Assembly: GCF_900105625.1 (NCBI RefSeq)
Contig: NZ_FNSD01000001.1
Location: 1,736,001 to 1,800,000 of the forward strand
DNA: 64,000 nucleotides
Direction of reading: 5' to 3'
Source: Terriglobus roseus
Lineage (GTDB): Bacteria; Acidobacteriota; Terriglobia; Terriglobales; Acidobacteriaceae
Positions 1 through 64,000 of the stretch are shown in pieces. The position numbers and the translations under genes were made by a program. The notes beneath the pieces were generated by a model that searched no databases, was not told the origin of the DNA, and worked only from the letters and a program-made list of their open reading frames with translations. Within the stretch, counting starts at the first letter, position 1. The number at the start of each line of letters is the position of its first letter.

Positions 1-1023
1 CTGAAACACTGTCTGCACAAGGCCCTTGCCGAAGGTGGTTTCACCGACGATCAGCGCGCGGTCGTGATCCTGCAACGCGCCGCTTACGATCTCTGCAGCA
101 GAGGCTGTATTGCGGTTCACGAGGACGATGATGGGATACTTCTTGCCCTGCTCACCATGGTTCGCCTTATAGACCACGTCCTGGAAGCTGCGGCCCTTCT
201 GGCTGACGACGATGTCGCCGCGGCTCAGGAACTTGTCGCTCATCGCGACAGCCTCATTCAGGAGGCCGCCCGGATTGCCACGAAGATCAATGATCAGGCC
301 CGTCATCTCGGGGCCAAACTTCGTCAGGGCGTCTCCGACTTCATGGGAGGTCGTCTCCATGAATTGGGTGACGTGGATGTAGCCAATTCCTGGCTTGATA
401 AAGTAGGCCAGGTCGACGGAGGGGCGCGGAATCTCATCACGCGTGAGGTCAAAGGTCAGCGGCTTGTCGGCACCTTCACGCTGCATCTGCACGGAAATGT
501 GGGTGCCCTTCGGGCCCTTCAGCAGATTGCTGACAGCGAGCGAGTCCATGCCATCGGCGCTCTTGCCTTCAATGAAGAGGATGGCGTCGCCAGGCTTGAT
601 GCCGGACTTGTATGCGGGCGACCCATCGAAAGTATCGATGACGACGACGCGCTGAACGCCATCCTTACCCATCTGCGGCTGGATATGCATGCCGACGCCG
701 TAATAACGTCCGTGCTGATCCTCGCGCATCTGCGCGTATGCCTTCGGATCGTAGAAGTTACTATGCGGATCCAGCACATGCAGCATGCTCGGGATCGCGC
801 CGTCGTAAATAACCTTATCGACCTTGTCCGTATCCAGCTTGTCCGCGTAGTTGCCTTCGACGACCGAATACACGTCCGTGAACTGGTGCAGGCTGTCCCG
901 GACAGTGCTCTCGTCCGTGGCGCTTTGGGCATTCACGCGGCCATTCAGCATGGAACCAGCCAGCGCGCAGGTGCCGAAGAACAGCGAAAGGGAGACAAGT
1001 GCGCGGCGTGTACGTGTCGGCAT
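1..1023 (-). CDS. S41 family C-terminal processing peptidase (3' end outside window)
   Basis: Serine protease of the carboxy-terminal processing (Ctp/Prc) family, which trims or degrades envelope proteins on the periplasmic side of the inner membrane. The 341 visible codons show an N-terminal hydrophobic segment (about residues 8-28) that should act as signal or anchor, a PDZ domain (about 105-195, including the GIKPGDAI segment) and the protease core. The catalytic serine is in NTASAAEIVSG (S308) and the general-base lysine in TFGKGLVQ (K333), so the active site is complete although the C-terminus runs off the window edge. I chose the ATG at 1023; an in-frame ATG at 1044 would add seven residues. 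It is divergent from the PPIase gene, with about 290 bp between them that probably hold both promoters. The family call is firm, the substrate is unknown. Confidence 0.93.
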   Translation of the reverse strand, partial: MPTRTRRALVSLSLFFGTCALAGSMLNGRVNAQSATDESTVRDSLHQFTDVYSVVEGNYADKLDTDKVDKVIYDGAIPSMLHVLDPHSNFYDPKAYAQMREDQHGRYYGVGMHIQPQMGKDGVQRVVVIDTFDGSPAYKSGIKPGDAILFIEGKSADGMDSLAVSNLLKGPKGTHISVQMQREGADKPLTFDLTRDEIPRPSVDLAYFIKPGIGYIHVTQFMETTSHEVGDALTKFGPEMTGLIIDLRGNPGGLLNEAVAMSDKFLSRGDIVVSQKGRSFQDVVYKANHGEQGKKYPIIVLVNRNTASAAEIVSGALQDHDRALIVGETTFGKGLVQTVFQ

Positions 1024-1311
1024 GCGGTACCTGAACCTCAGCATGGTGCGTTGGCCATCTGCCTGTAAGAGGCAGGGCGCTCCAGAGTAAGACGGAGTAT
1101 AGCACCGGACTGTCACCCGGAAATCAGTCTGCGGCTTCGGAATTGTGGCGCAATCGCCCGCTTTGGCATCGCCCCACGCGCGCGGACAAGCATCTCGCAC
1201 GCGTAGAATACGAGTTGTCTACCCAGCGCGCTTCATCGCCCGTCCAACACCCTGTGGGCACGGTGCGGCACGCGCGGTGTGGCACGCTCCGAGTCTCCTT
1301 TGCAGGTACGC

Positions 1312-3249
1312 ATGACCGAATCGACCAGGCTGTTCCGCGCCGGCATCTTTGCCGGTCTGCTTCTCTCCACCGCGGCTGTATCCGTGGCCCAGCAGGCTCC
1401 CGCAGCCGCACCATCGAGTCTTCCGGTGCCGCGGTATCAAAGCCCCGGCGTGCCGCAGGCCCCGGCGCCCGCGCCCGTTCCGGAGTTCAACCTGCCGCAG
1501 ACGCCTGCCATTACTCCCAACGCGACCGTCGTTGAGGATGTGATCGTGCGTGTGAACGATGGCATCATCTCGCGGTCTGACCTGGAGCGCGCGGAAGCCA
1601 GCCTGCAGCAGGAGCTGGCGCAGAATCCCGGAGCCGCGGGCGACGCCACGGAACGCCAGAAGAACCTGCTCCGCGACCTGATCGACCAGCAGCTTCTTCT
1701 GTCAAAAGGCAAGGAACTCGGCATCAATCCGGACGCCGAGGTGATCCGTCGTCTCGACGAGATCCGTAAGCAGAACAACCTGCCCAGCATGGAAGCGCTT
1801 GAGGCGGCTGCCCGCTCGCAGGGCGTGTCCTTTGAAGACTTCAAGGCCAACATTCGCAACAGCATTATCACCGGTCAGGTTGTGCGTGACGAGGTCGGTC
1901 GCAGCATCCGCATGAACCGCGCAGACGAGCAGAAGTATTACGACGCGCACAAACAAGATTTCGTCCAGCCCGAGCAGGTTCGCCTGTCCGAGATCCTGGT
2001 ACCGACCGCGGCCAACGCAGACGATACGCAAATTGCTGCGGCCCTGAAGTCCTCGCAGCAGATCTACGACAAGCTCAAGGCAGGCGCTGACTTCGCCGCG
2101 ACGGCCAAGGCCTCCTCAGGCGGCCCGACTGCCGCACAGGGCGGCGATCTCGGCCTGTTCAAGCACGGCGCGCTTGCGCCGGTGCTGGAGGAGAAAACCT
2201 TTTCGCTGCCGGTCGGTGGCTTCACGGAACCCACGCGGACACGTCAGGGCTTCGTGATCCTCAAGGCGGTCGAGCATCAGCAGGCCGGTTCACCGCCGCT
2301 GGCGCAGATCGAGGGCGAGGTGCAGAACGCCATGTACCAGGAGGCGATTCAACCTGCTCTGCGTGCGTACCTGACGCGACTGCGTGAGGAAGCATTTATC
2401 GATCTGCGCGCTGGCTTTGTGGACAGCGGCGGCAGTGCGAAGCAGACCAAGCCCGTATTCGCCGCGTATATCGCACCCGTGCCAAAGAAGAAGACTGAGA
2501 AACAGCGCATGGACGCAGCCGCTGCGGGCCGCATGGCACAGCAGAAGAGCGCTGCTGCAGTAGCGTCCGCTGCTCCCGCGACTCAGGAGCTGGACAAACA
2601 TGGCAAGCCGAAGAAGGTGAAACGCGAGAAGGTCCGTATGGGCCAGGCACCGCGCACCGCACTTCCCGACGCTCCGGAGACCGCCGAGGCGACAACCGAT
2701 GCAGCTGCGCCGGGAGCTGCGATCAGCCCGCTGCAGGGATCGGCCAACACCATCTCGGCCAATGCGCCCGACGAGGATGCACTGACACCGAAGCAGGCGC
2801 CTCGCGCCAAGACTCGCTATGCTTCGCGTGAGCCGGAAGTGAAGCAGGCCAAGATCGAAGCCAAGACTGCCAAGATCGTCGAGAAGGCCAAGGCAACACC
2901 GATCGCCGCGACCAGCGAAGAAAAGCAGACGCAAAACGTGCAGGCGCAGGCGCTCGGTCTGAATGGCAGCAACGCCAAAAAGCAGAAGGTGAAGCGGAAG
3001 AAGGGCGATCCGAAGGATCGTCTGCAGACCAAGCCGGTCGAGCCGAAGGCTCCGCTGAACGACAACGGTCTGCCAGATCGCCTGCACCAGGTGAATGCGC
3101 CGACGCGACCGGACGGCACCAAGGTCACCAGCGACAGCACCACGCTGCCGCCGGCCAACCAGCCCGCTCCCGGGAGCACATTACCCAGCCCCGCTCCTGC
3201 CGGCACGGGTGCGGCGCCGACCAGCAACCAGCCCGTTCCACAGCCGTAA
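1312..3249 (+). CDS. SurA-like periplasmic peptidyl-prolyl isomerase with long Lys/Ala-rich tail
   Basis: Periplasmic foldase that should assist outer-membrane protein maturation. From the ATG at 1312 (645 aa) there is a signal peptide (residues 1-27, ending VSVAQQ), a Pro/Ala linker, a SurA-N-like helical domain (about 75-200) and one parvulin/PpiC domain (about 222-322, with VRLSEILVP and RQGFVILKAVEH). Typical SurA proteins have about 430 residues; here roughly 250 further residues (about 390-645) form a low-complexity Lys/Ala/Pro/Thr tail without predicted fold. A GTG at 1279 is in frame but would put 11 residues before the signal peptide, so 1312 is preferred. The next gene is downstream of a strong hairpin, suggesting a single-gene transcript. 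Confidence 0.85.
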   Translation: MTESTRLFRAGIFAGLLLSTAAVSVAQQAPAAAPSSLPVPRYQSPGVPQAPAPAPVPEFNLPQTPAITPNATVVEDVIVRVNDGIISRSDLERAEASLQQELAQNPGAAGDATERQKNLLRDLIDQQLLLSKGKELGINPDAEVIRRLDEIRKQNNLPSMEALEAAARSQGVSFEDFKANIRNSIITGQVVRDEVGRSIRMNRADEQKYYDAHKQDFVQPEQVRLSEILVPTAANADDTQIAAALKSSQQIYDKLKAGADFAATAKASSGGPTAAQGGDLGLFKHGALAPVLEEKTFSLPVGGFTEPTRTRQGFVILKAVEHQQAGSPPLAQIEGEVQNAMYQEAIQPALRAYLTRLREEAFIDLRAGFVDSGGSAKQTKPVFAAYIAPVPKKKTEKQRMDAAAAGRMAQQKSAAAVASAAPATQELDKHGKPKKVKREKVRMGQAPRTALPDAPETAEATTDAAAPGAAISPLQGSANTISANAPDEDALTPKQAPRAKTRYASREPEVKQAKIEAKTAKIVEKAKATPIAATSEEKQTQNVQAQALGLNGSNAKKQKVKRKKGDPKDRLQTKPVEPKAPLNDNGLPDRLHQVNAPTRPDGTKVTSDSTTLPPANQPAPGSTLPSPAPAGTGAAPTSNQPVPQP

Positions 3250-3267
3250 GCAACCAGCACGAACGAG

Positions 3268-3293
3268 AGGGGCGCGGCGAGAGCCGCGCCCTT
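3268..3293 (+). terminator. Rho-independent terminator after the PPIase gene
   Basis: GGGCGCGGC, loop GAGA, GCCGCGCCC forms a perfect 9-bp stem starting about 20 bp after the stop codon, followed by TTTCGCTT. Confidence 0.75.
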
Positions 3294-3336
3294 TCGCTTG
3301 CCCGGAACAGCTACGCCGCACAGTATTCTGGAACCT

Positions 3337-4323
3337 ATGAAGGACTTCTATATTGCCGATGCGGCGCAGCATGAGAACGCCGTGATCACCTCTTACTTTC
3401 TGCTGTCGCAGATCTCTGCCCGCGACAAGAAGGGTGGCGGCGGACAGTACCTGGCGCTGACTCTGGCCGATAAGACCGGCACCTTCGAAGCGCGCATGTG
3501 GGAGGACTTCGCCAAGGCACTCACGACCTGCTCACAGGGTTGTTATGTCAAGGCGATGGGACGCATCGACAAGTACCAGGGACGCTTCCAGATCACGCTG
3601 CAACAAATGCGCTCGGCAGCTGACTCAGAGATCGATGTCTCTGACTTCCAACCGGCTACGCAGTATGACGTCGACACTTTATGGGCTGAGTTGAACCGCT
3701 TCGTCGACGGCTTCACGAATCCGCATCTGAAGCAGCTCGTTCGCAGCTTCCTCGATGATCCTGATCTGGGTCCGGCCTTCCGTTCAGCACCCGCAGCCAA
3801 GATGCTGCATCACGCGTGGATCGGCGGGCTGCTGGAGCACGTCGTCTTCCTGCTGCGGCTGTGCGGGCGTGTTGCGCCGCAATACGCAGAGGAGGTTGAT
3901 CCCGACCTGTTGATGACCGCTGCAATCCTGCACGACTTCGGCAAGGTCCGCGAACTGGCCTGGAAGACGAGCTTCAGTTACACCACGGAAGGCCAGTTGC
4001 TGGGTCACATCACCATCGTGATCGGCATGCTGCGTGAGCGCATCGCCGCGTTGCCGGAGTTCCCGGATCGCCTCCGCATACTGGTCGAGCATCTGATCCT
4101 CTCGCATCATGGACGCTATGAGTACGGCTCGCCCAAACTTCCAATGACGCCAGAAGCCCTGGTCTTCAGTGCTCTCGATGATCTGGAAGCCAAAATGCAG
4201 AACATGCGCGCCGAGTTCTCGAAGGCTGTCGAAGCCGGCAAAAAACCGGACGAGGTCACCGAATTTTCACGTTCCATGGAGCGGGCACTGCTGAACTCGA
4301 GGGCCTATCTGGCTAACGAGTGA
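3337..4323 (+). CDS. OB-fold/HD-domain 3'-5' exoribonuclease, YhaM-like
   Basis: Predicted cytoplasmic exoribonuclease of the YhaM type. The N-terminal part (about residues 15-95) is an OB-fold nucleic-acid-binding domain (LTLADKTGTFEARMW). The second half (about 150-300) is an HD phosphohydrolase domain with metal ligands visible in HHAWIGGLLEH, ILHDFGK (H199-D200) and LILSHHG. The length of 328 aa from the ATG at 3337 fits the family (about 315 aa); an open frame continues 39 bp upstream, but the ATG before KDFYIADA matches the usual N-terminus. The gene converges with the PBP gene across a repeat-bearing spacer. YhaM in Bacillus degrades RNA and single-stranded DNA; the same activity is inferred here. 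Confidence 0.85.
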   Translation: MKDFYIADAAQHENAVITSYFLLSQISARDKKGGGGQYLALTLADKTGTFEARMWEDFAKALTTCSQGCYVKAMGRIDKYQGRFQITLQQMRSAADSEIDVSDFQPATQYDVDTLWAELNRFVDGFTNPHLKQLVRSFLDDPDLGPAFRSAPAAKMLHHAWIGGLLEHVVFLLRLCGRVAPQYAEEVDPDLLMTAAILHDFGKVRELAWKTSFSYTTEGQLLGHITIVIGMLRERIAALPEFPDRLRILVEHLILSHHGRYEYGSPKLPMTPEALVFSALDDLEAKMQNMRAEFSKAVEAGKKPDEVTEFSRSMERALLNSRAYLANE

Positions 4324-4392
4324 TAGGGGTACCCCCTCCCCCATTTTCGCTAAATATTACTTTCGAAAAGGGTTGACGATTCCCGATATGGC

Positions 4393-4449
4393 AAAAATTA
4401 GATTCCAAAGGAGTTACGGGTAAAAATAAGATTACAAAGGACTTAGCGG
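4393..4449. repeat. Two tandem AT-rich direct repeats of about 28 bp
   Basis: The copies begin AAAAATTAGATTCCAAAGG and AAAAATAAGATTACAAAGG and end in TTACGGGT / TTAGCGGA, so about three quarters of positions agree. They are markedly AT-richer than the surroundings and are preceded by TTGACG. Whether they bind a protein or are a mobile-element remnant cannot be told from here. Confidence 0.55.
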
Positions 4450-4458
4450 ACAATAGAA

Positions 4459-4488
4459 AAGCGGGAGAGCCAGTTGGCTTTCCCGCTT
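4459..4488. terminator. Hairpin between convergent genes, likely bidirectional terminator
   Basis: AAGCGGGA-GAGCC, loop AGTT, GGCTT-TCCCGCTT makes a 13-bp stem with one G-T pair. It is flanked by AAAA on the left (a T-run for minus-strand transcription) and lies between the stops of the exoribonuclease and PBP genes. Confidence 0.65.
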
Positions 4489-4562
4489 CGTTGTCATTAT
4501 TGTATCGCGCGTGTCAAGCGCTCTCGGTGCCTACCATTGCCGCCCCCAATACAAAACGACTC

Positions 4563-4680
4563 CGGGCGCCCCATCCTTTCGCGGCTTCGTCGCGAAAGGG
4601 TGGGATATCGCGCAGAGCGCCAACCTCTGCGCACCTGAGTAGGCCACCCCATCCTTTGGAAGAGGACGGGGCACCCGGTG
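4563..4680. repeat. Composite palindromic repeat, copy 1 (degenerate)
   Basis: Left unit GGGCGCCCCATCC with stem CTTTCGCG / CGCGAAAG; middle inverted GCGCAGAG / CTCTGCGC; right unit CCACCCCATCCTTT ending GACGGGGCACCCGG. Same architecture as the copies at 20207 and 43311, with more divergence. Confidence 0.75.
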
Positions 4681-4697
4681 ATCTTCACAGCTCGCTG

Positions 4698-7337
4698 TTA
4701 TCGCGGGATGGTGATGGGCTGTGGCGGTGGCGATTGTGGGGTTGCGGGCTGGCTTGGTGTGGGCTGGATGTTGTTGTCTTCGTGCTTGCCCAGGCCGAAC
4801 ATCTTCTGGAAGATGTTGCGATGGGGTGTGCCGTCCGGGTTCAGATTGCCGCTACCGTTATTGCCATTGACGCCGCTGCTGTTCGTGCCGCTGCCGCCGC
4901 CAGTCATGTTGGTGCCTGCGGTGCTGCTGTCTGCGCCGAAGAGTGAGCCCATGATGCCGGTGCCGTCGCCCATATGGCTGCAGGTGTTGTGTGGCTGCGT
5001 GCCTTCCACGAAGGCTGCCGTGTAGTTGGCGATAGGGCAGGTTTCGTCTGCGAGCTGGCTGGTGGCCTTGTCGATGCGGTAGAGGCTGATGCCGTCCGGC
5101 GCAGGTGTGAAGGGCTTCATGTCGCTGTACTGCGGCAACTTAATGGCGCGCTTCATGAACTCAGCCCAGATGGGTGCGGCCGTATCGGCACCCTGCACCT
5201 TCTTGCTCAGGTTGTCGGAGATGTCCGTGTAGTCATCGTTCCCGATCCACACGATGCACAGCAGGTTGGACGAATAACCGGCAAACCACACGTCGTGCGA
5301 GGTACCGGTCTTGCCGGCAGCCGGGGCCGTAAAGCCAAGCGCACGGACGCCCGCCGCAGTGCCGCGCGTCATCACGCCTTCCATCATGGACTGCGTCAGG
5401 AAGGCCACTTTCGGGTCCAGGACCTGCCGCGCTTCCGGTGTGAAATCGGCTACGATGTCACCGCGATCATTGCGAACACTTGCCAGCAGCCACGGATTCA
5501 GATGCACGCCGCGGTTGGCAAAGACGGTGTAGACACCCGCCATATCCATGGGCGTTGCGCTGTACGTACCGATGGCAACGGACGGCGTGGGCCGCGCGGA
5601 AGTGATGCCGGCGGAACGCGCCATCGCAGCCACATTCTCGAATCCCACACGCTGTGCCAGCGAGATCGTTGCAATGTTGAGGGAATGCTCAAGCGCCACC
5701 TGGGCCGGCACCATGCCGGGATACTCGCCACGCTCAAAATTGCCGGGCGTGTACGACTTGCCGCCCGTGCTGAAATCCTGCGGATCGTCGTTCAGGGGCG
5801 TGACCGCAGTGAAGGGTCCGCTGTCACCCAGCGCCTGCCCCGCCACGCTCTGCGAGAAGGCGGTAGCGAAGACCAGCGGTTTGAAGATGGATCCCGTCGG
5901 CCGGCTGGAGACTGCATGGTTCAACTGCGACTGGCCGTAGTTGCGGCCACCCACCAGCGCAAGCACCTGGCCTGTATGCGGATCGAGGGCGACGAGGGAA
6001 ACCTGGGGATACTTGAGGGGTGTATCGCCCTGGTGGCGCTTGCGAATCATCTCGTCGATGCGCGGCATCATTGCCGCTACGGCATCGGCGGCGGCCTTCT
6101 GCAGATCAGGGTCGAGCGAGGTGTAGATGCGGAGGGGCGAACCGTTGTTCTGCTGGTCTCCCAGGCGCTGCTGCAGTTGGTCGTGCACCATGTCGACGAA
6201 GTAGGGTGCTTCGCTGGCGTCGACGTTCTGCGGCGCCAGCTTCAGCGGCTCGGCCTGCGCGCGTTCGGACTGTGCGGCAGTCAGAGAGCCGGTTTCCACC
6301 ATGGATCGCAGCACAAGGTTGCGGCGTTCCAGAACGCGTTCGGGATGGCGGAAGGGGTTGAAATAACTGGGGCGCTGAATGATGCCCGCGAGCAGGGCAC
6401 ACTCCGCCAGGTCAAGCTGCTTCAGGTCTTTTCCGAAGTACGCCTGTGATGCTTCCCCGAAACCATTGATCGCGAAAGAGCCACGCTGCCCAAGGGGAAT
6501 CTGGTTGGCGTACATCTCGAAGATCTGCGGTTTGCTGAAGCGCGACTCAAGCTGCAGGGTGATCATGATTTCGATCAGCTTGCGCTTGATGTGTTTCTCC
6601 GGGGAAAGGAAGAAGCCACGCGCCAACTGCTGCGTGAGCGTCGATCCGCCGCAGGAGAAGTGACGGCTCAAGGTATCTTCCACACCGCACTTCACCAGCC
6701 GGCCGAAGTTAAGGCCATTGTGCTCAAAGAAGCGGCGATCTTCAATCGCCGTGACGGCCTGCACCAGTCGCTGGGGAATCTGGTTGTAGGTCACCAGCCG
6801 GCGCTTGGTGCGGTTCTTACTCTCGCTCAGGCTGGTGATGAGCTGCGGCTCCAGCTCGTAGGCGCGCAGCGCGGCACCGTTGTCCGCGGCAATGTTTTGA
6901 ACGATACCGCCCGTTGCCGTGATGGTGGCGCCATCCGTGGAATGAAAGGAGCCGGGGCCGGGCTTGATGGTGATGGTGTCGCCCGAAAGCTGGTAGGTGC
7001 CAAGGTTCGAGTTGGCGTTATAGCCAGCCCGGCGCAGATCCTGTGCGATGGACTCCACCGTCAACGTCTGGCCGGTGCGCACCTCTTTCGGTGCGGCATA
7101 AATCTGTGCCGTGCTGGCGAAGAGAGGACCGTTGTTCATACGGTCATCCACCACTTTTTGGTAGTGGTTGTAGTAGTAGCCAAAGGTGATGGCGCCCACC
7201 AGCAGGCATGCCAGACCGACGACGACAAGGAACAGCAGGGCGCGCTGCCACAGCGGCCGATAGCCGCGGGGACGACGTGCTCGTGGGTCTTCGTCGTACC
7301 GCTTGCCGCCGTTGCCGAGCTTTACCTTGACCGCCAT
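4698..7337 (-). CDS. Class A penicillin-binding protein, bifunctional (PBP1A/1B type)
   Basis: Bifunctional peptidoglycan synthase. From the ATG at 7337, preceded by a good AGGAGG site, it has 879 aa: a cytoplasmic basic N-terminus, a membrane anchor (residues 33-53), a UvrB-domain-2-like segment (about 80-165), GT51 transglycosylase (about 175-345, catalytic E199 in AIEDRRFFEH and the GGSTLTQQLAR motif) and a transpeptidase domain with SxxK at S483 (TGSIFK), SxN at 552-554 (SLN) and KTG at 676-678. The last ~100 residues are a Gly/Asn/Ser-rich and then Pro/Gln-rich tail, unlike most PBPs. An open frame continues 44 codons upstream but lacks a supported start. All catalytic motifs are intact. 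It lies just downstream of proS on the same strand with a gap of about 100 bp. Confidence 0.95.
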   Translation of the reverse strand: MAVKVKLGNGGKRYDEDPRARRPRGYRPLWQRALLFLVVVGLACLLVGAITFGYYYNHYQKVVDDRMNNGPLFASTAQIYAAPKEVRTGQTLTVESIAQDLRRAGYNANSNLGTYQLSGDTITIKPGPGSFHSTDGATITATGGIVQNIAADNGAALRAYELEPQLITSLSESKNRTKRRLVTYNQIPQRLVQAVTAIEDRRFFEHNGLNFGRLVKCGVEDTLSRHFSCGGSTLTQQLARGFFLSPEKHIKRKLIEIMITLQLESRFSKPQIFEMYANQIPLGQRGSFAINGFGEASQAYFGKDLKQLDLAECALLAGIIQRPSYFNPFRHPERVLERRNLVLRSMVETGSLTAAQSERAQAEPLKLAPQNVDASEAPYFVDMVHDQLQQRLGDQQNNGSPLRIYTSLDPDLQKAAADAVAAMMPRIDEMIRKRHQGDTPLKYPQVSLVALDPHTGQVLALVGGRNYGQSQLNHAVSSRPTGSIFKPLVFATAFSQSVAGQALGDSGPFTAVTPLNDDPQDFSTGGKSYTPGNFERGEYPGMVPAQVALEHSLNIATISLAQRVGFENVAAMARSAGITSARPTPSVAIGTYSATPMDMAGVYTVFANRGVHLNPWLLASVRNDRGDIVADFTPEARQVLDPKVAFLTQSMMEGVMTRGTAAGVRALGFTAPAAGKTGTSHDVWFAGYSSNLLCIVWIGNDDYTDISDNLSKKVQGADTAAPIWAEFMKRAIKLPQYSDMKPFTPAPDGISLYRIDKATSQLADETCPIANYTAAFVEGTQPHNTCSHMGDGTGIMGSLFGADSSTAGTNMTGGGSGTNSSGVNGNNGSGNLNPDGTPHRNIFQKMFGLGKHEDNNIQPTPSQPATPQSPPPQPITIPR

Positions 7338-7437
7338 CGTCCTCCTACGTGTCTCCGGCCGATGGGCGACCGGAAGCGTCACAGGGCCCGTAGACTCCGC
7401 CCACTCCCGATCGCACCACGCCGCACGACTTGAAACA

Positions 7438-9255
7438 CTACTCCGCGTTGGACGCAGTCCCGGTGCCAAGGGTCTGTTGACGGATGGTGATCATTGCATT
7501 CACCACATCGGCGACGGCGATGTTCTCCGTGTTGCCGCTGAGACGATCGACCACTTCCAGCGTGCCGTCTGCAAAGCCTTTGCCGATGGTCACGCGATAC
7601 GGCACACCGATCAGGTCCGCATCCTTGAACTTCGATCCGGCACTGTCGTTGCGGTCGTCCAGCAGGACGTCGAAGCCGGCCTGTTCCAGGTCGAGCGCGA
7701 TCTTCTCGCCCGCTGCGGCAAGTGTTGCGTCACTCTGCTTCGTGACCGTGACGACGACTTCGAAGGGCGCGATCGACGGCGGCAACGCGTAGCTGTACTC
7801 GCCGCGGTCGTTCTTGCCCTTCTTAGCGGCGGACTGCTCGATTGCCGAGGTCAGGATGCGCTCGATGCCGATGCCGTACGAACCCATGATCGGCGTGACT
7901 TCCTTGCCGTTGTTGTCGAGCACGCGCGCGCCCATGGACTGCGAGTACTTGTAGCCCAGCTTGAAGATGTGACCGATCTCAACTGCCTTGCCCAGGCGCA
8001 GGGGCTGACCGCCGATGGGGTCGGGCTCGCCTTCGTTGATGTTGCGGATGTCGGCGATGACGGTGGGCGTGAAGTCGCGGCCGGGAGTGACGTTGCGGAG
8101 GTGGTACTCCTCTTTGTTTGCACCAGCGATGAGGTTCTTGCGGCCCCCCAGCGCGGCGTCGAGCACGACGAGCGTACCCTTCTCTTCCCCGGCTTTTGCG
8201 GCAGCGACCCCGATGGGACCGAGGTAGCCGGCGGGTGCGCCGAAGGTGGCTTCAATCTCTTCCGCGACCATCGGACGCAGCTCCGCGCCGCCGACGAGCG
8301 AGCCGAGCTTGGCCTCGTTCAACTGGTGGTCGCCGCGGAGGAAGGCGACGATGGTGCGCGTCTTCACGATGCCCTTCGCATCTGCGGGCCAGGTGGCAAA
8401 CATCGCCATGGTCTTGATCTGCGCGTGCTTCTCAACGCCGAGAAACGCGCCGACTTCGTCGATGGTGCGCTGGCCGGGCGTGTGCACGAGTTCCGGTGTG
8501 CCGTCGCCGCTTGCGTCCAGGTCTGTGACGGCTGCGAGCTTCGAGGTCGCCTTCTCGATGTTGGCGGCGTACTTGCCGTCGGGCGAGCTTGCGATCCAGT
8601 CCTCCCCGGCGTCGGTGTAGACCATGAACTCCTGCGACTGGGAGCCGCCCATGGCGCCGCTGTCTGCCTCGACGGCGACGAACTCCAGGCCGCAGCGGGT
8701 GAAGATGCGGCGGTAGGCTGCGTCGTGCTTGTTGTAGCTGACGTCAAGGCCGGCCTCGTCGATGTCGAACGAGTACGAGTCCTTCATGGTGAACTGGCGC
8801 ACGCGGAGGAGGCCGCTCTTGGGGCGGGGCTCGTCGCGGAACTTGGTCTGGATCTGGTACCAGATCTGGGGGAGCTGCTTGTAGCTGCGCAGTTCGCCGC
8901 GAGCGATGGAGGTCATGATCTCCTCGTGCGTCATGCCGAGGCAGAGGTCCGCGCCTTTGCGGTCCTTGAGGCGGAACATGTTGTCGCCCATGCCGGTCCA
9001 GCGGCCACTCTCTTCCCAGATTTCACGCGGGTTCAGCGCGGGCAGGAAGAACTCCTGCGCGATGGTGTCCATCTCCTCGCGCACGATGCGGTTGATCTTG
9101 TTGATGGCGCGGGTGGCAAGCGGCAGGTAGCTGTAGATACCGGCGCCAAGCTGGCGAATGTAGCCCGCACGAAGCAGGATCTGGTGGCTTGCGACCTCCG
9201 CGTCTGCGGGTACGTCACGCAGCGTGGGAATGAAGAGTTTGGACCAGCGTTGCAT
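7438..9255 (-). CDS. proS: Prolyl-tRNA synthetase
   Basis: Class II aminoacyl-tRNA synthetase charging tRNA-Pro in the cytoplasm. The 605-aa product has the bacterial ProRS order: class II core with motif 1 and 2 segments ([14 protein letters not shown] at the start, then [18 protein letters not shown]), the inserted editing (YbaK-like) domain in the middle (about 225-415, including [17 protein letters not shown]), motif 3 ([16 protein letters not shown]) and the C-terminal anticodon-binding domain. Start at the ATG at 9255 ([14 protein letters not shown]), the conserved N-terminus. Length is normal for the family. Confidence 0.97.
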
Positions 9256-9661
9256 TGTTGTTTGTACTTGCTTTCCCTGCCCTTTGGAGCGCGGACAAAT
9301 AGTTTGTCCATTCTACCGAGTCGGGTGACAGGGCCGTCCGCACCTGCGACGACTTGTCATCCTGAGCGGAACGCAGGGCAATGAAGTGCAGTCGAAGGAC
9401 CTGTATTTCGCCAGCACGGCCGGAAATGTGGTTCGGCGGTTACAGCAGCCTGGAACTCCGCACCAGATTTCTGCGCGACAGGCAGAATGCAGGTCCTTCG
9501 ACTTCGCTGCGCTCAGGATGACAAATTGTTGGGGCACGGCGGGACACTTCCAGGTGGCGCGCAAGATGACAATTCGATTGGGTGTCAAAGGCGCATTCGA
9601 GCGCGTCCAATGCATCGGTACACTGTTCAGGGTCATCTGTAAGAGATTGAGGTTTGCTGAA
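9256..9661. other. Divergent intergenic region between proS and the thioredoxin gene
   Basis: No gene supported. It must contain both promoters and holds a separate inverted-repeat element at 9354-9524. Confidence 0.6.
9354..9524. repeat. 171-bp inverted-repeat element with TTGTCATCCTGAGCG ends
   Basis: The outer ends TTGTCATCCTGAGCG and (CGCTG)CGCTCAGGATGACAA are reverse complements, and inside them AGTCGAAGGACCTG pairs with CAGGTCCTTCGACTT. The core between carries no open reading frame with a recognisable product. It looks like a non-autonomous palindromic element of a type different from the GGGTGCCCCA family. Confidence 0.7.
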
Positions 9662-10282
9662 ATGCGGAATGCCGTCGTTGGTGGAATTATTGCTGCTGTC
9701 GTAGCCGTGCTGGTGTGGGCCGGCGTTCACAACCTGCGGGCTCGGCGTGTGGCCGATGCGCAGGCGAAGTCCCAGCAGATGTCCATCGGCGTCGATAAGG
9801 CCGGCGCAACCGCGACGGCAGACAGCCCGCTGGCTGCGGATATGCGCGGCAAGCAGGCAGCCGTCTTCACGCTGACCAGCAGCACCGGCAAGCGCGTTTC
9901 ACTCGCCGACCTGAAGGGCAAGCCCGTCCTGCTGAACTTCTGGGCGACCTGGTGCACCCCCTGCAAGGTGGAGATGCCGTGGTTTGAGGAGTTCCAGAAG
10001 AAGTACGCCGCACAGGGTCTTGAGGTCGTCGGCATCAACGAGGACGAAGACGCGAAGAGCCCGGAGATGCAGGCGACGATCAAGAAGGTCCTGGGCCAGA
10101 CGGGCGTGGACTACACAATCCTGATGAGCGACAAGAAGGTGGGCGACGCCTACGGCGGTCTGGACGTGCTCCCCGCAACCTTCTTCATCGATCGCAATGG
10201 GAAGATCGTAGCGCAGGCGATTGGCCTGGCTCCCAAGGAAGACGCGGAAGCGAACATCCAGAAGATTGTGGCGGGTAGCTGA
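9662..10282 (+). CDS. TlpA-like membrane-anchored thioredoxin
   Basis: Thiol-disulfide oxidoreductase of the TlpA/ResA type, acting on the periplasmic side. From the ATG at 9662 it has 206 aa: an uncleaved N-terminal membrane helix (about residues 5-22), a linker, then a thioredoxin fold with the active site WCTPC (97-101) and the cis-proline region DVLPATFFIDRNG. The reading frame extends 92 codons further upstream through the inverted-repeat element, but that part has no protein character. The next gene, two bases downstream, encodes a DsbD-alpha-like protein, so the pair probably forms a periplasmic reducing pathway. Confidence 0.9.
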   Translation: MRNAVVGGIIAAVVAVLVWAGVHNLRARRVADAQAKSQQMSIGVDKAGATATADSPLAADMRGKQAAVFTLTSSTGKRVSLADLKGKPVLLNFWATWCTPCKVEMPWFEEFQKKYAAQGLEVVGINEDEDAKSPEMQATIKKVLGQTGVDYTILMSDKKVGDAYGGLDVLPATFFIDRNGKIVAQAIGLAPKEDAEANIQKIVAGS

Positions 10283-10284
10283 TC

Positions 10285-10809
10285 GTGGTGAAGATGGGTT
10301 CGTTCGTCTCTTGCTTCAAGACCGCGGGTGTCACCGTCACAGCTGCGTTGATGCTCGGCGCTGGACAGATCAGCGCGCAGAGCATCAATGCCGGCGTCGT
10401 GACTGCGGTGAAGAAGGGTCATGTGGACTTCATTGCGGACGGCCAGTCCGTCCCGGCAAACCAGCCGGCGACCGTCAAGCTGCACTTCCGCGTCGACCCG
10501 GGCTTCCACATCAACTCGCACACACCGAAGAGCGATGTGCTGATCCCGACGAAACTCACGGTCGCCATGGTGGGGGACGATCCCGAAGTGACGGGCGTCG
10601 ACTTTCCCGCCGGCGAGCCGTTCGCCTTTGCCTTCGAGCCGAAGCAGAAGCTGGATGTGTACCACGGCGACATCGTCCTGACGGCGCACCTGAAGGCAAA
10701 GCCCGGACAGCACAGCATCAAGGCAGAGCTGTACTATCAGGCCTGCGATCAGGCTGCATGCTATCCGCCGAAGAAGCTGCCGCTTGAGCAGCCTTACACG
10801 GCGAAGTAG
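10285..10809 (+). CDS. Exported DsbD N-terminal (alpha) domain-like protein
   Basis: 174-aa protein with a signal peptide (about residues 1-31, ending GQISAQ) and a single immunoglobulin-like domain matching the N-terminal domain of DsbD. It includes the cysteine pair in YYQACDQAACYPPKKLP, which in DsbD transfers electrons to periplasmic partners. There is no membrane or C-terminal thioredoxin domain, so it is the alpha domain alone. It follows the TlpA-like gene by 2 bp and is surely co-transcribed. The start may be the GTG at 10285 or the ATG at 10294. Confidence 0.82.
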   Translation: MVKMGSFVSCFKTAGVTVTAALMLGAGQISAQSINAGVVTAVKKGHVDFIADGQSVPANQPATVKLHFRVDPGFHINSHTPKSDVLIPTKLTVAMVGDDPEVTGVDFPAGEPFAFAFEPKQKLDVYHGDIVLTAHLKAKPGQHSIKAELYYQACDQAACYPPKKLPLEQPYTAK

Positions 10810-10839
10810 CCGTCGCTAGCGGTGGGGCCGGCGACCGGG

Positions 10840-12159
10840 ATGCGTTACAGTTCCTGCGTGAGCACCTCTGCCCCGATCTCTGTTGCGAACGGTAATGCTG
10901 CGCTGTACCGGCGGGTGACGTTGCGCGTTGCGCCGCTGGTGTTGCTGCTGTACTTCATCGCTTTTCTGGATCGCGTGAACATTGGGTTTGCGTCGTTGAC
11001 GATGAATCGCGACCTGGGCATTAGCGACACGCTCTATGGCCTGGCTGCGGGCATCTTCTTCGTTGGCTATCTTCTGTTTGCGGTGCCAAGTAACAGTGCG
11101 CTGGCGCGCGTCGGTGCGCCTCGTTGGGTCAGCTTTCTGATGGTCTCGTGGGGCATCGTCGGCTGCTGCACGGCCTTTGTGCATGGGCCCACGATGTACA
11201 TGGTGCTGCGGTTTCTGCTGGGTGCGGCGGAGTCGGGCTTTTTGCCCGGCATCGTTTTCTACCTGACGCGATGGCTACCGGGGTCGGCACGCGCAGGCAT
11301 CCTGGCGCTGCTCTATCTGGCGATTCCGCTGTCCAGCGTCGTTGGCTCGCCCATCTCCGCCGCGATTCTCCGGATGAATGGGGCGCATGGCCTTGCGGGC
11401 TGGCAGTGGCTGTTCTTGCTGGAAGCCCTGCCCGCGATCCTGCTTGGCCTTGCCGTACCGTGGCTGCTGGATGCAGGCCCCGCGACGGCGACATGGCTCA
11501 GCGAGGAAGAGAAGGTGGCGTTGACCGGAGCGATAGAAGCGGAGGCCGCTCTTGGCGAGGCGGCGGGTGCAGCGGAACGGGTGCCCGTGGGACTGGTGGT
11601 GGCTCTTGCAGCGACCTACTTCATGCTGATGATCGGGCTGTACGAGCTTGGCTTCTGGACGCCGCGGCTGATCGCCAGCTACGGCGTCGGGCTGCGCTGG
11701 CTGGGATGGCTGAATGCTGCACCCTACGCCGCAGGTGCAGCAGTGCTGCTGCCATGGTGCCGATGGTCCGACCGTCATGGCGATCGCCGGTTGAGCCTGG
11801 TGGTTTCATTCGGCTGCGGCGCGCTGGGCTTGGTGCTGGCTGCGCTGGGTGGCTCGCTGGTGTTGTGCGTGGTGGGCCTGTCGCTGGCGGCGTTTGGGGT
11901 GTTTGTATCGATGCCCGTCTTCTGGGCGGCTAGCAGTCAGCGCATCGCCGTGGCGGCCGCAGCGCTGGCGATTGCGATCATCAATTCCGTTGGCAACGTG
12001 GGCGGTTTTATTGGTCCCTACGCCACCGGATGGCTGCTGGCCCGCACGCATGACTATCGTGCCGGCCTGCTGGCGACAGCGGCCGCGCTAAGCCTTGGCG
12101 CATGCCTGGCTGGTGTGATCTTTTCGCCGCAGAAGCCTCTTCAAGAGGCAAGCGTGTGA
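10840..12159 (+). CDS. MFS transporter, anion:cation symporter-like
   Basis: Inner-membrane transporter of the major facilitator superfamily with about 12 hydrophobic segments. The first loop motif FLDRVNIGFASLTMNRDLG is typical of the anion:cation symporter (tartrate/phthalate/hexuronate) branch. Its stop overlaps the start of the glycerate kinase by 4 bp (GTGA), so the substrate may be tartrate, glycerate or a related sugar acid; this is an inference from context. Starts at GTG 10822, ATG 10840 or GTG 10858 are all in frame and none has a convincing ribosome-binding site; I took the ATG. Confidence 0.88.
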   Translation: MRYSSCVSTSAPISVANGNAALYRRVTLRVAPLVLLLYFIAFLDRVNIGFASLTMNRDLGISDTLYGLAAGIFFVGYLLFAVPSNSALARVGAPRWVSFLMVSWGIVGCCTAFVHGPTMYMVLRFLLGAAESGFLPGIVFYLTRWLPGSARAGILALLYLAIPLSSVVGSPISAAILRMNGAHGLAGWQWLFLLEALPAILLGLAVPWLLDAGPATATWLSEEEKVALTGAIEAEAALGEAAGAAERVPVGLVVALAATYFMLMIGLYELGFWTPRLIASYGVGLRWLGWLNAAPYAAGAAVLLPWCRWSDRHGDRRLSLVVSFGCGALGLVLAALGGSLVLCVVGLSLAAFGVFVSMPVFWAASSQRIAVAAAALAIAIINSVGNVGGFIGPYATGWLLARTHDYRAGLLATAAALSLGACLAGVIFSPQKPLQEASV

Positions 12160-13475
12160 GCGATGCGTTGCGTTCTGTCGCTCGCCGCATCTTTCTGAAT
12201 GCGCTGCGAGCCGTCGATGTGCGCAATGCAGTGAGACAGCAGGTCAACGTTGACGCGGAGACGCTGCGACTGGGTGCGCACACGCTGTCCCGTGCAGCAG
12301 TTGAGTCGGTCATCCTGATCGCCGTTGGCAAAGCTGCGGTACCCATGTTCGAAGCTGCTTCGGAGAAGCTGCAGGGTGTTCGTGTACAGGCGGTTGTTGT
12401 GGCGCCGCGCGAGACCTTTCCTCCGGGCCATCACGAGCGTTTTCTGGTGGGGGAACATCCCACGCCGGGGGAACACTCACGCCGTGCTGCCGACACGATC
12501 CTGAGCCTTCTGGCAACGGCTACGCCACGCGATGCGGTGTTGTTCCTCGTCAGCGGTGGTGCTTCGGCGATGGTGGAAAAGCCACTCGACGACGCGATCT
12601 CACTGGCCGACGTGGCGGCTTTTCATCGCGCACTGGTCGGCAGCGGCATGACGATCACGCAGATCAATGCACTGCGTAAACATATGTCTGCCGTGAAGGG
12701 CGGACGTCTGGCCGCAGCCGCCGCGGCCGCTGCATGGCAGTGCACGCTGCTGGTCTCGGACGTGCCGGCCACGGAGCCCGATGCGATTGCCTCCGGCCCG
12801 TCGCTGCCGGATTCGACCACCGTTGAGGATTGCCTGACGCTCTTTCCGCGCTTGCAGAATGCCTGCGGATCGCTGCCGGAGAGTGTTGTTCGCTACTTCT
12901 CCAATGGCAACCTTCCGGAGACGCCAAAGGCGGGCGACGCTGCCTTTACGCGGGCTTCGTTTGACGTAATTCTTTCCGGCGATCACCTGGCGCACGCGGC
13001 GGCGGAAGCGGCGCGGGCTGCCGGCTTTCACACCGTCATCGACAACGCATGTGATGACTGGGAGTACCGCGACGCCGGTCGTTACCTGATGGACCGCAGC
13101 GCTTCGCTGGCAACGAAATACGGACGCGTCTGCGTGATCTCGGTGGGCGAGGTTGCGGTCAGCATCAGTGCGGAAGCAGGCGAGGGCGGACGCAACGGCC
13201 AGTTCGCGCTGTGGTGTGCACGCGACCTGACCCATCACACACCTGCGACTGTGCTGAGTGCCGGTTCGGATGGTGTTGACGGCCAGAGTGCAGCGGCGGG
13301 TGCGGTCTGCGATGAAACGACAATGGGCCGTGCCGAGCAAATCGGTCAATCAGTAGATGAAGCGCTGCAGCAGTTCAACACCGCTTCCCTGCTGAGGCTT
13401 GTCGGGGACGCGATCCAGACCGGTCCGACCGGGAACAACCTGCGGGATCTGCGACTCATCCTGAAGGAGCGTTAG
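12156..13475 (+). CDS. Glycerate 2-kinase, MOFRL family
   Basis: Predicted ATP-dependent glycerate kinase of the DUF4147/MOFRL type, making 2-phosphoglycerate in tartrate, hydroxypyruvate or serine-type degradation. The N-terminal half has AVGKAA, GEHPTP and LVSGGASAMVEKP; the C-terminal MOFRL domain contains AGEGGRNGQFAL and SAGSDGVDGQSAAAGA, the features that give the family its name. The GTG start at 12156 is within the transporter's stop codon overlap and has AAGAGG upstream; this gives 439 aa, normal for the family. Confidence 0.92.
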   Translation: MSDALRSVARRIFLNALRAVDVRNAVRQQVNVDAETLRLGAHTLSRAAVESVILIAVGKAAVPMFEAASEKLQGVRVQAVVVAPRETFPPGHHERFLVGEHPTPGEHSRRAADTILSLLATATPRDAVLFLVSGGASAMVEKPLDDAISLADVAAFHRALVGSGMTITQINALRKHMSAVKGGRLAAAAAAAAWQCTLLVSDVPATEPDAIASGPSLPDSTTVEDCLTLFPRLQNACGSLPESVVRYFSNGNLPETPKAGDAAFTRASFDVILSGDHLAHAAAEAARAAGFHTVIDNACDDWEYRDAGRYLMDRSASLATKYGRVCVISVGEVAVSISAEAGEGGRNGQFALWCARDLTHHTPATVLSAGSDGVDGQSAAAGAVCDETTMGRAEQIGQSVDEALQQFNTASLLRLVGDAIQTGPTGNNLRDLRLILKER

Positions 13476-13502
13476 AGTCGGACGTTTTTGAAGAGATGCA
13501 AA

Positions 13503-13536
13503 GCACGAAGGGCAGCCTTGGCGGCCGCCCCTCGTG
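13503..13536. terminator. Hairpin between convergent glycerate kinase and ftsH genes
   Basis: CACGAaGGGCaGCC, short loop, GGCcGCCCcTCGTG forms a long stem with two A/C mismatches in the 82-bp gap between the two stop codons; GTTTCGTTCC follows. Weaker than the other hairpins in the window. Confidence 0.45.
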
Positions 13537-13557
13537 GTTTCGTTCCAGGTTCGTTCG

Positions 13558-15477
<1,920 letters not shown>

Positions 15478-15721
15478 CGTTGCTACCTCTTCTCTCTCGG
15501 CCACGGCGCCATGGGTATGGCTGCGCTGCAGCCCGCTTCCCCGGATACACGTGTCCGCCATTCATTAGACGTCTGGACGAACCGGTTGTTTCAGGGGGAG
15601 GCCGGTGCAGAGCGGCGGACGGCCATCCGCCGCACATTCCATCAGATTCTACTCCCGGCAGCAAGGATACGGATGGGTCCGATTTCACTTTTGTCGTGTC
15701 GGGTGACATTGAAATGCGATG

Positions 15722-16813
15722 CTACGCAGTGCGGGACAGTCGCAGCTCCCGCAAGGATCGTTCCACACGCATACCGCCAGCGAAATCGAGCCTGCTATTA
15801 GGTTTTGAGGGAACGGTCGGGGCCGGCGCGGCATCCGCAGGAGCCAAACCCGCGAACTGGAGCAGCCTGAGGGTCTCGGCTGAGCCTAGCCGGACGCCCA
15901 TCCTCTCGGCCGCCCCGCGCAGCAGGCGGCGGCGCGTGGGAAGATCGAGCGAACGCAGCCGTTCCAGCTCGAAGGCGACGGACTCCTCGCCGGGCTGCGT
16001 CCCGACAGATCGACCGCCACCGCGTACCGGCTTGCCGGGCAGGGCGAGCTGGGTCAGCAGCCGGGCGATCTCGGGCTGCCAGCGGGCGTGCTCCTCGCGG
16101 GCGAGTTGAGCCGTTGCGCTCAGCGTTGCGCCGATCGACGGATTGAACTCGCGCAGGAGTGGCATCAACTGGGCGCGGACCCGGTTGCGTGTGTGTTTGT
16201 CGGAGCTGTTGCTGCTGTCCTCACGCCACGTCTGGTCCTTATCCTGCAGGAACGAAACAACATGCGCCCGTGTAGCGTTCAGCAGCGGCCGGATGATGCG
16301 CCCCGACGCGCGGTCCACCACGGGCGAGATGCCGCCCAGGCCCTCGGTCCAGGCGCCTCGCAGCAGCTTCATCATGACTGTTTCGGCCTGGTCGTCCTCC
16401 GTGTGGGCGGTTGCGACTGCCGTCGCCGTACCTGCAGCCATCAGGCGATCAAAGAAGGCCAGCCGGGTGTTGCGTGCGGCCTCCTCCAGCGATTCGCGTT
16501 CCCCCTGCCGTGCGCGGGATGCCGCGTCCGCACTGGCGGGGTTGCCGGCCGTAACCTCTGCGTGCTCCACGTGCAGCGGTATGTCGAGCCGGGCGCAGAG
16601 TTCTCGCAGAAAAGCGAGGTCGCCGTCCGCCTCAGCGCCACGGATACCGTGGTGCAGGTGCGCTGCGGAGATGCCGATGCCGAACGCCGCAGCCTGCTCG
16701 TGCAGGGTCAATAGCAACGCCGTAGAGTCCGCGCCGCCGGACACCCCGACCGCAACGCGGTCGCCCGTGCGCAGGAGCGCGCGATTCACCGGCAAAGTTT
16801 CCTTCAAAGCCAT
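15722..16813 (-). CDS. tilS: tRNA(Ile)-lysidine synthetase
   Basis: Modifies C34 of the tRNA-Ile2 anticodon to lysidine so that it reads AUA. The N-terminal PP-loop ATPase has the signature SGGADS (residues 25-30), followed by HLHHGIRG, TAHTEDDQAET and IRPLL as in other TilS proteins. The C-terminal half is degenerate but of usual length (363 aa in all). tilS directly upstream of ftsH is a widely conserved gene order. It starts at the ATG at 16813, divergent from an acetyltransferase gene 34 bp away. Confidence 0.93.
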   Translation of the reverse strand: MALKETLPVNRALLRTGDRVAVGVSGGADSTALLLTLHEQAAAFGIGISAAHLHHGIRGAEADGDLAFLRELCARLDIPLHVEHAEVTAGNPASADAASRARQGERESLEEAARNTRLAFFDRLMAAGTATAVATAHTEDDQAETVMMKLLRGAWTEGLGGISPVVDRASGRIIRPLLNATRAHVVSFLQDKDQTWREDSSNSSDKHTRNRVRAQLMPLLREFNPSIGATLSATAQLAREEHARWQPEIARLLTQLALPGKPVRGGGRSVGTQPGEESVAFELERLRSLDLPTRRRLLRGAAERMGVRLGSAETLRLLQFAGLAPADAAPAPTVPSKPNSRLDFAGGMRVERSLRELRLSRTA

Positions 16814-16847
16814 CCCTCCATCCTAAGCGGGCTGCTAGGTTGGAGGA

Positions 16848-17303
16848 ATGGTCACCATTCGCCACTCAACGATGGAGGATGTTGCGTTGATCGCAGCGCA
16901 GCGCCACAGCATGTTCCTGGATAACGAGTTCGCCACGGCGGACGAACTGGACACAATGAACGTGGCCTTCGAGCCATGGCTGCGCGAGCGCCTGGTCGAT
17001 GGCCGGTATCTCGGCCTGTTTGCCGAGGAGAACGGAACCGTGCTGGCGGGCGCTGGCATCCTGTTTAACGACTTTCCGCCTCACTACCTGCACGTCGACG
17101 CGGGTCGGCCCTACTTGCTGAACTTCTACACGTCGCCCGAGGCTCGCGGCCGTGGCCTGGCAAAAGAACTGTTGAAGGCCTGCGTGGAAGAGTGCCGTGT
17201 CCGTGGATGCAAAGTGGTCACGCTGCACGCATCGCCGTTCGGACGTCCCATCTATGAGAAATTCGGATTTGAGCAGACGAACGAAATGATGCTGAAGCTG
17301 TAG
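16848..17303 (+). CDS. GNAT family N-acetyltransferase
   Basis: 151-aa single-domain acyl-CoA N-acyltransferase. The acetyl-CoA binding motif A is visible as EARGRGLAKELLK and the C-terminal motif B as ASPFGRPIYEKFGFEQ. The acceptor substrate cannot be deduced. ATG start at 16848 directly after a GGAGG run. It is followed by a small SnoaL-like gene. Confidence 0.85.
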   Translation: MVTIRHSTMEDVALIAAQRHSMFLDNEFATADELDTMNVAFEPWLRERLVDGRYLGLFAEENGTVLAGAGILFNDFPPHYLHVDAGRPYLLNFYTSPEARGRGLAKELLKACVEECRVRGCKVVTLHASPFGRPIYEKFGFEQTNEMMLKL

Positions 17304-17366
17304 CGGCAGACGCGGCGGTAGCGAGTCACGTGGCCTCTCGCGCGGCTGTGCTGCAAGGGAGTGACG

Positions 17367-17765
17367 ATGCAGGACGAAACGATACGGCAGGCACTGGACG
17401 ATCACTGGCATGCATCCGCGGGTGGAGATGCAGATGCCGAACACGCAATCTACGCGGACGATGCTATCTGCGAGTACCCGCAGTCTGGCGAGCGCATTGT
17501 GGGACGAAAGAATCTGCAGGCGTTGAGAAGTCACCATCCCGGAAAGCCGTCGGGGTTCCAGGTACGGCGGCTTCTCGGGAGCGGCGATCTCTGGGTTACG
17601 GAATACACCATCACCTATCAAGACCGTGAAGCCTTCACGGTAAGCATCATGGAGTTCGCAGACGGTAAGGTCGTGCATGAAACCCAGTATTTCGCCGATC
17701 CGTTTCAGGCTCCGGCATGGCGATCCCAATGGGTGACAAAGGTCCCCGCAGCTCAGGTGGAATAG
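17367..17765 (+). CDS. SnoaL/NTF2-like fold small protein
   Basis: 132-aa protein with the cone-shaped NTF2-like fold pattern: an N-terminal helix pair (ALDDHWHASAGGDADAEHAIY), the strand DDAICEYPQSGERIVGRKN and a C-terminal sheet (VSIMEFADGKVVHETQYFADPF). Homologues are often annotated as SnoaL-like polyketide cyclase or ketosteroid-isomerase-like, but most have no known reaction. Start at the ATG at 17367, preceded by AGGGAG; GTG 17361 is an alternative. Confidence 0.75.
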   Translation: MQDETIRQALDDHWHASAGGDADAEHAIYADDAICEYPQSGERIVGRKNLQALRSHHPGKPSGFQVRRLLGSGDLWVTEYTITYQDREAFTVSIMEFADGKVVHETQYFADPFQAPAWRSQWVTKVPAAQVE

Positions 17766-17888
17766 CTGCGATCGCAATCCTTTGTCGAGTTTCACTCCAG
17801 CGATGAATTTGCGAGCACTGGCTGCGTACGAAGGGGACAAGATCTTCCGACGCAACGTATACTCTGCAGCGCCCTGGAGGCGTCCTTC

Positions 17889-19454
17889 TTGAAGACTTCC
17901 TGTCCCGTAGTCCTGCTGCCGTTGCTGTGCAGCCTGGTGACCATTGCCGAGGCGCAGATGAAGTTGCAACCAACGACCATGAAGCGCGTCGCGGAAGTGA
18001 GTCCGCGCTATGTCTCGTACAACATTGAGGCCGTCGAGGTGACCGGCGGCCGCTTCTGGAAGCCCTATGGAAGTACGGCGAAGGAGTCGCAGACATCCGG
18101 GAACCAACCCGGGGCGATGGATCCCAGCCTGTACGAGTTCCGGCCTCCCATCGACTTGTCGAACGCGAAGTTGCGTGGGCTGGCGGCGGCGCTTGGGCCT
18201 GCTTATCTGCGCGTCAGTGGCACCTGGCGGAACTTCACATACTTTCAGGACGACGACCAGCCCGCATCGAAGACGCCGCCCGCAGGCTACAACGGCGTGA
18301 TGACGCGCGCAGAGTGGAAGGGCGTGATCGACTTCGCGCACGCGGTGAACGCGGAGCTGGTAACGTCTGTGGCGGTTAGTGCCGGCACGCGCGATGCAGA
18401 CGGTAAGTGGACACCCGCGGAAGCGAAGAAGTTCTTCGACGCGACGAAGCGCCTGGGAGGCCACGTTGCGGCGACAGAATTTATGAATGAGCCCACCTTC
18501 CCGGACGTTGGCGGAGCGCCCAAGGGATATACCGCCGCGATGTACGGGGAAGACGTCAAGACTTTTACAAAATTCATGAAGTCAGAGGCACCGGATGTCC
18601 TCTATCTCGGGCCGGGCAGCGTCGGTGAGGGACTGAGTCTCGCTCCTGAAGGAACGCCTGCCGCGTTGAAGATCCGCATGTTGGATTCGCACGACCTGAT
18701 GGCATCGAGCGGGCCTGTCTACGATATTTTTTCGTACCACTTCTACCCGACGGCATCCAGCCGTTGCCTGGGGTCGAACGCGACCAAGTCAGACGTGGTT
18801 CTTACACCGGCATGGTTCGCGCGCAACATCACGGTATACGACTTCTACGCAAAGATCCGGGACGCGTCGATACCGGGCAAGGACATCTGGCTGACCGAGA
18901 CAGGGGAGGCCGGTTGCGGCGGCGATCCGTGGTCGTCGCAGTTTGCGGATACCTTCCGGTACGTCCATCAACTTGGTTCGCTGGCGCAGCGAGGCGTGAA
19001 GACTGTCATGCAGAACACGCTTGCTGCGAGCGACTATGCGTTTCTAAACCCACAAACCCTTGACCCGCGTCCGAAATACTGGGCTGCTCTCCTTTGGAAG
19101 CGGACGATGGGAACTCGTGTGCTTGATCCCGGAGTTCCCGCGACGGAGGGACTTTCGATTTACGCGCACTGCATGCCGAATGCGCGCGGAGGCGTCACGC
19201 TGGTAGCGCTGAATACAAGCAAAGACGCAGCGCAGACGGTGAGTATCCCCGTGCCGGCGGAGCGATACACGATCACTTCGCCGGCGCTGTTCAGCTCCTC
19301 AGCCATGCTGAATGGACATGCCCTGACGGTTGGTGACAATGGCTCCTTACCTGAGATGAAGGCAGTGAGCGTCAAGAAAGGCGTCGTGTCGCTGGCGCCT
19401 TTAAGTATCAGCTTCCTGACCATGCCGGATGCCAGGAACGCAGCATGCCAATAG
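17889..19454 (+). CDS. Secreted glycoside hydrolase, GH79-like (beta-glucuronidase/heparanase type)
   Basis: 521-aa protein with a cleavable signal peptide (residues 1-22, ending TIAEAQ) and a TIM-barrel glycosidase followed by a small beta-domain (from about 400). The acid/base candidate is E201 in FMNEPTF and the nucleophile candidate E337 in WLTETGEAGCGG, the pattern of clan GH-A retaining enzymes and close to family 79. The C-terminal beta-domain (LVALNTSK...) is usual there. Start is TTG at 17889, with GGAGG about 10 bases upstream. Likely acts on uronic-acid-containing polysaccharide in the periplasm or outside; exact substrate unknown. It converges with ispD after only 8 bp. Confidence 0.78.
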   Translation: MKTSCPVVLLPLLCSLVTIAEAQMKLQPTTMKRVAEVSPRYVSYNIEAVEVTGGRFWKPYGSTAKESQTSGNQPGAMDPSLYEFRPPIDLSNAKLRGLAAALGPAYLRVSGTWRNFTYFQDDDQPASKTPPAGYNGVMTRAEWKGVIDFAHAVNAELVTSVAVSAGTRDADGKWTPAEAKKFFDATKRLGGHVAATEFMNEPTFPDVGGAPKGYTAAMYGEDVKTFTKFMKSEAPDVLYLGPGSVGEGLSLAPEGTPAALKIRMLDSHDLMASSGPVYDIFSYHFYPTASSRCLGSNATKSDVVLTPAWFARNITVYDFYAKIRDASIPGKDIWLTETGEAGCGGDPWSSQFADTFRYVHQLGSLAQRGVKTVMQNTLAASDYAFLNPQTLDPRPKYWAALLWKRTMGTRVLDPGVPATEGLSIYAHCMPNARGGVTLVALNTSKDAAQTVSIPVPAERYTITSPALFSSSAMLNGHALTVGDNGSLPEMKAVSVKKGVVSLAPLSISFLTMPDARNAACQ

Positions 19455-19462
19455 GTGCGGGA

Positions 19463-20167
19463 CTATCCGCGCTGGCGCAGATAGAACTCCGCAAGCTCCA
19501 GATCGCCGGGCTGGGTGATCTTCAGGTTCGCGGGTGAGCCGGGGACGACGGCGACGGTGATCCCGGCGCGTTCCAGCAGGCTGGCTTCGTCGGTGCCGGC
19601 GAAGCTGTCCGCTTCTGCTTCGTCAAAGGCTCGCACCAAATCCGCGTACACAGCACCCTGCGGAGTCTGCGCCTGCACGATGCGCTCACGCGGGATGGTA
19701 GCGGTGATGATCGCGCCGTCGGCCGTGCGATCAACCTGCTTGATGGTGTCGACCGCACCCACGCCAACGATGGCCGCGCCGTGCTTCGCAATGGCGTCGA
19801 TGGTGCGCTCGATGGTTGGCCCGTCAATCAGAGGACGGACGGCGTCGTGGACGAGGACAATGTCGCCTGCCTCGGCCTTCAGAGAGCGCAGCGCTGCGGC
19901 TACGGACTCCTGGCGGGTCTCGCCGCCGGTGACGACGCGCACTTTGTCCGCCAGTCCGTACTGGGTCAGTTGCTGCGCGACATGTTCGGCCTCAGAGGCG
20001 CGCACGGCAAGCGTGACCGATGCGACGTTTGCCTTGTCGGCAAAGGCGCGAACACTGTGAATCAGAATGGGAATACCGCCCAGGGAAAGGAACTGTTTGG
20101 CGCTGACACCGGGTACTGCCATACGTGTGCCGAGACCGGCTGCCGGAAGAATTGCGTGAACGACCAT
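19463..20167 (-). CDS. ispD: 2-C-methyl-D-erythritol 4-phosphate cytidylyltransferase
   Basis: Third step of the MEP isoprenoid pathway (CTP plus MEP to CDP-ME). The nucleotidyltransferase signature is ILPAAGLGTRM close to the N-terminus, with LVHDAVRPL in the middle and TDEASLLERAG near the end. Starting at the ATG at 20167 gives 234 aa, normal for IspD. ispF, acting two steps later, lies divergently across a repeat-filled gap of 284 bp rather than being fused or adjacent in an operon. Confidence 0.95.
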   Translation of the reverse strand: MVVHAILPAAGLGTRMAVPGVSAKQFLSLGGIPILIHSVRAFADKANVASVTLAVRASEAEHVAQQLTQYGLADKVRVVTGGETRQESVAAALRSLKAEAGDIVLVHDAVRPLIDGPTIERTIDAIAKHGAAIVGVGAVDTIKQVDRTADGAIITATIPRERIVQAQTPQGAVYADLVRAFDEAEADSFAGTDEASLLERAGITVAVVPGSPANLKITQPGDLELAEFYLRQRG

Positions 20168-20206
20168 AGGTTGTGAAGTATAGCTGTCGCGCAGCAAGGC
20201 ACAAAA

Positions 20207-20367
20207 CCGGGTGCCCCATTCTTTCGCGGCTTCTTCGCGAAAGGGTGGGCTGTCGCGCGTCGCGCGACCAACGATGTCACATCGAGTCGTGGGCCGCTAT
20301 GAGCTGGACGGTTCGAGCGTTGCTCGAATACCCCACCCTTTGCTAGCGCAAAGAATGGGGCACCCGG
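20207..20367. repeat. Composite palindromic repeat, copy 2 (between ispD and ispF)
   Basis: Left unit CGGGTGCCCCATT with stem CTTTCGCG / CGCGAAAG and GGTGGG; inner inverted stems GTCGCGC/GCGCGAC and TTCGAGC/GCTCGAA; right unit ATACCCCACCCTTTGC with stem CTTTGC / GCAAAG and ATGGGGCACCCGG. The best preserved full-length copy in the window. Confidence 0.85.
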
Positions 20368-20451
20368 TTCCGTTGCGCGAACTTCGTTATGCTGGGAGGC
20401 GACGAAACTCCAGGCTGCGTGGGTGCACCGCGGCAGAAGCAGGCTGTGACG

Positions 20452-21072
20452 ATGGGTATGAGAATTGGGTACGGCTTTGATTCGCACGCGTTCAAGCCCG
20501 GCGTGCCGCTGGTGATTGGCGGCATGAAGATCGAGCACAGCGAAGGTCTGGCGGGCCACAGCGATGGCGACCTGCTGTTGCACGCCATCACCGACGCCTT
20601 GCTGGGCGCGGTGTCCGCGGGAGACATCGGCACGTTCTTCCCGCCAAGCGATATGCGGTGGAAGAACGCCGACTCGACGATCTTTCTGAAGACGGCGCTG
20701 GAAGAGATTGCGACGGCGGGCTACCGCATCGTCAACATGGACTGCGTGCTGATCCTGATGCGACCGAAGATCGTGCCCATTGCGGGCGAGATGCGTGCGC
20801 GCGTGGCGGAGCTGCTGGATATCTCAGAGCGTGATGTGAGCATCAAGGCGAAGACACCCGAAGGCCTGAACCAGGACGGCACTGCCGTAGCGCATGTGAC
20901 GGTTCTGCTGGAATCGATTGACGTACCCGGCGAGCCCAAGCGGATGACCGCCACCATGGAAGAGCCGGACGAAGTGGACGAGATGGTGCGCACGCTGATT
21001 GACGGTGAGGAGCCCTACAGCACGGCGCGGCTCGGACGAAAGCCGGCTTTCGATACCGACGATCTGACATAG
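20452..21072 (+). CDS. ispF: 2-C-methyl-D-erythritol 2,4-cyclodiphosphate synthase with C-terminal extension
   Basis: Fifth step of the MEP pathway. The zinc ligands and active site are visible in GYGFDSHAF and GLAGHSDGDLLLHAITDALLG; the end of the core is AKTPEGLNQDGTAVAHVTVLL. The core accounts for about 160 residues; another ~45 charged residues (KRMTATMEEPDEVDEM and on) follow, which normal IspF lacks. Start at ATG 20452 or 20458 (the one before RIGYGFDSH). Confidence 0.92.
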   Translation: MGMRIGYGFDSHAFKPGVPLVIGGMKIEHSEGLAGHSDGDLLLHAITDALLGAVSAGDIGTFFPPSDMRWKNADSTIFLKTALEEIATAGYRIVNMDCVLILMRPKIVPIAGEMRARVAELLDISERDVSIKAKTPEGLNQDGTAVAHVTVLLESIDVPGEPKRMTATMEEPDEVDEMVRTLIDGEEPYSTARLGRKPAFDTDDLT

Positions 21073-21170
21073 CGTTTCGCTCCGAAGAAATAGCGCGTGG
21101 CACTGTCTTCGGGCTGATGTACATTGGCTCGCAACAGCGTCACGCGAACTTCTTTCTCAGGAGCCAAGCC

Positions 21171-21539
21171 ATGCAGCAGCCCGATCCGGTTCAAGTGCAA
21201 CACATGATGTTGGCGATGATGCCGATCTTCGTCCTGATGGGACTTATCGGCTCTGCGGTGATGGTCGTCCCCTTCTGGGTGATCTTCAAGAAGGCGGGCA
21301 TGAGTGGGGCGATGTCCCTGCTGATGCTGTTCCCCGTGGTGAACCTGGTGATGCTGTACGTCCTCGCGTTCTCGCAGTGGCGGGTAGTGCCGGTGCCTGA
21401 GTACGGAATGCCGTATCCGCCGCCGGGCTTTCCTCCTGCCTATCCGCCGCCGGGTTATGCGCCGCCTGTGGCGTATCCCACTCAGACGGCGCAGGCGCCA
21501 GGGTACGTGCCGCCTTCCGACCCTCCCTCGACGACCTGA
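21171..21539 (+). CDS. Small membrane protein with proline-rich tail
   Basis: 122 aa. After about ten polar residues come two hydrophobic helices (MMLAMMPIFVLMGLIGSAVM and MSLLMLFPVVNLVMLYVLAF) joined by a short KKAGMSGA turn, then a tail of PYPPPGFPPAYPPPGY-type repeats. No family recognised with confidence. The ATG at 21171 has AGGAG upstream; the longer open frame from 21117 lacks one. Confidence 0.7.
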   Translation: MQQPDPVQVQHMMLAMMPIFVLMGLIGSAVMVVPFWVIFKKAGMSGAMSLLMLFPVVNLVMLYVLAFSQWRVVPVPEYGMPYPPPGFPPAYPPPGYAPPVAYPTQTAQAPGYVPPSDPPSTT

Positions 21540-21639
21540 GGATGCCACGAAAGTGGTAGCTGCTTTGAGGACTTGTTGCCACAGAAGCGAAGACCTCAGC
21601 AGACACGCCGCCATCCTAAGTCTGCAGAGGTCTACCCCT

Positions 21640-23901
21640 ATGCTCCCCCTGCGTAGAGTGTTTTCTGCCGCGACCGCCCTGATCATCGTTCTTCTGCTGG
21701 TGTCGTGCAGCGGTTCGAGTCCGACAACACTCCCGGCGGACTTTACGCTGACCGCCACGCCTTCGACAGTGAACCTTACCGCAGGCAGTGCGGGGCAGGT
21801 TGTGACAGTCAATGCATCCGCTGTCAACGGCTTCAACGGCACGATACCCATCACGATCGGCGGCCTGCCGACGGGCGTTACCGCTTCGCCTTCGACACTT
21901 ACGCTGGCGGCTGGAGCGCAGGCGACCACGACGCTGACCGCGGCGTCCACGGCGACCGTCGGCACCGCGTCCGTTACGTTCACCGGATCGACCGGATCGC
22001 TGACACACATCGCCACGGTGACCGCGAATATCTCTGCCCCTGCCGTACCGGTGCCGGACTTTACGCTGACAGTCTCTCCTGCTGCGATCACTGCAGTTGC
22101 AGGCGGCACGGCCGGCCAAGTAAGTGTTCGCGCAGACGCCGTGAATGGCCTGACGGGCACGGTTGCTGTTGCGATTGTGGGCGTACCGGCCGGCGTCACA
22201 GCAAGTCCAACGAGTCTGGTCCTGACGCCGGGCACAGCGCAGACAGTGACCTTCACCGCCAGTGCGGCGGCGGTTGCATCGAACTCCAACCTTACGTTCA
22301 CGGCCACTTCAGGCAGCCTGAGCCACACCGGTACTGCGGCCCTGACCGTGCAAAGCACACTGATCACCGTGGCGCCCGATGTGACGACGTACCACTACAA
22401 CGTGCGGCGCGATGGTGTAAATGCGCAGGAGACGATCCTGACGCCAGCGAACGTGAACGCAAACACCTTCGGCAAACTCAACTTCCTGACCGTAGACGGC
22501 AAGGTGGATGCAGAGCCGCTCTTCCTGGCGAATCTTACCGTGGGTGGTGCGCTGCACAACACGCTCTTCGTCGCGACGGAGCATGGCAGCGTCTATGCCT
22601 TCGACGCGGACACTGGAGTCGTGCTCTGGCAGAAGTCGGTGATTCCGACAGGAGAAGTGCCGAGCGACGATCATGGCTGCAACCAGATCACGTCGGAGAT
22701 CGGAATCACTTCCACGCCTGTCATCGATCGCACCTACGGCGCGCATGGTGGTCTGTTCACCGTGAGCATGAGCAAGGAGACGAACGGCACGTATCACCAG
22801 CGGCTGCATGCGCTGGACATCACCACCGGCGCGGAGATCGCTGCGACACCGACGGAGATCACGGCGACGTATCCGGGAGCCGGGCCGTACTCTTCCGGCG
22901 GTGTCGTGACCTTTAACCCCGGGCTCTATGCGGAACGTGCCGCGCTGTTGCTGCAGAATGGCAGCCTGGTGCTGGCGTTCACCTCACACTGCGACGGTGG
23001 CCAGTACACGGGCTGGATGATGGCCTACAACGAGACCACTTTGCAACAGACTTCCGTGCTGAACCTGACGCCGAACGGCAGCATGGGTGCCATCTGGATG
23101 GCAGGTGATGGAGTCGCGGCGGACGCGAGCGGCAACCTGTATGTGCTTGTCGGCAACGGCACCTTCGATACCACACTGGTCAATGGCTTTCCGCAGTCGG
23201 GCGACTATGGCAACGGCATGCTGAAGCTAAGCAACACCGCGGGCAAGCTGGCCATCACCGACTACTTCGAGGCGTACAACACAGTCGCCAACTCGAACGC
23301 TGATCTTGACCTGGGATCAGGCGGTGAGGTGCTCTTCGATGCGACGGACGCGGCAGCCACGGTGCATCACCTGATCGTTGGCGCGGGCAAAGACAGGAGC
23401 ATCTACGTGGCCGACCGCGACAACCTGGGCAAGTTCAATCCATCGAACCTGGCACCCGACAGCAACCTGTATCAGCAGATCGATGGGCAGTTGACGGGTG
23501 GTGTCTTCTCGACGCCGGTGGTCTTCAATGGGACGCTGTACTACAGCGCGTCCGGTGATGCCTTGAAGGCCTTTCCGCTGACCAATGCGAAGCTAGCGAC
23601 GACACCTGCAAGCAGATCCGCCATAACCTACGGCTTCCCCGGCACAACGCCGGCGGTAAGCGCGAACGGGACGGCTAACGGCATCGTGTGGGCGCTGCAA
23701 TCCGCTACCAGCGGGCCAAACGTTCTGCATGCCTACGATCCGACGAACCTGGCGAATGAGTTCTACAACAGCAACCAGGCAGCGGCGAGCCGCGATGCCT
23801 TCGGCAACGGCAACAAATTCATCACGCCGCTGGTGGTGAATGGCAAGGTCTACGTCGGTACGACGAATGGCGTGGCAGTCTTCGGTCTGCTGCCGAAGTA
23901 A
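21640..23901 (+). CDS. Lipoprotein with two Ig-like repeats and a PQQ-type beta-propeller
   Basis: 753 aa. The lipobox LVSC (residues 20-23 or so) predicts a lipoprotein. Two homologous bacterial Ig-like repeats follow (each beginning FTLT and containing GLPTGVTASPSTLTL or GVPAGVTASPTSLVL), then a large domain from about 240 with quinoprotein/pyrrolo-quinoline-like propeller blades (LFVATEHGSVYAFDADTG and similar). Probably surface or periplasmic; an enzymatic role is not shown, because PQQ-contacting residues cannot be checked here. The ATG at 21640 begins the signal sequence. Confidence 0.75.
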   Translation: MLPLRRVFSAATALIIVLLLVSCSGSSPTTLPADFTLTATPSTVNLTAGSAGQVVTVNASAVNGFNGTIPITIGGLPTGVTASPSTLTLAAGAQATTTLTAASTATVGTASVTFTGSTGSLTHIATVTANISAPAVPVPDFTLTVSPAAITAVAGGTAGQVSVRADAVNGLTGTVAVAIVGVPAGVTASPTSLVLTPGTAQTVTFTASAAAVASNSNLTFTATSGSLSHTGTAALTVQSTLITVAPDVTTYHYNVRRDGVNAQETILTPANVNANTFGKLNFLTVDGKVDAEPLFLANLTVGGALHNTLFVATEHGSVYAFDADTGVVLWQKSVIPTGEVPSDDHGCNQITSEIGITSTPVIDRTYGAHGGLFTVSMSKETNGTYHQRLHALDITTGAEIAATPTEITATYPGAGPYSSGGVVTFNPGLYAERAALLLQNGSLVLAFTSHCDGGQYTGWMMAYNETTLQQTSVLNLTPNGSMGAIWMAGDGVAADASGNLYVLVGNGTFDTTLVNGFPQSGDYGNGMLKLSNTAGKLAITDYFEAYNTVANSNADLDLGSGGEVLFDATDAAATVHHLIVGAGKDRSIYVADRDNLGKFNPSNLAPDSNLYQQIDGQLTGGVFSTPVVFNGTLYYSASGDALKAFPLTNAKLATTPASRSAITYGFPGTTPAVSANGTANGIVWALQSATSGPNVLHAYDPTNLANEFYNSNQAAASRDAFGNGNKFITPLVVNGKVYVGTTNGVAVFGLLPK

Positions 23902-23917
23902 CCGGGTGACACAAATT

Positions 23918-24017
23918 CGGGTGCCCCATTCATGACGGCTTCATCGTCATGAGTGGGACCCACCGATAGTCGACCGCGGATCCCACTCATGCAAAGAGCG
24001 TATGAATGGGGCACCCG
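23918..24017. repeat. Composite palindromic repeat, copy 3 (between convergent genes)
   Basis: Left unit CGGGTGCCCCATTCATGACG, loop, CGTCATGAGTGGGA; right unit TCCCACTCATGC ... GTATGAATGGGGCACCCG. The left stem TCATGACG/CGTCATGA differs from the copy at 61169 (TCATGACA/TGTCATGA) by a compensatory pair change. Confidence 0.85.
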
Positions 24018-24026
24018 CATCTTCTG

Positions 24027-24593
24027 TTACATGCGGCCGCGCAAGGCGGTGGAGGGTGGAACGATACCCTTCATCCGCATGTAGACGACCATCTGGCCGT
24101 ACATTTCGTTGTCGTGCGCCACGTTCTTGCCGATCATGCCAAGCTTGGATCCGCGCATGAAGCCGGCACCGCTGATCTCCGTGGCGTTGTCCGCCGTTAC
24201 CTTGGCATAGGCCGCGTCGCACAGGTCGAAGGAAGCCTTCAGAGCGGTGAGGATGGCATCCTTGGCCGTCGCGGTTACCGGCGCAGGGCGGCCCGAGCCG
24301 GGAGCGGCGCAGAGCGCGTTCTGCGTCTGGGCCACGTGTGTGAAGAGTTCGCCATAGCTGCGGATTTCGGGCGTGGGTTTGAAGCTGTAGTTCTCCGCCG
24401 GCATCTTCTCGGCAGAGGCCAGGATGATGGTCTTGATCTGGGTATAGTTCGCGACGGCCTCCGAGATCATGGCCGGGACGGAACCCTTCTCAGGCGGAGG
24501 TGGTGGCGGCGGGCCGCCAGCGGGAGGTGCCTGCGCAACGGCTATGCCCGTACAAAGTGCTGCTGTAGTCAGTGCTGCTATGAAACGATTCAT
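24027..24593 (-). CDS. Exported DinB-like four-helix protein
   Basis: 188 aa from the ATG at 24593 (GGAGAG upstream). Signal peptide residues 1-20 (ending GIAVAQ), a Pro/Gly stretch, then a helical bundle of the DinB/YfiT type (ISEAVANYTQIKTIILASAEKMP, RSYGELFTHVAQTQNALC, VAHDNEMYGQMVVYMRMKG). Histidines at the usual metal positions (GELFTHVAQ and VAHDNEMYG) are kept. DinB proteins are normally cytoplasmic thiol transferases; export here is notable. Function unknown. Confidence 0.78.
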   Translation of the reverse strand: MNRFIAALTTAALCTGIAVAQAPPAGGPPPPPPPEKGSVPAMISEAVANYTQIKTIILASAEKMPAENYSFKPTPEIRSYGELFTHVAQTQNALCAAPGSGRPAPVTATAKDAILTALKASFDLCDAAYAKVTADNATEISGAGFMRGSKLGMIGKNVAHDNEMYGQMVVYMRMKGIVPPSTALRGRM

Positions 24594-24727
24594 CTCTGCT
24601 CTCCTATTACGTCGGAAACGCGCGCCGCGCGTCGTCGGCACGGCCCTGCAGGGAAACGGTACCCCGAAACGGGCCCGGCCGCGCCAGAAAACTTTGGGAG
24701 CGCCAAACTGCTAGCATCGACGATGGT

Positions 24728-26278
24728 ATGAGTTCAGAGATCACAAGCATCAGCAGCAAGGCGACGGCGCCTGTCCGCGTCCGTATCGCACCCTCGCCCA
24801 CCGGTGACCCGCACGTTGGCACGGCCTACATTGGCCTGCTGAACTACGTCTTTGCGAAGCAGCGTGGGGGCAAGTTCGTCCTGCGCATCGAAGATACGGA
24901 CCGCACGCGCTTCGTCGCCTCGTCGGAACAGATGATCTTCGACGCTTTGCGCTGGGTGGGGCTGCAGTGGGACGAGGGCCCGGATGTCGGCGGACCGCAC
25001 GGCCCGTATCGCCAGAGCGAGCGCACCGAAATCTATCGTGAGTACTGCCAGATCCTGATCGACAACGGCAGCGCCTACCGCGCCTTTGAGACGGCCGAGG
25101 AACTGGACGCCGAGCGCAAGGCGCAGATGGCCGCCAAGCAGGCACCCAAGTACGCTGGGCCGTCGCGCAACTACACGCCGGAGCAGGCGGCAGCCTTGAT
25201 GGCCGAGGGCAGGCCCTACACGATCCGCCTGCGCGTGCCCGATGGCGACAAGGGGCCGGGCGTCGCCTCGACCACCTTCCGCGATGAACTGCGCGGCGAC
25301 ATCACGTTTGACCATAACAACGTGGACGACCAGGTGCTGCTGAAGTCCGACGGCTTCCCCACCTATCACCTGGCGAACGTCGTCGATGACCACCTGATGC
25401 AGATCACCGACGTGATCCGCGCCGAGGAGTGGATCAGCTCCACGCCGAAGCACGTGCTGCTGTACCGCGCCTTCGGCTGGGATCTCCCGCGCTTCTGGCA
25501 CATGCCGCTGCTGCGCAACACGGATAAAAGCAAGATCAGCAAGCGTAAGAATCCGGTGTCGTTGATTTATTACCGCCAGGCGGGCTTTCTGCCGCAGGCG
25601 ATGCTGAACTTCCTGGGCCTGATGGGCGGCGGCATGGCGCAGCCGACCGAACAGGAGATCGTCAACAAGGGCCTGGATATGAAGCTGGCCGACGTCTTCT
25701 CGCTTGAGGAGATGAAGGAGCGCTTCGACTTTGCGCGCATCTCGCTGGGCGGGCCGGTCTTCGACCTGGTGAAGCTGAAGTGGATGAACGGCGAATACCT
25801 GCGCAAGCAGACGCCGGACGAGTTCTTCGCGGCACTGCGGCAGACGATTTTCAGCGATGAGTACCTGCGCGCGATTGCGCCGCTGGTGCAGACGCGCATT
25901 GAGACGCTGGGGCAGTTCGGCGATATGACGGGCTTCTTCTTCTCAGACGATGTCATGCCGCCGCAGGACGTCTTCGTTCCGAAGAAGCGCACCGTGGAAG
26001 ATACGCTGGCCTTTGCCACCGACATGCTGGCGACGCTGGAGGCGAGCGACTGGATCGCGGAGTCGATCGATGCGGCTCTGCGCGAACTGCTGACGGCAAA
26101 GGAGTGGAGCGTCAAGGAAGGCTACATGCTGCTGCGCGCCATCCTGACGGGCAAGACCGCTTCGCCGCCGCTGCTGGAGTCGCTGGTCGTCTTCGGCAAA
26201 GCACGCTCGCTGGACCGCGTACGCCGGTTCCTGGATGCGCAGAAGAAGATCGTCGCGCTCGCAGGACGAGGCAAGTAA
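24728..26278 (+). CDS. gltX: Glutamyl-tRNA synthetase
   Basis: Class I synthetase loading glutamate on tRNA. HIGH-type motif HVGT at residues 29-32 (in PSPTGDPHVG) and KMSKS-type motif KISKR at 269-273; also LRIEDTDRTR. 516 aa, a bit longer than average through small C-terminal additions. The next start codon overlaps the stop (TAATG), so gltX, the lptE-like gene and possibly holA form one transcript. Confidence 0.97.
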   Translation: MSSEITSISSKATAPVRVRIAPSPTGDPHVGTAYIGLLNYVFAKQRGGKFVLRIEDTDRTRFVASSEQMIFDALRWVGLQWDEGPDVGGPHGPYRQSERTEIYREYCQILIDNGSAYRAFETAEELDAERKAQMAAKQAPKYAGPSRNYTPEQAAALMAEGRPYTIRLRVPDGDKGPGVASTTFRDELRGDITFDHNNVDDQVLLKSDGFPTYHLANVVDDHLMQITDVIRAEEWISSTPKHVLLYRAFGWDLPRFWHMPLLRNTDKSKISKRKNPVSLIYYRQAGFLPQAMLNFLGLMGGGMAQPTEQEIVNKGLDMKLADVFSLEEMKERFDFARISLGGPVFDLVKLKWMNGEYLRKQTPDEFFAALRQTIFSDEYLRAIAPLVQTRIETLGQFGDMTGFFFSDDVMPPQDVFVPKKRTVEDTLAFATDMLATLEASDWIAESIDAALRELLTAKEWSVKEGYMLLRAILTGKTASPPLLESLVVFGKARSLDRVRRFLDAQKKIVALAGRGK

Positions 26279-26838
26279 TGCCTGCGCAGACGACAAAGGG
26301 GGTGCCCCATGTCTCGCATCTGAGACATGGGTTCTCGATGCTCGGCATAGCGATTGGCCTGACGGGCTGCGGCTACCATACGGCCGGCGCCGCGGCCCAC
26401 GTGCCCGCGAATGTCCGCACCATGGCCATCCCCGTCTTTAAGACAAACGTGCAGCAGTTCCACACGGAGGTCGCGCTGACAGACGCGACCATCCGCGAGA
26501 TGAACACACGCACGCGTTATCGCGTCATACACTCTGACGATACGGACGCGAGCGATGCCATGCTGACCGGCACTGTGCTGACGGAGAATATCGCACCGCT
26601 GACCTACGATCCCAGCACGGGCTCGACCTCGTCGTACCTGGTGCAGATCACCGCGAAGATTGTGCTGACTGCCCGTGATGGACGTGTGCTGTACCGCAAT
26701 GACAGGCTGAGCTTTCGCGAGCAATACCAGTCGACGCAGGACCTGAGCGCGTTCATCCAGGAAGACGGCGCGGCGGTGCAGAGACTGTCAAAGGACCTGG
26801 CCAGCGAGATCGTCGCGGACGTCCTGAATAGTTTTTGA
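26278..26838 (+). CDS. lptE: LptE-like LPS-assembly lipoprotein; signal region contains a palindromic repeat
   Basis: Predicted outer-membrane lipoprotein that plugs the LptD barrel. The lipobox LTGC followed by GYHTAG, then MAIPVFKTNVQQF and a C-terminal domain ending DLASEIVADVL agree with LptE, and the next gene is holA, its usual neighbour. The start ATG at 26278 overlaps the gltX stop (TAATG). Residues 8-21 (GVPHVSHLRHGFSM) are encoded by a copy of the dispersed palindromic element (26300-26339). A start at the ATG at 26338 would leave only ten residues and no positive charge before the lipobox Cys, so the element appears to supply the signal-peptide n-region. GTG 26302 is a third option. 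Confidence 0.8.
   Translation: MPAQTTKGVPHVSHLRHGFSMLGIAIGLTGCGYHTAGAAAHVPANVRTMAIPVFKTNVQQFHTEVALTDATIREMNTRTRYRVIHSDDTDASDAMLTGTVLTENIAPLTYDPSTGSTSSYLVQITAKIVLTARDGRVLYRNDRLSFREQYQSTQDLSAFIQEDGAAVQRLSKDLASEIVADVLNSF
26300..26339 (+). repeat. Palindromic element inside the lptE-like coding sequence
   Basis: GGGTGCCCCATGTCTCGC, loop, GAGACATGGGTTCTCGAT. It differs at only three positions over about 39 from the reverse complement of the intergenic copy at 61350-61387. Two of those changes are a compensatory C-G to T-A pair within the stem (CACGTCTC/GAGACGTG becomes CATGTCTC/GAGACATG). Confidence 0.85.
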
Positions 26839-26922
26839 CGCGTTCTCCACAGCGTTTGCCTTCTGATTCCGGCTTAGATTCGCCGTGCGACCGGGCCGCG
26901 TCTCGCAGACAATAGAGGAACA

Positions 26923-28104
26923 GTGCCGCCACTTCGCTCCTTCGCTTCGACAGACCGCTTCCTTGCTCAGCTTGGCACCGCCGAGATGCGGCCGGGCTAC
27001 GTTCTGCTGGGCGACGAGACGTTCCTGTACGAACGCGCACGCAAGGGCGTACTGGAGAAGCTGGTCCCCAGCGACCTGCGCGACTTTTGCCTGCATGACC
27101 TGGAGCTTGGCAGCGAGACGAGCATCTTCGAAGCGCTGGACCTGGCGCAGACACCGTCGCTGATGGCTCCCTTTCAGGTGATCTTTGTGCGCGGCCTGAA
27201 GACGCTTTACGGCCGCGGTGCGAAGAAGGATGAGTTCGCGGCGCTGGAGCGCTACTTCCGTTCGCCCAACCCTCAGGCACTGCTGATTTTTGTGGCCGAT
27301 CACCTAAGCCTGCCCACTGACCTTCGCCGCATGGAGCGCGAGGACAAGGACCGCTACGACCGCATCCGCGAGACGCTTGGCGAGTGGTGCGGCACCGTGG
27401 AACTGCAGAAGGTGGAAGAGGGCGACGCGGCACGATGGGTCATTGGCACTGCGGATGACCGTGGCGTGAAGTGTGATCCCGAAGCTGCTCGCGAACTGGT
27501 GGACTCCCTCGCCGTGGACATGATGTTGATCAGCAGCGAATTGGAGAAGCTGTTGCTGTACGTCAGCGCACCGGTTCGCGATAACCAGTTGGAGACATCC
27601 GGCATCACTGTGGGTCGCGTCACTCTGGGCGATGTCGAGACGATGGTGCTGGCAGCCAAGCAGCGCTCGCTGTACGAACTGACCGATGCGCTTTCGCAGC
27701 GGGATCGGCTACGTGCGCTTTCCTTGCTGCATGGGCTGTTGCATGCGAGCGATGGTGGTGAGGATTCGGCCATTGGGCACCTGTACATGCTGGCGCGCAC
27801 GTATCGACAGATGCTGATCATCCACGAGAAGAATGTGCGGGACTCCCGCGCGATCTGGCAGGTGCTCTGGCAGGGATTCCGTATGCCTCCCTTTGCTGCA
27901 GATGTGCTGATCCAGCAGGCACGCCGCTACAAGACACGCCGCGAAATTAGTCGTGCTCTGCGACTGATTGCACGCGCCGATCTTGAGCTGCGCAGCGGGC
28001 CGGTGGACAAGACGCTGGTCTTGGAACGATTGGTGCTGGCCCTGGCAGCGGAGCCGCACGTCAATGCCTATGGCGAATCCCCGCAGTTCGCACTGGAGAT
28101 GTAA
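26923..28104 (+). CDS. holA: DNA polymerase III delta subunit
   Basis: Clamp-loader subunit that opens the sliding clamp. 393 aa from a GTG at 26923. The pattern YVLLGDETFLYERARKGV at the N-terminus, LLIFVADHL in the middle of the AAA-like domain and the C-terminal helical collar (RAIWQVLWQGFRMPPF) fit HolA. Position directly after an LptE-like gene is conserved in many diderms. No Walker motif is expected in this subunit. Confidence 0.88.
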   Translation: MPPLRSFASTDRFLAQLGTAEMRPGYVLLGDETFLYERARKGVLEKLVPSDLRDFCLHDLELGSETSIFEALDLAQTPSLMAPFQVIFVRGLKTLYGRGAKKDEFAALERYFRSPNPQALLIFVADHLSLPTDLRRMEREDKDRYDRIRETLGEWCGTVELQKVEEGDAARWVIGTADDRGVKCDPEAARELVDSLAVDMMLISSELEKLLLYVSAPVRDNQLETSGITVGRVTLGDVETMVLAAKQRSLYELTDALSQRDRLRALSLLHGLLHASDGGEDSAIGHLYMLARTYRQMLIIHEKNVRDSRAIWQVLWQGFRMPPFAADVLIQQARRYKTRREISRALRLIARADLELRSGPVDKTLVLERLVLALAAEPHVNAYGESPQFALEM

Positions 28105-28107
28105 GCG

Positions 28108-28737
28108 ATGCAGGACGGTAAGGCGCACGAACTTCCCATCGTGCTGGAAGCGGGTTCTTTCGATGCCATTCTGTTCGACTGTGATGGCACCCTGGTCGAG
28201 TCCGCACCTGCCTGGCACCTTGCCATCAGCAACGCGCTCCATCCACACTCGGAGCCCATGCCCCGCGATTGGTACTTCGAGCGGCTGGGACTTTCGCCCG
28301 CGGACCTGATGGACGACTACGAAACCGTCTTCGGCAACCTGAACATCACGCGGGAAGAGTTCTTTCACCGCTGCACGACCGGCTACGCAGAGGCTGCTCA
28401 CGCCCTGGAAGAGGTCACTATCGTTGCCGATGTGGCTCGCGCCTGGCACGGTCGGGTACCGCTCGTCGTGGTCTCGAATGCACAGCGCATAGCGGTACGG
28501 GGAGCACTTACGGCCACGGGTCTGCTGCCACTGTTCGATGGGATCGTCTCGATTGAGGACGTGAAACGCGGCAAGCCGGAGCCGGATATCTACCTGAAGG
28601 CAGCGGAACAGCATGGCGTTGCCGCGGCGCGATGCGTGGTGCTCGAAGACTCGCACGAAGGCCTTACGGCTGCGCGCCGCGCCAACATGCAGGCAGTGGA
28701 TATCCGCGAGTACTGGACACCGCGCTGGAAGCGTTAA
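28108..28737 (+). CDS. HAD-superfamily phosphatase (beta-phosphoglucomutase/phosphoglycolate phosphatase-like)
   Basis: 209 aa. Motif I FDCDGTLVES (nucleophile D24, acid D26), motif II VVSNAQ, motif III lysine in KRGKPEPD, motif IV VLEDSHEG; all intact. A small helical cap lies between motifs I and II (about 33-100). Substrate probably a small sugar or organophosphate; not determinable. Starts 3 bp after the holA stop, so likely co-transcribed. Confidence 0.88.
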   Translation: MQDGKAHELPIVLEAGSFDAILFDCDGTLVESAPAWHLAISNALHPHSEPMPRDWYFERLGLSPADLMDDYETVFGNLNITREEFFHRCTTGYAEAAHALEEVTIVADVARAWHGRVPLVVVSNAQRIAVRGALTATGLLPLFDGIVSIEDVKRGKPEPDIYLKAAEQHGVAAARCVVLEDSHEGLTAARRANMQAVDIREYWTPRWKR

Positions 28738-28744
28738 GCTTCAG

Positions 28745-29650
28745 CTAGCAGCTCATGCGTGTGCGCCGGATGGGTGTGTCTCTTCCCTTCACTGCTTCGC
28801 CTTCTCCCACCCACGGCTGACACTCCGGGCACCAGTAGGTGCTGCGTGCGCCGGGGCCCTGTTTGCGGTATTCGATGATGCCTCCGCAGCGACGGCATTC
28901 TTTGCCGCGACGCCCGTAGACCCACAGACGCTCCTCGCGATTGGCGGAGTGGGTAGTGCGTCGATTGCCGCTGTAGGTGATGATGCCGTCGCCACTGCCG
29001 TCGAGCACGTTGGCCTTCATGTAGCGCTGGGAGACATCGGCCATCTGCCGCATCTCGTCCGTGGAGATGGTGCTCATGTGCCGGAAGGGATGGACGCGCG
29101 CGGCGAAGGCGACCTCGCTCTTGTACACATTGCCGAGGCCGGCGATTACGCGCTGGTTGAGCAGGACGTTCGCGATCTCATCGTCAGGGTGTGAGGCGGC
29201 ACGTGCGCGGAGAGCTTCGTAACCCACGTCCGCGGTGTAGGAGTCGGAGAGAATGTCCGGCCCGAGCTTCGGCACGCTGCTCTTGCGTGCGAGCGATGCT
29301 GCCGTGTGGAACTCCGCGACGGGTACGTTGAAGGCGACGGCCTGCCAGCCATCGACTTCAATCAGAGCGCGCATGGCTTTGCGTGGTGACCACCACTTTT
29401 CGCCCGTCTTGTAGATGTGCCATGAGCCGCTCATGAGCATGTGGGTGACGAGGATCAGATCGCCCGAGAAGTGCATCAGGAGCCACTTACCGTTGGCTTC
29501 GACCTTCTCGATGATGCGGCCTGCTACGGGGCGGTCGTCGTTGACGGTTGCGAGGTGCGCGTAGCCTGTGTCGAATTTTGTGACGTGCTTGCCTGTTAGC
29601 ACCTTTGCGAGTGCGCGGGCAGAGCGATAGATGGTGTCTCCCTCAGGCAT
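28745..29650 (-). CDS. nei: Fpg/Nei family DNA glycosylase
   Basis: Base-excision repair enzyme with DNA glycosylase and AP-lyase activity. The N-terminus MPEGDT gives the catalytic Pro2-Glu3; the H2TH helix region is VLLNQRVIAGLGNVYKSEV and the C-terminal zinc finger is CRRCGG with CPEC. Length 301 aa from the ATG at 29650, slightly longer than E. coli Nei. The first 8 bp overlap the 3' end of the lhr helicase gene, so the two are translationally coupled. MPEGDT rather than MPELPE at the start favours Nei over Fpg. Confidence 0.92.
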   Translation of the reverse strand: MPEGDTIYRSARALAKVLTGKHVTKFDTGYAHLATVNDDRPVAGRIIEKVEANGKWLLMHFSGDLILVTHMLMSGSWHIYKTGEKWWSPRKAMRALIEVDGWQAVAFNVPVAEFHTAASLARKSSVPKLGPDILSDSYTADVGYEALRARAASHPDDEIANVLLNQRVIAGLGNVYKSEVAFAARVHPFRHMSTISTDEMRQMADVSQRYMKANVLDGSGDGIITYSGNRRTTHSANREERLWVYGRRGKECRRCGGIIEYRKQGPGARSTYWCPECQPWVGEGEAVKGRDTPIRRTRMSC

Positions 29651-32600
29651 TGCCCACCGTACGGCCGCCGCTGAACGCGCCCGGCGAAGCGCTCGGCAGC
29701 GTCGGGAGATTTCGTCGTAGATTGAAGCCCATGGGCGCCGCCTGGAAGCCTGCATCGAGGAGCACGCGGGCCATGGGGTGTTCGGCGACGTTGGTGCCGT
29801 TGATGGTCTGGATGAGCATGCCCACGCCGCCGCGGCCTTCTGCGTCTTCATTGAAGCGGCCCTGCGTCTGCGCGATGATCACGAAGTAGCGTGCGAGCGA
29901 GCGCATGACCTGGCCGCGCTGTGGCTCTTCTTCGGGCAGGAAGACCTGGATGTTCGGGTTGCCCCGACGGAGGTAGGTGACGAGTGCGCCATCGGCAAGG
30001 ATGACGCGGGAGCCTACCGTGCGTGTGAGCGAGCCGCCGTCTGCGGGCTGCGGCCACTTGAGCAACGCTCCATAAGGGCTCGCCGGATCGGTGGCGGCGA
30101 GTACGACCATCTCAGGATCGGTGTCGGGCCGCTTGCTGCGAAGCGAGCGCAAAAGATCCAGCGCAGCGGGTAAGGCGAACTGCGTTGCGCCGAGCTCCGC
30201 GGCGAAGTAGCCGCGACGGATTTTGCCGGACTCTTCCAGCGCCTTCATGACGTCGTAGATGGCGGAGAAGCCGCCGGGCAGGTTCTCTGCGTGTGCGGTC
30301 TCGCGGAAGACTACGCCGTAGCGCTGGAGGAGTTGATGAGCCTCCGCGTAGGACCACTCCGTTCCGTTTCGTTCTGACATGGTCATCGACGGATGCAAGG
30401 CCCAGCGGCCCTGTGCGGTGGGTGGCGTGGTGCGGCGGCTGCGAAAGTTGGCGCTCTGGTTGTGGATGCGGCGTGCGGGCTTCTGCGAACCACTTCGGCC
30501 GGTGCTGTTGCGGTCGGTGTAGGCGCGCAGCGACTGCAACGAATCGTTGGTGATGGCTCCGCGCCAGACTAAGTTCCATAGGGCTTCAAGCGATTCGCCC
30601 GGGTAACCTGCACCGGTGCCGTCGTGCAGGTTCTGAAAGAACGATGCACCGTGCGAGCGGAGGTACTCGATGATCTTGTCTTGGCGCTCACGGGTTGCGC
30701 TGCCCTCTTCGATGACGGCTGCGGCCTGCTGCGTGTTGACGACGGGCCATAGGAGCGGCAGCTTCTCTGCAAGGTAGAGGCCGATGCGGCCGTCGCGTTC
30801 GCCGATGGGTTCGAAGCCGGCCCAGGTGACTTCGCCAGCCGCGATCAGCATGTCGAGATCGGCAGGCTTGTAGTTGGCGATGCGTGCTGGCAGGATCTCT
30901 GTTTCGAGCAAGGACGCGGGCAGCGGTGCGCCTTGCAGCGTCTCGATGGTGTCGAGCAAGGCATCGAGGCCTCGACGGGGTGTGAGGACGCCCTGCCAGT
31001 GTGTGAAGAGGCGCGCGAGTGTCTGCTGCTCGACCGGCTCTACCTCTTTGCGCAGCTTGGCTAACGATCTACGGCGGATGGTGCGCAGCACTTCTACGTC
31101 GCACCACTCGCGTTGTTGACCGCCGGGACGGAATGCCCCTTCGATGATGCGACCGATGCCGACGAGCTTCTGCAGGACGGACTCGGCCGTCTCTAGCGGG
31201 ATGGCGAAGCGCGCGCTTACTTCATGCGTGGTGAACGGCCCGTGCGTGCGACCGAAGCGGCGGACGATGTCCACGATGGCTTCGGGTATCGCTTGCAGGA
31301 ATGCGGTTGGCAAGCCCGGCGGCAGCGGAATACCGAGTGCGTCGCGATAGCGCGCCGCATCTTCTACGGCGAGGAAGCGCTTCTCGCCACCGATCTTCAA
31401 CTCGAGTACCCGGCGTGCCTTTTGCAGGCGATCTACGGTGATCGCCACCTCCGGTGACGTCACGCGCTTGAGCAGCTCGGGTTTCGTCAGATCACCAAGG
31501 CGCAGCAGCATGTCGTGCACGCCGTCCATGTTGCGTGCGCGGTAGTCGTCGGCGAGCATCTGGAGCTGCTCTTCGGTCTCCTCGATGGCATTGGCATCAA
31601 GCAGTTCGCGAAGATCTGCGTCACCCAGCAGCTCGCGCAGTTGTTCCTGGTCGATACTGAGCGCCTGGGCGCGGCGCTCGGCGAGTGGGGCGTCACCATC
31701 GTAGATGTAATTCGCCACATAGCTGAACAACAGCGCCGATGCGAAGGGCGATGGTGTGCGCGAATCCACGGTGTGAATGCGGATCTGACGCTGCTGAATG
31801 CTACGCAGGATCTCGGACAGTGCGGGCATGTCGAAGACGTCGCGCAGGCACTCGCGATAAGCCTCAAGCAGCATGGGGAATTCGGGGTAGCGCGCGGCGA
31901 CACCCAGCAGGTCATAAGCCCGCTTGCGCTGCTGCCACAGCGGTGTGCGACCGTCTGCGCGACGTCGTGGCAGGAGTAGTGCGCGTGCGGCGGCCTCACG
32001 GAACTTCGCAGCGAAAAGGGCCGTCGAGCCGAGCTGGCGTTGCACAAAGTCGTTCGCTTCCTGCGCTTCGGGGAAGAACTGGTCAACGTCAGGTGCGTCG
32101 TCTGTCTCCGGGAAGCGGACGACGAAGCCGTCCTCGCTCCACATGGTCTCGACGTCGCTGCCGCCTGCGGCGCGGATGCGGCCCTGTACCGCCATGGCCC
32201 ACGGTGCATGCACTCGTGATCCGAAGGGCGTCATGATGCAGACGCGCCAGTCGCCCAACTCGTCGCGCACGCGTTCGACGACGATCGTACGGTCGTCTGG
32301 TACCTGCTCCGTTGCGATCTCCTGATCGGCGAGGTAGCGCATGACGTTCTCTGCGGCCTGCTGATCGAGATCGTGCTCGCGTGTGAGCCTTGTAAGGGCC
32401 GCGCCGCGCGGCATATCGCGTAGCTCGCGGATGAGTGCGCCGATGCGGCGGCCAAACTCCAGCGGGCGGCCTGCCTGGTCGCCGTGCCAGAAGGGCATCT
32501 TACCGGGCTCGCCGGGTGCGGGCGAGACGAGAACGCGGTCGTGCGTGATCTCGTCGATGCGCCAGGTGCTGGCGCCGAGGATGAAGGTCTCGCCTGTGCG

Positions 32601-34667
32601 TGCTTCGAAGACCATCTCTTCGTCGAGTTCGCCGACGCGAATGGGCTTATTGCGTTCACCGCTGAGGAAGACGCCGTAGAGGCCGCGGTCGGGAATGGTG
32701 CCGCCGTTCAGGATGGCGATCTTCTTCACGCCCTGGCGCGGTGTGATCCATTGCTTGGTGCGGTCCCAGGTGATGCGTGGGCGCAGTTCTCCAAACTCGT
32801 CCGAGGGATAGCGGCCGGCGAGCATGTCGAGCACGCCATCGAAGACCTGCACGCTGATGCCGGCGTAGCCTGCGCAGGAACGGACGATGCTGAGCAACGC
32901 GTCGTAGCTGAGGCCGGGCGCTTCGTCCTCATCGCTGCGGAACTTTGCACTGCGTCGGACTGCTTCTGCGGGAGGCAGTGGCGGATGCGCGATGATGGCG
33001 ACCATCTGCTGTGCGAGCACATCGAGCGCATTGCGCAGGAAGCGTGTGCTCTCCACGTGGCCTTCATGCATGGCGCGTGTGACGGCGGCGCAAGCGATGA
33101 GGTCTGCGCGGTACTTGGGGAAGATGATGCCCTTGGACGGCGCGCCCACCTGGTGGCCCGCACGGCCGATACGCTGCATGCCGCTGGCGACGGAGGGCGG
33201 CGCTTCGATCTGGATGACGAGATCGACGGCGCCCATGTCGATGCCGAGTTCGAGCGACGACGTCGCGACGAGTGCGCGGATGTTGCCGGCCTTTAGCAAC
33301 TCTTCAATCTCGCTGCGTTGCGAAGCAGCGAGAGAGCCGTGATGGGCGCGGGCGATCTGCTGACCGGCGAGTTCGTTGATGGCGCCTGCAAGCCTCTCCG
33401 CAATGCGCCGTGCGTTGACGAAGAGGATGGTCGACTGGTGCTGCAGAATGATCTCCAGCAGGCGTGGATGAATGCTCTGCCAGATGCTGGTGCGCTTGGG
33501 GCCCTGCGACGCGGGGCCGCTGGGCGTCTCCTGGATCTCACCAAGCTTGGCCATGTCTTCGACGGGGACTTCGACGGTGAGTTCCAGACGCTTCCGTGCG
33601 CCCGCGTTGACGATGGTGACGGGGCGGAAACGGATACCTGCGGTTTCGCCGCCGATGATGTTCGCCTTGGCCGGTGCGTCTTCGCCGAGGGCGAGGGCTG
33701 CTTCCCCTGCTTGTTCGGCCTTGGACTCTGCGGACGTGGAATCCAACGTCTCGGAAGCCAGACGTGGGGAACCCGCCTTTGTGGCCGGTGCGCTGAGAGC
33801 CTGTGTACCTTCTGCGCCGCCGAGGAATCTTGCGACTTCTTCGAGGGGGCGTTGCGTTGCAGAGAGACCGATGCGCTGGATCTTGTGTCCGGCGAGGGCT
33901 TCGAGGCGCTCCAGCGACAAGGCCATGTGTGCGCCGCGCTTGGTTGGAACGAGTGCATGGATCTCGTCGATGATGACGGTCTCGACAGTACGGAGAGCTT
34001 CGCCGGCGTTCGAGGTCAACAGGAGGTAGAGCGACTCCGGCGTGGTGATGAGGATGTCACCAGGGTGCTTCGCGAAGCGTGCGCGTTCGGCCGTAGGCGT
34101 GTCTCCGGTACGAACACTGATGTCGGGACTGTGCACCGGGACGCCCATGCGCTGCGCCATGTTCGCGATGCCCTGCAGGGGCGAGCGGAGGTTCCGCTCC
34201 ACGTCGACGGCAAGCGCCTTCAAGGGCGAGATGTAAACCACACGCACACCCACGCCGGTCGGCAGGATGCTCTCAGGTGGCGCGGACTTCTTTGTGCGGC
34301 GCTTTGGCTTTTCGACAGCCGTGGCAAGAGGACGATCACTGTGCAGCATCAGGCGGTCGAGACACCAGAGAAATGCGGTGAGCGTCTTGCCCGTGCCGGT
34401 CGGAGCGAGGATCAGCGTGCTGTCGCCGCGGGCGATGGCGGGCCACCCCTCACGCTGTGGCTGTGTTGGGCCTTCGAAGACGGCGCGGAACCATTCTGCT
34501 GTAACCGGGTGAAAGAGGTCGAGAACCGCATCGCCACCAGCAATGGTGACTGTTGGATCGACCAACTCGACGCTTGCCATGACTTCAGCCGTCCCAGGTA
34601 TTGAGGCAGCAGCCTCCGTCGCTTTGGCGGCTTTCTTCGGTTTCGTGGATGGGGTCTTTACGGGCAT
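29643..34667 (-). CDS. lhr: Lhr-family ATP-dependent DNA helicase
   Basis: Superfamily 2 3'-5' helicase (1674 aa) implicated in DNA repair in bacteria and archaea. RecA-like domain 1 has Walker A APTGTGKT (near residue 90) and DEIH; domain 2 has TSSLELGIDMG and QRIGRAGHQ. These are followed by the winged-helix and long C-terminal domains of the full-length Lhr form (E. coli Lhr is about 1540 aa). Between the helicase lobes lies a poorly conserved linker (about residues 285-345), which contains an in-frame palindromic element. A Lys/Ala-rich N-terminal ~50 residues precede the core. Pairing with nei fits a repair role. Confidence 0.94.
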   Translation of the reverse strand: MPVKTPSTKPKKAAKATEAAASIPGTAEVMASVELVDPTVTIAGGDAVLDLFHPVTAEWFRAVFEGPTQPQREGWPAIARGDSTLILAPTGTGKTLTAFLWCLDRLMLHSDRPLATAVEKPKRRTKKSAPPESILPTGVGVRVVYISPLKALAVDVERNLRSPLQGIANMAQRMGVPVHSPDISVRTGDTPTAERARFAKHPGDILITTPESLYLLLTSNAGEALRTVETVIIDEIHALVPTKRGAHMALSLERLEALAGHKIQRIGLSATQRPLEEVARFLGGAEGTQALSAPATKAGSPRLASETLDSTSAESKAEQAGEAALALGEDAPAKANIIGGETAGIRFRPVTIVNAGARKRLELTVEVPVEDMAKLGEIQETPSGPASQGPKRTSIWQSIHPRLLEIILQHQSTILFVNARRIAERLAGAINELAGQQIARAHHGSLAASQRSEIEELLKAGNIRALVATSSLELGIDMGAVDLVIQIEAPPSVASGMQRIGRAGHQVGAPSKGIIFPKYRADLIACAAVTRAMHEGHVESTRFLRNALDVLAQQMVAIIAHPPLPPAEAVRRSAKFRSDEDEAPGLSYDALLSIVRSCAGYAGISVQVFDGVLDMLAGRYPSDEFGELRPRITWDRTKQWITPRQGVKKIAILNGGTIPDRGLYGVFLSGERNKPIRVGELDEEMVFEARTGETFILGASTWRIDEITHDRVLVSPAPGEPGKMPFWHGDQAGRPLEFGRRIGALIRELRDMPRGAALTRLTREHDLDQQAAENVMRYLADQEIATEQVPDDRTIVVERVRDELGDWRVCIMTPFGSRVHAPWAMAVQGRIRAAGGSDVETMWSEDGFVVRFPETDDAPDVDQFFPEAQEANDFVQRQLGSTALFAAKFREAAARALLLPRRRADGRTPLWQQRKRAYDLLGVAARYPEFPMLLEAYRECLRDVFDMPALSEILRSIQQRQIRIHTVDSRTPSPFASALLFSYVANYIYDGDAPLAERRAQALSIDQEQLRELLGDADLRELLDANAIEETEEQLQMLADDYRARNMDGVHDMLLRLGDLTKPELLKRVTSPEVAITVDRLQKARRVLELKIGGEKRFLAVEDAARYRDALGIPLPPGLPTAFLQAIPEAIVDIVRRFGRTHGPFTTHEVSARFAIPLETAESVLQKLVGIGRIIEGAFRPGGQQREWCDVEVLRTIRRRSLAKLRKEVEPVEQQTLARLFTHWQGVLTPRRGLDALLDTIETLQGAPLPASLLETEILPARIANYKPADLDMLIAAGEVTWAGFEPIGERDGRIGLYLAEKLPLLWPVVNTQQAAAVIEEGSATRERQDKIIEYLRSHGASFFQNLHDGTGAGYPGESLEALWNLVWRGAITNDSLQSLRAYTDRNSTGRSGSQKPARRIHNQSANFRSRRTTPPTAQGRWALHPSMTMSERNGTEWSYAEAHQLLQRYGVVFRETAHAENLPGGFSAIYDVMKALEESGKIRRGYFAAELGATQFALPAALDLLRSLRSKRPDTDPEMVVLAATDPASPYGALLKWPQPADGGSLTRTVGSRVILADGALVTYLRRGNPNIQVFLPEEEPQRGQVMRSLARYFVIIAQTQGRFNEDAEGRGGVGMLIQTINGTNVAEHPMARVLLDAGFQAAPMGFNLRRNLPTLPSASPGAFSGGRTVGNA
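33738..33775 (-). repeat. Palindromic element inside lhr
   Basis: On the minus strand: CGGGTTCCCCACGTCTGGC, TTC, CGAGACGTTGGATTCC. About 32 of 37 positions match the intergenic copy at 61350-61387. It encodes the GSPRLASETLDS part of the linker between the two helicase lobes (residues ~297-310); the stem is partly broken, suggesting an older insertion. Confidence 0.75.
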
Positions 34668-34767
34668 GCGTTCGCTGGCGGTGCGTTCCGGATGTTAGAC
34701 GCAATGGTTCGGGCATGCGCCGCACCAGTTGCATGGTTTGTGGCGTGGGTTTAGCCTCAGCAATCTG

Positions 34768-35208
34768 ATGTCTCTTGAAAAAAAGTCGCAGGAATTGACA
34801 CCACAACGCATCCACGCCATGCGAGAGCAGGCAGCGTCTGCTGCACGCAACGCTTACGCGCCTTACAGCAACTTCTTCGTCGGCGCCGCGGTGCTGCTGG
34901 AGAACGGCCACCTGGTAACCGGATGCAACGTGGAAAACGCGAGCTTCCGGCTTACCACATGCGCTGAGCAGTCAGCGATCGCGCGCGCCGTGATCGAACA
35001 TGGCGCGCACATCCGCGTCGTCGCCGTGGCGATCGCGAATGCGGATGCGACCGTAGCGTGCCAACCCTGTGGAGCGTGCCGCCAGACCATTGCAGAGTTC
35101 GCGGAGGGCGCCTGCCGCATCTTTTACCCGGGTGAGAAGGGTGAACCGGGTGAATGCACCCTGGCTGACTTGCTCCCCGCATCCTTCACGGCTGCTTCGC
35201 TGCAGTAA
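34768..35208 (+). CDS. cdd: Cytidine deaminase
   Basis: Converts cytidine/deoxycytidine to uridine forms in nucleoside salvage. The 146-aa homotetrameric-type enzyme has the proton-shuttle Glu67 in TCAEQSA and zinc ligands C65, C101 and C104 (PCGACRQ), plus the substrate segment NVENASF. Start at the ATG at 34768 (MSLEKKSQEL). deoA follows after 33 bp, an obvious functional pair. Divergent from lhr. Confidence 0.95.
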   Translation: MSLEKKSQELTPQRIHAMREQAASAARNAYAPYSNFFVGAAVLLENGHLVTGCNVENASFRLTTCAEQSAIARAVIEHGAHIRVVAVAIANADATVACQPCGACRQTIAEFAEGACRIFYPGEKGEPGECTLADLLPASFTAASLQ

Positions 35209-35241
35209 CGAAACCCTGGAATCAAACGAGACGAGAGCAGC

Positions 35242-36576
35242 ATGTCCGATACCAGCCCCATTCATCCGATTGATGTCATCCTGCACAAGCGCGACGGGGT
35301 GGAACTGAGCGACGCGGAAATCCGCTCGTTTGTCGCCGGTGTTGTGGATGAGTCCATCTCGCAGGCTCGCATCGCGGCGCTGCTGATGGCGATTTTCCAG
35401 CGCGGCTTGTCCGCACGAGAGCTGGCGACGCTGACGGATGCGATGCGTCGCAGCGGCGAGGTCTTTGACTCGACCTCGCTCGGCAAGTTCACCGTGGACA
35501 AGCACTCTACGGGTGGCGTAGGCGATAAGAGCTCGTTGTTGATTGCACCGATCGTTGCAGCGGCTGGGCTTGCAGATCCGATGATCAGCGGTCGATCGCT
35601 GGGTCACACGGGCGGCACGCTGGACAAGCTGGAAACCATCCCCGGGTTCAAGACACAACTGACTCTGAAGCAGTTTGGCGAGGTGATCGCCGCGTGCGGT
35701 TTCAGCATGATCGGCCAGACGAAAAACCTGGTCCCTGCAGATCGCATCCTCTACGCGTTGCGCGATCACACGGGCACCGTCGAGTCGCCATACCTGATCA
35801 CCGCAAGCATCATGAGCAAGAAGCTTGCGGAGGGCCTGAATGGGCTGGTGCTGGACGTGAAGACCGGTTCCGGCGCCTTCATGAAGACGTATGAAGACAG
35901 CGAGCGCCTGGCGCGGCTGATGGTCGATACGGGAGAAGGCAATGGAACCCGCACCGTCGCAGTCCTGACGACGATGGACGAACCGCTGGGACGCTTCAGT
36001 GGCAACTGGGTCGAGGTGTGGGAGTGCATCGACATCCTGCGCGGTGTGCAGCATCCGATGTATGCCGACCTGATCAAACTCTCTGTGGTGCTGGCGGGAT
36101 GGATGTTGTTCCTGGGCGGTGTCAGTGAAAGCGCAGAGGTTGGTAAGGTTCGTGCTCTTGCGATGCTCGAAGATGGCTCCGCTTATGAGAAGTTCGTTGC
36201 GATGACGAAGCTGCAGGGCGGAGATGTGTCTGTGTTTGACGACCCTGCTGGCTTCCACAAGCCTGCTGCGATAAGCGTGCTGATGGCGGATCGCGATGGC
36301 TATCTCGCAGGTATGGATTGCACGGAGGTTGGTTGGGCCGTGCAACGCCTGGGTGCAGGACGCGAGCTGCCCGGCGGTCCCGTCGCTGCGCATGCCGGGA
36401 TTGAGATGCACGCGAAGCTGGGCGACCGCATCACGAAGGGTCAGCCGTTGGTCACGCTGTTTACGGAGGATGCGTCTCTGCTGGAGCTACCGGAACGCAT
36501 GTTGCGCGAGACGATCGTGATCGCGGATACGACTCCGCCGAAGATGCCATTGGTGCGGCAGGTCATCGAGAGGTAA
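35242..36576 (+). CDS. deoA: Thymidine/pyrimidine-nucleoside phosphorylase
   Basis: Phosphorolysis of pyrimidine (deoxy)nucleosides. 444 aa with the signatures DKHSTGGVGDKSSLLIAP (phosphate binding) and SGRSLGHTGGTLDKLE, and the C-terminal alpha/beta domain (GDRITKGQPLVTLF). Follows cdd in the same direction, and a nucleoside transporter gene lies 3.7 kb further. Whether it prefers thymidine or uridine cannot be told. Confidence 0.95.
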   Translation: MSDTSPIHPIDVILHKRDGVELSDAEIRSFVAGVVDESISQARIAALLMAIFQRGLSARELATLTDAMRRSGEVFDSTSLGKFTVDKHSTGGVGDKSSLLIAPIVAAAGLADPMISGRSLGHTGGTLDKLETIPGFKTQLTLKQFGEVIAACGFSMIGQTKNLVPADRILYALRDHTGTVESPYLITASIMSKKLAEGLNGLVLDVKTGSGAFMKTYEDSERLARLMVDTGEGNGTRTVAVLTTMDEPLGRFSGNWVEVWECIDILRGVQHPMYADLIKLSVVLAGWMLFLGGVSESAEVGKVRALAMLEDGSAYEKFVAMTKLQGGDVSVFDDPAGFHKPAAISVLMADRDGYLAGMDCTEVGWAVQRLGAGRELPGGPVAAHAGIEMHAKLGDRITKGQPLVTLFTEDASLLELPERMLRETIVIADTTPPKMPLVRQVIER

Positions 36577-36614
36577 CGGTGCGATCCATGCTGGTTCGCG
36601 CTTTGCACGAAGAG

Positions 36615-36649
36615 CCCACCCTTTGCTTCGCAAAGAATGGGGCACTCGG
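36615..36649. repeat. Single palindromic repeat unit between convergent deoA and glycosyltransferase
   Basis: CCCACCCTTTGC, TTC, GCAAAGAATGGGGCACTCGG: right-hand unit of the composite family alone, with stem CTTTGC/GCAAAG. Confidence 0.8.
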
Positions 36650-36709
36650 CTTGTTTACACCCCGCTGGACGGGTTAGTCGCGCCGTCACCGCGGCAGACT
36701 CACGGCTTC

Positions 36710-37447
36710 CTACTCAGCGGAGACAGGTGCTTCTTTCCAGTACCCATGATCCCGTTCGAAGTGGCTCCGGTTGCTGCTGTTCAGCAGCGTCCAGAAGAAC
36801 AGGAAGACCATGCGGGCGTGACCGGTGCGGCGGAACCGGCGGTTTGAGGTGTGGACCTCGCCCTGCAAGACAGAGAAGCGCAGCGGCGAGATTTGCTTGG
36901 TCAGCAGGAAGTCTTCGGCGAAGAGTGCGTTCTCGTCGAACCCGCCGAGTTCCACGAAACGCTTGCGATCGAAGAGCAGGAACATACCCGTGCCGAAGGG
37001 CATACCCCATGCGGATAGTCGCTGCATGTAGCTGTTGGCACGGTAGAGAAAGCGATCTTTCCAGTTACCGTCGGCGCAGGTGATGTCGACCGTCATGCAG
37101 TGGAGACGCTGGCTCTTCATACGCAGTAAGGCGCGCCGCAACAATGTGGGATCGCGAAGTTCAACATCGGCATCCAGGAACAGCACAAACTCTGAATCAC
37201 TGCACCGCGCGCCACGGTTGCGGCCCACTGAGGGTATGCCGCCGTCGATGACGGCGATGTCCAAACGGTCGCTGAAGCTGCGCGCAATCTCCGCGGTGTC
37301 ATCCGTGGAGTGCGCATCAGCAACGAATACTTTCAAAGGCGCGCGATGTGCGTAGTCCTGTTGTACGAGGGAGTTCAACAGCGACGGCAGGTGCTTCGAC
37401 TCGTTCTTTGCGGGAATCACTACGCATAACTCGTGACGGGTATTCAT
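36710..37447 (-). CDS. Family 2 glycosyltransferase
   Basis: 245-aa GT-A fold transferase. CVVIPAKNESKHLPSLLNSL at the N-terminus, the nucleotide-sugar binding DAHSTDDT, the LFLDADVEL metal motif and GGFDENALFAEDFLL at the end of the catalytic domain are typical; no transmembrane helix apart from a short C-terminal hydrophobic stretch (MVFLFFWTLL). Sugar and acceptor unknown. Its first 131 bp lie inside the 3' end of the phosphoesterase gene in another frame. Confidence 0.88.
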   Translation of the reverse strand: MNTRHELCVVIPAKNESKHLPSLLNSLVQQDYAHRAPLKVFVADAHSTDDTAEIARSFSDRLDIAVIDGGIPSVGRNRGARCSDSEFVLFLDADVELRDPTLLRRALLRMKSQRLHCMTVDITCADGNWKDRFLYRANSYMQRLSAWGMPFGTGMFLLFDRKRFVELGGFDENALFAEDFLLTKQISPLRFSVLQGEVHTSNRRFRRTGHARMVFLFFWTLLNSSNRSHFERDHGYWKEAPVSAE

Positions 37448-38123
37448 GGATCTTCACCCCTTTGAGATCGATCGTAAGAAAGGTGGCGCGCTGGTCCGTC
37501 CAGGCACCTGAGTTGAAGTACTCGATGCTGCCCCGCGTGCGCGCCAGCGCCTCATGCGTATGGCCGCAGAAGACGCGGTCGGCTTCGCCCGCCGCAGCGT
37601 ACGAAAGCGCACCCTCAGCGACCTTGTCACTCAGCCGCAGCCAGCGCGTACTGAAGCGGTCGAACCAGCGCGACAACCGCTGCTGCTCGCCATCGAGCCT
37701 TTGCGAGGCCTCGTAAAACTTCTCGAAGAAGCGGCTCAGCAGAATGTTCTCGTTGATGAAGCGGTCGAACTGGTGCCCATGCACGGCGAGGTGGCGCTTG
37801 CCGCCATACTCCCACACGTAACGCTGGTAGACCGGCACGCCGACCAGGTGCGACATAACGTTGGATAGCCCGTGGTCATGGTTTCCCTCAACCCACACGA
37901 TCCTCCGTCTCTGCTTTGGATTGGAGAGCCGGCGGATGCAGGACAGGAAATCCCAGTGTTCGCGTTTCAGGCGCCGGAAGTCGAGGTCCGAAAAGATATC
38001 GCCCAGCAGGATCAGCTGGCGGAAGTCCACCTTTTCGAGCAGCTCCATCGCATCTTCGGCGCGGCTGACGTCCGAGCCGAGATGCAAGTCCGAGAGGATC
38101 AGCGTGTCGCAGGTTGACACCAT
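37317..38123 (-). CDS. Metallophosphoesterase, LpxH/UDP-2,3-diacylglucosamine hydrolase-like
   Basis: Calcineurin-type phosphoesterase of about 268 aa. Metal motifs: SDLHLG, LLGDIFSD, EGNHDHG, HGHQFD and CGHTHEA. The arrangement resembles LpxH-type proteins acting in lipid A synthesis or turnover, but homologues of this size are diverse. ATG at 38123 chosen; ATG 38141 would add six residues. The C-terminal ~43 residues overlap the glycosyltransferase gene and have no obvious conserved character. Confidence 0.83.
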   Translation of the reverse strand: MVSTCDTLILSDLHLGSDVSRAEDAMELLEKVDFRQLILLGDIFSDLDFRRLKREHWDFLSCIRRLSNPKQRRRIVWVEGNHDHGLSNVMSHLVGVPVYQRYVWEYGGKRHLAVHGHQFDRFINENILLSRFFEKFYEASQRLDGEQQRLSRWFDRFSTRWLRLSDKVAEGALSYAAAGEADRVFCGHTHEALARTRGSIEYFNSGAWTDQRATFLTIDLKGVKIHEYPSRVMRSDSRKERVEAPAVAVELPRTTGLRTSRAFESIRC

Positions 38124-38236
38124 GATGGCTACAGCCTGCATCGCCTCTATTGCTGGCGTGTGAGCTTCTCGTGAAGGATTGGTGACTCCCGCATCCAGGG
38201 CGTCAACAGGTAACCGCGTATCATCGAGAGCAGCCT

Positions 38237-38548
38237 ATGGCACGTCCATCCACAAAATCGGCCAAGAAAGCAGCACCGCTGGATGACGAGCAGTTCCGCG
38301 CCATCAGCCGTGCCCTGGCCGACCCGCGACGCTACGCCATCCTGCAACAGGTTGCCGCTGAGCCCGAGGGCCTGGGCTGTGGTGCCCTGCAGGAGCACGG
38401 TCAGATCAGCGCCGCCACGATCTCGCATCACCTGAAAGAACTTGCCGAAGCTGGCCTGGTGGACGTTGCGCGCGATGGCCGCTGCGCCAATCTCGCCCTG
38501 CGCCGCGATGTCTGGCAGTCCTACGTGAAGCGCCTCTCCTCCCTTTAA
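38237..38548 (+). CDS. ArsR-family winged-helix transcriptional regulator
   Basis: 103 aa with the ArsR HTH order: ISRALADPRRYAILQQVA, then the recognition helix SAATISHHLKELAEAGLVDV and a short wing. The Cys after GLG (GLGCGALQ) is isolated, so a classical metal site is not evident. It precedes two SDR genes, and the gap between carries a 35-bp palindrome that is a convincing operator. Confidence 0.9.
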   Translation: MARPSTKSAKKAAPLDDEQFRAISRALADPRRYAILQQVAAEPEGLGCGALQEHGQISAATISHHLKELAEAGLVDVARDGRCANLALRRDVWQSYVKRLSSL

Positions 38549-38593
38549 TTTTTCTCAATCCCCTGAATCCTTCGCCGCGCCGCGCCCATCTAG

Positions 38594-38628
38594 TTCGATG
38601 TTTGTCGAATTTTTCGACGATCATCGAA
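38594..38628. promoter_or_regulatory. 35-bp palindromic operator upstream of the SDR genes
   Basis: TTCGATGTTTGTCGAA, TTT, TTCGACGATCATCGAA: two 16-bp arms that are inverted copies of each other, and each arm is itself made of TTCGA...TCGAA half sites. It ends 16 bp before the first SDR ATG and lies 46 bp after the ArsR stop, so a repressor bound here would block transcription initiation or early elongation of the SDR genes. Confidence 0.75.
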
Positions 38629-38644
38629 GTAATGGAGATCCAGA

Positions 38645-39394
38645 ATGGCGAAATTGACGGGTAAGGTTGCGGTGGTCACGGGTGCATCCAAGGGCATCGG
38701 AGCGGGCATCGCGAAGGAACTGGCGGCACACGGTGCGTCGGTCGTGGTGAACTACGCCTCCAGCAAAGAGGGCGCAGACAAGGTGGTCGCGGAGATCACT
38801 GCTGCCGGCGGCAAAGCCATTGCCGTGGGAGCAAGCGTTGCGAAGGCCGCGGAGATTGAAACACTCTTCGCCGAGACGAAGAAGGCTTACGGCAAGGTCG
38901 ACATCCTGGTGAACAACGCGGGCGTCTATGCTTTTTCCCCGTTGGAAGCCCTGACCGAATCCGAGATCGATCGCATGTTCGACACCAATGTGAAGGGCCT
39001 GCTGCTGGCTACCAAGGCAGCCGTCGCCTTGTTTCCCAGCGAAGGCGGCAGCGTCATCAACATCGGGTCGAACGCAACCTCGTTGACGCCCGCCACCTCT
39101 TCGATCTATACCGGCACCAAGGGCGCCGTGGACGCCATCACGCGAGTACTTGCGAAAGAGCTTGGCCCCAAGGGTATTCGCGTCAACTCCATCAATCCGG
39201 GCCCCGTGGTGACTGAAGGCTTTGAGAGCGCGGGCATGGTGGGCAGCGACTTCGAGAAGTACTTCATCAGTTTGACACCGCTTGGCCGCGTGGGCCAGAC
39301 GAAGGATGTTGCAACAGTCGCGTCGTTCCTAGCCAGCGATGAGGCTGCGTGGGTTACCGGATCGTTGCTGGAAGCTGCTGGCGGCCTGCGCTAA
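38645..39394 (+). CDS. Short-chain dehydrogenase/reductase, glucose 1-dehydrogenase-like
   Basis: 249-aa classical SDR. NAD(P) motif VTGASKGIGAGIA, NNAG, and the catalytic triad Ser in INIGSNAT, YTGTKGA (Tyr/Lys as YxxxK). Beta-strand and C-terminal substrate loop (NPGPVVTEGF) normal. Substrate unknown. Likely controlled by the ArsR protein through the palindrome immediately upstream; a second, distinct SDR gene follows after 41 bp. Confidence 0.9.
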   Translation: MAKLTGKVAVVTGASKGIGAGIAKELAAHGASVVVNYASSKEGADKVVAEITAAGGKAIAVGASVAKAAEIETLFAETKKAYGKVDILVNNAGVYAFSPLEALTESEIDRMFDTNVKGLLLATKAAVALFPSEGGSVINIGSNATSLTPATSSIYTGTKGAVDAITRVLAKELGPKGIRVNSINPGPVVTEGFESAGMVGSDFEKYFISLTPLGRVGQTKDVATVASFLASDEAAWVTGSLLEAAGGLR

Positions 39395-39435
39395 TCGCGA
39401 GTGGCAATCAAAATCAGAACTACTAAGGAGATGAC

Positions 39436-40188
39436 ATGGGTAAGCTGACAGGCAAAATTGCATTGGTAACGGGTGGCAACAGCGGTATCGGGCTGGCAAC
39501 GGCAAAGCGTTTTGTCGACGAAGGTGCATACGTCTACATCACGGGCCGGCGGCAAGCATCGCTGGATGCGGCGGTGAAGGAGATCGGCAGCAACGTGACG
39601 GGCGTGCAGGGTGATGTTTCAAACCTGGCCGATCTGGACAAGCTGTTCGCGCAGATCAAGAGCGAGAAGGGGAAGCTGGACGTGCTGTTTGCGAATGCCG
39701 GATGGGGCGAGTTCGTCACCCTGGATAAATACACGGAAGAGCACTTTGACAGCACCTTCAACACCAACGTGAAGGGCCTGGTCTTCACGGTGCAGAAGGC
39801 ACTCCCGCTGCTGCCGGATGGCGCGACGATCATTCTGAATGCGTCCATCGTCTCCGTGAAGGGCTTCCCTGCCTTTGGCGTCTACAACGCGACCAAGGCT
39901 GCGGTGCGGTCGTTTGCGAGGACGTGGACGAGCGAGTTGAAGGATCGCAAGATTCGCGTGAATGTGGTGAGCCCGGGGCCGATCAACACTCCGGCGATTA
40001 CCGCGATCACCGGCAACGACCCTGCCGCCGAAGAAGCCTTCAAGACGCAGATGTCAGCTGGTGTTCCCCTGGGCCGCATGGGCGAGTCGGACGAGATCGC
40101 CAAGGCGGTTGTCTTCCTTGCAAGCGATGACAGCAGCTACGTTGCCGGTGTGGAGCTGTTTGTGGATGGCGGATTCGTCGCCGTATAA
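39436..40188 (+). CDS. Short-chain dehydrogenase/reductase (second copy)
   Basis: 250-aa classical SDR with [19 protein letters not shown] (Gly-Trp-Gly instead of the usual NNAGV), and the active site YNATKAAV preceded by [16 protein letters not shown] sits just before the ATG at 39436. About a third identical in layout to the first SDR; probable operon with it, ended by a strong hairpin. Confidence 0.9.
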
Positions 40189-40209
40189 GCGATTCCCGTG
40201 CAATCAACC

Positions 40210-40236
40210 AGGGGCTGGCCATCTTGGCCAGCCCCT
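40210..40236. terminator. Rho-independent terminator after the SDR pair
   Basis: AGGGGCTGGCCA, TCT, TGGCCAGCCCCT: perfect 12-bp stem, 22 bp after the stop codon; GCGCTTTGT follows. Confidence 0.75.
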
Positions 40237-40299
40237 GCGCTTTGTCCGGTACACTCATCTCCAACGCACAAACATCTGCAGCAGAGGAGGGCCACGCCT

Positions 40300-41556
40300 T
40301 TGGCCCGCTTTACCGGTCTGATCGGTCTTGTTGTTCTTCTCGGTGTCGCCTATGCGCTCTCCACGGATCGCCGCGCAATTCGCTGGCGCACCGTGGCGTG
40401 GGGCCTGAGCCTGCAGTTTGTGTTCGCCATCCTCGTCATCAAGTGGACGTTTGGTCAGCTGATCCTGGCAAAGGGTGCGGCGGCCGTCAGCGGCCTGCTG
40501 GCGCACTCCGTCGACGGGTCGTCGATGGTCTTCGGTGCGCTTGGAACGCCAACCAGCCCATTGAATGTTTTTGCCTTTGCCGTGCTGCCGACGATCATCT
40601 TCGTCTCCGCGCTTTTCGCCGTGCTGTATCACCTGGGCATCATGCAGTTCGTCATCCGTGGCATGGCGTGGGTGATGCAGCGGACGATGGGGACCTCCGG
40701 CGCCGAGTCTACAAATGTGGCCGCGTCCATTTTCATGGGACAGACGGAAGCCCCGCTCACCATCCGCCCATTTCTCGCGGGAGCGACACGCTCTGAGTTG
40801 ATGACCATTATGACGAGCGGCATGGCGCACGTCAGCGGCGGCATTATGGCGGCATACATCTCCTTCGGCATCCGCGCGCAGGACCTGCTGAGTGCCGTGA
40901 TCATGACTGCGCCAGGCACTATCCTCATCGCAAAGATGCTTGTGCCGGAGACGGAAGTACCAGCAACACTCGGCACGGTCCGGATCCCCACAGAGGACGA
41001 ACACAAAAACGAGAACCTGATTGGCGCCATCGCGCGCGGCACCATTGACGGTGGCCAGCTCGCCTTCAACGTCGCCATCATGCTGATCAGCTTCCTTGCG
41101 CTCGTTGGCCTGTTGAACGGCATTCTGACAGGCATTCACAACCTCATTGGCGTGCATGCGGTGGGCGGCCATAGTGTCAGCTTCCCCTCCACGCTCAATT
41201 CGATTCTCGGATTTTTCTGCGCGCCCATCGCGTGGATGATCGGTATCCCCTGGAAGGATGCGCCCACGGTCGGTAACCTGATCGGCACGCGCGCCGTGCT
41301 GAATGAGTTCATCGCGTATACCGATCTGGGCAAGCTGGCGAACGCCGGCGCCATCAGCACGCGCACGCTGGCCATCGCCACGTTCGCTCTGTGCGGCTTT
41401 GCGAATCTTGGATCCGTGGGTATGCAGATCGGCGGAATTGGAGCGCTGATTCCGACTCGTCGCAACGAACTTGCGAAGCTTGGCATGCGGGCACTGCTGG
41501 CCGGGACCATCGCGAACCTGATGAGTGCAAGCATTGTGAGCATGCTGCTGAAATAA
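40300..41556 (+). CDS. nupC: Concentrative nucleoside transporter (CNT/NupC family)
   Basis: About 418 aa with multiple transmembrane helices and CNT hallmarks: ESTNVAASIFMGQTEAPL near the middle, MAHVSGGIMAAYISFG, and GTRAVLNEFIAYTDLG with ICALCGFANLGS-type end (here FALCGFANLGSVG). I chose the TTG at 40300 because AGGAGG lies 10 bases upstream and the helix start LARFTGLIGLVVLLG fits; an ATG at 40198 would put an unrelated sequence and the terminator hairpin inside the gene. Imports nucleosides by proton or sodium symport; complements cdd and deoA. Confidence 0.9.
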   Translation: MARFTGLIGLVVLLGVAYALSTDRRAIRWRTVAWGLSLQFVFAILVIKWTFGQLILAKGAAAVSGLLAHSVDGSSMVFGALGTPTSPLNVFAFAVLPTIIFVSALFAVLYHLGIMQFVIRGMAWVMQRTMGTSGAESTNVAASIFMGQTEAPLTIRPFLAGATRSELMTIMTSGMAHVSGGIMAAYISFGIRAQDLLSAVIMTAPGTILIAKMLVPETEVPATLGTVRIPTEDEHKNENLIGAIARGTIDGGQLAFNVAIMLISFLALVGLLNGILTGIHNLIGVHAVGGHSVSFPSTLNSILGFFCAPIAWMIGIPWKDAPTVGNLIGTRAVLNEFIAYTDLGKLANAGAISTRTLAIATFALCGFANLGSVGMQIGGIGALIPTRRNELAKLGMRALLAGTIANLMSASIVSMLLK

Positions 41557-41562
41557 CCCGGG

Positions 41563-42300
41563 CTATACCCGCACGAGGATGACTGTGATGTTGTCCGAAC
41601 CGCCGGACTCATTCGCCATGCGGACAAGCGATGCGGCGCATGCGTGCAGGTCCTGGCCGCCGGCAATGAGCAACGCGCCGATCTGCTCCTCCTCCAGTTC
41701 GCGGGTCAGTCCGTCCGAGCACAGAAGGTAGAGGTCGCCGGGGTGCGCATCGTGCGCCGCCATGTCCGGTCGCACTTCGTCGTGCGATCCCACGGCGCGC
41801 GTGATGATGTTGCGCAAAGGCGACCGGAGTGCCTGTTCGGGCGTCAGGAGACCCAGGCGCACCTGCTCGTCCACGTAGGAGTGGTCCTCCGTCAACAGGC
41901 ACAGTTCCCTGTCGCGCAGGCGATAGCAGCGGGAGTCGCCGACGTTTGCCGTCCACACCTTGCCATTGCCGTCCTCGACCTCAAGCGCGACGAGCGTGGT
42001 ACCCATGCCGCGGAGCTTTGCCCGTGCAGTGGCCTGTTCGAAGACTGCATGATTTGCCGCGATCACCGCGTGGTCCAGCCGCCATGCGGCCGACTCCTCA
42101 TCGTCCTGGGGCCGGGCCTGATCAAGAAAGACGCGTGACGCCAGCTGCGATGCAACTTCGCCGCCGGCTGCGCCGCCCATGCCATCACACACTACGAAGA
42201 GGCCGTTCGCTTCATCGACAGCGCAGAAGTCTTCATTGTGTGTTCGCGAACGGCCAACGTCGCTCAGCAGCGCGAATTCCACGGGTGATCTGCGGCTCAT
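41563..42300 (-). CDS. PP2C-type serine/threonine protein phosphatase
   Basis: 245-aa soluble phosphatase of the PPM family. Metal ligands are visible in RTHNEDF, VVCDGMGGAAGGE, NVGDSRCYRLRD, LLCSDGLT and SGGSDNITVILV. Start ATG at 42300. No kinase neighbour is present in the window. It converges with the transporter gene (7 bp gap) and is divergent from the methyltransferase gene. Confidence 0.93.
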   Translation of the reverse strand: MSRRSPVEFALLSDVGRSRTHNEDFCAVDEANGLFVVCDGMGGAAGGEVASQLASRVFLDQARPQDDEESAAWRLDHAVIAANHAVFEQATARAKLRGMGTTLVALEVEDGNGKVWTANVGDSRCYRLRDRELCLLTEDHSYVDEQVRLGLLTPEQALRSPLRNIITRAVGSHDEVRPDMAAHDAHPGDLYLLCSDGLTRELEEEQIGALLIAGGQDLHACAASLVRMANESGGSDNITVILVRV

Positions 42301-42355
42301 CGCTGCGATCCACTTCCTGAAATGGGTATCTGATGCGGAACAGAGTCAGGCCGGG

Positions 42356-43288
42356 ATGGGCAGCCTCCGGTACTCTGAACAAGGTCGAAGATACACGCCC
42401 GCGGGCCCGTTGCGTGCAGGAAGCTGCGAAAGAAATGCATCGCGGGTCCCGCAAAAGGTGAATGCCAAGTTGCCGCAGATCATTCACGGAGACAACCTGC
42501 CTGCCATGCGCGCCATGCCCGATGGTTGCGTCCACCTGGTGTATGCCGATCCGCCATTCAACACTGGCCATGCGCAACGCCGCAGACGCATGCGTTCCGT
42601 CCGCGACGACAGTGCGGAACGGATTGGCTTTGGCGGTCGTCGGTACCGCGAAGAATTGCTGCACACGGCCGTGCAGTTCCTGGACCAGTACGACGACATT
42701 CTGCAATTCCTGGAACCCCGGCTGATTGAGGCACACCGCCTGTTGTCGGCGACTGGATCGCTCTTCTTCCACATTGACTACCGTGAGGTTCACTACTGCA
42801 AACTGCTGCTGGATTCGATCTTTGGCCGCGCGTCCTTTCAGAACGAGATCATCTGGGCCTATGACTACGGCGCGCGCCCGAGCCGCAAGTGGCCTGCGAA
42901 GCACGACACGATCCTCTGGTATACGAAGAGCCCGAAACAGTGGACATTTCACCGCGCCGCGAGCGATCGCATCCCGTACATGGCACCGGGCCTGGTTGGG
43001 AAAGAGAAGGCCGCACGCGGCAAGCTGCCGACCGATGTGTGGTGGCACACCATCGTGTCACCCACCGGCAAGGAGAAGACCGGCTATCCCACGCAGAAAC
43101 CGCTGGGCATTCTGGAACGCATCGTGAACGTCCACACCAGCAAAGGCGAGACGGTCCTGGATATGTTCGCAGGGAGCGGGACAGCAGCAGAGGCTGCGGC
43201 GAGGAATGGTCGGGACTTTATTGCAATTGATCGCAGCAGGGAGGCGATTGCGGTGATGCAGACGCGGCTGGCGGAGTGGATGGCGTAG
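42356..43288 (+). CDS. Orphan beta-class DNA methyltransferase
   Basis: Site-specific N6-adenine or N4-cytosine methyltransferase. The catalytic motif DPPFNTG (42548-42568) precedes the AdoMet motif FAGSGT (43166-43183), the order of the beta class; TQKPLGILERIV just before motif I is also typical. No restriction endonuclease gene is near, so it seems to be an orphan. Start uncertain: ATG 42356 (311 aa) or GTG 42458 just before NAKLPQIIHGDNL, which is the usual beginning of the domain. The open frame also continues further upstream into the phosphatase gene. Confidence 0.85.
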   Translation: MGSLRYSEQGRRYTPAGPLRAGSCERNASRVPQKVNAKLPQIIHGDNLPAMRAMPDGCVHLVYADPPFNTGHAQRRRRMRSVRDDSAERIGFGGRRYREELLHTAVQFLDQYDDILQFLEPRLIEAHRLLSATGSLFFHIDYREVHYCKLLLDSIFGRASFQNEIIWAYDYGARPSRKWPAKHDTILWYTKSPKQWTFHRAASDRIPYMAPGLVGKEKAARGKLPTDVWWHTIVSPTGKEKTGYPTQKPLGILERIVNVHTSKGETVLDMFAGSGTAAEAAARNGRDFIAIDRSREAIAVMQTRLAEWMA

Positions 43289-43310
43289 AAGCGCTCGCCG
43301 GGACGGGCAT

Positions 43311-43435
43311 CGGGTACCCCATTCTTTCGCGGCTTATCGCAAAAATCGCAGGGTTCACACGGACTCGGATCACTTGGAAGGGTCGCGCTAACGCGCGATA
43401 CCCCACCCTTTGCTTCGCAAAGAGTGGGGCACCCG
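43311..43435. repeat. Composite palindromic repeat, copy between methyltransferase and pgm
   Basis: Left unit CGGGTACCCCATTCTTTCGCG (left stem partly decayed), inner inverted TCGCGC/GCGCGA, then ATACCCCACCCTTTGC, TTC, GCAAAGAGTGGGGCACCCG. Lies between convergent genes. Confidence 0.8.
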
Positions 43436-43437
43436 TT

Positions 43438-45117
43438 TTAACTCGACACCTCGGCTCGACCCTTTAAAGCTGCGTTCACCAGTTGCTTTGCTTCTTCCTG
43501 GATTTGCTTCAGGTGATCTTCGCCCTGGAAGCTTTCGGCGTAGATCTTGTAGACATCTTCCGTGCCCGAAGGACGAGCCGCGAACCAGCCGTTCTGCGTG
43601 GCGACCTTCAGGCCGCCGATGGCGGCTCCGTTGCCGGGCGCGTTCGTCATGATCTGCGTGATGGGCTCGCCTGCCAACTCCTTCGTTGTGACTTGCTCGG
43701 GAGAGAGCTTGGCAAGTTTTGCCTTCTCGTCCTTCGTCGCAGGTGCGTCAATGCGCTGGTAGACGGGATCCCCATAACGAGCCGTCTGCAGCTTGTAGAG
43801 TTCGCCCGGATCCTTGCCGGTGCGTGCCGTCATCTCTGCCGCCAGGAGGCCCATGATGAGGCCATCCTTGTCGGTGGACCATGCGGTGCCGTCCATGCGC
43901 AGGAACGATGCGCCCGCAGACTCCTCGCCCACGAAGCCGAGCGTGCCGTTGACCAGACCGTCGACGAACCACTTGAAGCCAACCGGAACTTCCAGAACCT
44001 TGCGATTCAGGCCCGCGGCGACGCGGTCGATCATGCTGGACGAGACGAGCGTCTTGCCAATCGCGACGTCCTTACCCCAGTTGCGATGTCCGAAGAGATA
44101 CTCGATCGACACGGCGAGATAGTGGTTTGGGTTCAGCAGGCCGGTCGATTTCGCGACGATGCCGTGACGGTCATGGTCCGTGTCGCATGCCCAACTCACG
44201 TCATACCTGCCCTTGTTCTCGATCATGCCCTCCATCGCAAAGGGCGAGGAGCAATCCATGCGGATTTTGCCGTCCCAGTCGATGTGCATGAAGCGGAAGG
44301 TGGCGTCGACAACGGTCGAAAGCACTTCGACGGGCAGCTTGTACTGGTCGGCGATGCGCTGCCAGTAGTGCACGCCTGCACCGCCCAGAGGATTGACGGC
44401 CAGCTTCAGGCCGCTGGCCGCGATGGCCTGCAAGTCGACCACGTTGGCGAGGTCGCCGATGTACTCCGCATAGAAGTCATGCTTCGTTGTGGTGGATGCG
44501 CTCAGCGCCTTTGCAAAGGCAATGCGCTTCACGTCTTTCATACCCGCGCGAAGGATGTCGTTGGCACGATCCTGCACCCACTTAGTCACATCGGTGTCGG
44601 CGGGACCACCGTTAGGCGGGTTGTACTTGAATCCGCCATCCTCAGGCGGGTTATGCGAAGGCGTGATGACGATGCCGTCGGCCAGGCCATCCTTGCGTCC
44701 CTTGTTGTAGACGAGGATCGCATGTGACAGCGCGGGCGTAGGCGTGTAGCCGTACTCGCCGCCCGTCTCCGGAACGCCGATATCGATCTTGGTTGCGACA
44801 CCGTTCGCTGCCAGAACTTCTAATGCACTGCGGAAGGCGGGCTCGCTCAGTGCGTGGGTATCCATGGCGAGGAAGATGGGGCCGGTGATCTTCTGGCCTG
44901 CGCGGTACTCGCAGATCGCCTGCGTGATGGCGAGAATGTGGTCTTCATTGAAGGCCGACTTGAAGGCCGAGCCGCGATGGCCGCTGGTGCCAAAGGCTAC
45001 CTTCTCCGATGCATTGTCCGCGTCGGGATGCAGCGTGTAGTACGCCGAGACAAGGCGCGAAAGATCGGTGAGGCTATGTGGGTCTGGCAGCTTGCCGGCG
45101 TTAGGGCTGTTGCTCAT
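43438..45117 (-). CDS. pgm: Phosphoglucomutase (alpha-D-glucose phosphate-specific)
   Basis: Interconverts glucose 1- and 6-phosphate for polysaccharide and glycogen metabolism. 559 aa, the length of the E. coli Pgm type. Substrate-phosphate loop [13 protein letters not shown] near the N-terminus, active-site phosphoserine in [13 protein letters not shown], metal loop DTDHDRHG and the sugar-binding [14 protein letters not shown] are all present. ATG at 45117. The repeat element begins 2 bp after its stop codon. Confidence 0.96.
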
Positions 45118-45381
45118 TGTGTGTACTTTCCTTTGTTATGCGCGGCCAAGTTGCGCTTGATCGACCGAGTGTACCGCGAGGCCAGGCGCGAGGCCGTAGC
45201 CGCGCACCCTGCTCCATGGTGTTTCAGACGTTGGATGCGTGTTCCAGAACGGGAATCACCGCCGTGGTTAGAATGAACTCTCTTCCCCCATGAATCCAGT
45301 GTTTTCCACCGAGCAGACCTGCAGGACCGCACGTCAGTCATGTCAGGTTTGCCCTGTGTCACCGAGTGAGCCTCAGGTCTT

Positions 45382-48300
45382 ATGCCGTTGCATCTGCACA
45401 TCCGGAACAGGCTCACGCGCGCGGCACCACTGCTTGCGTTGGCGGTCTGTTTCCCTTGGCATCCGACCTTCGCCCAGACCGGAACGCTGACAGCCGACAC
45501 GGCCGTGTCAACGGTCCATCCCGCAACTAACTACGGCACACTGAGCAATCTTTACGTCAGTGGCAGCAGTACGGCCCTGCTGCGGTTTGACCTGGGGACA
45601 CTGCCTTCAGGAACGACAGCAGCACAGATCAGCCGGGCGACCCTGCGCATCTTTGCGAATCGCGTGAACACGCCGGGCGTACTGACCGTATCGCCTCTGA
45701 ACACGGCCTGGGCGGAGTCTGCCGTGACCTGGCAGACGATGCCCGGCGTTGCGAATGCTGTCGAGGTCTTTGCCGTGACGGACGAGAACCAATACATCAC
45801 GGTCGACGTTACGTCGCTGGTACGAGGCTGGGTGACCCTGCCCACGACAAACTTCGGCCTGACACTGACTGCCAGCACTGCGGATGTGGTTCTGGACAGT
45901 AAAGAGAACGACACTACCGCCCATCCCGCCCAGTTGGAGATCGCGCTGACCAGCGCAACGGCTGGGCTCACCGGGCCTCAAGGGCCCAGGGGCGATACGG
46001 GAGCGACTGGTGAGCAAGGGCCTGCCGGACCGCAAGGAGTAACCGGCGCGGCGGGTCCAGCAGGGGCGCAGGGCCCTAAAGGCGATACCGGTGCGGCAGG
46101 TAGCGCAGGGTTGATCTTTCGCGGATCATGGCTTTCGGGAACGCTCTATGCCCTGAATGATGTCGTGACATCGGGCGGGGCCGCGTGGGTCTCGACCGCG
46201 TCAGGCAACATCGGGAACACACCTGCCGGCATGTCCTCCGTATGGAGCGTGCTGGTTCCGGCGCCGGGCGTCCCGACTGTTACGGGTGGACTGGCGTACG
46301 CGGGCGTCTACGATTCCACCTCAAACTACGCGAGCCAGGCAGTTGTCACCTGGCAGAACGCTGCCTGGGTCAGCCTGCGTGACAGCAACCACGGCAACAC
46401 TCCCGACGTCTCGACCGCGGACTGGGTGATGCTGGTGCCTGCAGCGGTCGGACTCACAGGAGCTGCCGGGCCTGCCGGCAGTCCCGGAGCGCAGGGGCCG
46501 CAGGGAGAACGGGGTTACACAGGCGCTGTTGGCTCACAGGGCGACACCGGAACGACCGGCGCAACTGGCCGTCCAGGCTTTGTCTACCAAGGTTCCTATA
46601 ATTCGATGACGAACTACACGGCGGGCGATGTGGTGCTCTGGCAGGGTGGGTCGTGGTCATCGCTGGTGGATGGGAATCACGGCAACACCCCCGATGCTTC
46701 GCCCACCGACTGGGGCCTGCTCACTTCGCGTGGCCTCACCGGCGACACGGGAAGTACCGGCGCACAGGGCTTGGCGGGACCTCAGGGGTTGCCGGGGACG
46801 CAGGGCCTCGTCGGCCCACAAGGGGTCACCGGGCCTGTGGGTTCAACGGGCCCGCAGGGAGCACCCGGCCGTGATGGCGCACAAGGGCTGCGGGGCGACA
46901 CCGGACCGGTCGGGCTGCAGGGCGATCCCGGGCCGGTGGGCATCACGTGGCAAGGCTCCTACGATTCAGGCACGAACTACGCGACGAATGATGCTGTAGC
47001 TTGGCACGGCCAAAGCTGGCTTTCGATGCACAACACCAACCATGGCAATACGCCGGAGATCTCCGCGGCAGACTGGACCCTACTCGCCGCCATGGGCGCG
47101 ACCGGATCGCAGGGCCTTCCGGGAACCATTGGTCCGCAGGGTCCGCCCGGTGACATCGGGTTGCCAGGGGCTAAGGGGACCACTGGAGCGCAGGGACTCA
47201 CCGGACCGCAGGGCGCTGCCGGATTGCAATATCTGGGCCTGTACGACAGTGGGACCAACTATGCACTGCACGACGCCGTGACCTATGGCGGGGGCACCTG
47301 GATCTCCTTACAGGAGACGAACCATGGCAACACACCCGGCTCGTTGTCCGCCTGGTGGCAACAGATCGCGGCGCCCGGACTGCAGGGAGCGACTGGAATG
47401 CAGGGAGCGGCGGGCCCGACCGGCGTCGCGGGGACACAGGGAGCGCAGGGCCTAACCGGGCCGGAGGGACCCCAGGGGCAACCGGTGCACTTCCTGGGAG
47501 CATGGCTCTCCACCGCATCATATAGAGCAGGCGACGCTGTCTTTTATGATGGCTCCGCGTACATCGCAACAGGCGCTGTCGTTGGAAGCCCACCGGGCAT
47601 TTCGTCCATGTGGTCGTTGTTGGCACAACGCGGCGACACCGGTGTGATGGGTCCGCAGGGAGCACAAGGCGCTGCAGGTACCGCTGGAGCAGCCGGCCCC
47701 TCCGGCCCAATCGGCCTGACGGGAGCGCCGGGGCTGCGCTGGCTGGATGCTTATGACCCTGCGAGAGGCTACATCGTCGGCGACGCGGTGTCTTTCAATG
47801 GAGCCAGCTATGTCTCTGTCTCCGATGTCAATGTTGCCCTGCCACCGGGCACGGGGCCGCAGTGGTCATTGCTGGCTGCAGCAGGAGCCGCCGGAACAAC
47901 CGGTGCCAGTGGTATCAATGGAGCGCGCGGGAATGATGGGGCGGCTGCTACGGTCGCCATTGGAACTGTCGGCACCGGCGCGCCGGGCACACCCGCCGAT
48001 GTGAAGAACGTTGGTACCGCAAACGCCGCCACGTTGAACTTCACCCTGCCGCAGGGTGCAACGGGAGTGGCAGGCGCTCCGGGGTTGTCCTTTCAAGGCA
48101 CCTGCTCGAGCGGTAACGGCTACGTGAAGAACGACGTCGTCTACCGCTCGGGATCATCCTATGTCTCCCAACTCCCAGGAAACACCGTCGACCCTCTGGT
48201 TTCCATCGCAAATAACAGCGGCGAGTGGAAGCTGCTGGTATCGCAGGGCGCGCCCGGAGCAGCTACTGTCAGCGTGGGTACCATCACCAGCGGAACCACA

Positions 48301-49110
48301 GCCGCAGTCACAAATGCAGGCACGCAGACTGCGGCGGTCCTGAACTTCACACTGCCACGCGGTGATACGGGCGCGGCAGGTCCAGCGGGCCTGTCCTTCC
48401 TTGGAGCGTGGGATAGTGCTGCCGCATACGCAGCGACCAATGCCGTCAGTTACAGCGGGTCGTCCTACTTGGCGATGACTGCCAATACCGGCGTGCATCC
48501 CGTTGGCGATGCGGGGAGCGTAGGTGCATGGTTGCTGTTGGCGATGCAGGGCGCACCCGGTGTCGCCGGTCCGCAGGGCCCTACCGGTTCAGCGGGTCTC
48601 GCCGGCGCAACGCCAACTATAGCGATCGGCACAACACACACGCTTGCAGCCGGATCATCTGCGAGTGTCAGCAATGTGGGTTCGGCAACAGCGGTCCAGC
48701 TTGAATTCTCGATCCCGCAAGGTGCAGCCGGAACGGGCAGCTCAACTGCAGGAGGTGTCTTTTCGACTGTCCACACAATTGCCGCTGCGAGTCAGGGTGC
48801 ACAGGTCTATGGTCCGCTGGTGGACACGAAAGCTGCTGCCGACGCCAACGCAGTGCTGGCCTATCTCCCGTCCACGTGCCTCCTCCATTCCGTCCTTGTC
48901 TACAATGCGTCTGCGGTAGACGTTACCTTCCAGGTACACACAGGCACCCCCGGCAACATGACATCAGGAGCGAACTGCACAGCGAAAGCAAACGCGGCAA
49001 CTACATGCAATGGTCCGGGAACGCTTGGCACTGCTAACTTCGTTTCATTTGGTATAAGCACAACCAGTACAGCAACGAGTTACGTCTACACACAATTTTC
49101 ATGTAACTAA
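45382..49110 (+). CDS. Large secreted collagen-like protein with nine carbohydrate-binding-like modules
   Basis: 1242 aa. A signal peptide (residues 1-31, ending TFAQ) is followed by a DNRLRE-like beta-domain (about 33-190, [11 protein letters not shown]). Then runs of Gly-X-Y triplets (such as [20 protein letters not shown]) alternate with nine ~50-residue modules of the shape [36 protein letters not shown]...W, like CBM5/12 chitin-binding folds. In the last third, three modules of the IGTVGTG...NFTLPQG type appear, a unit familiar from phage tail-fibre-like proteins. A C-terminal Cys-containing beta-domain (about 1130-1242) ends the chain. Probably a surface adhesin or extracellular fibre; no enzymatic motif. 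Upstream gap of 264 bp to pgm. Confidence 0.85.
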
Positions 49111-49392
49111 AGCCGGCAGGCTCCACGCGGAGTGATCCCGCTGTTGTATCGTGAACGTCCACCTCCAAATCGAATAGGCGACCATCCTTTTTGGGCCTAT
49201 CGAAATACTGTTTCGTCGATAACTCCGATCACTTCAAACGATGTTTGCAGGATGCCAAAGTCGCCATAAAGGCTCCCTCCCTCTGACAACTGCAAAGAAT
49301 CATTTCGCTGTCTGATTGCGAGTGGTCGGCAATCCGCCGGCTCACATCCTTCGTAAGTCATGTAACACCGCACCGCCTAAGGGAGACCACCA
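49111..49392. other. Intergenic region upstream of the ferritin-like genes
   Basis: 282 bp without a supported gene. It contains an imperfect inverted pair (ATAGGC ... GCCTAT around 49175-49204) and otherwise looks like a long leader. A promoter for the ferritin-like pair is expected here but I cannot pick -10/-35 boxes with confidence. Confidence 0.5.
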
Positions 49393-50361
49393 GTGGATAC
49401 GACACTGAGCAACATCGCAAAACTAGGACTATCGCGGCGAGGATTTCTTGCCGGCGCTGGTGCCGTTACTGCAGCCACACTCGTTGGCTGCGGTGATAAC
49501 GGAGCCGTCACCTCGACCGTGCCGACGCCGCCTGCCGCTGTCGCCGTCACAGATGTCGACATCCTGAATTTCGCTCTAAATCTGGAATACCTTGAAGCAG
49601 AGTTCTATCTGCGCGCTGCAACTGGTAGCGGTATCTCTGCGGCAGACGGCGGTGGAGCAACCGTCACGGTTCCCGCGACCACAAAGGTCGCTTTCAGCAA
49701 CGCCTTCTACCAGCAGTTTGCTTTCGAGCTGGCGCAGACTGAACTTCAGCATGTTCGTGCGATTCGCGCGACGATTACATCTCTCGGCGGCACGCCGGTT
49801 GCAGCGCCCGCACTTAATTTCACTGACGCTTTCAATGCTGTAGCCTTCCAGGCTGGGCTTAACAGCTTCAATCCTTTCAGCAGTGACGCCAACTTCCTTA
49901 TTGGTGCTCTGACCTTTGAAGAGGTCGGTGTAACGGCTTACACTGGCGCCGCCAAACTCATCACGAGCACTGCGGTTCTCGACGCTGCTGCGGGCATTCA
50001 GGCTGCCGAGGCATACCACGCCGGTGCAATCCGCACCATCATGGCTGGCAGCGCTCTTTCCAGCAAGTCAACCGCAGGGCTCGATGCGTACAACAGCATT
50101 CTGCAGTTGCTGAATAAGTTAGATGGCACGACCCACACAACGAACCTGGTTACAGGTGGAACTGCCTCAACCAATGCAACTGTCGGCGCAGTCTATTCGC
50201 CTTCGAGCGTGGTTTCTGCAGATGCGAATGCAGTTGGTTATGCCCGAACGACCGATCAGGTGTTGCACATCGCTTATGCCACCCTGCCCGGCACATTTAC
50301 GGCGTCCGGTGGCTTCTTCCCAAGCGGCCTGAACGGCACGATCAAGCAGCCCACCACATAA
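49393..50361 (+). CDS. Tat-exported ferritin-like domain protein (first copy)
   Basis: 322 aa from a GTG at 49393. The N-terminus has a twin-arginine signal (SRRGFLAGAGAV) followed by LVGC, so it may be a Tat lipoprotein. The body is a ferritin-like four-helix bundle (Ferritin_2 type): FALNLEYLEAEFYLRA, ELAQTELQHVRAIR, FEEVGVTAYTGA and EAYHAGAIRTIM, with Glu and His at the di-metal positions. Role (iron, manganese or stress) unknown. A paralogue follows after 34 bp. Confidence 0.85.
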   Translation: MDTTLSNIAKLGLSRRGFLAGAGAVTAATLVGCGDNGAVTSTVPTPPAAVAVTDVDILNFALNLEYLEAEFYLRAATGSGISAADGGGATVTVPATTKVAFSNAFYQQFAFELAQTELQHVRAIRATITSLGGTPVAAPALNFTDAFNAVAFQAGLNSFNPFSSDANFLIGALTFEEVGVTAYTGAAKLITSTAVLDAAAGIQAAEAYHAGAIRTIMAGSALSSKSTAGLDAYNSILQLLNKLDGTTHTTNLVTGGTASTNATVGAVYSPSSVVSADANAVGYARTTDQVLHIAYATLPGTFTASGGFFPSGLNGTIKQPTT

Positions 50362-50395
50362 ATCAGATCGCACGGCACCTGACGGAGAAGAGACC

Positions 50396-51439
50396 ATGGC
50401 AACGCTTGAAACACAGAAACTCGACAGCATTATCGCCAGCCGCCGCTCCCTGCTGATGGGCGCGGGAGCGCTGGCCGCGACTGCGATGATCGGCACGAAG
50501 AACGCCGCCGCCGCAGTCCCGGCAACCCCCACCGATGTTCAGATCCTGAACTTCGCGCTCAACCTCGAATACCTGGAAGCGCAGTTCTACACCATCGCAA
50601 CCGAGGGCGTAACAGCTGATAAGGCGACACAGGGCAGCAAGATCACCCTGCCCACCGGCAGCGGGACAGTCACCTTCCGCGCCGGCGCCAAGACCACCTT
50701 CTCCAATGCGGCAGTAGCAGCCTACGCATTTGAGACTGCGATCGAAGAGCGCAAGCACGTCATTTTCCTGCAGACAGCGCTTGGCTCGGCCGCTGTGGCC
50801 CAGCCAAACATCAACCTGCAGTCGAGCTTCACCACGCTGGGCGGCCTGCTTGGCGTGCCCACCTTCGATCCGTTCACCACGGACCTTAACTTCCTCCTGG
50901 GCTCGTACATCTTCGAGGATGTGGGTGTGACCGCTTACCACGGCGGTGCGCTAGGCATCACGAATAAAGGCAAGACCGGTCAGACGGCGGACTACCTTAC
51001 GCCGGCTGCGGGCATTCATGCCGTAGAGGCTTATCACGCCGGTCTCGTACGCGTGACGCTAGCTCTGTTCGACGCAGGAGTGGTCACGCTCGGCTCGGCA
51101 GACCAGGCGCTGAAGGGTCAGGCTGCTGGGCTTGCAACGGCGATCTCAAACCTGCGGGCTACGCTTGACGGCACAGTCGGGCAGGCTCCCACGGACACTG
51201 CCGGCCTTACGGGTCAGGACGACTTCGGTCTCGCAACCTATTCGGTTCCGACGAACGGCACCACGGGTACGGCATCGCGCATCCTGAACCAGGGCCGCAC
51301 GACATCACCAAACTACAGCAACTTCATCGCGTTCCATCGCACCTACCAGCAGGTTCTGAACATTGTGTACGGCTCCGCGACCGGCGCAGTCTCAGCGAAC
51401 AGTTTCTTCCCGGCCGGTATGAACGGCGACATCAAGTAA
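50396..51439 (+). CDS. Tat-exported ferritin-like domain protein (second copy)
   Basis: 347 aa, paralogous to the preceding gene. Tat signal SRRSLLMGAGALAA, no lipobox Cys. Same four-helix core: FALNLEYLEAQFYTIA, FETAIEERKHVIFLQ, FEDVGVTAYHGG, EAYHAGLVRVTL. GGAGAAGAGACC precedes the ATG. Ends at a strong terminator. The pair is most likely one operon and arose by duplication. Confidence 0.85.
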   Translation: MATLETQKLDSIIASRRSLLMGAGALAATAMIGTKNAAAAVPATPTDVQILNFALNLEYLEAQFYTIATEGVTADKATQGSKITLPTGSGTVTFRAGAKTTFSNAAVAAYAFETAIEERKHVIFLQTALGSAAVAQPNINLQSSFTTLGGLLGVPTFDPFTTDLNFLLGSYIFEDVGVTAYHGGALGITNKGKTGQTADYLTPAAGIHAVEAYHAGLVRVTLALFDAGVVTLGSADQALKGQAAGLATAISNLRATLDGTVGQAPTDTAGLTGQDDFGLATYSVPTNGTTGTASRILNQGRTTSPNYSNFIAFHRTYQQVLNIVYGSATGAVSANSFFPAGMNGDIK

Positions 51440-51458
51440 TCGAAGGGACACAAACACA

Positions 51459-51488
51459 GAAGGGCAGCTCCAAGTGGAGCTGCCCTTC
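51459..51488. terminator. Terminator between ferritin-like gene and cold-shock gene
   Basis: GAAGGGCAGCTCC, AAGT, GGAGCTGCCCTTC: perfect 13-bp stem followed by TTCATG; preceded by A-rich ACACAAACACA, so it can serve both converging transcripts. Confidence 0.8.
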
Positions 51489-51521
51489 TTCATGCTTAGG
51501 ATCGCTCTGCAGCGCTGCAGG

Positions 51522-51722
51522 TTACAGCGGCTGGACGTCCGAGGCCTGCCAGCCCTTGGGTCCCTTGATCACGTTGAACTGCACTGCCTGGCCTTCCTGC
51601 AGGCTTTTGAAGCCTGTGGTGTTAATTGCCGAGTAGTGCACGAAAACGTCCTCGCCATTCTCGCGGCTGACGAACCCGAATCCTTTTGCGTCGTTGAACC
51701 ACTTCACTGTGCCCTGTTCCAT
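51522..51722 (-). CDS. Cold-shock protein (CspA family)
   Basis: 66-aa single OB-fold RNA chaperone. Contains GTVKWFND, the RNP1 KGFGFV and RNP2 VFVHY motifs. The ATG at 51722 gives the canonical N-terminus MEQGTVKWF; an in-frame extension upstream lacks similarity. A leader of up to 180 bp separates it from cmk, compatible with the long structured leaders usual for csp genes. Confidence 0.95.
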
Positions 51723-51902
51723 AAAAGTTTCCGGTCCTCTTCTGTTCGAATCTGCCGTTGAATACAAGGGATCGACGCCGCTGGGGGCGGGCGAGGACCA
51801 ATTTGTCTCAAACGATGCGCATAGACTAGCACGAAAAGTCGGGGTCTTGAAAAGTGTCATTTCGCGCAGGCGCTGCGCCTGGCTGTCGTCCGTCGAGCCG
51901 CT

Positions 51903-52610
51903 TTACAAAATTCGCTCCGACACCAGTGCAACCGTGCGCTCGAGAACCTGGTCGAGCGATAGGCCAGTGGTGTCCAGAATGATGGCATCCTCTGCCGGTT
52001 TCAGCGGGCTCTGCTCACGTGACCGGTCGCGTGTGTCGCGGTCACGCATCTCTTTCAGGAGAGCCTCCTTGTTCTCAGCCGCGGCAGGCTGCTGAGCAAA
52101 ACGGCGATCACCGCGAGCCTCGACGCTGGCGTCCAGAAAGATCTTCACCGGTGCCTGCGGAAAGACAACGGTTCCGATGTCGCGGCCTTCCATGACAACG
52201 CCGGAAGGAGACGCATTCCCGAGCGAGCGCTGCGCGGCCACCATCCACTCACGCACGGGGCCATGGACAGAGACGTGCGATGCGGCCGCCGTCACCTCTG
52301 GATTGCGAAGCTCGCCCGTAACTTCACTGCCGTCCAGGAGTACGCGATTACCACCGTCACCGGGCTCCAGCGTGATGTGCGTGGAGCGTGTCAGCAGGAG
52401 TACGGCTTCACCGTCGTCGAGAGCCGTGCCACTGCGAAGAGCCTTCAACGCCAGCGCGCGGTACATGGCTCCGGTTTCCAGGTTCAGCAGACCGAACCGC
52501 TTCGCCAGGTGCGAGGCAACGGTGCTCTTCCCCGCGCCCGCCGGGCCGTCAATCGCCACCACAAGTCCCTGCCGGCTCACGTCGCTGCCATTGTTCCCTT
52601 GAAAAGTCAT
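51903..52610 (-). CDS. cmk: Cytidylate kinase
   Basis: Phosphorylates CMP/dCMP. 235 aa with P-loop AIDGPAGAGKST, ETGAMYRALA and the MEGRDIGTVVFPQAPVKIFL segment of Cmk, and RRFAQQ later. ATG at 52610. Probably part of a group with csp downstream, though the gap is 180 bp. Confidence 0.95.
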   Translation of the reverse strand: MTFQGNNGSDVSRQGLVVAIDGPAGAGKSTVASHLAKRFGLLNLETGAMYRALALKALRSGTALDDGEAVLLLTRSTHITLEPGDGGNRVLLDGSEVTGELRNPEVTAAASHVSVHGPVREWMVAAQRSLGNASPSGVVMEGRDIGTVVFPQAPVKIFLDASVEARGDRRFAQQPAAAENKEALLKEMRDRDTRDRSREQSPLKPAEDAIILDTTGLSLDQVLERTVALVSERIL

Positions 52611-52669
52611 CGCTTTCTATTCTGCCGTAAACCGGGCTTCCCCACCGAGGCAGGATGGGCGTCACGACA

Positions 52670-52697
52670 AGAGGCCTCCCACGGTGGGGAGGCCTCT
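52670..52697. terminator. Terminator downstream of the PREGG-repeat gene
   Basis: AGAGGCCTCCC ... GGGAGGCCTCT, at least 10 bp of stem, located 26 bp after the stop codon of the minus-strand repeat gene and 60 bp before the cmk start. Confidence 0.7.
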
Positions 52698-52722
52698 CGT
52701 TTTCAAACGGTTGAGCAGGTAT

Positions 52723-55347
52723 TTACTCCGGACGGCGGCGAGGTGCGCCACCGAACGAAGGCTTTCCACCGAAGGAAGGCTTGCGTGGGCCGGAGGACGG
52801 GCGTCCGCCAAACGACGGACGGCCGCCGCCTTCACGTGGAGTGAACGGCTTGCGGTCGCCAAACGATGGACGGCTACCACCTTCACGAGGCGTAAATGGA
52901 CGGCGCTCGCCACCTTCGCGCGGTGTAAACGGCTTGCGATCTCCGAAGGACGGACGCGCGCCAAAGCTGGGACGGCTACCACCCTCACGTGGGGTGAACG
53001 GTCGGCTGCCACCTTCACGAGGAGTGAAGGGCCGACGCTCGCCACCCTCGCGAGGTGTGAACGGCTTGCGATCACCGAAGGACGGACGACCATCACCGCG
53101 CGGCGTGAACGGACGGCTACCGCCCTCACGGGGCGTGAACGGACGACGCTCACCATCGCCACGCGGCGTGAACGGACGGTCTCCACGAGGAGCAAAGGGC
53201 TTGCGATCGCCAAAGGACGGACGGCTACCACCTTCGCGCGGCGTAAACGGACGGCGCTCGCCATCCCCACGCGGGGTGAAGGGACGATCACCGCCCTCGC
53301 GGGGAGTAAATGGGCGGCGCTCGCCGCCTTCGCGAGGCGTAAACGGCTTCCGATCACCAAACGAAGGACGCGCACCGAAGCTCGGACGGCTGCCACCTTC
53401 ACGCGGCGTGAATGGACGACGCTCACCACCTTCGCGAGGAGTGAACGGACGGCGCTCGCCACCTTCGCGCGGGGTGAACGGCTTGCGTTCACCGAACGAA
53501 GGACGCGCACCGAAGCTCGGACGGCTACCACCTTCACGAGGCGTGAACGGACGACGCTCACCACCCTCGCGGGGAGTAAACGGACGGCGCTCGCCACCCT
53601 CACGCGGGGCGAACGGCTTGCGGTCACCAAACGAAGGACGTGCGCCGAAGCTGGGACGGCTACCGCCTTCACGAGGAGTGAACGGGCGACGCTCACCACC
53701 TTCACGAGGCGTAAATGGACGACGCTCTGCGCCGCCTTCGCGGGGCGCGAACGGCTTGCGATCCTGATCCCACGGCCGCGCAAACTCGTTGCGCTGACTG
53801 TCGGATGGGCCGGCTGCATTGTCAGGACGCGTGAAGGGGCGGCGCTCGCGATCACCGCCGGCGGCGAAGCCGCCGGTGCGGCGCTGCGGTGCGAAACCAC
53901 CCTCACGACGCGGAGCAAAACCACCCTCGCGGCGGGGTCCACCAAAGCCACCTTCGCGACGCGGTGCCGGACGGTCGCCTGCAGCGGCGGGACGGCGAAC
54001 CGGATAGCTACCCGTGCGTGCGGGACGACGTTCTTCCGGTGCTCCGCCCTCCGCTGCGAAGCGCGCAGCACGCTCTTCGATCATGTGGCGGCGATCATCA
54101 TCCTCGTAGCGCGAGCGCGGCGCGGCCGTGAAGGCCGGTGCGGCGGTTGCATCTGCGGGAAGCTCATCGAGTGCGCCGGGGATGTACAGCAGTGTCTTGC
54201 CATTCAGAACGGTGGACTCGAGCTGGCGCGACGCAGCCAGGCCGCTTACGACCTCGCGAACGCGCGAACGTGCTGCCAGCGGCGAGAGGAAGATTTCCAT
54301 CTCATCGCTGGTTGCGGCGACTGCCTGCGACAGGTACAGCGACAGCAGTGCGGAGAGAGCCGTGGGCTGTCCCGCGTTGGCGCCTGCCTTGAGGTGACGC
54401 ACGAAGCGGCCGCTCATCAGCTCCCACTTGGAGGGTGCACCGTCAGCATCGGGAACGGGGATGACGCGCTGAATCGCCCAGAGCTCGCTGAGAGCGCGGA
54501 GGACGGCAGAGTCATTCACACCCTGCCCAAGCTCGTTGGAGAGTTCGTGGGGAGCAAGCGCACCCTTCTCCTTCAGAGCTTCATAGACCTTTACTGCCAG
54601 TGGAGAAACGCGCATGGATCCGGTCTGTGCCGGCTCCTGCTTCCAGTTCTTGTCACCACGCAGCGTGTAGACAAACGAAAACGCCTGCGAAGAGCAGACA
54701 AAGTCAGGCTCGCCCGTGGTCGATCCCAACAGGTTCAACGGCACGGCCGAACCTTCGGCGATCATGCGTGCCAGCATGTGGCTGACCGTCTCCTTCTCCT
54801 CAGCGGAGAAACCATTGATGGGATCTGCCTCCGACTCAGGCTCGACGGCTTCGACATTGTTAGGTGTTGGGTTGCCCTCGGCGTCGATCAGGTCCTGCTC
54901 GGCGATCTCGTCGCCCTCATCCTCGGCGATCTCATCGTCGGTGGTCAGCATGACTTCAGGGTCAGCAGCTTCGGGGCTCCAGCCCTTCGACTCCTCGTCT
55001 TCACCTTCCTCGTCATCACCTTCGGACTCTTCGTCGTCTTCTTCGTCTTCGAAGTCCTCATCGGACTCCTCATCTTCTACGGCGAGGGCGTAGGACTCTT
55101 CCTCGCTGGGACTGCCGGTCGTCTTCGGAACCCAACCGTTTTCGGGACGGCCAAGGATGGCCTCGGCAAAGCTGGGCTGAGGCGATGCGGCGAACTGTGC
55201 GTGCGGGTAATAGGGCACAAGGCCCGCAGCATCAAGCCACGTGCGGGCGTCGTCCATGGTGCGCAGGGCGTCGCCGTTCTGATGCCAGAGGGCAATGCGC
55301 GCAAGCTTGAGTTGGTTGGGGGTAATGCTGTCTGGCATGGATGCCAT
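52723..55347 (-). CDS. Protein with acidic region, winged-helix-like core and Arg/Gly/Phe repeat tail
   Basis: 874 aa from the ATG at 55347 (AAGGAC upstream). Four parts: a short helical N-terminus (1-60, TPNQLKLARIALW), an extremely acidic segment (about 81-155, mostly Asp/Glu/Ser), a folded region (about 185-390) whose helices (VKVYEALKEKGALAPHELSN, ALSALLSLYLSQAV) suggest tandem winged-helix modules, possibly of the AlkZ/YcaQ type, and a ~440-residue tail built of RRPFTPREGG and RPSFGARPSFGDRKPF repeats (about nineteen PREGG units) rich in Arg, Gly, Phe. RGG-like tails bind RNA and can drive condensation; such a role is an inference. No close family recognised. The frame to 55548 lacks a likely start. 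Confidence 0.7.
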   Translation of the reverse strand: MASMPDSITPNQLKLARIALWHQNGDALRTMDDARTWLDAAGLVPYYPHAQFAASPQPSFAEAILGRPENGWVPKTTGSPSEEESYALAVEDEESDEDFEDEEDDEESEGDDEEGEDEESKGWSPEAADPEVMLTTDDEIAEDEGDEIAEQDLIDAEGNPTPNNVEAVEPESEADPINGFSAEEKETVSHMLARMIAEGSAVPLNLLGSTTGEPDFVCSSQAFSFVYTLRGDKNWKQEPAQTGSMRVSPLAVKVYEALKEKGALAPHELSNELGQGVNDSAVLRALSELWAIQRVIPVPDADGAPSKWELMSGRFVRHLKAGANAGQPTALSALLSLYLSQAVAATSDEMEIFLSPLAARSRVREVVSGLAASRQLESTVLNGKTLLYIPGALDELPADATAAPAFTAAPRSRYEDDDRRHMIEERAARFAAEGGAPEERRPARTGSYPVRRPAAAGDRPAPRREGGFGGPRREGGFAPRREGGFAPQRRTGGFAAGGDRERRPFTRPDNAAGPSDSQRNEFARPWDQDRKPFAPREGGAERRPFTPREGGERRPFTPREGGSRPSFGARPSFGDRKPFAPREGGERRPFTPREGGERRPFTPREGGSRPSFGARPSFGERKPFTPREGGERRPFTPREGGERRPFTPREGGSRPSFGARPSFGDRKPFTPREGGERRPFTPREGGDRPFTPRGDGERRPFTPREGGSRPSFGDRKPFAPRGDRPFTPRGDGERRPFTPREGGSRPFTPRGDGRPSFGDRKPFTPREGGERRPFTPREGGSRPFTPREGGSRPSFGARPSFGDRKPFTPREGGERRPFTPREGGSRPSFGDRKPFTPREGGGRPSFGGRPSSGPRKPSFGGKPSFGGAPRRRPE
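52760..53780. repeat. Coding minisatellite of PREGG-type units
   Basis: DNA tandem repeat of about 30-bp units (reading ACGGCGCTCGCCACCTTCG and variants on the plus strand) with a higher-order ~150-bp period made of three to five units. It encodes the tail of the minus-strand protein and keeps frame throughout. Confidence 0.8.
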
Positions 55348-55703
55348 GGGGTAGTCCTTCTTTCGGCGCTGCCGTCGCTCAAAGGGCGCGGCGCGGTTCG
55401 TATGCGCAAGGCCAGCAAAAATACGCGGAGACGACCCGCGCTGCTGCCTGCGTGCTGTGTTGGATGTAGGCCAGAGTGCCGCCGCTACCGCCGGAGAGCA
55501 ACTCTTTTTTCGGAGCATCTGGGATGCTCGTACCTGCGACCAATGCATGGATGGGTGCGGTGACTACCCGGCCGCAAGCAAACATTGTGTCGACTTAGGA
55601 AGCGTGTCGTCCGCTTCGTTCTAGAGGAACCGCATGGTTCTTAGAAGAACGCCCGGGCTGCGCTAGGTGCGTGCGCCGATGACGTGCCAGGCTGCCCCCA
55701 AAA
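55348..55703. other. Intergenic gap between mutL stop and the repeat-protein start
   Basis: 356 bp. No gene, tRNA or repeat-family copy recognised. It should hold the promoter for the minus-strand repeat protein. Confidence 0.5.
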
Positions 55704-57800
55704 TTAAATACGCTGGAAGGCGCGCTGGATCTCCTTATGAGAATACCGCAAAGCGATGGGTCTGCCGTGCGGACATGCCATAGGATTTTCAGTTTTTCCG
55801 AGCTCATCGAGCAGCCACTGCATCTTGCTGGTCTCCAGCGGCATGTTGATCTTGACCGCAGCATGGCAGGCAATGGACGCCGCAATGCGCCGCGCGCGAG
55901 TTTCCATGTTGTCTGCCTGGGCCGCATCATCGTCTGTTTGCAACAGTTCCGCGAGCGCCAGCTCCAGTTCCTTACCCTCAAGACCGACTGGCGCAGACTT
56001 CACCGCGAGCGTCCGAGGCCCGAAGGGCTCTGCTTCAAAGCCGTTGCGGTTCAGTTCCTCGGCCATGCCGGCGAAGTTGGCCATCTGTGCGGGGACAAGG
56101 TCGATCAGCAGCGGCATCAGCAACCGCTGGCGCTGCACGCGCTCTACCTGCCGCTCGCGCAGCACCTTCTCAAACAGGATGCGCTCGTGGGCAACGTGTT
56201 GATCGATGATCCAGAGTCCTTCTTCGTTGACCGCAAGGATGAAGGAGTTCTGCACCTGGCCAAGTGGGCGCAGACCACCGAGTCCGGCCAGGTTCGCGGT
56301 GTCTTCAATACGCTCCGCTGCAGGCACGCGTGCCGGAGTGCCTGCGGGCAGATGCGTCCCGGCGTGCGCATCCGGTAAGTCACCACAAGGCGTGAGTGCG
56401 ATACCAGCACCACCAACACCCTGGGTGCCCCATTCACGCGCAGCCTCATCACGCGTAAGTGGGATCTCACCAAAACTAAGTCGGCCCGGCAGCGGCGTGA
56501 GGGGTTTCACGGTAAGTGAGAACCCGTCAACATCGCTCGCATCAATGAGACCGATGCTGCGGTCCAGGGCCCGTCGCTCGTCAGCCTCCGAAGCTTCACG
56601 AATCTGATGTTCGCTCCAGGGTGCATCACTGCCCGGCCCCGGACCACGCACGACCGGATCAAGCTCGATGCTCTCCTGCCCATCGAGCAGACCGATCCGC
56701 GGCGACGGTGCGAGTGCGCTAAGAAAGCTGGCAGCGGGACGTGCTTTGAGGACCGTGTTGCGGACGGTGTCTCGGACGAAGTCATGCACGAAGCTCGATT
56801 GCCGGAAGCGCACTTCGGTCTTGGCAGGATGCACGTTCACATCGACTTCGGCTGCGGGCATCTCCAGAAACAGGAGCACCACCGGGAAGGATGTGGGTGG
56901 CAGGATGTTCTTGTAGGCCTCGGTGAGTGCGTGCAGGATGAGACGGTCGCGCACCTGCCGACCGTTCACGAACACATAGATCGATCCGCGATTGAGTTTC
57001 TGTAACTCAGGCTTGGAGACAAAGCCTCGCACACGGAGATAGCCGGGCTCCGGGGCGACATAATCTTCTTCGCGACGCCACGGTGGCGGTTCGGGAAGAC
57101 CGGCTCTCGTGAAGTCCATCTCTGCGGCGCAAGGCAGCATATCGCGCGAAATATCACTGCCGAGGATCTGATAAAGCCGCTCGCTTGCATCCCGCACCGC
57201 AGGCGCGATCAACAACGCGTGCGTCGCAGAATGTAACTCAAAGTGCTTCCCAGGATGCGCAAGCGCATAGTGCGTAACTAATGCGGCGACGTGCGATAAC
57301 TCTGTCGGCTCGGACTTCAGGAACTTCTTGCGTGCAGGCACGTTGAAGAAGAGGTCCTTGATGGCGATTGTGGTACCGACCGGCACGCCAACATCTTCCA
57401 CCTTCGTCATCTTGCCGCCATGGATTTCGATGCGCGTGCCGACTGCGTCCTCTTCGGAGCGTGTGTCTAACTCCACGCGAGCGACCGATGCGATGGATGG
57501 CAGTGCCTCGCCACGGAAGCCGAGCGTTGCGATGTGCAGCAGGTCCTCCGCGGACCGCAGCTTGCTGGTAGCGTGCCGTTCGAATGCGAGCATCGCATCG
57601 TCGCGCACCATGCCGTGGCCGTTGTCGACGATGCGGATCAGCTTGCGGCCGCCGCCTTCAACCTCGATGCGGATGCGCGTCGCGCCCGCGTCCACTGCGT
57701 TTTCCAGCAGTTCTTTCACAACGGACGCAGGCCGTTCCACCACTTCGCCCGCGGCGATCTGGTTCGCCACCTGGTCGGAGAGTACGCGGATACGGCCCAT
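55704..57800 (-). CDS. mutL: DNA mismatch repair protein MutL (endonuclease type)
   Basis: 698 aa. The GHKL ATPase half has ANQIAAGEVVERPASVVKEL, DNGHGM, ATLGFRGEAL; the C-terminal half keeps the endonuclease metal motif as DQHVAHERILFE, SIACHAAVKI and CPHGRP, so it should nick DNA like MutL of bacteria lacking MutH. Between them lies a variable linker (about 360-505), and residues ~444-461 (GEIPLTRDEAAREWGTQG) are encoded by a copy of the dispersed palindrome. ATG at 57800. Confidence 0.95.
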   Translation of the reverse strand: MGRIRVLSDQVANQIAAGEVVERPASVVKELLENAVDAGATRIRIEVEGGGRKLIRIVDNGHGMVRDDAMLAFERHATSKLRSAEDLLHIATLGFRGEALPSIASVARVELDTRSEEDAVGTRIEIHGGKMTKVEDVGVPVGTTIAIKDLFFNVPARKKFLKSEPTELSHVAALVTHYALAHPGKHFELHSATHALLIAPAVRDASERLYQILGSDISRDMLPCAAEMDFTRAGLPEPPPWRREEDYVAPEPGYLRVRGFVSKPELQKLNRGSIYVFVNGRQVRDRLILHALTEAYKNILPPTSFPVVLLFLEMPAAEVDVNVHPAKTEVRFRQSSFVHDFVRDTVRNTVLKARPAASFLSALAPSPRIGLLDGQESIELDPVVRGPGPGSDAPWSEHQIREASEADERRALDRSIGLIDASDVDGFSLTVKPLTPLPGRLSFGEIPLTRDEAAREWGTQGVGGAGIALTPCGDLPDAHAGTHLPAGTPARVPAAERIEDTANLAGLGGLRPLGQVQNSFILAVNEEGLWIIDQHVAHERILFEKVLRERQVERVQRQRLLMPLLIDLVPAQMANFAGMAEELNRNGFEAEPFGPRTLAVKSAPVGLEGKELELALAELLQTDDDAAQADNMETRARRIAASIACHAAVKINMPLETSKMQWLLDELGKTENPMACPHGRPIALRYSHKEIQRAFQRI
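56423..56471. repeat. Palindromic element inside mutL linker
   Basis: Plus strand: GGGTGCCCCATTCACGCG, loop, CACGCGTAAGTGGGATCTC. Same frame of conserved bases as the intergenic copy at 23918-23965 (GGGTGCCCCATTCATGACG ... CGTCATGAGTGGGA), but a different stem (ACGCG/CGCGT instead of TCATGACG/CGTCATGA). Confidence 0.8.
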
Positions 57801-57915
57801 GCAGTGATTCTACGGTGCGCTGCGTCGTGGAAAAGCGGTACGTAATTCAGGGGACATACCGTTCGCCGAATCGCGCCAGAGGAATCGCGGTGCATCGTGC
57901 GGCATCCAATCGCCT

Positions 57916-58911
<996 letters not shown>

Positions 58912-58929
58912 GTCGTAGCAATTTACAAA

Positions 58930-58957
58930 GAAGGGCCGCGCATCCTCGCGGCCCTTC
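58930..58957. terminator. Terminator between aldo/keto reductase and RidA gene
   Basis: GAAGGGCCGCG, CATCCT, CGCGGCCCTTC: perfect 11-bp stem followed by TTCGTTGCTT, between converging stops. Confidence 0.8.
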
Positions 58958-58975
58958 TTCGTTGCTTATATCTGG

Positions 58976-59443
58976 TTATTTAGTGCCTGCAGATTTCGTC
59001 GCTGCTGCACCCTTCTGCGCTACGCCCATGATCTCGAAATGAGCTCCCAGAACTAACTCCTTTGCACCGATGAAAGCGCGCGCCGGATAGGGCTGATGAA
59101 AGTAATTTAGGTAGACCTTGTTGAAGGTTGCGTAGAGATTCATGTCAGTGCAGAAGATAGTTACCGTGACCAAATCATCCATGGTCATGCCTTCTTTTGT
59201 CAGCAGTGTTTTGACGGAGTCGAGCATCTTCGCAGCTTCGACCGATGCATCGGCGGGTGGCTTGCCGGTGGCTCGATCGGCACCGACGGAGCCGCTGACG
59301 TAGACGGTATCGCCCATGCGAATGAAAGAACTAAAGGGCGTTACAGCTGTCCCGGTCGGCGGGATGACACCCTGCGCGTGCGCACCCCGCGAACCCAACG
59401 CACAAGCACCACACAACACCAATCCGAGTAGGATTTTGATCAT
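58976..59443 (-). CDS. Exported RidA/YjgF-like protein
   Basis: 155 aa. Signal peptide residues 1-23 (ending RGAHAQ) then a complete chorismate-mutase-like RidA fold: FIRMGDTVYVSGSVG, VTVTIFCTDMNLYATFNKVY, YPARAFIGAKELVLGAHFEI. The arginine of the imine-hydrolysing site is present in PARAFIGA. RidA enzymes are normally cytoplasmic and deaminate enamines; an exported copy points to a different or unknown role. Confidence 0.85.
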   Translation of the reverse strand: MIKILLGLVLCGACALGSRGAHAQGVIPPTGTAVTPFSSFIRMGDTVYVSGSVGADRATGKPPADASVEAAKMLDSVKTLLTKEGMTMDDLVTVTIFCTDMNLYATFNKVYLNYFHQPYPARAFIGAKELVLGAHFEIMGVAQKGAAATKSAGTK

Positions 59444-59501
59444 TTTCTGCCCCTTTTCGACCGTCTTTGAATCGATTCAGTTTGGCTCATCCTACACGGC
59501 G

Positions 59502-61037
59502 CTACAACGGCGGCTGCGGAGGCTTCTCCGGCTTGTCGGGTGGAACGGCATGGACCTTCATGCGGCGACGGAAGAGCTTGCCGTCGGTCACGGCATAGAG
59601 CCATTCCCGATTCGGGCCGCCGAAGGCGACTGCATCGACCGGTTCATCCGGCACGGGACTGTTCAGGATCATCGCAACGCGGCTGTTGGCCTCGCAGATC
59701 TGGATACCCAGGGCTGTAGCAAAGTAGACCTGGCCGAGGGAGTCGAACGCTGCGCCCTTCGCTCCAGCATCTTCGTCCAGAACCTCGAGGCGATAGAAGG
59801 GTTCAGCATGTGTGGGTGTGCCGTCGGGCTGCAACTGCATGGACCACTGGTGCCGATGCTCGGGATCCGTTACCACCAACATCGCCTGGTCGGGTGAGAG
59901 TGCGACGGCGTCAGCTTTCATGGAAGGCGAGGGCACCTCCCCTGCTCTTCCCGCTCCTGAGGTCGGGGCCCAGCGGATGTGTCCATGACCGTCCGCGATG
60001 TAGTGGATATTGCTTGCTGTGAGAGCTCGGCTTTCGAGAACCTTTTCATTCACCGGTTCCCAGTTGCCGATGGCTTCGACGGTGGCCCAAATACTGCCGC
60101 GGGTGTCCCAGCCGGGTTTGCCTAGTGCTGTGGGTGGGTGGGGTTCGATCTTCCCTACGCCGCGTGCGGGGGTGTAGTCGCGCCATAGCCAGCGGAGGGC
60201 CTCGGGTAGCTCTGCCCCGCCCTGTTTTGTGTCGTGGCCGCCGGTGCCGATGGTGAGTCTGGCGTCGTACCCCTGGAACTGGAGGGCGTCGAAGAGCATC
60301 TGGTTGGCGCGGGGCCAGGTGCCTGCGTAGAAGGTGCCATAGGGCTGATCGGGCGTGATGTGGTCGTTGGCGCCGTCCTGCATCCAGATGCGGATTGGCC
60401 TTGCCTCGGTCTTCCGAACGAGTTCCGGCAGCGTGTCGGCGCCCTTCATGGCAACGTAGGTGCCAATGAGCGAAAGGACGCGGTGGAACTGGTCGGGCCG
60501 GTGCCATGCGGCGACGAATGCGCCTACTGCTCCCGTACTGGTGCCGCCGATAGCGTGCTCGTCCGGGTTGGTAGAGAGTGCGTGCTTCCTCTCAATCGCT
60601 GGGATCAGCTCTTCTTCGAGGAAGTTCACGTAGCGGTTCGAAACGGAGTCGTACTCAAAGACACGCTCGTAGCGGTTCTGAGCGTCGGGGCGGATGGCGG
60701 GCAGGACGCCGGGGTCGACGAAGATGCCGACCATGGGCGGAATCTGCTTCGCTGCAATGAGGTTGTCAAGGACGTTGGCCGCTTGAAGATTGCCACCCAG
60801 ATAGCTGCTGCCGTCGAGGAAGATCATGTACGGCAGGGGTGTGGCCGGGGCGTTTGCCGGAAGGTAGACCGCGTAGTGGTGCGGCGTACCGGGGTAGAAC
60901 TTGCCCGCGGGGAGGACGAGCTTTTCGAGGGTGCCGTGCGGGACGTTCTGGATCTGGGAGTCCGGGCCTGGTGGGTATGGGGTCTGCGCGTGCAGAGTGA
61001 GGCCCAGGAACAGGAGGAGTAGAAGGAGTCTTCGCAT
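59502..61037 (-). CDS. Secreted esterase (enterochelin-esterase-like) fused to SMP-30-like propeller
   Basis: 511 aa from the ATG at 61037 (GGAG upstream). Signal peptide 1-17 (ending LTLHAQ). The first ~280 residues are an esterase-D/Fes type alpha/beta-hydrolase: PYMIFLDGSSYLGG, catalytic Ser in IGGTSTGA, Asp/His candidates in MQDGANDHITP and TGGHDTKQG. The rest (about 300-500) resembles a gluconolactonase/SMP-30 propeller (AVALSPDQAMLVVTD, FDSLGQVYFATALGIQI). Such esterases attack carbohydrate-bound or siderophore esters. The open frame reaching 61175 runs into repeats and is not coding. Confidence 0.8.
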   Translation of the reverse strand: MRRLLLLLLFLGLTLHAQTPYPPGPDSQIQNVPHGTLEKLVLPAGKFYPGTPHHYAVYLPANAPATPLPYMIFLDGSSYLGGNLQAANVLDNLIAAKQIPPMVGIFVDPGVLPAIRPDAQNRYERVFEYDSVSNRYVNFLEEELIPAIERKHALSTNPDEHAIGGTSTGAVGAFVAAWHRPDQFHRVLSLIGTYVAMKGADTLPELVRKTEARPIRIWMQDGANDHITPDQPYGTFYAGTWPRANQMLFDALQFQGYDARLTIGTGGHDTKQGGAELPEALRWLWRDYTPARGVGKIEPHPPTALGKPGWDTRGSIWATVEAIGNWEPVNEKVLESRALTASNIHYIADGHGHIRWAPTSGAGRAGEVPSPSMKADAVALSPDQAMLVVTDPEHRHQWSMQLQPDGTPTHAEPFYRLEVLDEDAGAKGAAFDSLGQVYFATALGIQICEANSRVAMILNSPVPDEPVDAVAFGGPNREWLYAVTDGKLFRRRMKVHAVPPDKPEKPPQPPL

Positions 61038-61070
61038 GGCGCGGCAAGTATAGCTGCCGGATCGAACTCG

Positions 61071-61140
61071 GAGAGAAAATCCCTCAGCAGCAGAAGCCGC
61101 AATTTGTTGGCTGGTTGAGGGCATGGCTGAAGCCATGCCC
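61071..61140. repeat. GAGAGAAAATCCCTCAGC element, copy 1
   Basis: About 70 bp starting GAGAGAAAATCCCTCAGC and ending GGCTGAAGCCATGCCC (with stem GGCATGGCTGAAGCCATGCC). A clearly homologous copy is at 63442-63512, also directly followed by palindrome-family units. Confidence 0.8.
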
Positions 61141-61168
61141 ATCCGAAAGGGTTCGCGCTGGGCGGGAA

Positions 61169-61387
61169 AGCCCACTCATGACAATATTGCTGTCATGAAT
61201 GGGGCACCCGAGTGGCGGTTGTCCTTTGGGTTGTCTGATGTCTTGTGGGGAAGAAGTGTCGCGCTTTCGCGCGATACCCCACCCTTTCCCTTCGGAAATG
61301 AACGGGGCACCCGGGTGGGTGGTCGTCCCGGAGGTTTGTGAGGTAGATCGAGAACCCACGTCTCAGAAGCGAGACGTGGGGCACCCG
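61169..61387. repeat. Three palindromic repeat units with three different stems
   Basis: Unit a (61169-61210): CCCACTCATGACA...TGTCATGAATGGGGCACCCG. Unit b (61256-61313): TCGCGC/GCGCGA, then ACCCCACCCTTTCC...GGAAATGAACGGGGCACCCG. Unit c (61350-61387): ACCCACGTCTC, AGAAGC, GAGACGTGGGGCACCCG. The last one is the sister of the copies within lptE and lhr. Confidence 0.85.
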
Positions 61388-61443
61388 AGTGAAGGATTGG
61401 CGAGAAACTGCTCCCTAAGCCCTGTTGCCTGTTCCCTGCTGCT

Positions 61444-62136
61444 TTAGCTGCGCTTGAACTTGTAGACGAGCTCGATGGTGATCTTGTCTTCCACGTTGGC
61501 GAGGCGGCCGATGGAGGGTTTGATGAGGCCGAAGTCGGCGAAGGTGAAGGTGGTGAGTGCGCGGCCTGCCACTGTCGAGGAGCGAGCGTCGATGGTTGCG
61601 ATGCCCTTGAAGGTGACGGGTTTGGTGACGCCGTGGATGGTGAGGTTGCCGGTGAGCGCGACGCCAAGCTGACCGGTGGACGGCACCATCTTTGGCACGC
61701 CGGTGATTGCGGTAGGGATGAAGAAGGCCTCGGGGAATTTATCCGTTTCGAGCGTGCGATTGCGGATGTAGCCGTCCCGCATGCTTTGGTCGCTCGAAAG
61801 TGCTTTGAGGTCGACGACCATCTTTGAACCGGGTGCGACGTTGCCGTCGGGCAGGATGTCGATATGACCGGTGACCTTATCGCTGGTGCCGACGGCGTCA
61901 TTCGGGAAGTCGATGCCGACAAGCTGTTCGGTCACGCGATACGAGGCAGACGAGCCCTCGGTTAGTTCCAGCTTGGCGCCAGCAGTGGGTGGCGGTGGCG
62001 GCTGCTGTGGACCGCCGGGACCTCCAGGGCCGCCCGGACCACGCTGCCCGGCAGGGGCGCCCGGCGCCTGAGCGAAGGTGAGCGAGGCGGTGAGCAGGAA
62101 GGCGGCGGCGGTGACCGAAAAGGTACGACGAAGCAT
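61444..62136 (-). CDS. YceI-family periplasmic lipid-binding-like protein
   Basis: 230 aa: signal peptide (1-22, ending LTFAQ), a Gly/Pro spacer (GGPGGPGG and PPPPP, about 25-52), then a lipocalin-like YceI domain (VGIDFPNDAVGTSDKVTG, DKFPEAFFIPTAITG, LTGNLTIHGVTKPVTF, FADFGLIKPSIGRLANVEDK). YceI proteins bind polyisoprenoid or other lipids in the periplasm; ligand unknown. ATG at 62136. Confidence 0.92.
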   Translation of the reverse strand: MLRRTFSVTAAAFLLTASLTFAQAPGAPAGQRGPGGPGGPGGPQQPPPPPTAGAKLELTEGSSASYRVTEQLVGIDFPNDAVGTSDKVTGHIDILPDGNVAPGSKMVVDLKALSSDQSMRDGYIRNRTLETDKFPEAFFIPTAITGVPKMVPSTGQLGVALTGNLTIHGVTKPVTFKGIATIDARSSTVAGRALTTFTFADFGLIKPSIGRLANVEDKITIELVYKFKRS

Positions 62137-62272
62137 AGGTGATCTCCAGGGAACGGCAGATTATGACGCTGTGGAGTGATAGACGGACAGGGTGCTGGAA
62201 GGCCGCAAGAATTCTTTTGCGAACCGGAATTCCCGATCGAGTTTTCCTTTGGGCCTGGGCTGGCACGCAAAA

Positions 62273-62313
62273 ACCCCCTCACGACGGTGAAGCTGTCATG
62301 AGTGGGGCACCCG
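62273..62313. repeat. Palindromic repeat unit between YceI and amidohydrolase genes
   Basis: CCCCCTCACGACGG, TGAAGC, TGTCATGAGTGGGGCACCCGG; TCATGA-type stem, slightly mismatched. Confidence 0.75.
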
Positions 62314-62327
62314 GTGCGCTGCAGGTG

Positions 62328-63314
62328 TCAGAATCGTTGGATTGATGAGGTCAGCCGCCGCCAGTTTCCATTGGCGAAGAGCTTCTTGTGTTGTTCGGAG
62401 AGTCCAGCGGCTTCGAGAAAAGCCTTGCCCGGTGCGCCGGGGCGGTATTGGTATGGGTAGTCCGTCGAGAACAGAATGCGTTCCGGACCGACGATCTTTA
62501 GCGAACGCTGCATGTACTCCTGACTCCACATGCCGCTGGGCGTTACGTAGAGGTTCTGACGGAAGTAGTCGTCGATGGGCCGCTGCAGCTTCGTCACGCG
62601 TGCGAGTGCGTTGAGACGTTCCAGGTAGAAGAGGACGACCTCGCCCCAATGCCCGAGGATAATCTGCAGGTCTGGGAATTCATCGAAGACACCGGCGAGG
62701 GTCAAGCGAACGAACTGGATGCCGGCTTCGTAATGCCAGCCGAGACCGAAGGCTGCGAAGGCCGTGTCGATGGGTTCGCCGAAGCCGCCATAGAGGACAT
62801 CGCGGACGGAGCGCTGCGGGATCTGCGGATGAATAAAGACGGGTGCACCAAGCTTTGCGGCAGTTGCGAAGATGGGGCGCAGGTCCGGATGGTCGAGGTT
62901 CTTGTCTCGCGTGCGACCGCAGAGCATGGTGCCTGCGAAGCCGGGCTGCGCGATGGTGCGCTCGAGTTCGAGTGCGGCCTCGGCCGGCGACGCGGTCGGA
63001 AGTACGGCGAAGGCCTGGAAGCGTGTGGGATGCTTTGCCACCGTTGCCGCGAGCAAGTCGTTGGTCTGACGAGCCAGGTCGATGCTCTGTTCCGGATCAA
63101 GATTGTGGAGGGCGGGTGTGGTGACGGAGAGTACCTGAACGTCGATGCCGGCCTCATCCATAAGGGCGATCCTTCCCCCGCCCAGATCGTCCAGGCGGGA
63201 TTCGATTTCGCCGCGATCAAAGGCGCTGGTGCCGTCCTGAATTGGGGAGGCAGCCCAGGCTGCCCGGATGTCGGGGGTGAGGAAGTGTTCTTCGATGGCG
63301 ATCAGCTTGGTCAA
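62328..63314 (-). CDS. Amidohydrolase-2 family (decarboxylase-like) enzyme
   Basis: 328-aa TIM-barrel metal-dependent hydrolase of the ACMSD/dihydroxybenzoate decarboxylase group. EEHF takes the place of the HxH motif at the first strand (as in 2,6-dihydroxybenzoate decarboxylase), the next His is in PVFIHPQIP, then ILGHWGE, and the metal Asp in LFSTDYPYQ. Starts at the ATG at 63314. Substrate probably an aromatic or cyclic carboxylate; not deducible. Confidence 0.88.
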   Translation of the reverse strand: MTKLIAIEEHFLTPDIRAAWAASPIQDGTSAFDRGEIESRLDDLGGGRIALMDEAGIDVQVLSVTTPALHNLDPEQSIDLARQTNDLLAATVAKHPTRFQAFAVLPTASPAEAALELERTIAQPGFAGTMLCGRTRDKNLDHPDLRPIFATAAKLGAPVFIHPQIPQRSVRDVLYGGFGEPIDTAFAAFGLGWHYEAGIQFVRLTLAGVFDEFPDLQIILGHWGEVVLFYLERLNALARVTKLQRPIDDYFRQNLYVTPSGMWSQEYMQRSLKIVGPERILFSTDYPYQYRPGAPGKAFLEAAGLSEQHKKLFANGNWRRLTSSIQRF

Positions 63315-63441
63315 TGTCGGTCCTCTTGGCGTTGTTGTTCTGAGGGGTTACGGGTTTTGCTTTGCGATAGTTCCGGGGCTTATTGGGACGGTTATTTGAA
63401 GGTCAGGTCACGTTGGCGGCTCGCGCTTTGCGGTACCTAGA

Positions 63442-63512
63442 GAGAGAAAATCCCTCAGCGGCTGAAGCCGTTCCTCTATGGGCTGATTGATGGCATGACT
63501 GAAGCCATGCCC
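63442..63512. repeat. GAGAGAAAATCCCTCAGC element, copy 2
   Basis: Homologous to 61071-61140: shared start GAGAGAAAATCCCTCAGC, GAAGCCG in the middle and CTGAAGCCATGCCC at the end, with differences in between. Confidence 0.8.
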
Positions 63513-63541
63513 CCTCCGAAAAAGTTTGCGCTTTCGCGCGA

Positions 63542-63721
63542 GTCCCACTCATGAGGATGAAGCTGTCATGAATGGGGAGTAGGTTAGGCCATCCCGTTTA
63601 CAAGTGCGGATCAAACGGAGCTCTAGATCTCGTAGTGGAGACGGGGCACCCAGTTCTTGCCTCCCTTGGTCATGTACCAAATGAAAACCCACGTCTCAGA
63701 GGCGAGACGTGGGCCACCCGG
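63542..63721. repeat. Two palindromic repeat units
   Basis: Unit at 63542-63578: TCCCACTCATGAGG...TGTCATGAATGGGG. Unit at 63685-63721: AACCCACGTCTCAGAGGCGA then GACGTGGGCCACCCGG. The order matches the two outer units of the 61169-61387 array. Confidence 0.8.
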
Positions 63722-63750
63722 TCCGGTCATGGATGTGATGCGGGCGCGTT

Positions 63751-64000
63751 CTAGAAGAAGCGGCCGAGGGTAAAGACCAGTTTGCGATGGTCGTCCGTGC
63801 CGAAGGCGGGGCCGAAGGTGATGGCGCCGAGCGGGGTCTCTGCGGCGAGGCCGAAGAAGACATCCTGACGCATGACGGTGCTGGCGGGTGCGGTGCCCAG
63901 GCCGGGCGAATGGATGCGGCCGAGTTCGTAGGTGCCCACGACGTAGATGCTCTGGCCGAGGGGCTGAGGCAGCTCTGCCAGGCGGCGGAAGTATGCGGGC
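63751..64000 (-). CDS. C-terminal end of an outer-membrane beta-barrel protein (patatin/BamA-type; start outside window)
   Basis: Only the last ~82 codons are visible. They read as amphipathic strands (SIYVVGTYELGRI, DVFFGLAAETPLGAITFGPAF, RKLVFTLGRFF) and end in Phe, the outer-membrane barrel signature. The segment ETPLGAITFGPAF resembles the end of surface-antigen domains attached to patatin-like phospholipases (RssA type), but the patatin part, if any, is outside the window. Confidence 0.7.
   Translation of the reverse strand, partial: PAYFRRLAELPQPLGQSIYVVGTYELGRIHSPGLGTAPASTVMRQDVFFGLAAETPLGAITFGPAFGTDDHRKLVFTLGRFF

Follow-up and report, generated by a model that had tools for sequence, protein, structure and literature searches.

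What spreads the dispersed palindromes of Terriglobus roseus, and why do so many stem sequences occur beneath a single constant flank? The analysed window comprises 64,000 nucleotides of the genome (contig NZ_FNSD01000001.1, positions 1,736,001 to 1,800,000). The hairpins are, with a probability of about 0.92, REP-like repeats that are not autonomous and serve as substrates for one clade of REP-associated tyrosine (HUH) transposases, labelled here group I RAYTs. If so, the transposases would bind and cleave the repeats and provide their mobility.

A hairpin family with a constant head and compensating stems

Each unit is composed of the head GGGTGCCCC(A/G), a variable stem and the closing sequence TGGG(G), and the CCCC(A/G) of the head already constitutes the foot of the stem. 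Of the 151 units flanking RAYT genes, located with up to two mismatches to the head, all have T4 and 150 have G5. With at most one mismatch, GGGTGCCCCA occurs 21 times in the window, compared with a mean of 5.83 in 100 shuffles (standard deviation 2.34, maximum 11), and ATACCCCACCC four times, compared with 0.38 expected. The 4.81-Mb genome contains 77 exact copies of GGGTGCCCCA and five of the reversed control; the initial annotation had thus correctly proposed a dispersed hairpin family with a constant flank, and the stems it quoted were found in the window.

Hairpins that score at least as well as the 99% level of shuffled sequences accompany 61 of the 77 exact heads, and the other 16 fall short of it. 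The same level is reached by 75 of 109 distinct heads with at most one mismatch, a set drawn from the fetched loci and the window, to which the count of inexact heads is thus restricted. The scoring of candidates counted at least 75 in the window's own genome, a lower bound set by the maximum of 110 candidates scored per genome.

Covariation was evaluated in 50 of 51 listed units (48 distinct, hairpin score of at least 20) from 75 good units in all. In this set, 95.6% of the cells pair, a value biased upward because the rows were selected by hairpin score. Both sides change at eight of the 12 pairs in these selected rows, and the covariation score is 0.561, compared with 0.191 ± 0.016 for shuffled and at most 0.278 for slid alignments, so that pairing is kept through sequence change, as had been claimed. 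The 21 further pair types in the same rows show no excess, since 370 of 500 shuffles scored as high. A covariance model, which the initial annotation had advised building, detected in the window 13 units that score more than 30 bits. Ten of them were training rows, and the units at 56423, 23982 and 61278 are independent.

The 121 units flanking RAYT genes contain 61 G.T wobbles and two A.C mismatches, and the 67 units of the window's genome contain 59 and 13, respectively. The excess of G.T wobbles over A.C mismatches indicates that the head-bearing strand is the folding strand. In the genome's own units, 53 of the 59 wobbles are T.G at positions 11-12.

Copies in the window and at syntenic sites of a sister genome

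The elements of the window are listed in Table 1. Heads at 9950, 60101, 62841 and 63642 were excluded because they are below the 99% shuffle threshold for the hairpin; those at 4667, 33765 and 43312 are also below it and were retained as degraded copies from their context. Composites joined through a second stem, as previously described, are present at 20209-20365 and, in degraded form, at 43312-43434 (left arm) and 4564-4676. The inverted pair at 23919-24016 lacks the ATACCCCACCC joint.

Table 1. Elements of the hairpin family in the window
Element	Position	Strand	Features
Inverted pair of units	4564..4676	+	Heads GGGCGCCCCA (+) and GGGTGCCCCG (-); second arm degraded
Full inverted pair	20209..20365	+	Stems TTTCGCG and TTTGC, second GC-rich hairpin after each
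Inverted pair	23919..24016	+	Stem TCATGACG / TCATACG
Single unit	26300..26331	+	Stem CATGTCTC
Degraded copy	33743..33774	-	Within Lhr-type helicase ORF; 13.9 bits, E 0.21
Unit, stem TTTGC, and second hairpin	36615..36647	-	Converging ORFs on either side
Inverted pair	43312..43434	+	Left arm degraded; right arm 43402-43434 (-) intact; converging ORFs on either side
Unit	56423..56463	+	In frame within mutL ORF, in linker between DNA_mis_repair and MutL_C
Unit, stem TCATGACA	61171..61209	-	Chimeric: further hairpins, then GGCTTCTGCTGCTGAGGGA foot at ~61082
Unit, then second hairpin CGCGCGAAAGCGCG	61278..61312	-	
Unit, stem CACGTCTC	61355..61386	-	
Degraded unit	62274..62312	-	
Headless chimeric element	63453..63577	-	Stem of the unit at 63544-63577, followed by two more hairpins and the GGCTTCAGCCGCTGAGG foot (63453)
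Unit, stem CACGTCTC, head GGGTGGCCCA	63688..63719	-	

In the sister genome G011, the sites syntenic to the elements at 4564, 20209 and 36615 contain no head. One head is present at the site of 23919-24016 and three at that of 62274, and the right arm is retained at the site of 43312-43434. The ortholog of the 26300 unit, compared by reading, keeps all ten pairs despite one double and three wobble changes.

Gene context of the hairpins

The gene context was determined for 64 units, two of which lie in a coding frame according to home-made gene calls; these two and three weak units were left unclassed, and 59 were placed. Converging genes surround 23 of the 59 placed units, compared with eight of 35 gaps in the window, a difference that is not significant (Fisher p 0.12), and five of 59 lie between diverging genes, a lack that is likewise not significant against the window gaps (p 0.12). 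Such positions would suit RNA elements under selection, either terminators or stabilizers of mRNA 3' ends, that were spread by other means, and the bias of wobbles to one strand is also expected from RNA. However, only six of the 64 units have at least five T in the 8 nt past the hairpin, so that most lack the U tract of a Rho-independent terminator. Given this scarcity of T tracts and the p of 0.12 for the gap excess, intrinsic termination, suggested by the initial annotation, is unsupported as the origin of the hairpins. Selected RNA elements also leave the bracketing of RAYT genes and the RAYT-matched stems, described below, unexplained, and this origin of the family is unlikely.

Group I RAYT genes are bracketed by convergent heads

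A search for RAYT genes, which had been advised, found genes bracketed by the repeats in related genomes. The group I sample consists of the best 80 of the 549 matches listed, fetched by a profile that was made mostly from head-adjoining genes; the flanks were no criterion of selection. An ORF could not be placed in 11 of the 80 loci, and 11 of the remaining 69 lack full flanks, leaving 58 that were counted. Some of the 80 loci share one genome or come from genomes already sampled (L140 and L141 are from G019, L147 from G032 and L153 from G024). Two further sets, of 40 and 16 loci, were picked by hand, some of them for nearby heads.

Convergent heads with at most one mismatch are present upstream of 51, downstream of 55 and on both sides of 49 of the 58 RAYTs from the best 80 of 549 matches, and control heads in the wrong orientation at nine and seven of the 58, which is above zero. 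When downstream matches within the ORF were removed, 48 loci of this sample had a downstream head and 44 had heads on both sides. In 31 of 58 loci, GTGCC[CG]C lies within the longest inverted repeat, which was determined without reference to the head. Heads with hairpins are present on both sides of eight of 18 hand-picked RAYTs, compared with 57 of 69 fetched from the best 80 matches. No head was found within 1 kb of the 12 placed loci of IS200-type Y1 transposases; about 19 further loci of this comparison, in which no ORF contained the motif, were left unjudged.

The alignment of 15 group I proteins contains invariant T18, H61, H63 and Y134, corresponding to the N-terminal threonine, the HUH motif and the catalytic tyrosine. 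In the motif NP(L/V)(R/K)xG, as read from this alignment, NP is invariant and followed by V in 14 of the 15 sequences, and the whole motif is present in only six. Two group I proteins scored 102.7 and 100.5 bits with the NCBIfam model REP_Tyr_transpos (NF047646, cut-off 80), and 33.6 and 39.8 bits, under the cut-off of 55, with the IS200-type model NF033573. The best match of group I among solved structures is TnpA-REP 4er8. In a tree of 113 sequences, which includes no named GTRG RAYT, all 87 group I members are placed together with a support of 0.835, and 12 of the 13 members of group II are also grouped together.

Stems follow the RAYT lineage

The median agreement of stems is 0.875 between the two sides of one RAYT and 0.4375 between RAYTs, and it is above the 95% level in 49 of 65 cases. 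The divergence of the stems tracks that of the protein (Mantel r 0.46 for 86 RAYTs; maximum of 2000 permutations 0.123). The stem CAGGTCCC is present in five of 61 genomes, four of which contain a RAYT bearing CAGGTCCC on at least one side; G015 has 16 copies and no such RAYT. The stem CACGTCTCG is commonest in G011 (29) and G007 (13), both with a RAYT bearing it, and is also present in G000, G016, G004 and G010, which have none; it follows the RAYT more loosely than CAGGTCCC. The stem CACGTCTC of the 61355 unit brackets a RAYT in G007 and is on one side of a RAYT in G011. The stem of a copy thus looks like an indicator of its RAYT lineage, and the head is nearly fixed.

The swap of whole stems had been attributed to recombination or templated change. 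Arm-to-arm repair of the quasi-palindromes, or recombination, could alter stems without selection, in agreement with the symmetric changes and the module fusions that occur. Nevertheless, such correction is expected to erase wobbles, yet wobbles are concentrated at positions 11-12 of the genome's own units, and the 26300 unit and its ortholog differ, by reading, in three wobble changes besides the double change; nor does repair account for stems that track the RAYT lineage. It is quite unlikely as the source of stem variety. Because stems match across each RAYT and diverge with the protein, the swap requires no templated change, and is mainly a mixture of repeats from different RAYT lineages under one head.

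Repeats without a cognate RAYT in the window's genome

A profile search of the window's genome detected no RAYT of group I, and the repeats are therefore immobile now unless another enzyme acts on them. The gene was probably lost from this genome. The genome contains three PF01797 genes, none with a head nearby. They do not refute the link to RAYTs, since two look, by sequence, like IS200-type genes and the third (L033), the only RAYT-profile match of the genome, has copies of a second repeat family on both sides. The richness of the genome in copies without a group I RAYT would suit MITE-like remnants of another transposon that adjoin group I RAYTs by coincidence, but the two-sided, convergent and stem-matched bracketing in RAYT genes from many records makes this very improbable. 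Within the genus, the density of heads is tied loosely to the presence of RAYTs (one-sided p 0.033): G017 contains 77 heads, yet no PF01797 match, and G015 contains 163 heads, its best RAYT-profile match scoring 87 bits.

The second repeat family is sometimes fused to the head family, forming chimeric elements. It is conceivable, albeit doubtful, that chimeric REPINs with a group I head and the GGCTTCAGCCGCTGAGG foot of the second REP family are mobile through the genome's one surviving RAYT, which is of another lineage. Orphan group I repeats would then persist by riding the transposase of another family.

Relation to known repeat systems

A scan of the window against Rfam yielded no match at the gathering score, and the head is not GTRG. 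The initial annotation had not recognized the repeats as a named family; they work like the named REP/REPIN elements. REP/RAYT systems (REPtrons) with GT(A/G)G heads are described in the main texts for E. coli, Pseudomonas and Stenotrophomonas (PMC2817692, PMC8266576, PMC3686654). As in those accounts, the family has short hairpins, a constant 5' head, dispersed copies and inverted doublets, the RAYT gene lies between two inverted copies, and the repeats diverge with the RAYT. The differences from the systems described there are the head GGGTGCCCC(A/G), whose stem foot is constant, in place of GTAG/GTGG, the Acidobacteriota hosts, and the highly varied stems under a single head. The family is a variant of REP/RAYT and not a canonical member, as the GTRG head is absent.

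RAYT-like genes named TIRYTs (TIRtrons) are described in the main text of PMC3733652 for T. saanensis, K. versatilis, A. capsulatum and G. mallensis, where the inverted repeats that bracket them bear no relation to GTAG. Group I shares with them the phylum and this arrangement. The TIRYT repeats are described there as long TIRs, some with a common GGGGWSAS, whereas neither GGGTGCCCC nor its complement, by reading, fits this motif. A dispersed head family with lineage-specific stems is not described in that main text. With an even spacing of 4,334 genes, the group I RAYT that the genus-mate G006 carries at 465 kb would be roughly the 395th, close to the printed "tsa 392". The family's transposases may therefore include the RAYT-like gene of T. 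saanensis that was published as a TIRYT in 2013. This identity is uncertain because 20 of 26 printed TIRYTs were placed, according to the text of PMC6006769, in subclass 2.1, characterized by a C-terminal HTH, and the open frame in G006 has 170 codons.

The same text describes class 3 TnpA of Acidobacteria, with a CnGA foot and about 600 repeats in Solibacter. It resembles the present family in phylum and in the combination of a RAYT-like gene with abundant atypical hairpins, but its Y motif is Y----Q, whereas that of group I is Y---NP, and the foot differs (PMC6006769). Numerous short repeats of Solibacter are mentioned, their family unnamed, in the text of PMC3174227. A literature string search for the head returned no paper on bacterial dispersed palindromes among the matches listed, judged by title and start of abstract. 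Beyond the papers cited, no account of the family was found in the openly available main texts searched.

Proposed mechanism and implications

As substrates of group I RAYTs, the repeats would be bound as a folded single strand bearing the head. Features common to group I RAYTs may recognize the constant head and stem foot, and features that vary between RAYT lineages may recognize the upper stem. Through cleavage and rejoining at the head, copies would be dispersed, in part as inverted pairs (REPINs). The stem of the repeats left behind would be specific to the RAYT lineage, and exposure of a genome to several lineages would produce many stems beneath a common head. In the window's genome, such repeats would have been retained in the absence of a group I RAYT.

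This RAYT clade, present in many Acidobacteriota records, combines a constant head with stems that vary with the protein. Clade-wide recognition is separable from lineage recognition, so that exchanges of parts between natural pairs would allow the specificities for head and stem to be tested. The family also supplies examples of abundant repeats in genomes without a cognate RAYT.

Architecture and abundance of the repeat units

The 4,809,171-base genome of T. roseus contains 77 exact copies of the head GGGTGCCCCA, compared to five of the reversed pattern serving as a control. The window (contig 1, 1,736,001–1,800,000) holds 21 heads with at most one mismatch, against 5.83 expected. Each unit consists of the head followed by a stem with the foot CCCA/TGGG and a loop. 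The hairpins at 61 of the 77 exact heads reach at least the 99% level of shuffled sequences, which bears out the dispersed hairpin family described in the initial annotation. Within 70 nt downstream of 23 of the 77 heads, and upstream of four, lies a second, CGCGCAAAGCGCG-type hairpin, and some units have a third (CATGGCTTCAGCCATG) and fourth (GGCTTCAGCCGCTGAGGGA) hairpin. An inverted head is located within 310 nt downstream of 20 exact heads.

Changes in the stem sequences preserve pairing, as had been proposed, among rows selected for hairpins. G·T wobbles outnumber A·C mismatches both in units from T. roseus (59 versus 13, n = 67) and in those flanking RAYT genes (61 versus 2, n = 121). Therefore, the folding strand is the head strand, as single-stranded DNA or RNA. 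Among 61 genomes, heads are enriched in most of those from the genus and several from the family, and their numbers are close to the control level in most order- and class-level genomes.

Group I RAYT genes are bracketed by heads

A PF01797 search of the T. roseus genome identified three genes, none with a head in about 1.5 kb of flanking sequence. In relatives, heads bracket some Y1 genes with lower PF01797 scores, and 15 such genes form the profile A1, which was used to scan genome contigs. At least 549 relatives were confirmed, and the best 80 were retained, all of which carry Acidobacteriota names. Sixty-nine of the 80 were placed, 58 of them with full flanks. At these 58 loci, drawn from the best 80 of at least 549, convergent heads are present upstream in 51, downstream in 55, and on both sides in 49, whereas heads in the wrong orientation are present in 9 and 7. 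With downstream hits inside the open reading frame left out, the numbers are 48 downstream and 44 on both sides. The RAYT-type transposase raised in the initial annotation is found in relatives. None of 12 placed IS200-type loci has a head within 1 kb.

All 15 A1 rows contain the HUH motif, tyrosine, and N-terminal threonine, which are RAYT signatures according to PMC2817692; the whole NP(L/V)(R/K)xG motif is present in six. Two tested group I proteins pass the NCBIfam model REP_Tyr_transpos, and the best match of A1 among solved structures is TnpA-REP (4er8). In the phylogenetic tree, all 87 group I proteins group together with a support of 0.835. Apparently decayed group I RAYTs, fragmented or with internal stops, occur in three genomes of the genus (L234 in G001, L233 in G005, and L232 in G018).

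Stems follow the RAYT lineage

Hairpin-bearing heads are present on both sides of 65 of 87 distinct RAYTs (57 of 69 from the A1 scan and 8 of 18 hand-picked). Among these 65, the median agreement of the 24 nt following the head is 0.875 between the two sides of one RAYT and 0.4375 between RAYTs. The two-side agreement exceeds the 95% level of between-RAYT values in 49 cases and does not in 16. Protein identity correlates with stem identity across 86 RAYTs (r = 0.46; permutations at most 0.123), and the mean stem identity is 0.45–0.50 where protein identity is below 60%.

The comparison of stems with RAYTs across 61 genomes covers two stems. Stem CAGGTCCC is present in five genomes: in G002, G008, G012, and G026 it also flanks a RAYT on one or both sides, and G015 has the stem without such a RAYT. 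Stem CACGTCTCG, which also occurs in the window, is present in 11 genomes. It is most common in the syntenic sister genome G011 (29 copies, RAYT with the stem on one side), followed by G007 (13 copies, both sides). Genomes G000 and G016 contain 11 copies each and no RAYT bearing it.

Heads without a cognate RAYT

The A1 search of the T. roseus genome detected only the group II-like locus L033, with 86.6 bits; the near-full-length group I genes that were listed score 190–256. In genomes of the genus, head density is greater where a group I RAYT is present than where it is absent (one-sided p = 0.033, 9 versus 10 genomes), but several of those lacking one are rich in heads. T. roseus may have lost the RAYT, or the repeats may have come by other routes. 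The 98%-complete genome G017, with 77 heads and no PF01797 match, is a carrier without transposase.

Synteny with G011 spans nearly the whole window. One exact-head unit of the window lies in the mutL linker between DNA_mis_repair and MutL_C. No head was found near the corresponding linker of G011 MutL, a protein 92% identical to that of T. roseus, and this linker is highly variable across the genus.

Features in the window and at locus L033, with G011 counterparts
Feature	Position (strand)	Observation
Units	4564, 20209, 36615	No head at matching G011 sites (at most one mismatch)
Units	23919, 43312, 63544-63719	At least one head at matching G011 sites
Unit	62274	Three heads at matching G011 site
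Unit	26300	Common to both; ten pairs kept through one double and three wobble changes (by reading)
Exact-head unit	56423-56463	In frame in mutL, linker DNA_mis_repair/MutL_C
mutL ORF	55704-57800 (-)	
Degraded unit	33743-33774	13.9 bits; between DEAD and Helicase_C
Lhr-type helicase ORF	29643-34667 (-)	Contains the degraded unit
ORF	52723-55548 (-)	Many alignment registers versus G011 around 52.8-53.8 kb, therefore internal repeats
L033	C1:3218454-3218867	Flanked by GCTTTAGCCGCTGAGG in inverted orientation

A second repeat family and chimeric elements

Locus L033, the sole match to the RAYT profile in T. roseus, is bracketed by a second repeat family, GGCTTCAGCCGCTGAGG. With up to three mismatches, this repeat brackets 4 of 14 group II-like loci (L033, L129, L136, and L114), is present on one side in matching orientation at two, and is absent from eight. 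The T. roseus genome contains 62 dispersed copies, compared to three for the control (at most two mismatches). A second-family foot (at most four mismatches) is located within 310 nt downstream of 7 of the 77 heads in one orientation, two of the seven sharing one foot, and upstream of none of the 77 in that orientation. In the opposite orientation, one foot is downstream and one upstream. Heads with a second-family foot nearby are chimeric elements.

Relationship to known systems and gene context

The family works like a REP/RAYT system and shares most of the tested features, but it lacks the GTRG head of REPs and is therefore not filed as a canonical REP. The initial annotation did not recognise it as a named family, and the literature searched contained no description of the dispersed family, its constant head, its lineage-bound stems, or the chimeric elements. 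RAYT-like genes with inverted repeats have been published for four Acidobacteria (PMC3733652). The T. saanensis gene among them may be the group I RAYT of G006, which sits between two heads with the stem CATGTCCGGA (four copies in G006, at most one mismatch). Speaking against this identity, PMC6006769 assigns the majority of the published TIRYTs to a subclass that is longer.

By home-made gene calls, 59 units lie between strong coding stretches that are codirectional in 31 cases, converging in 23, and diverging in 5, compared to 20, 8, and 7 of 35 window gaps; the differences are not significant. T-tracts are rare at units, and the proposed role in ending transcription is not supported as intrinsic termination. 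GTAG and CGTC REPs are reported to favour unidirectional and converging neighbours (PMC3733652). Some copies may serve the host, although no such role is needed.
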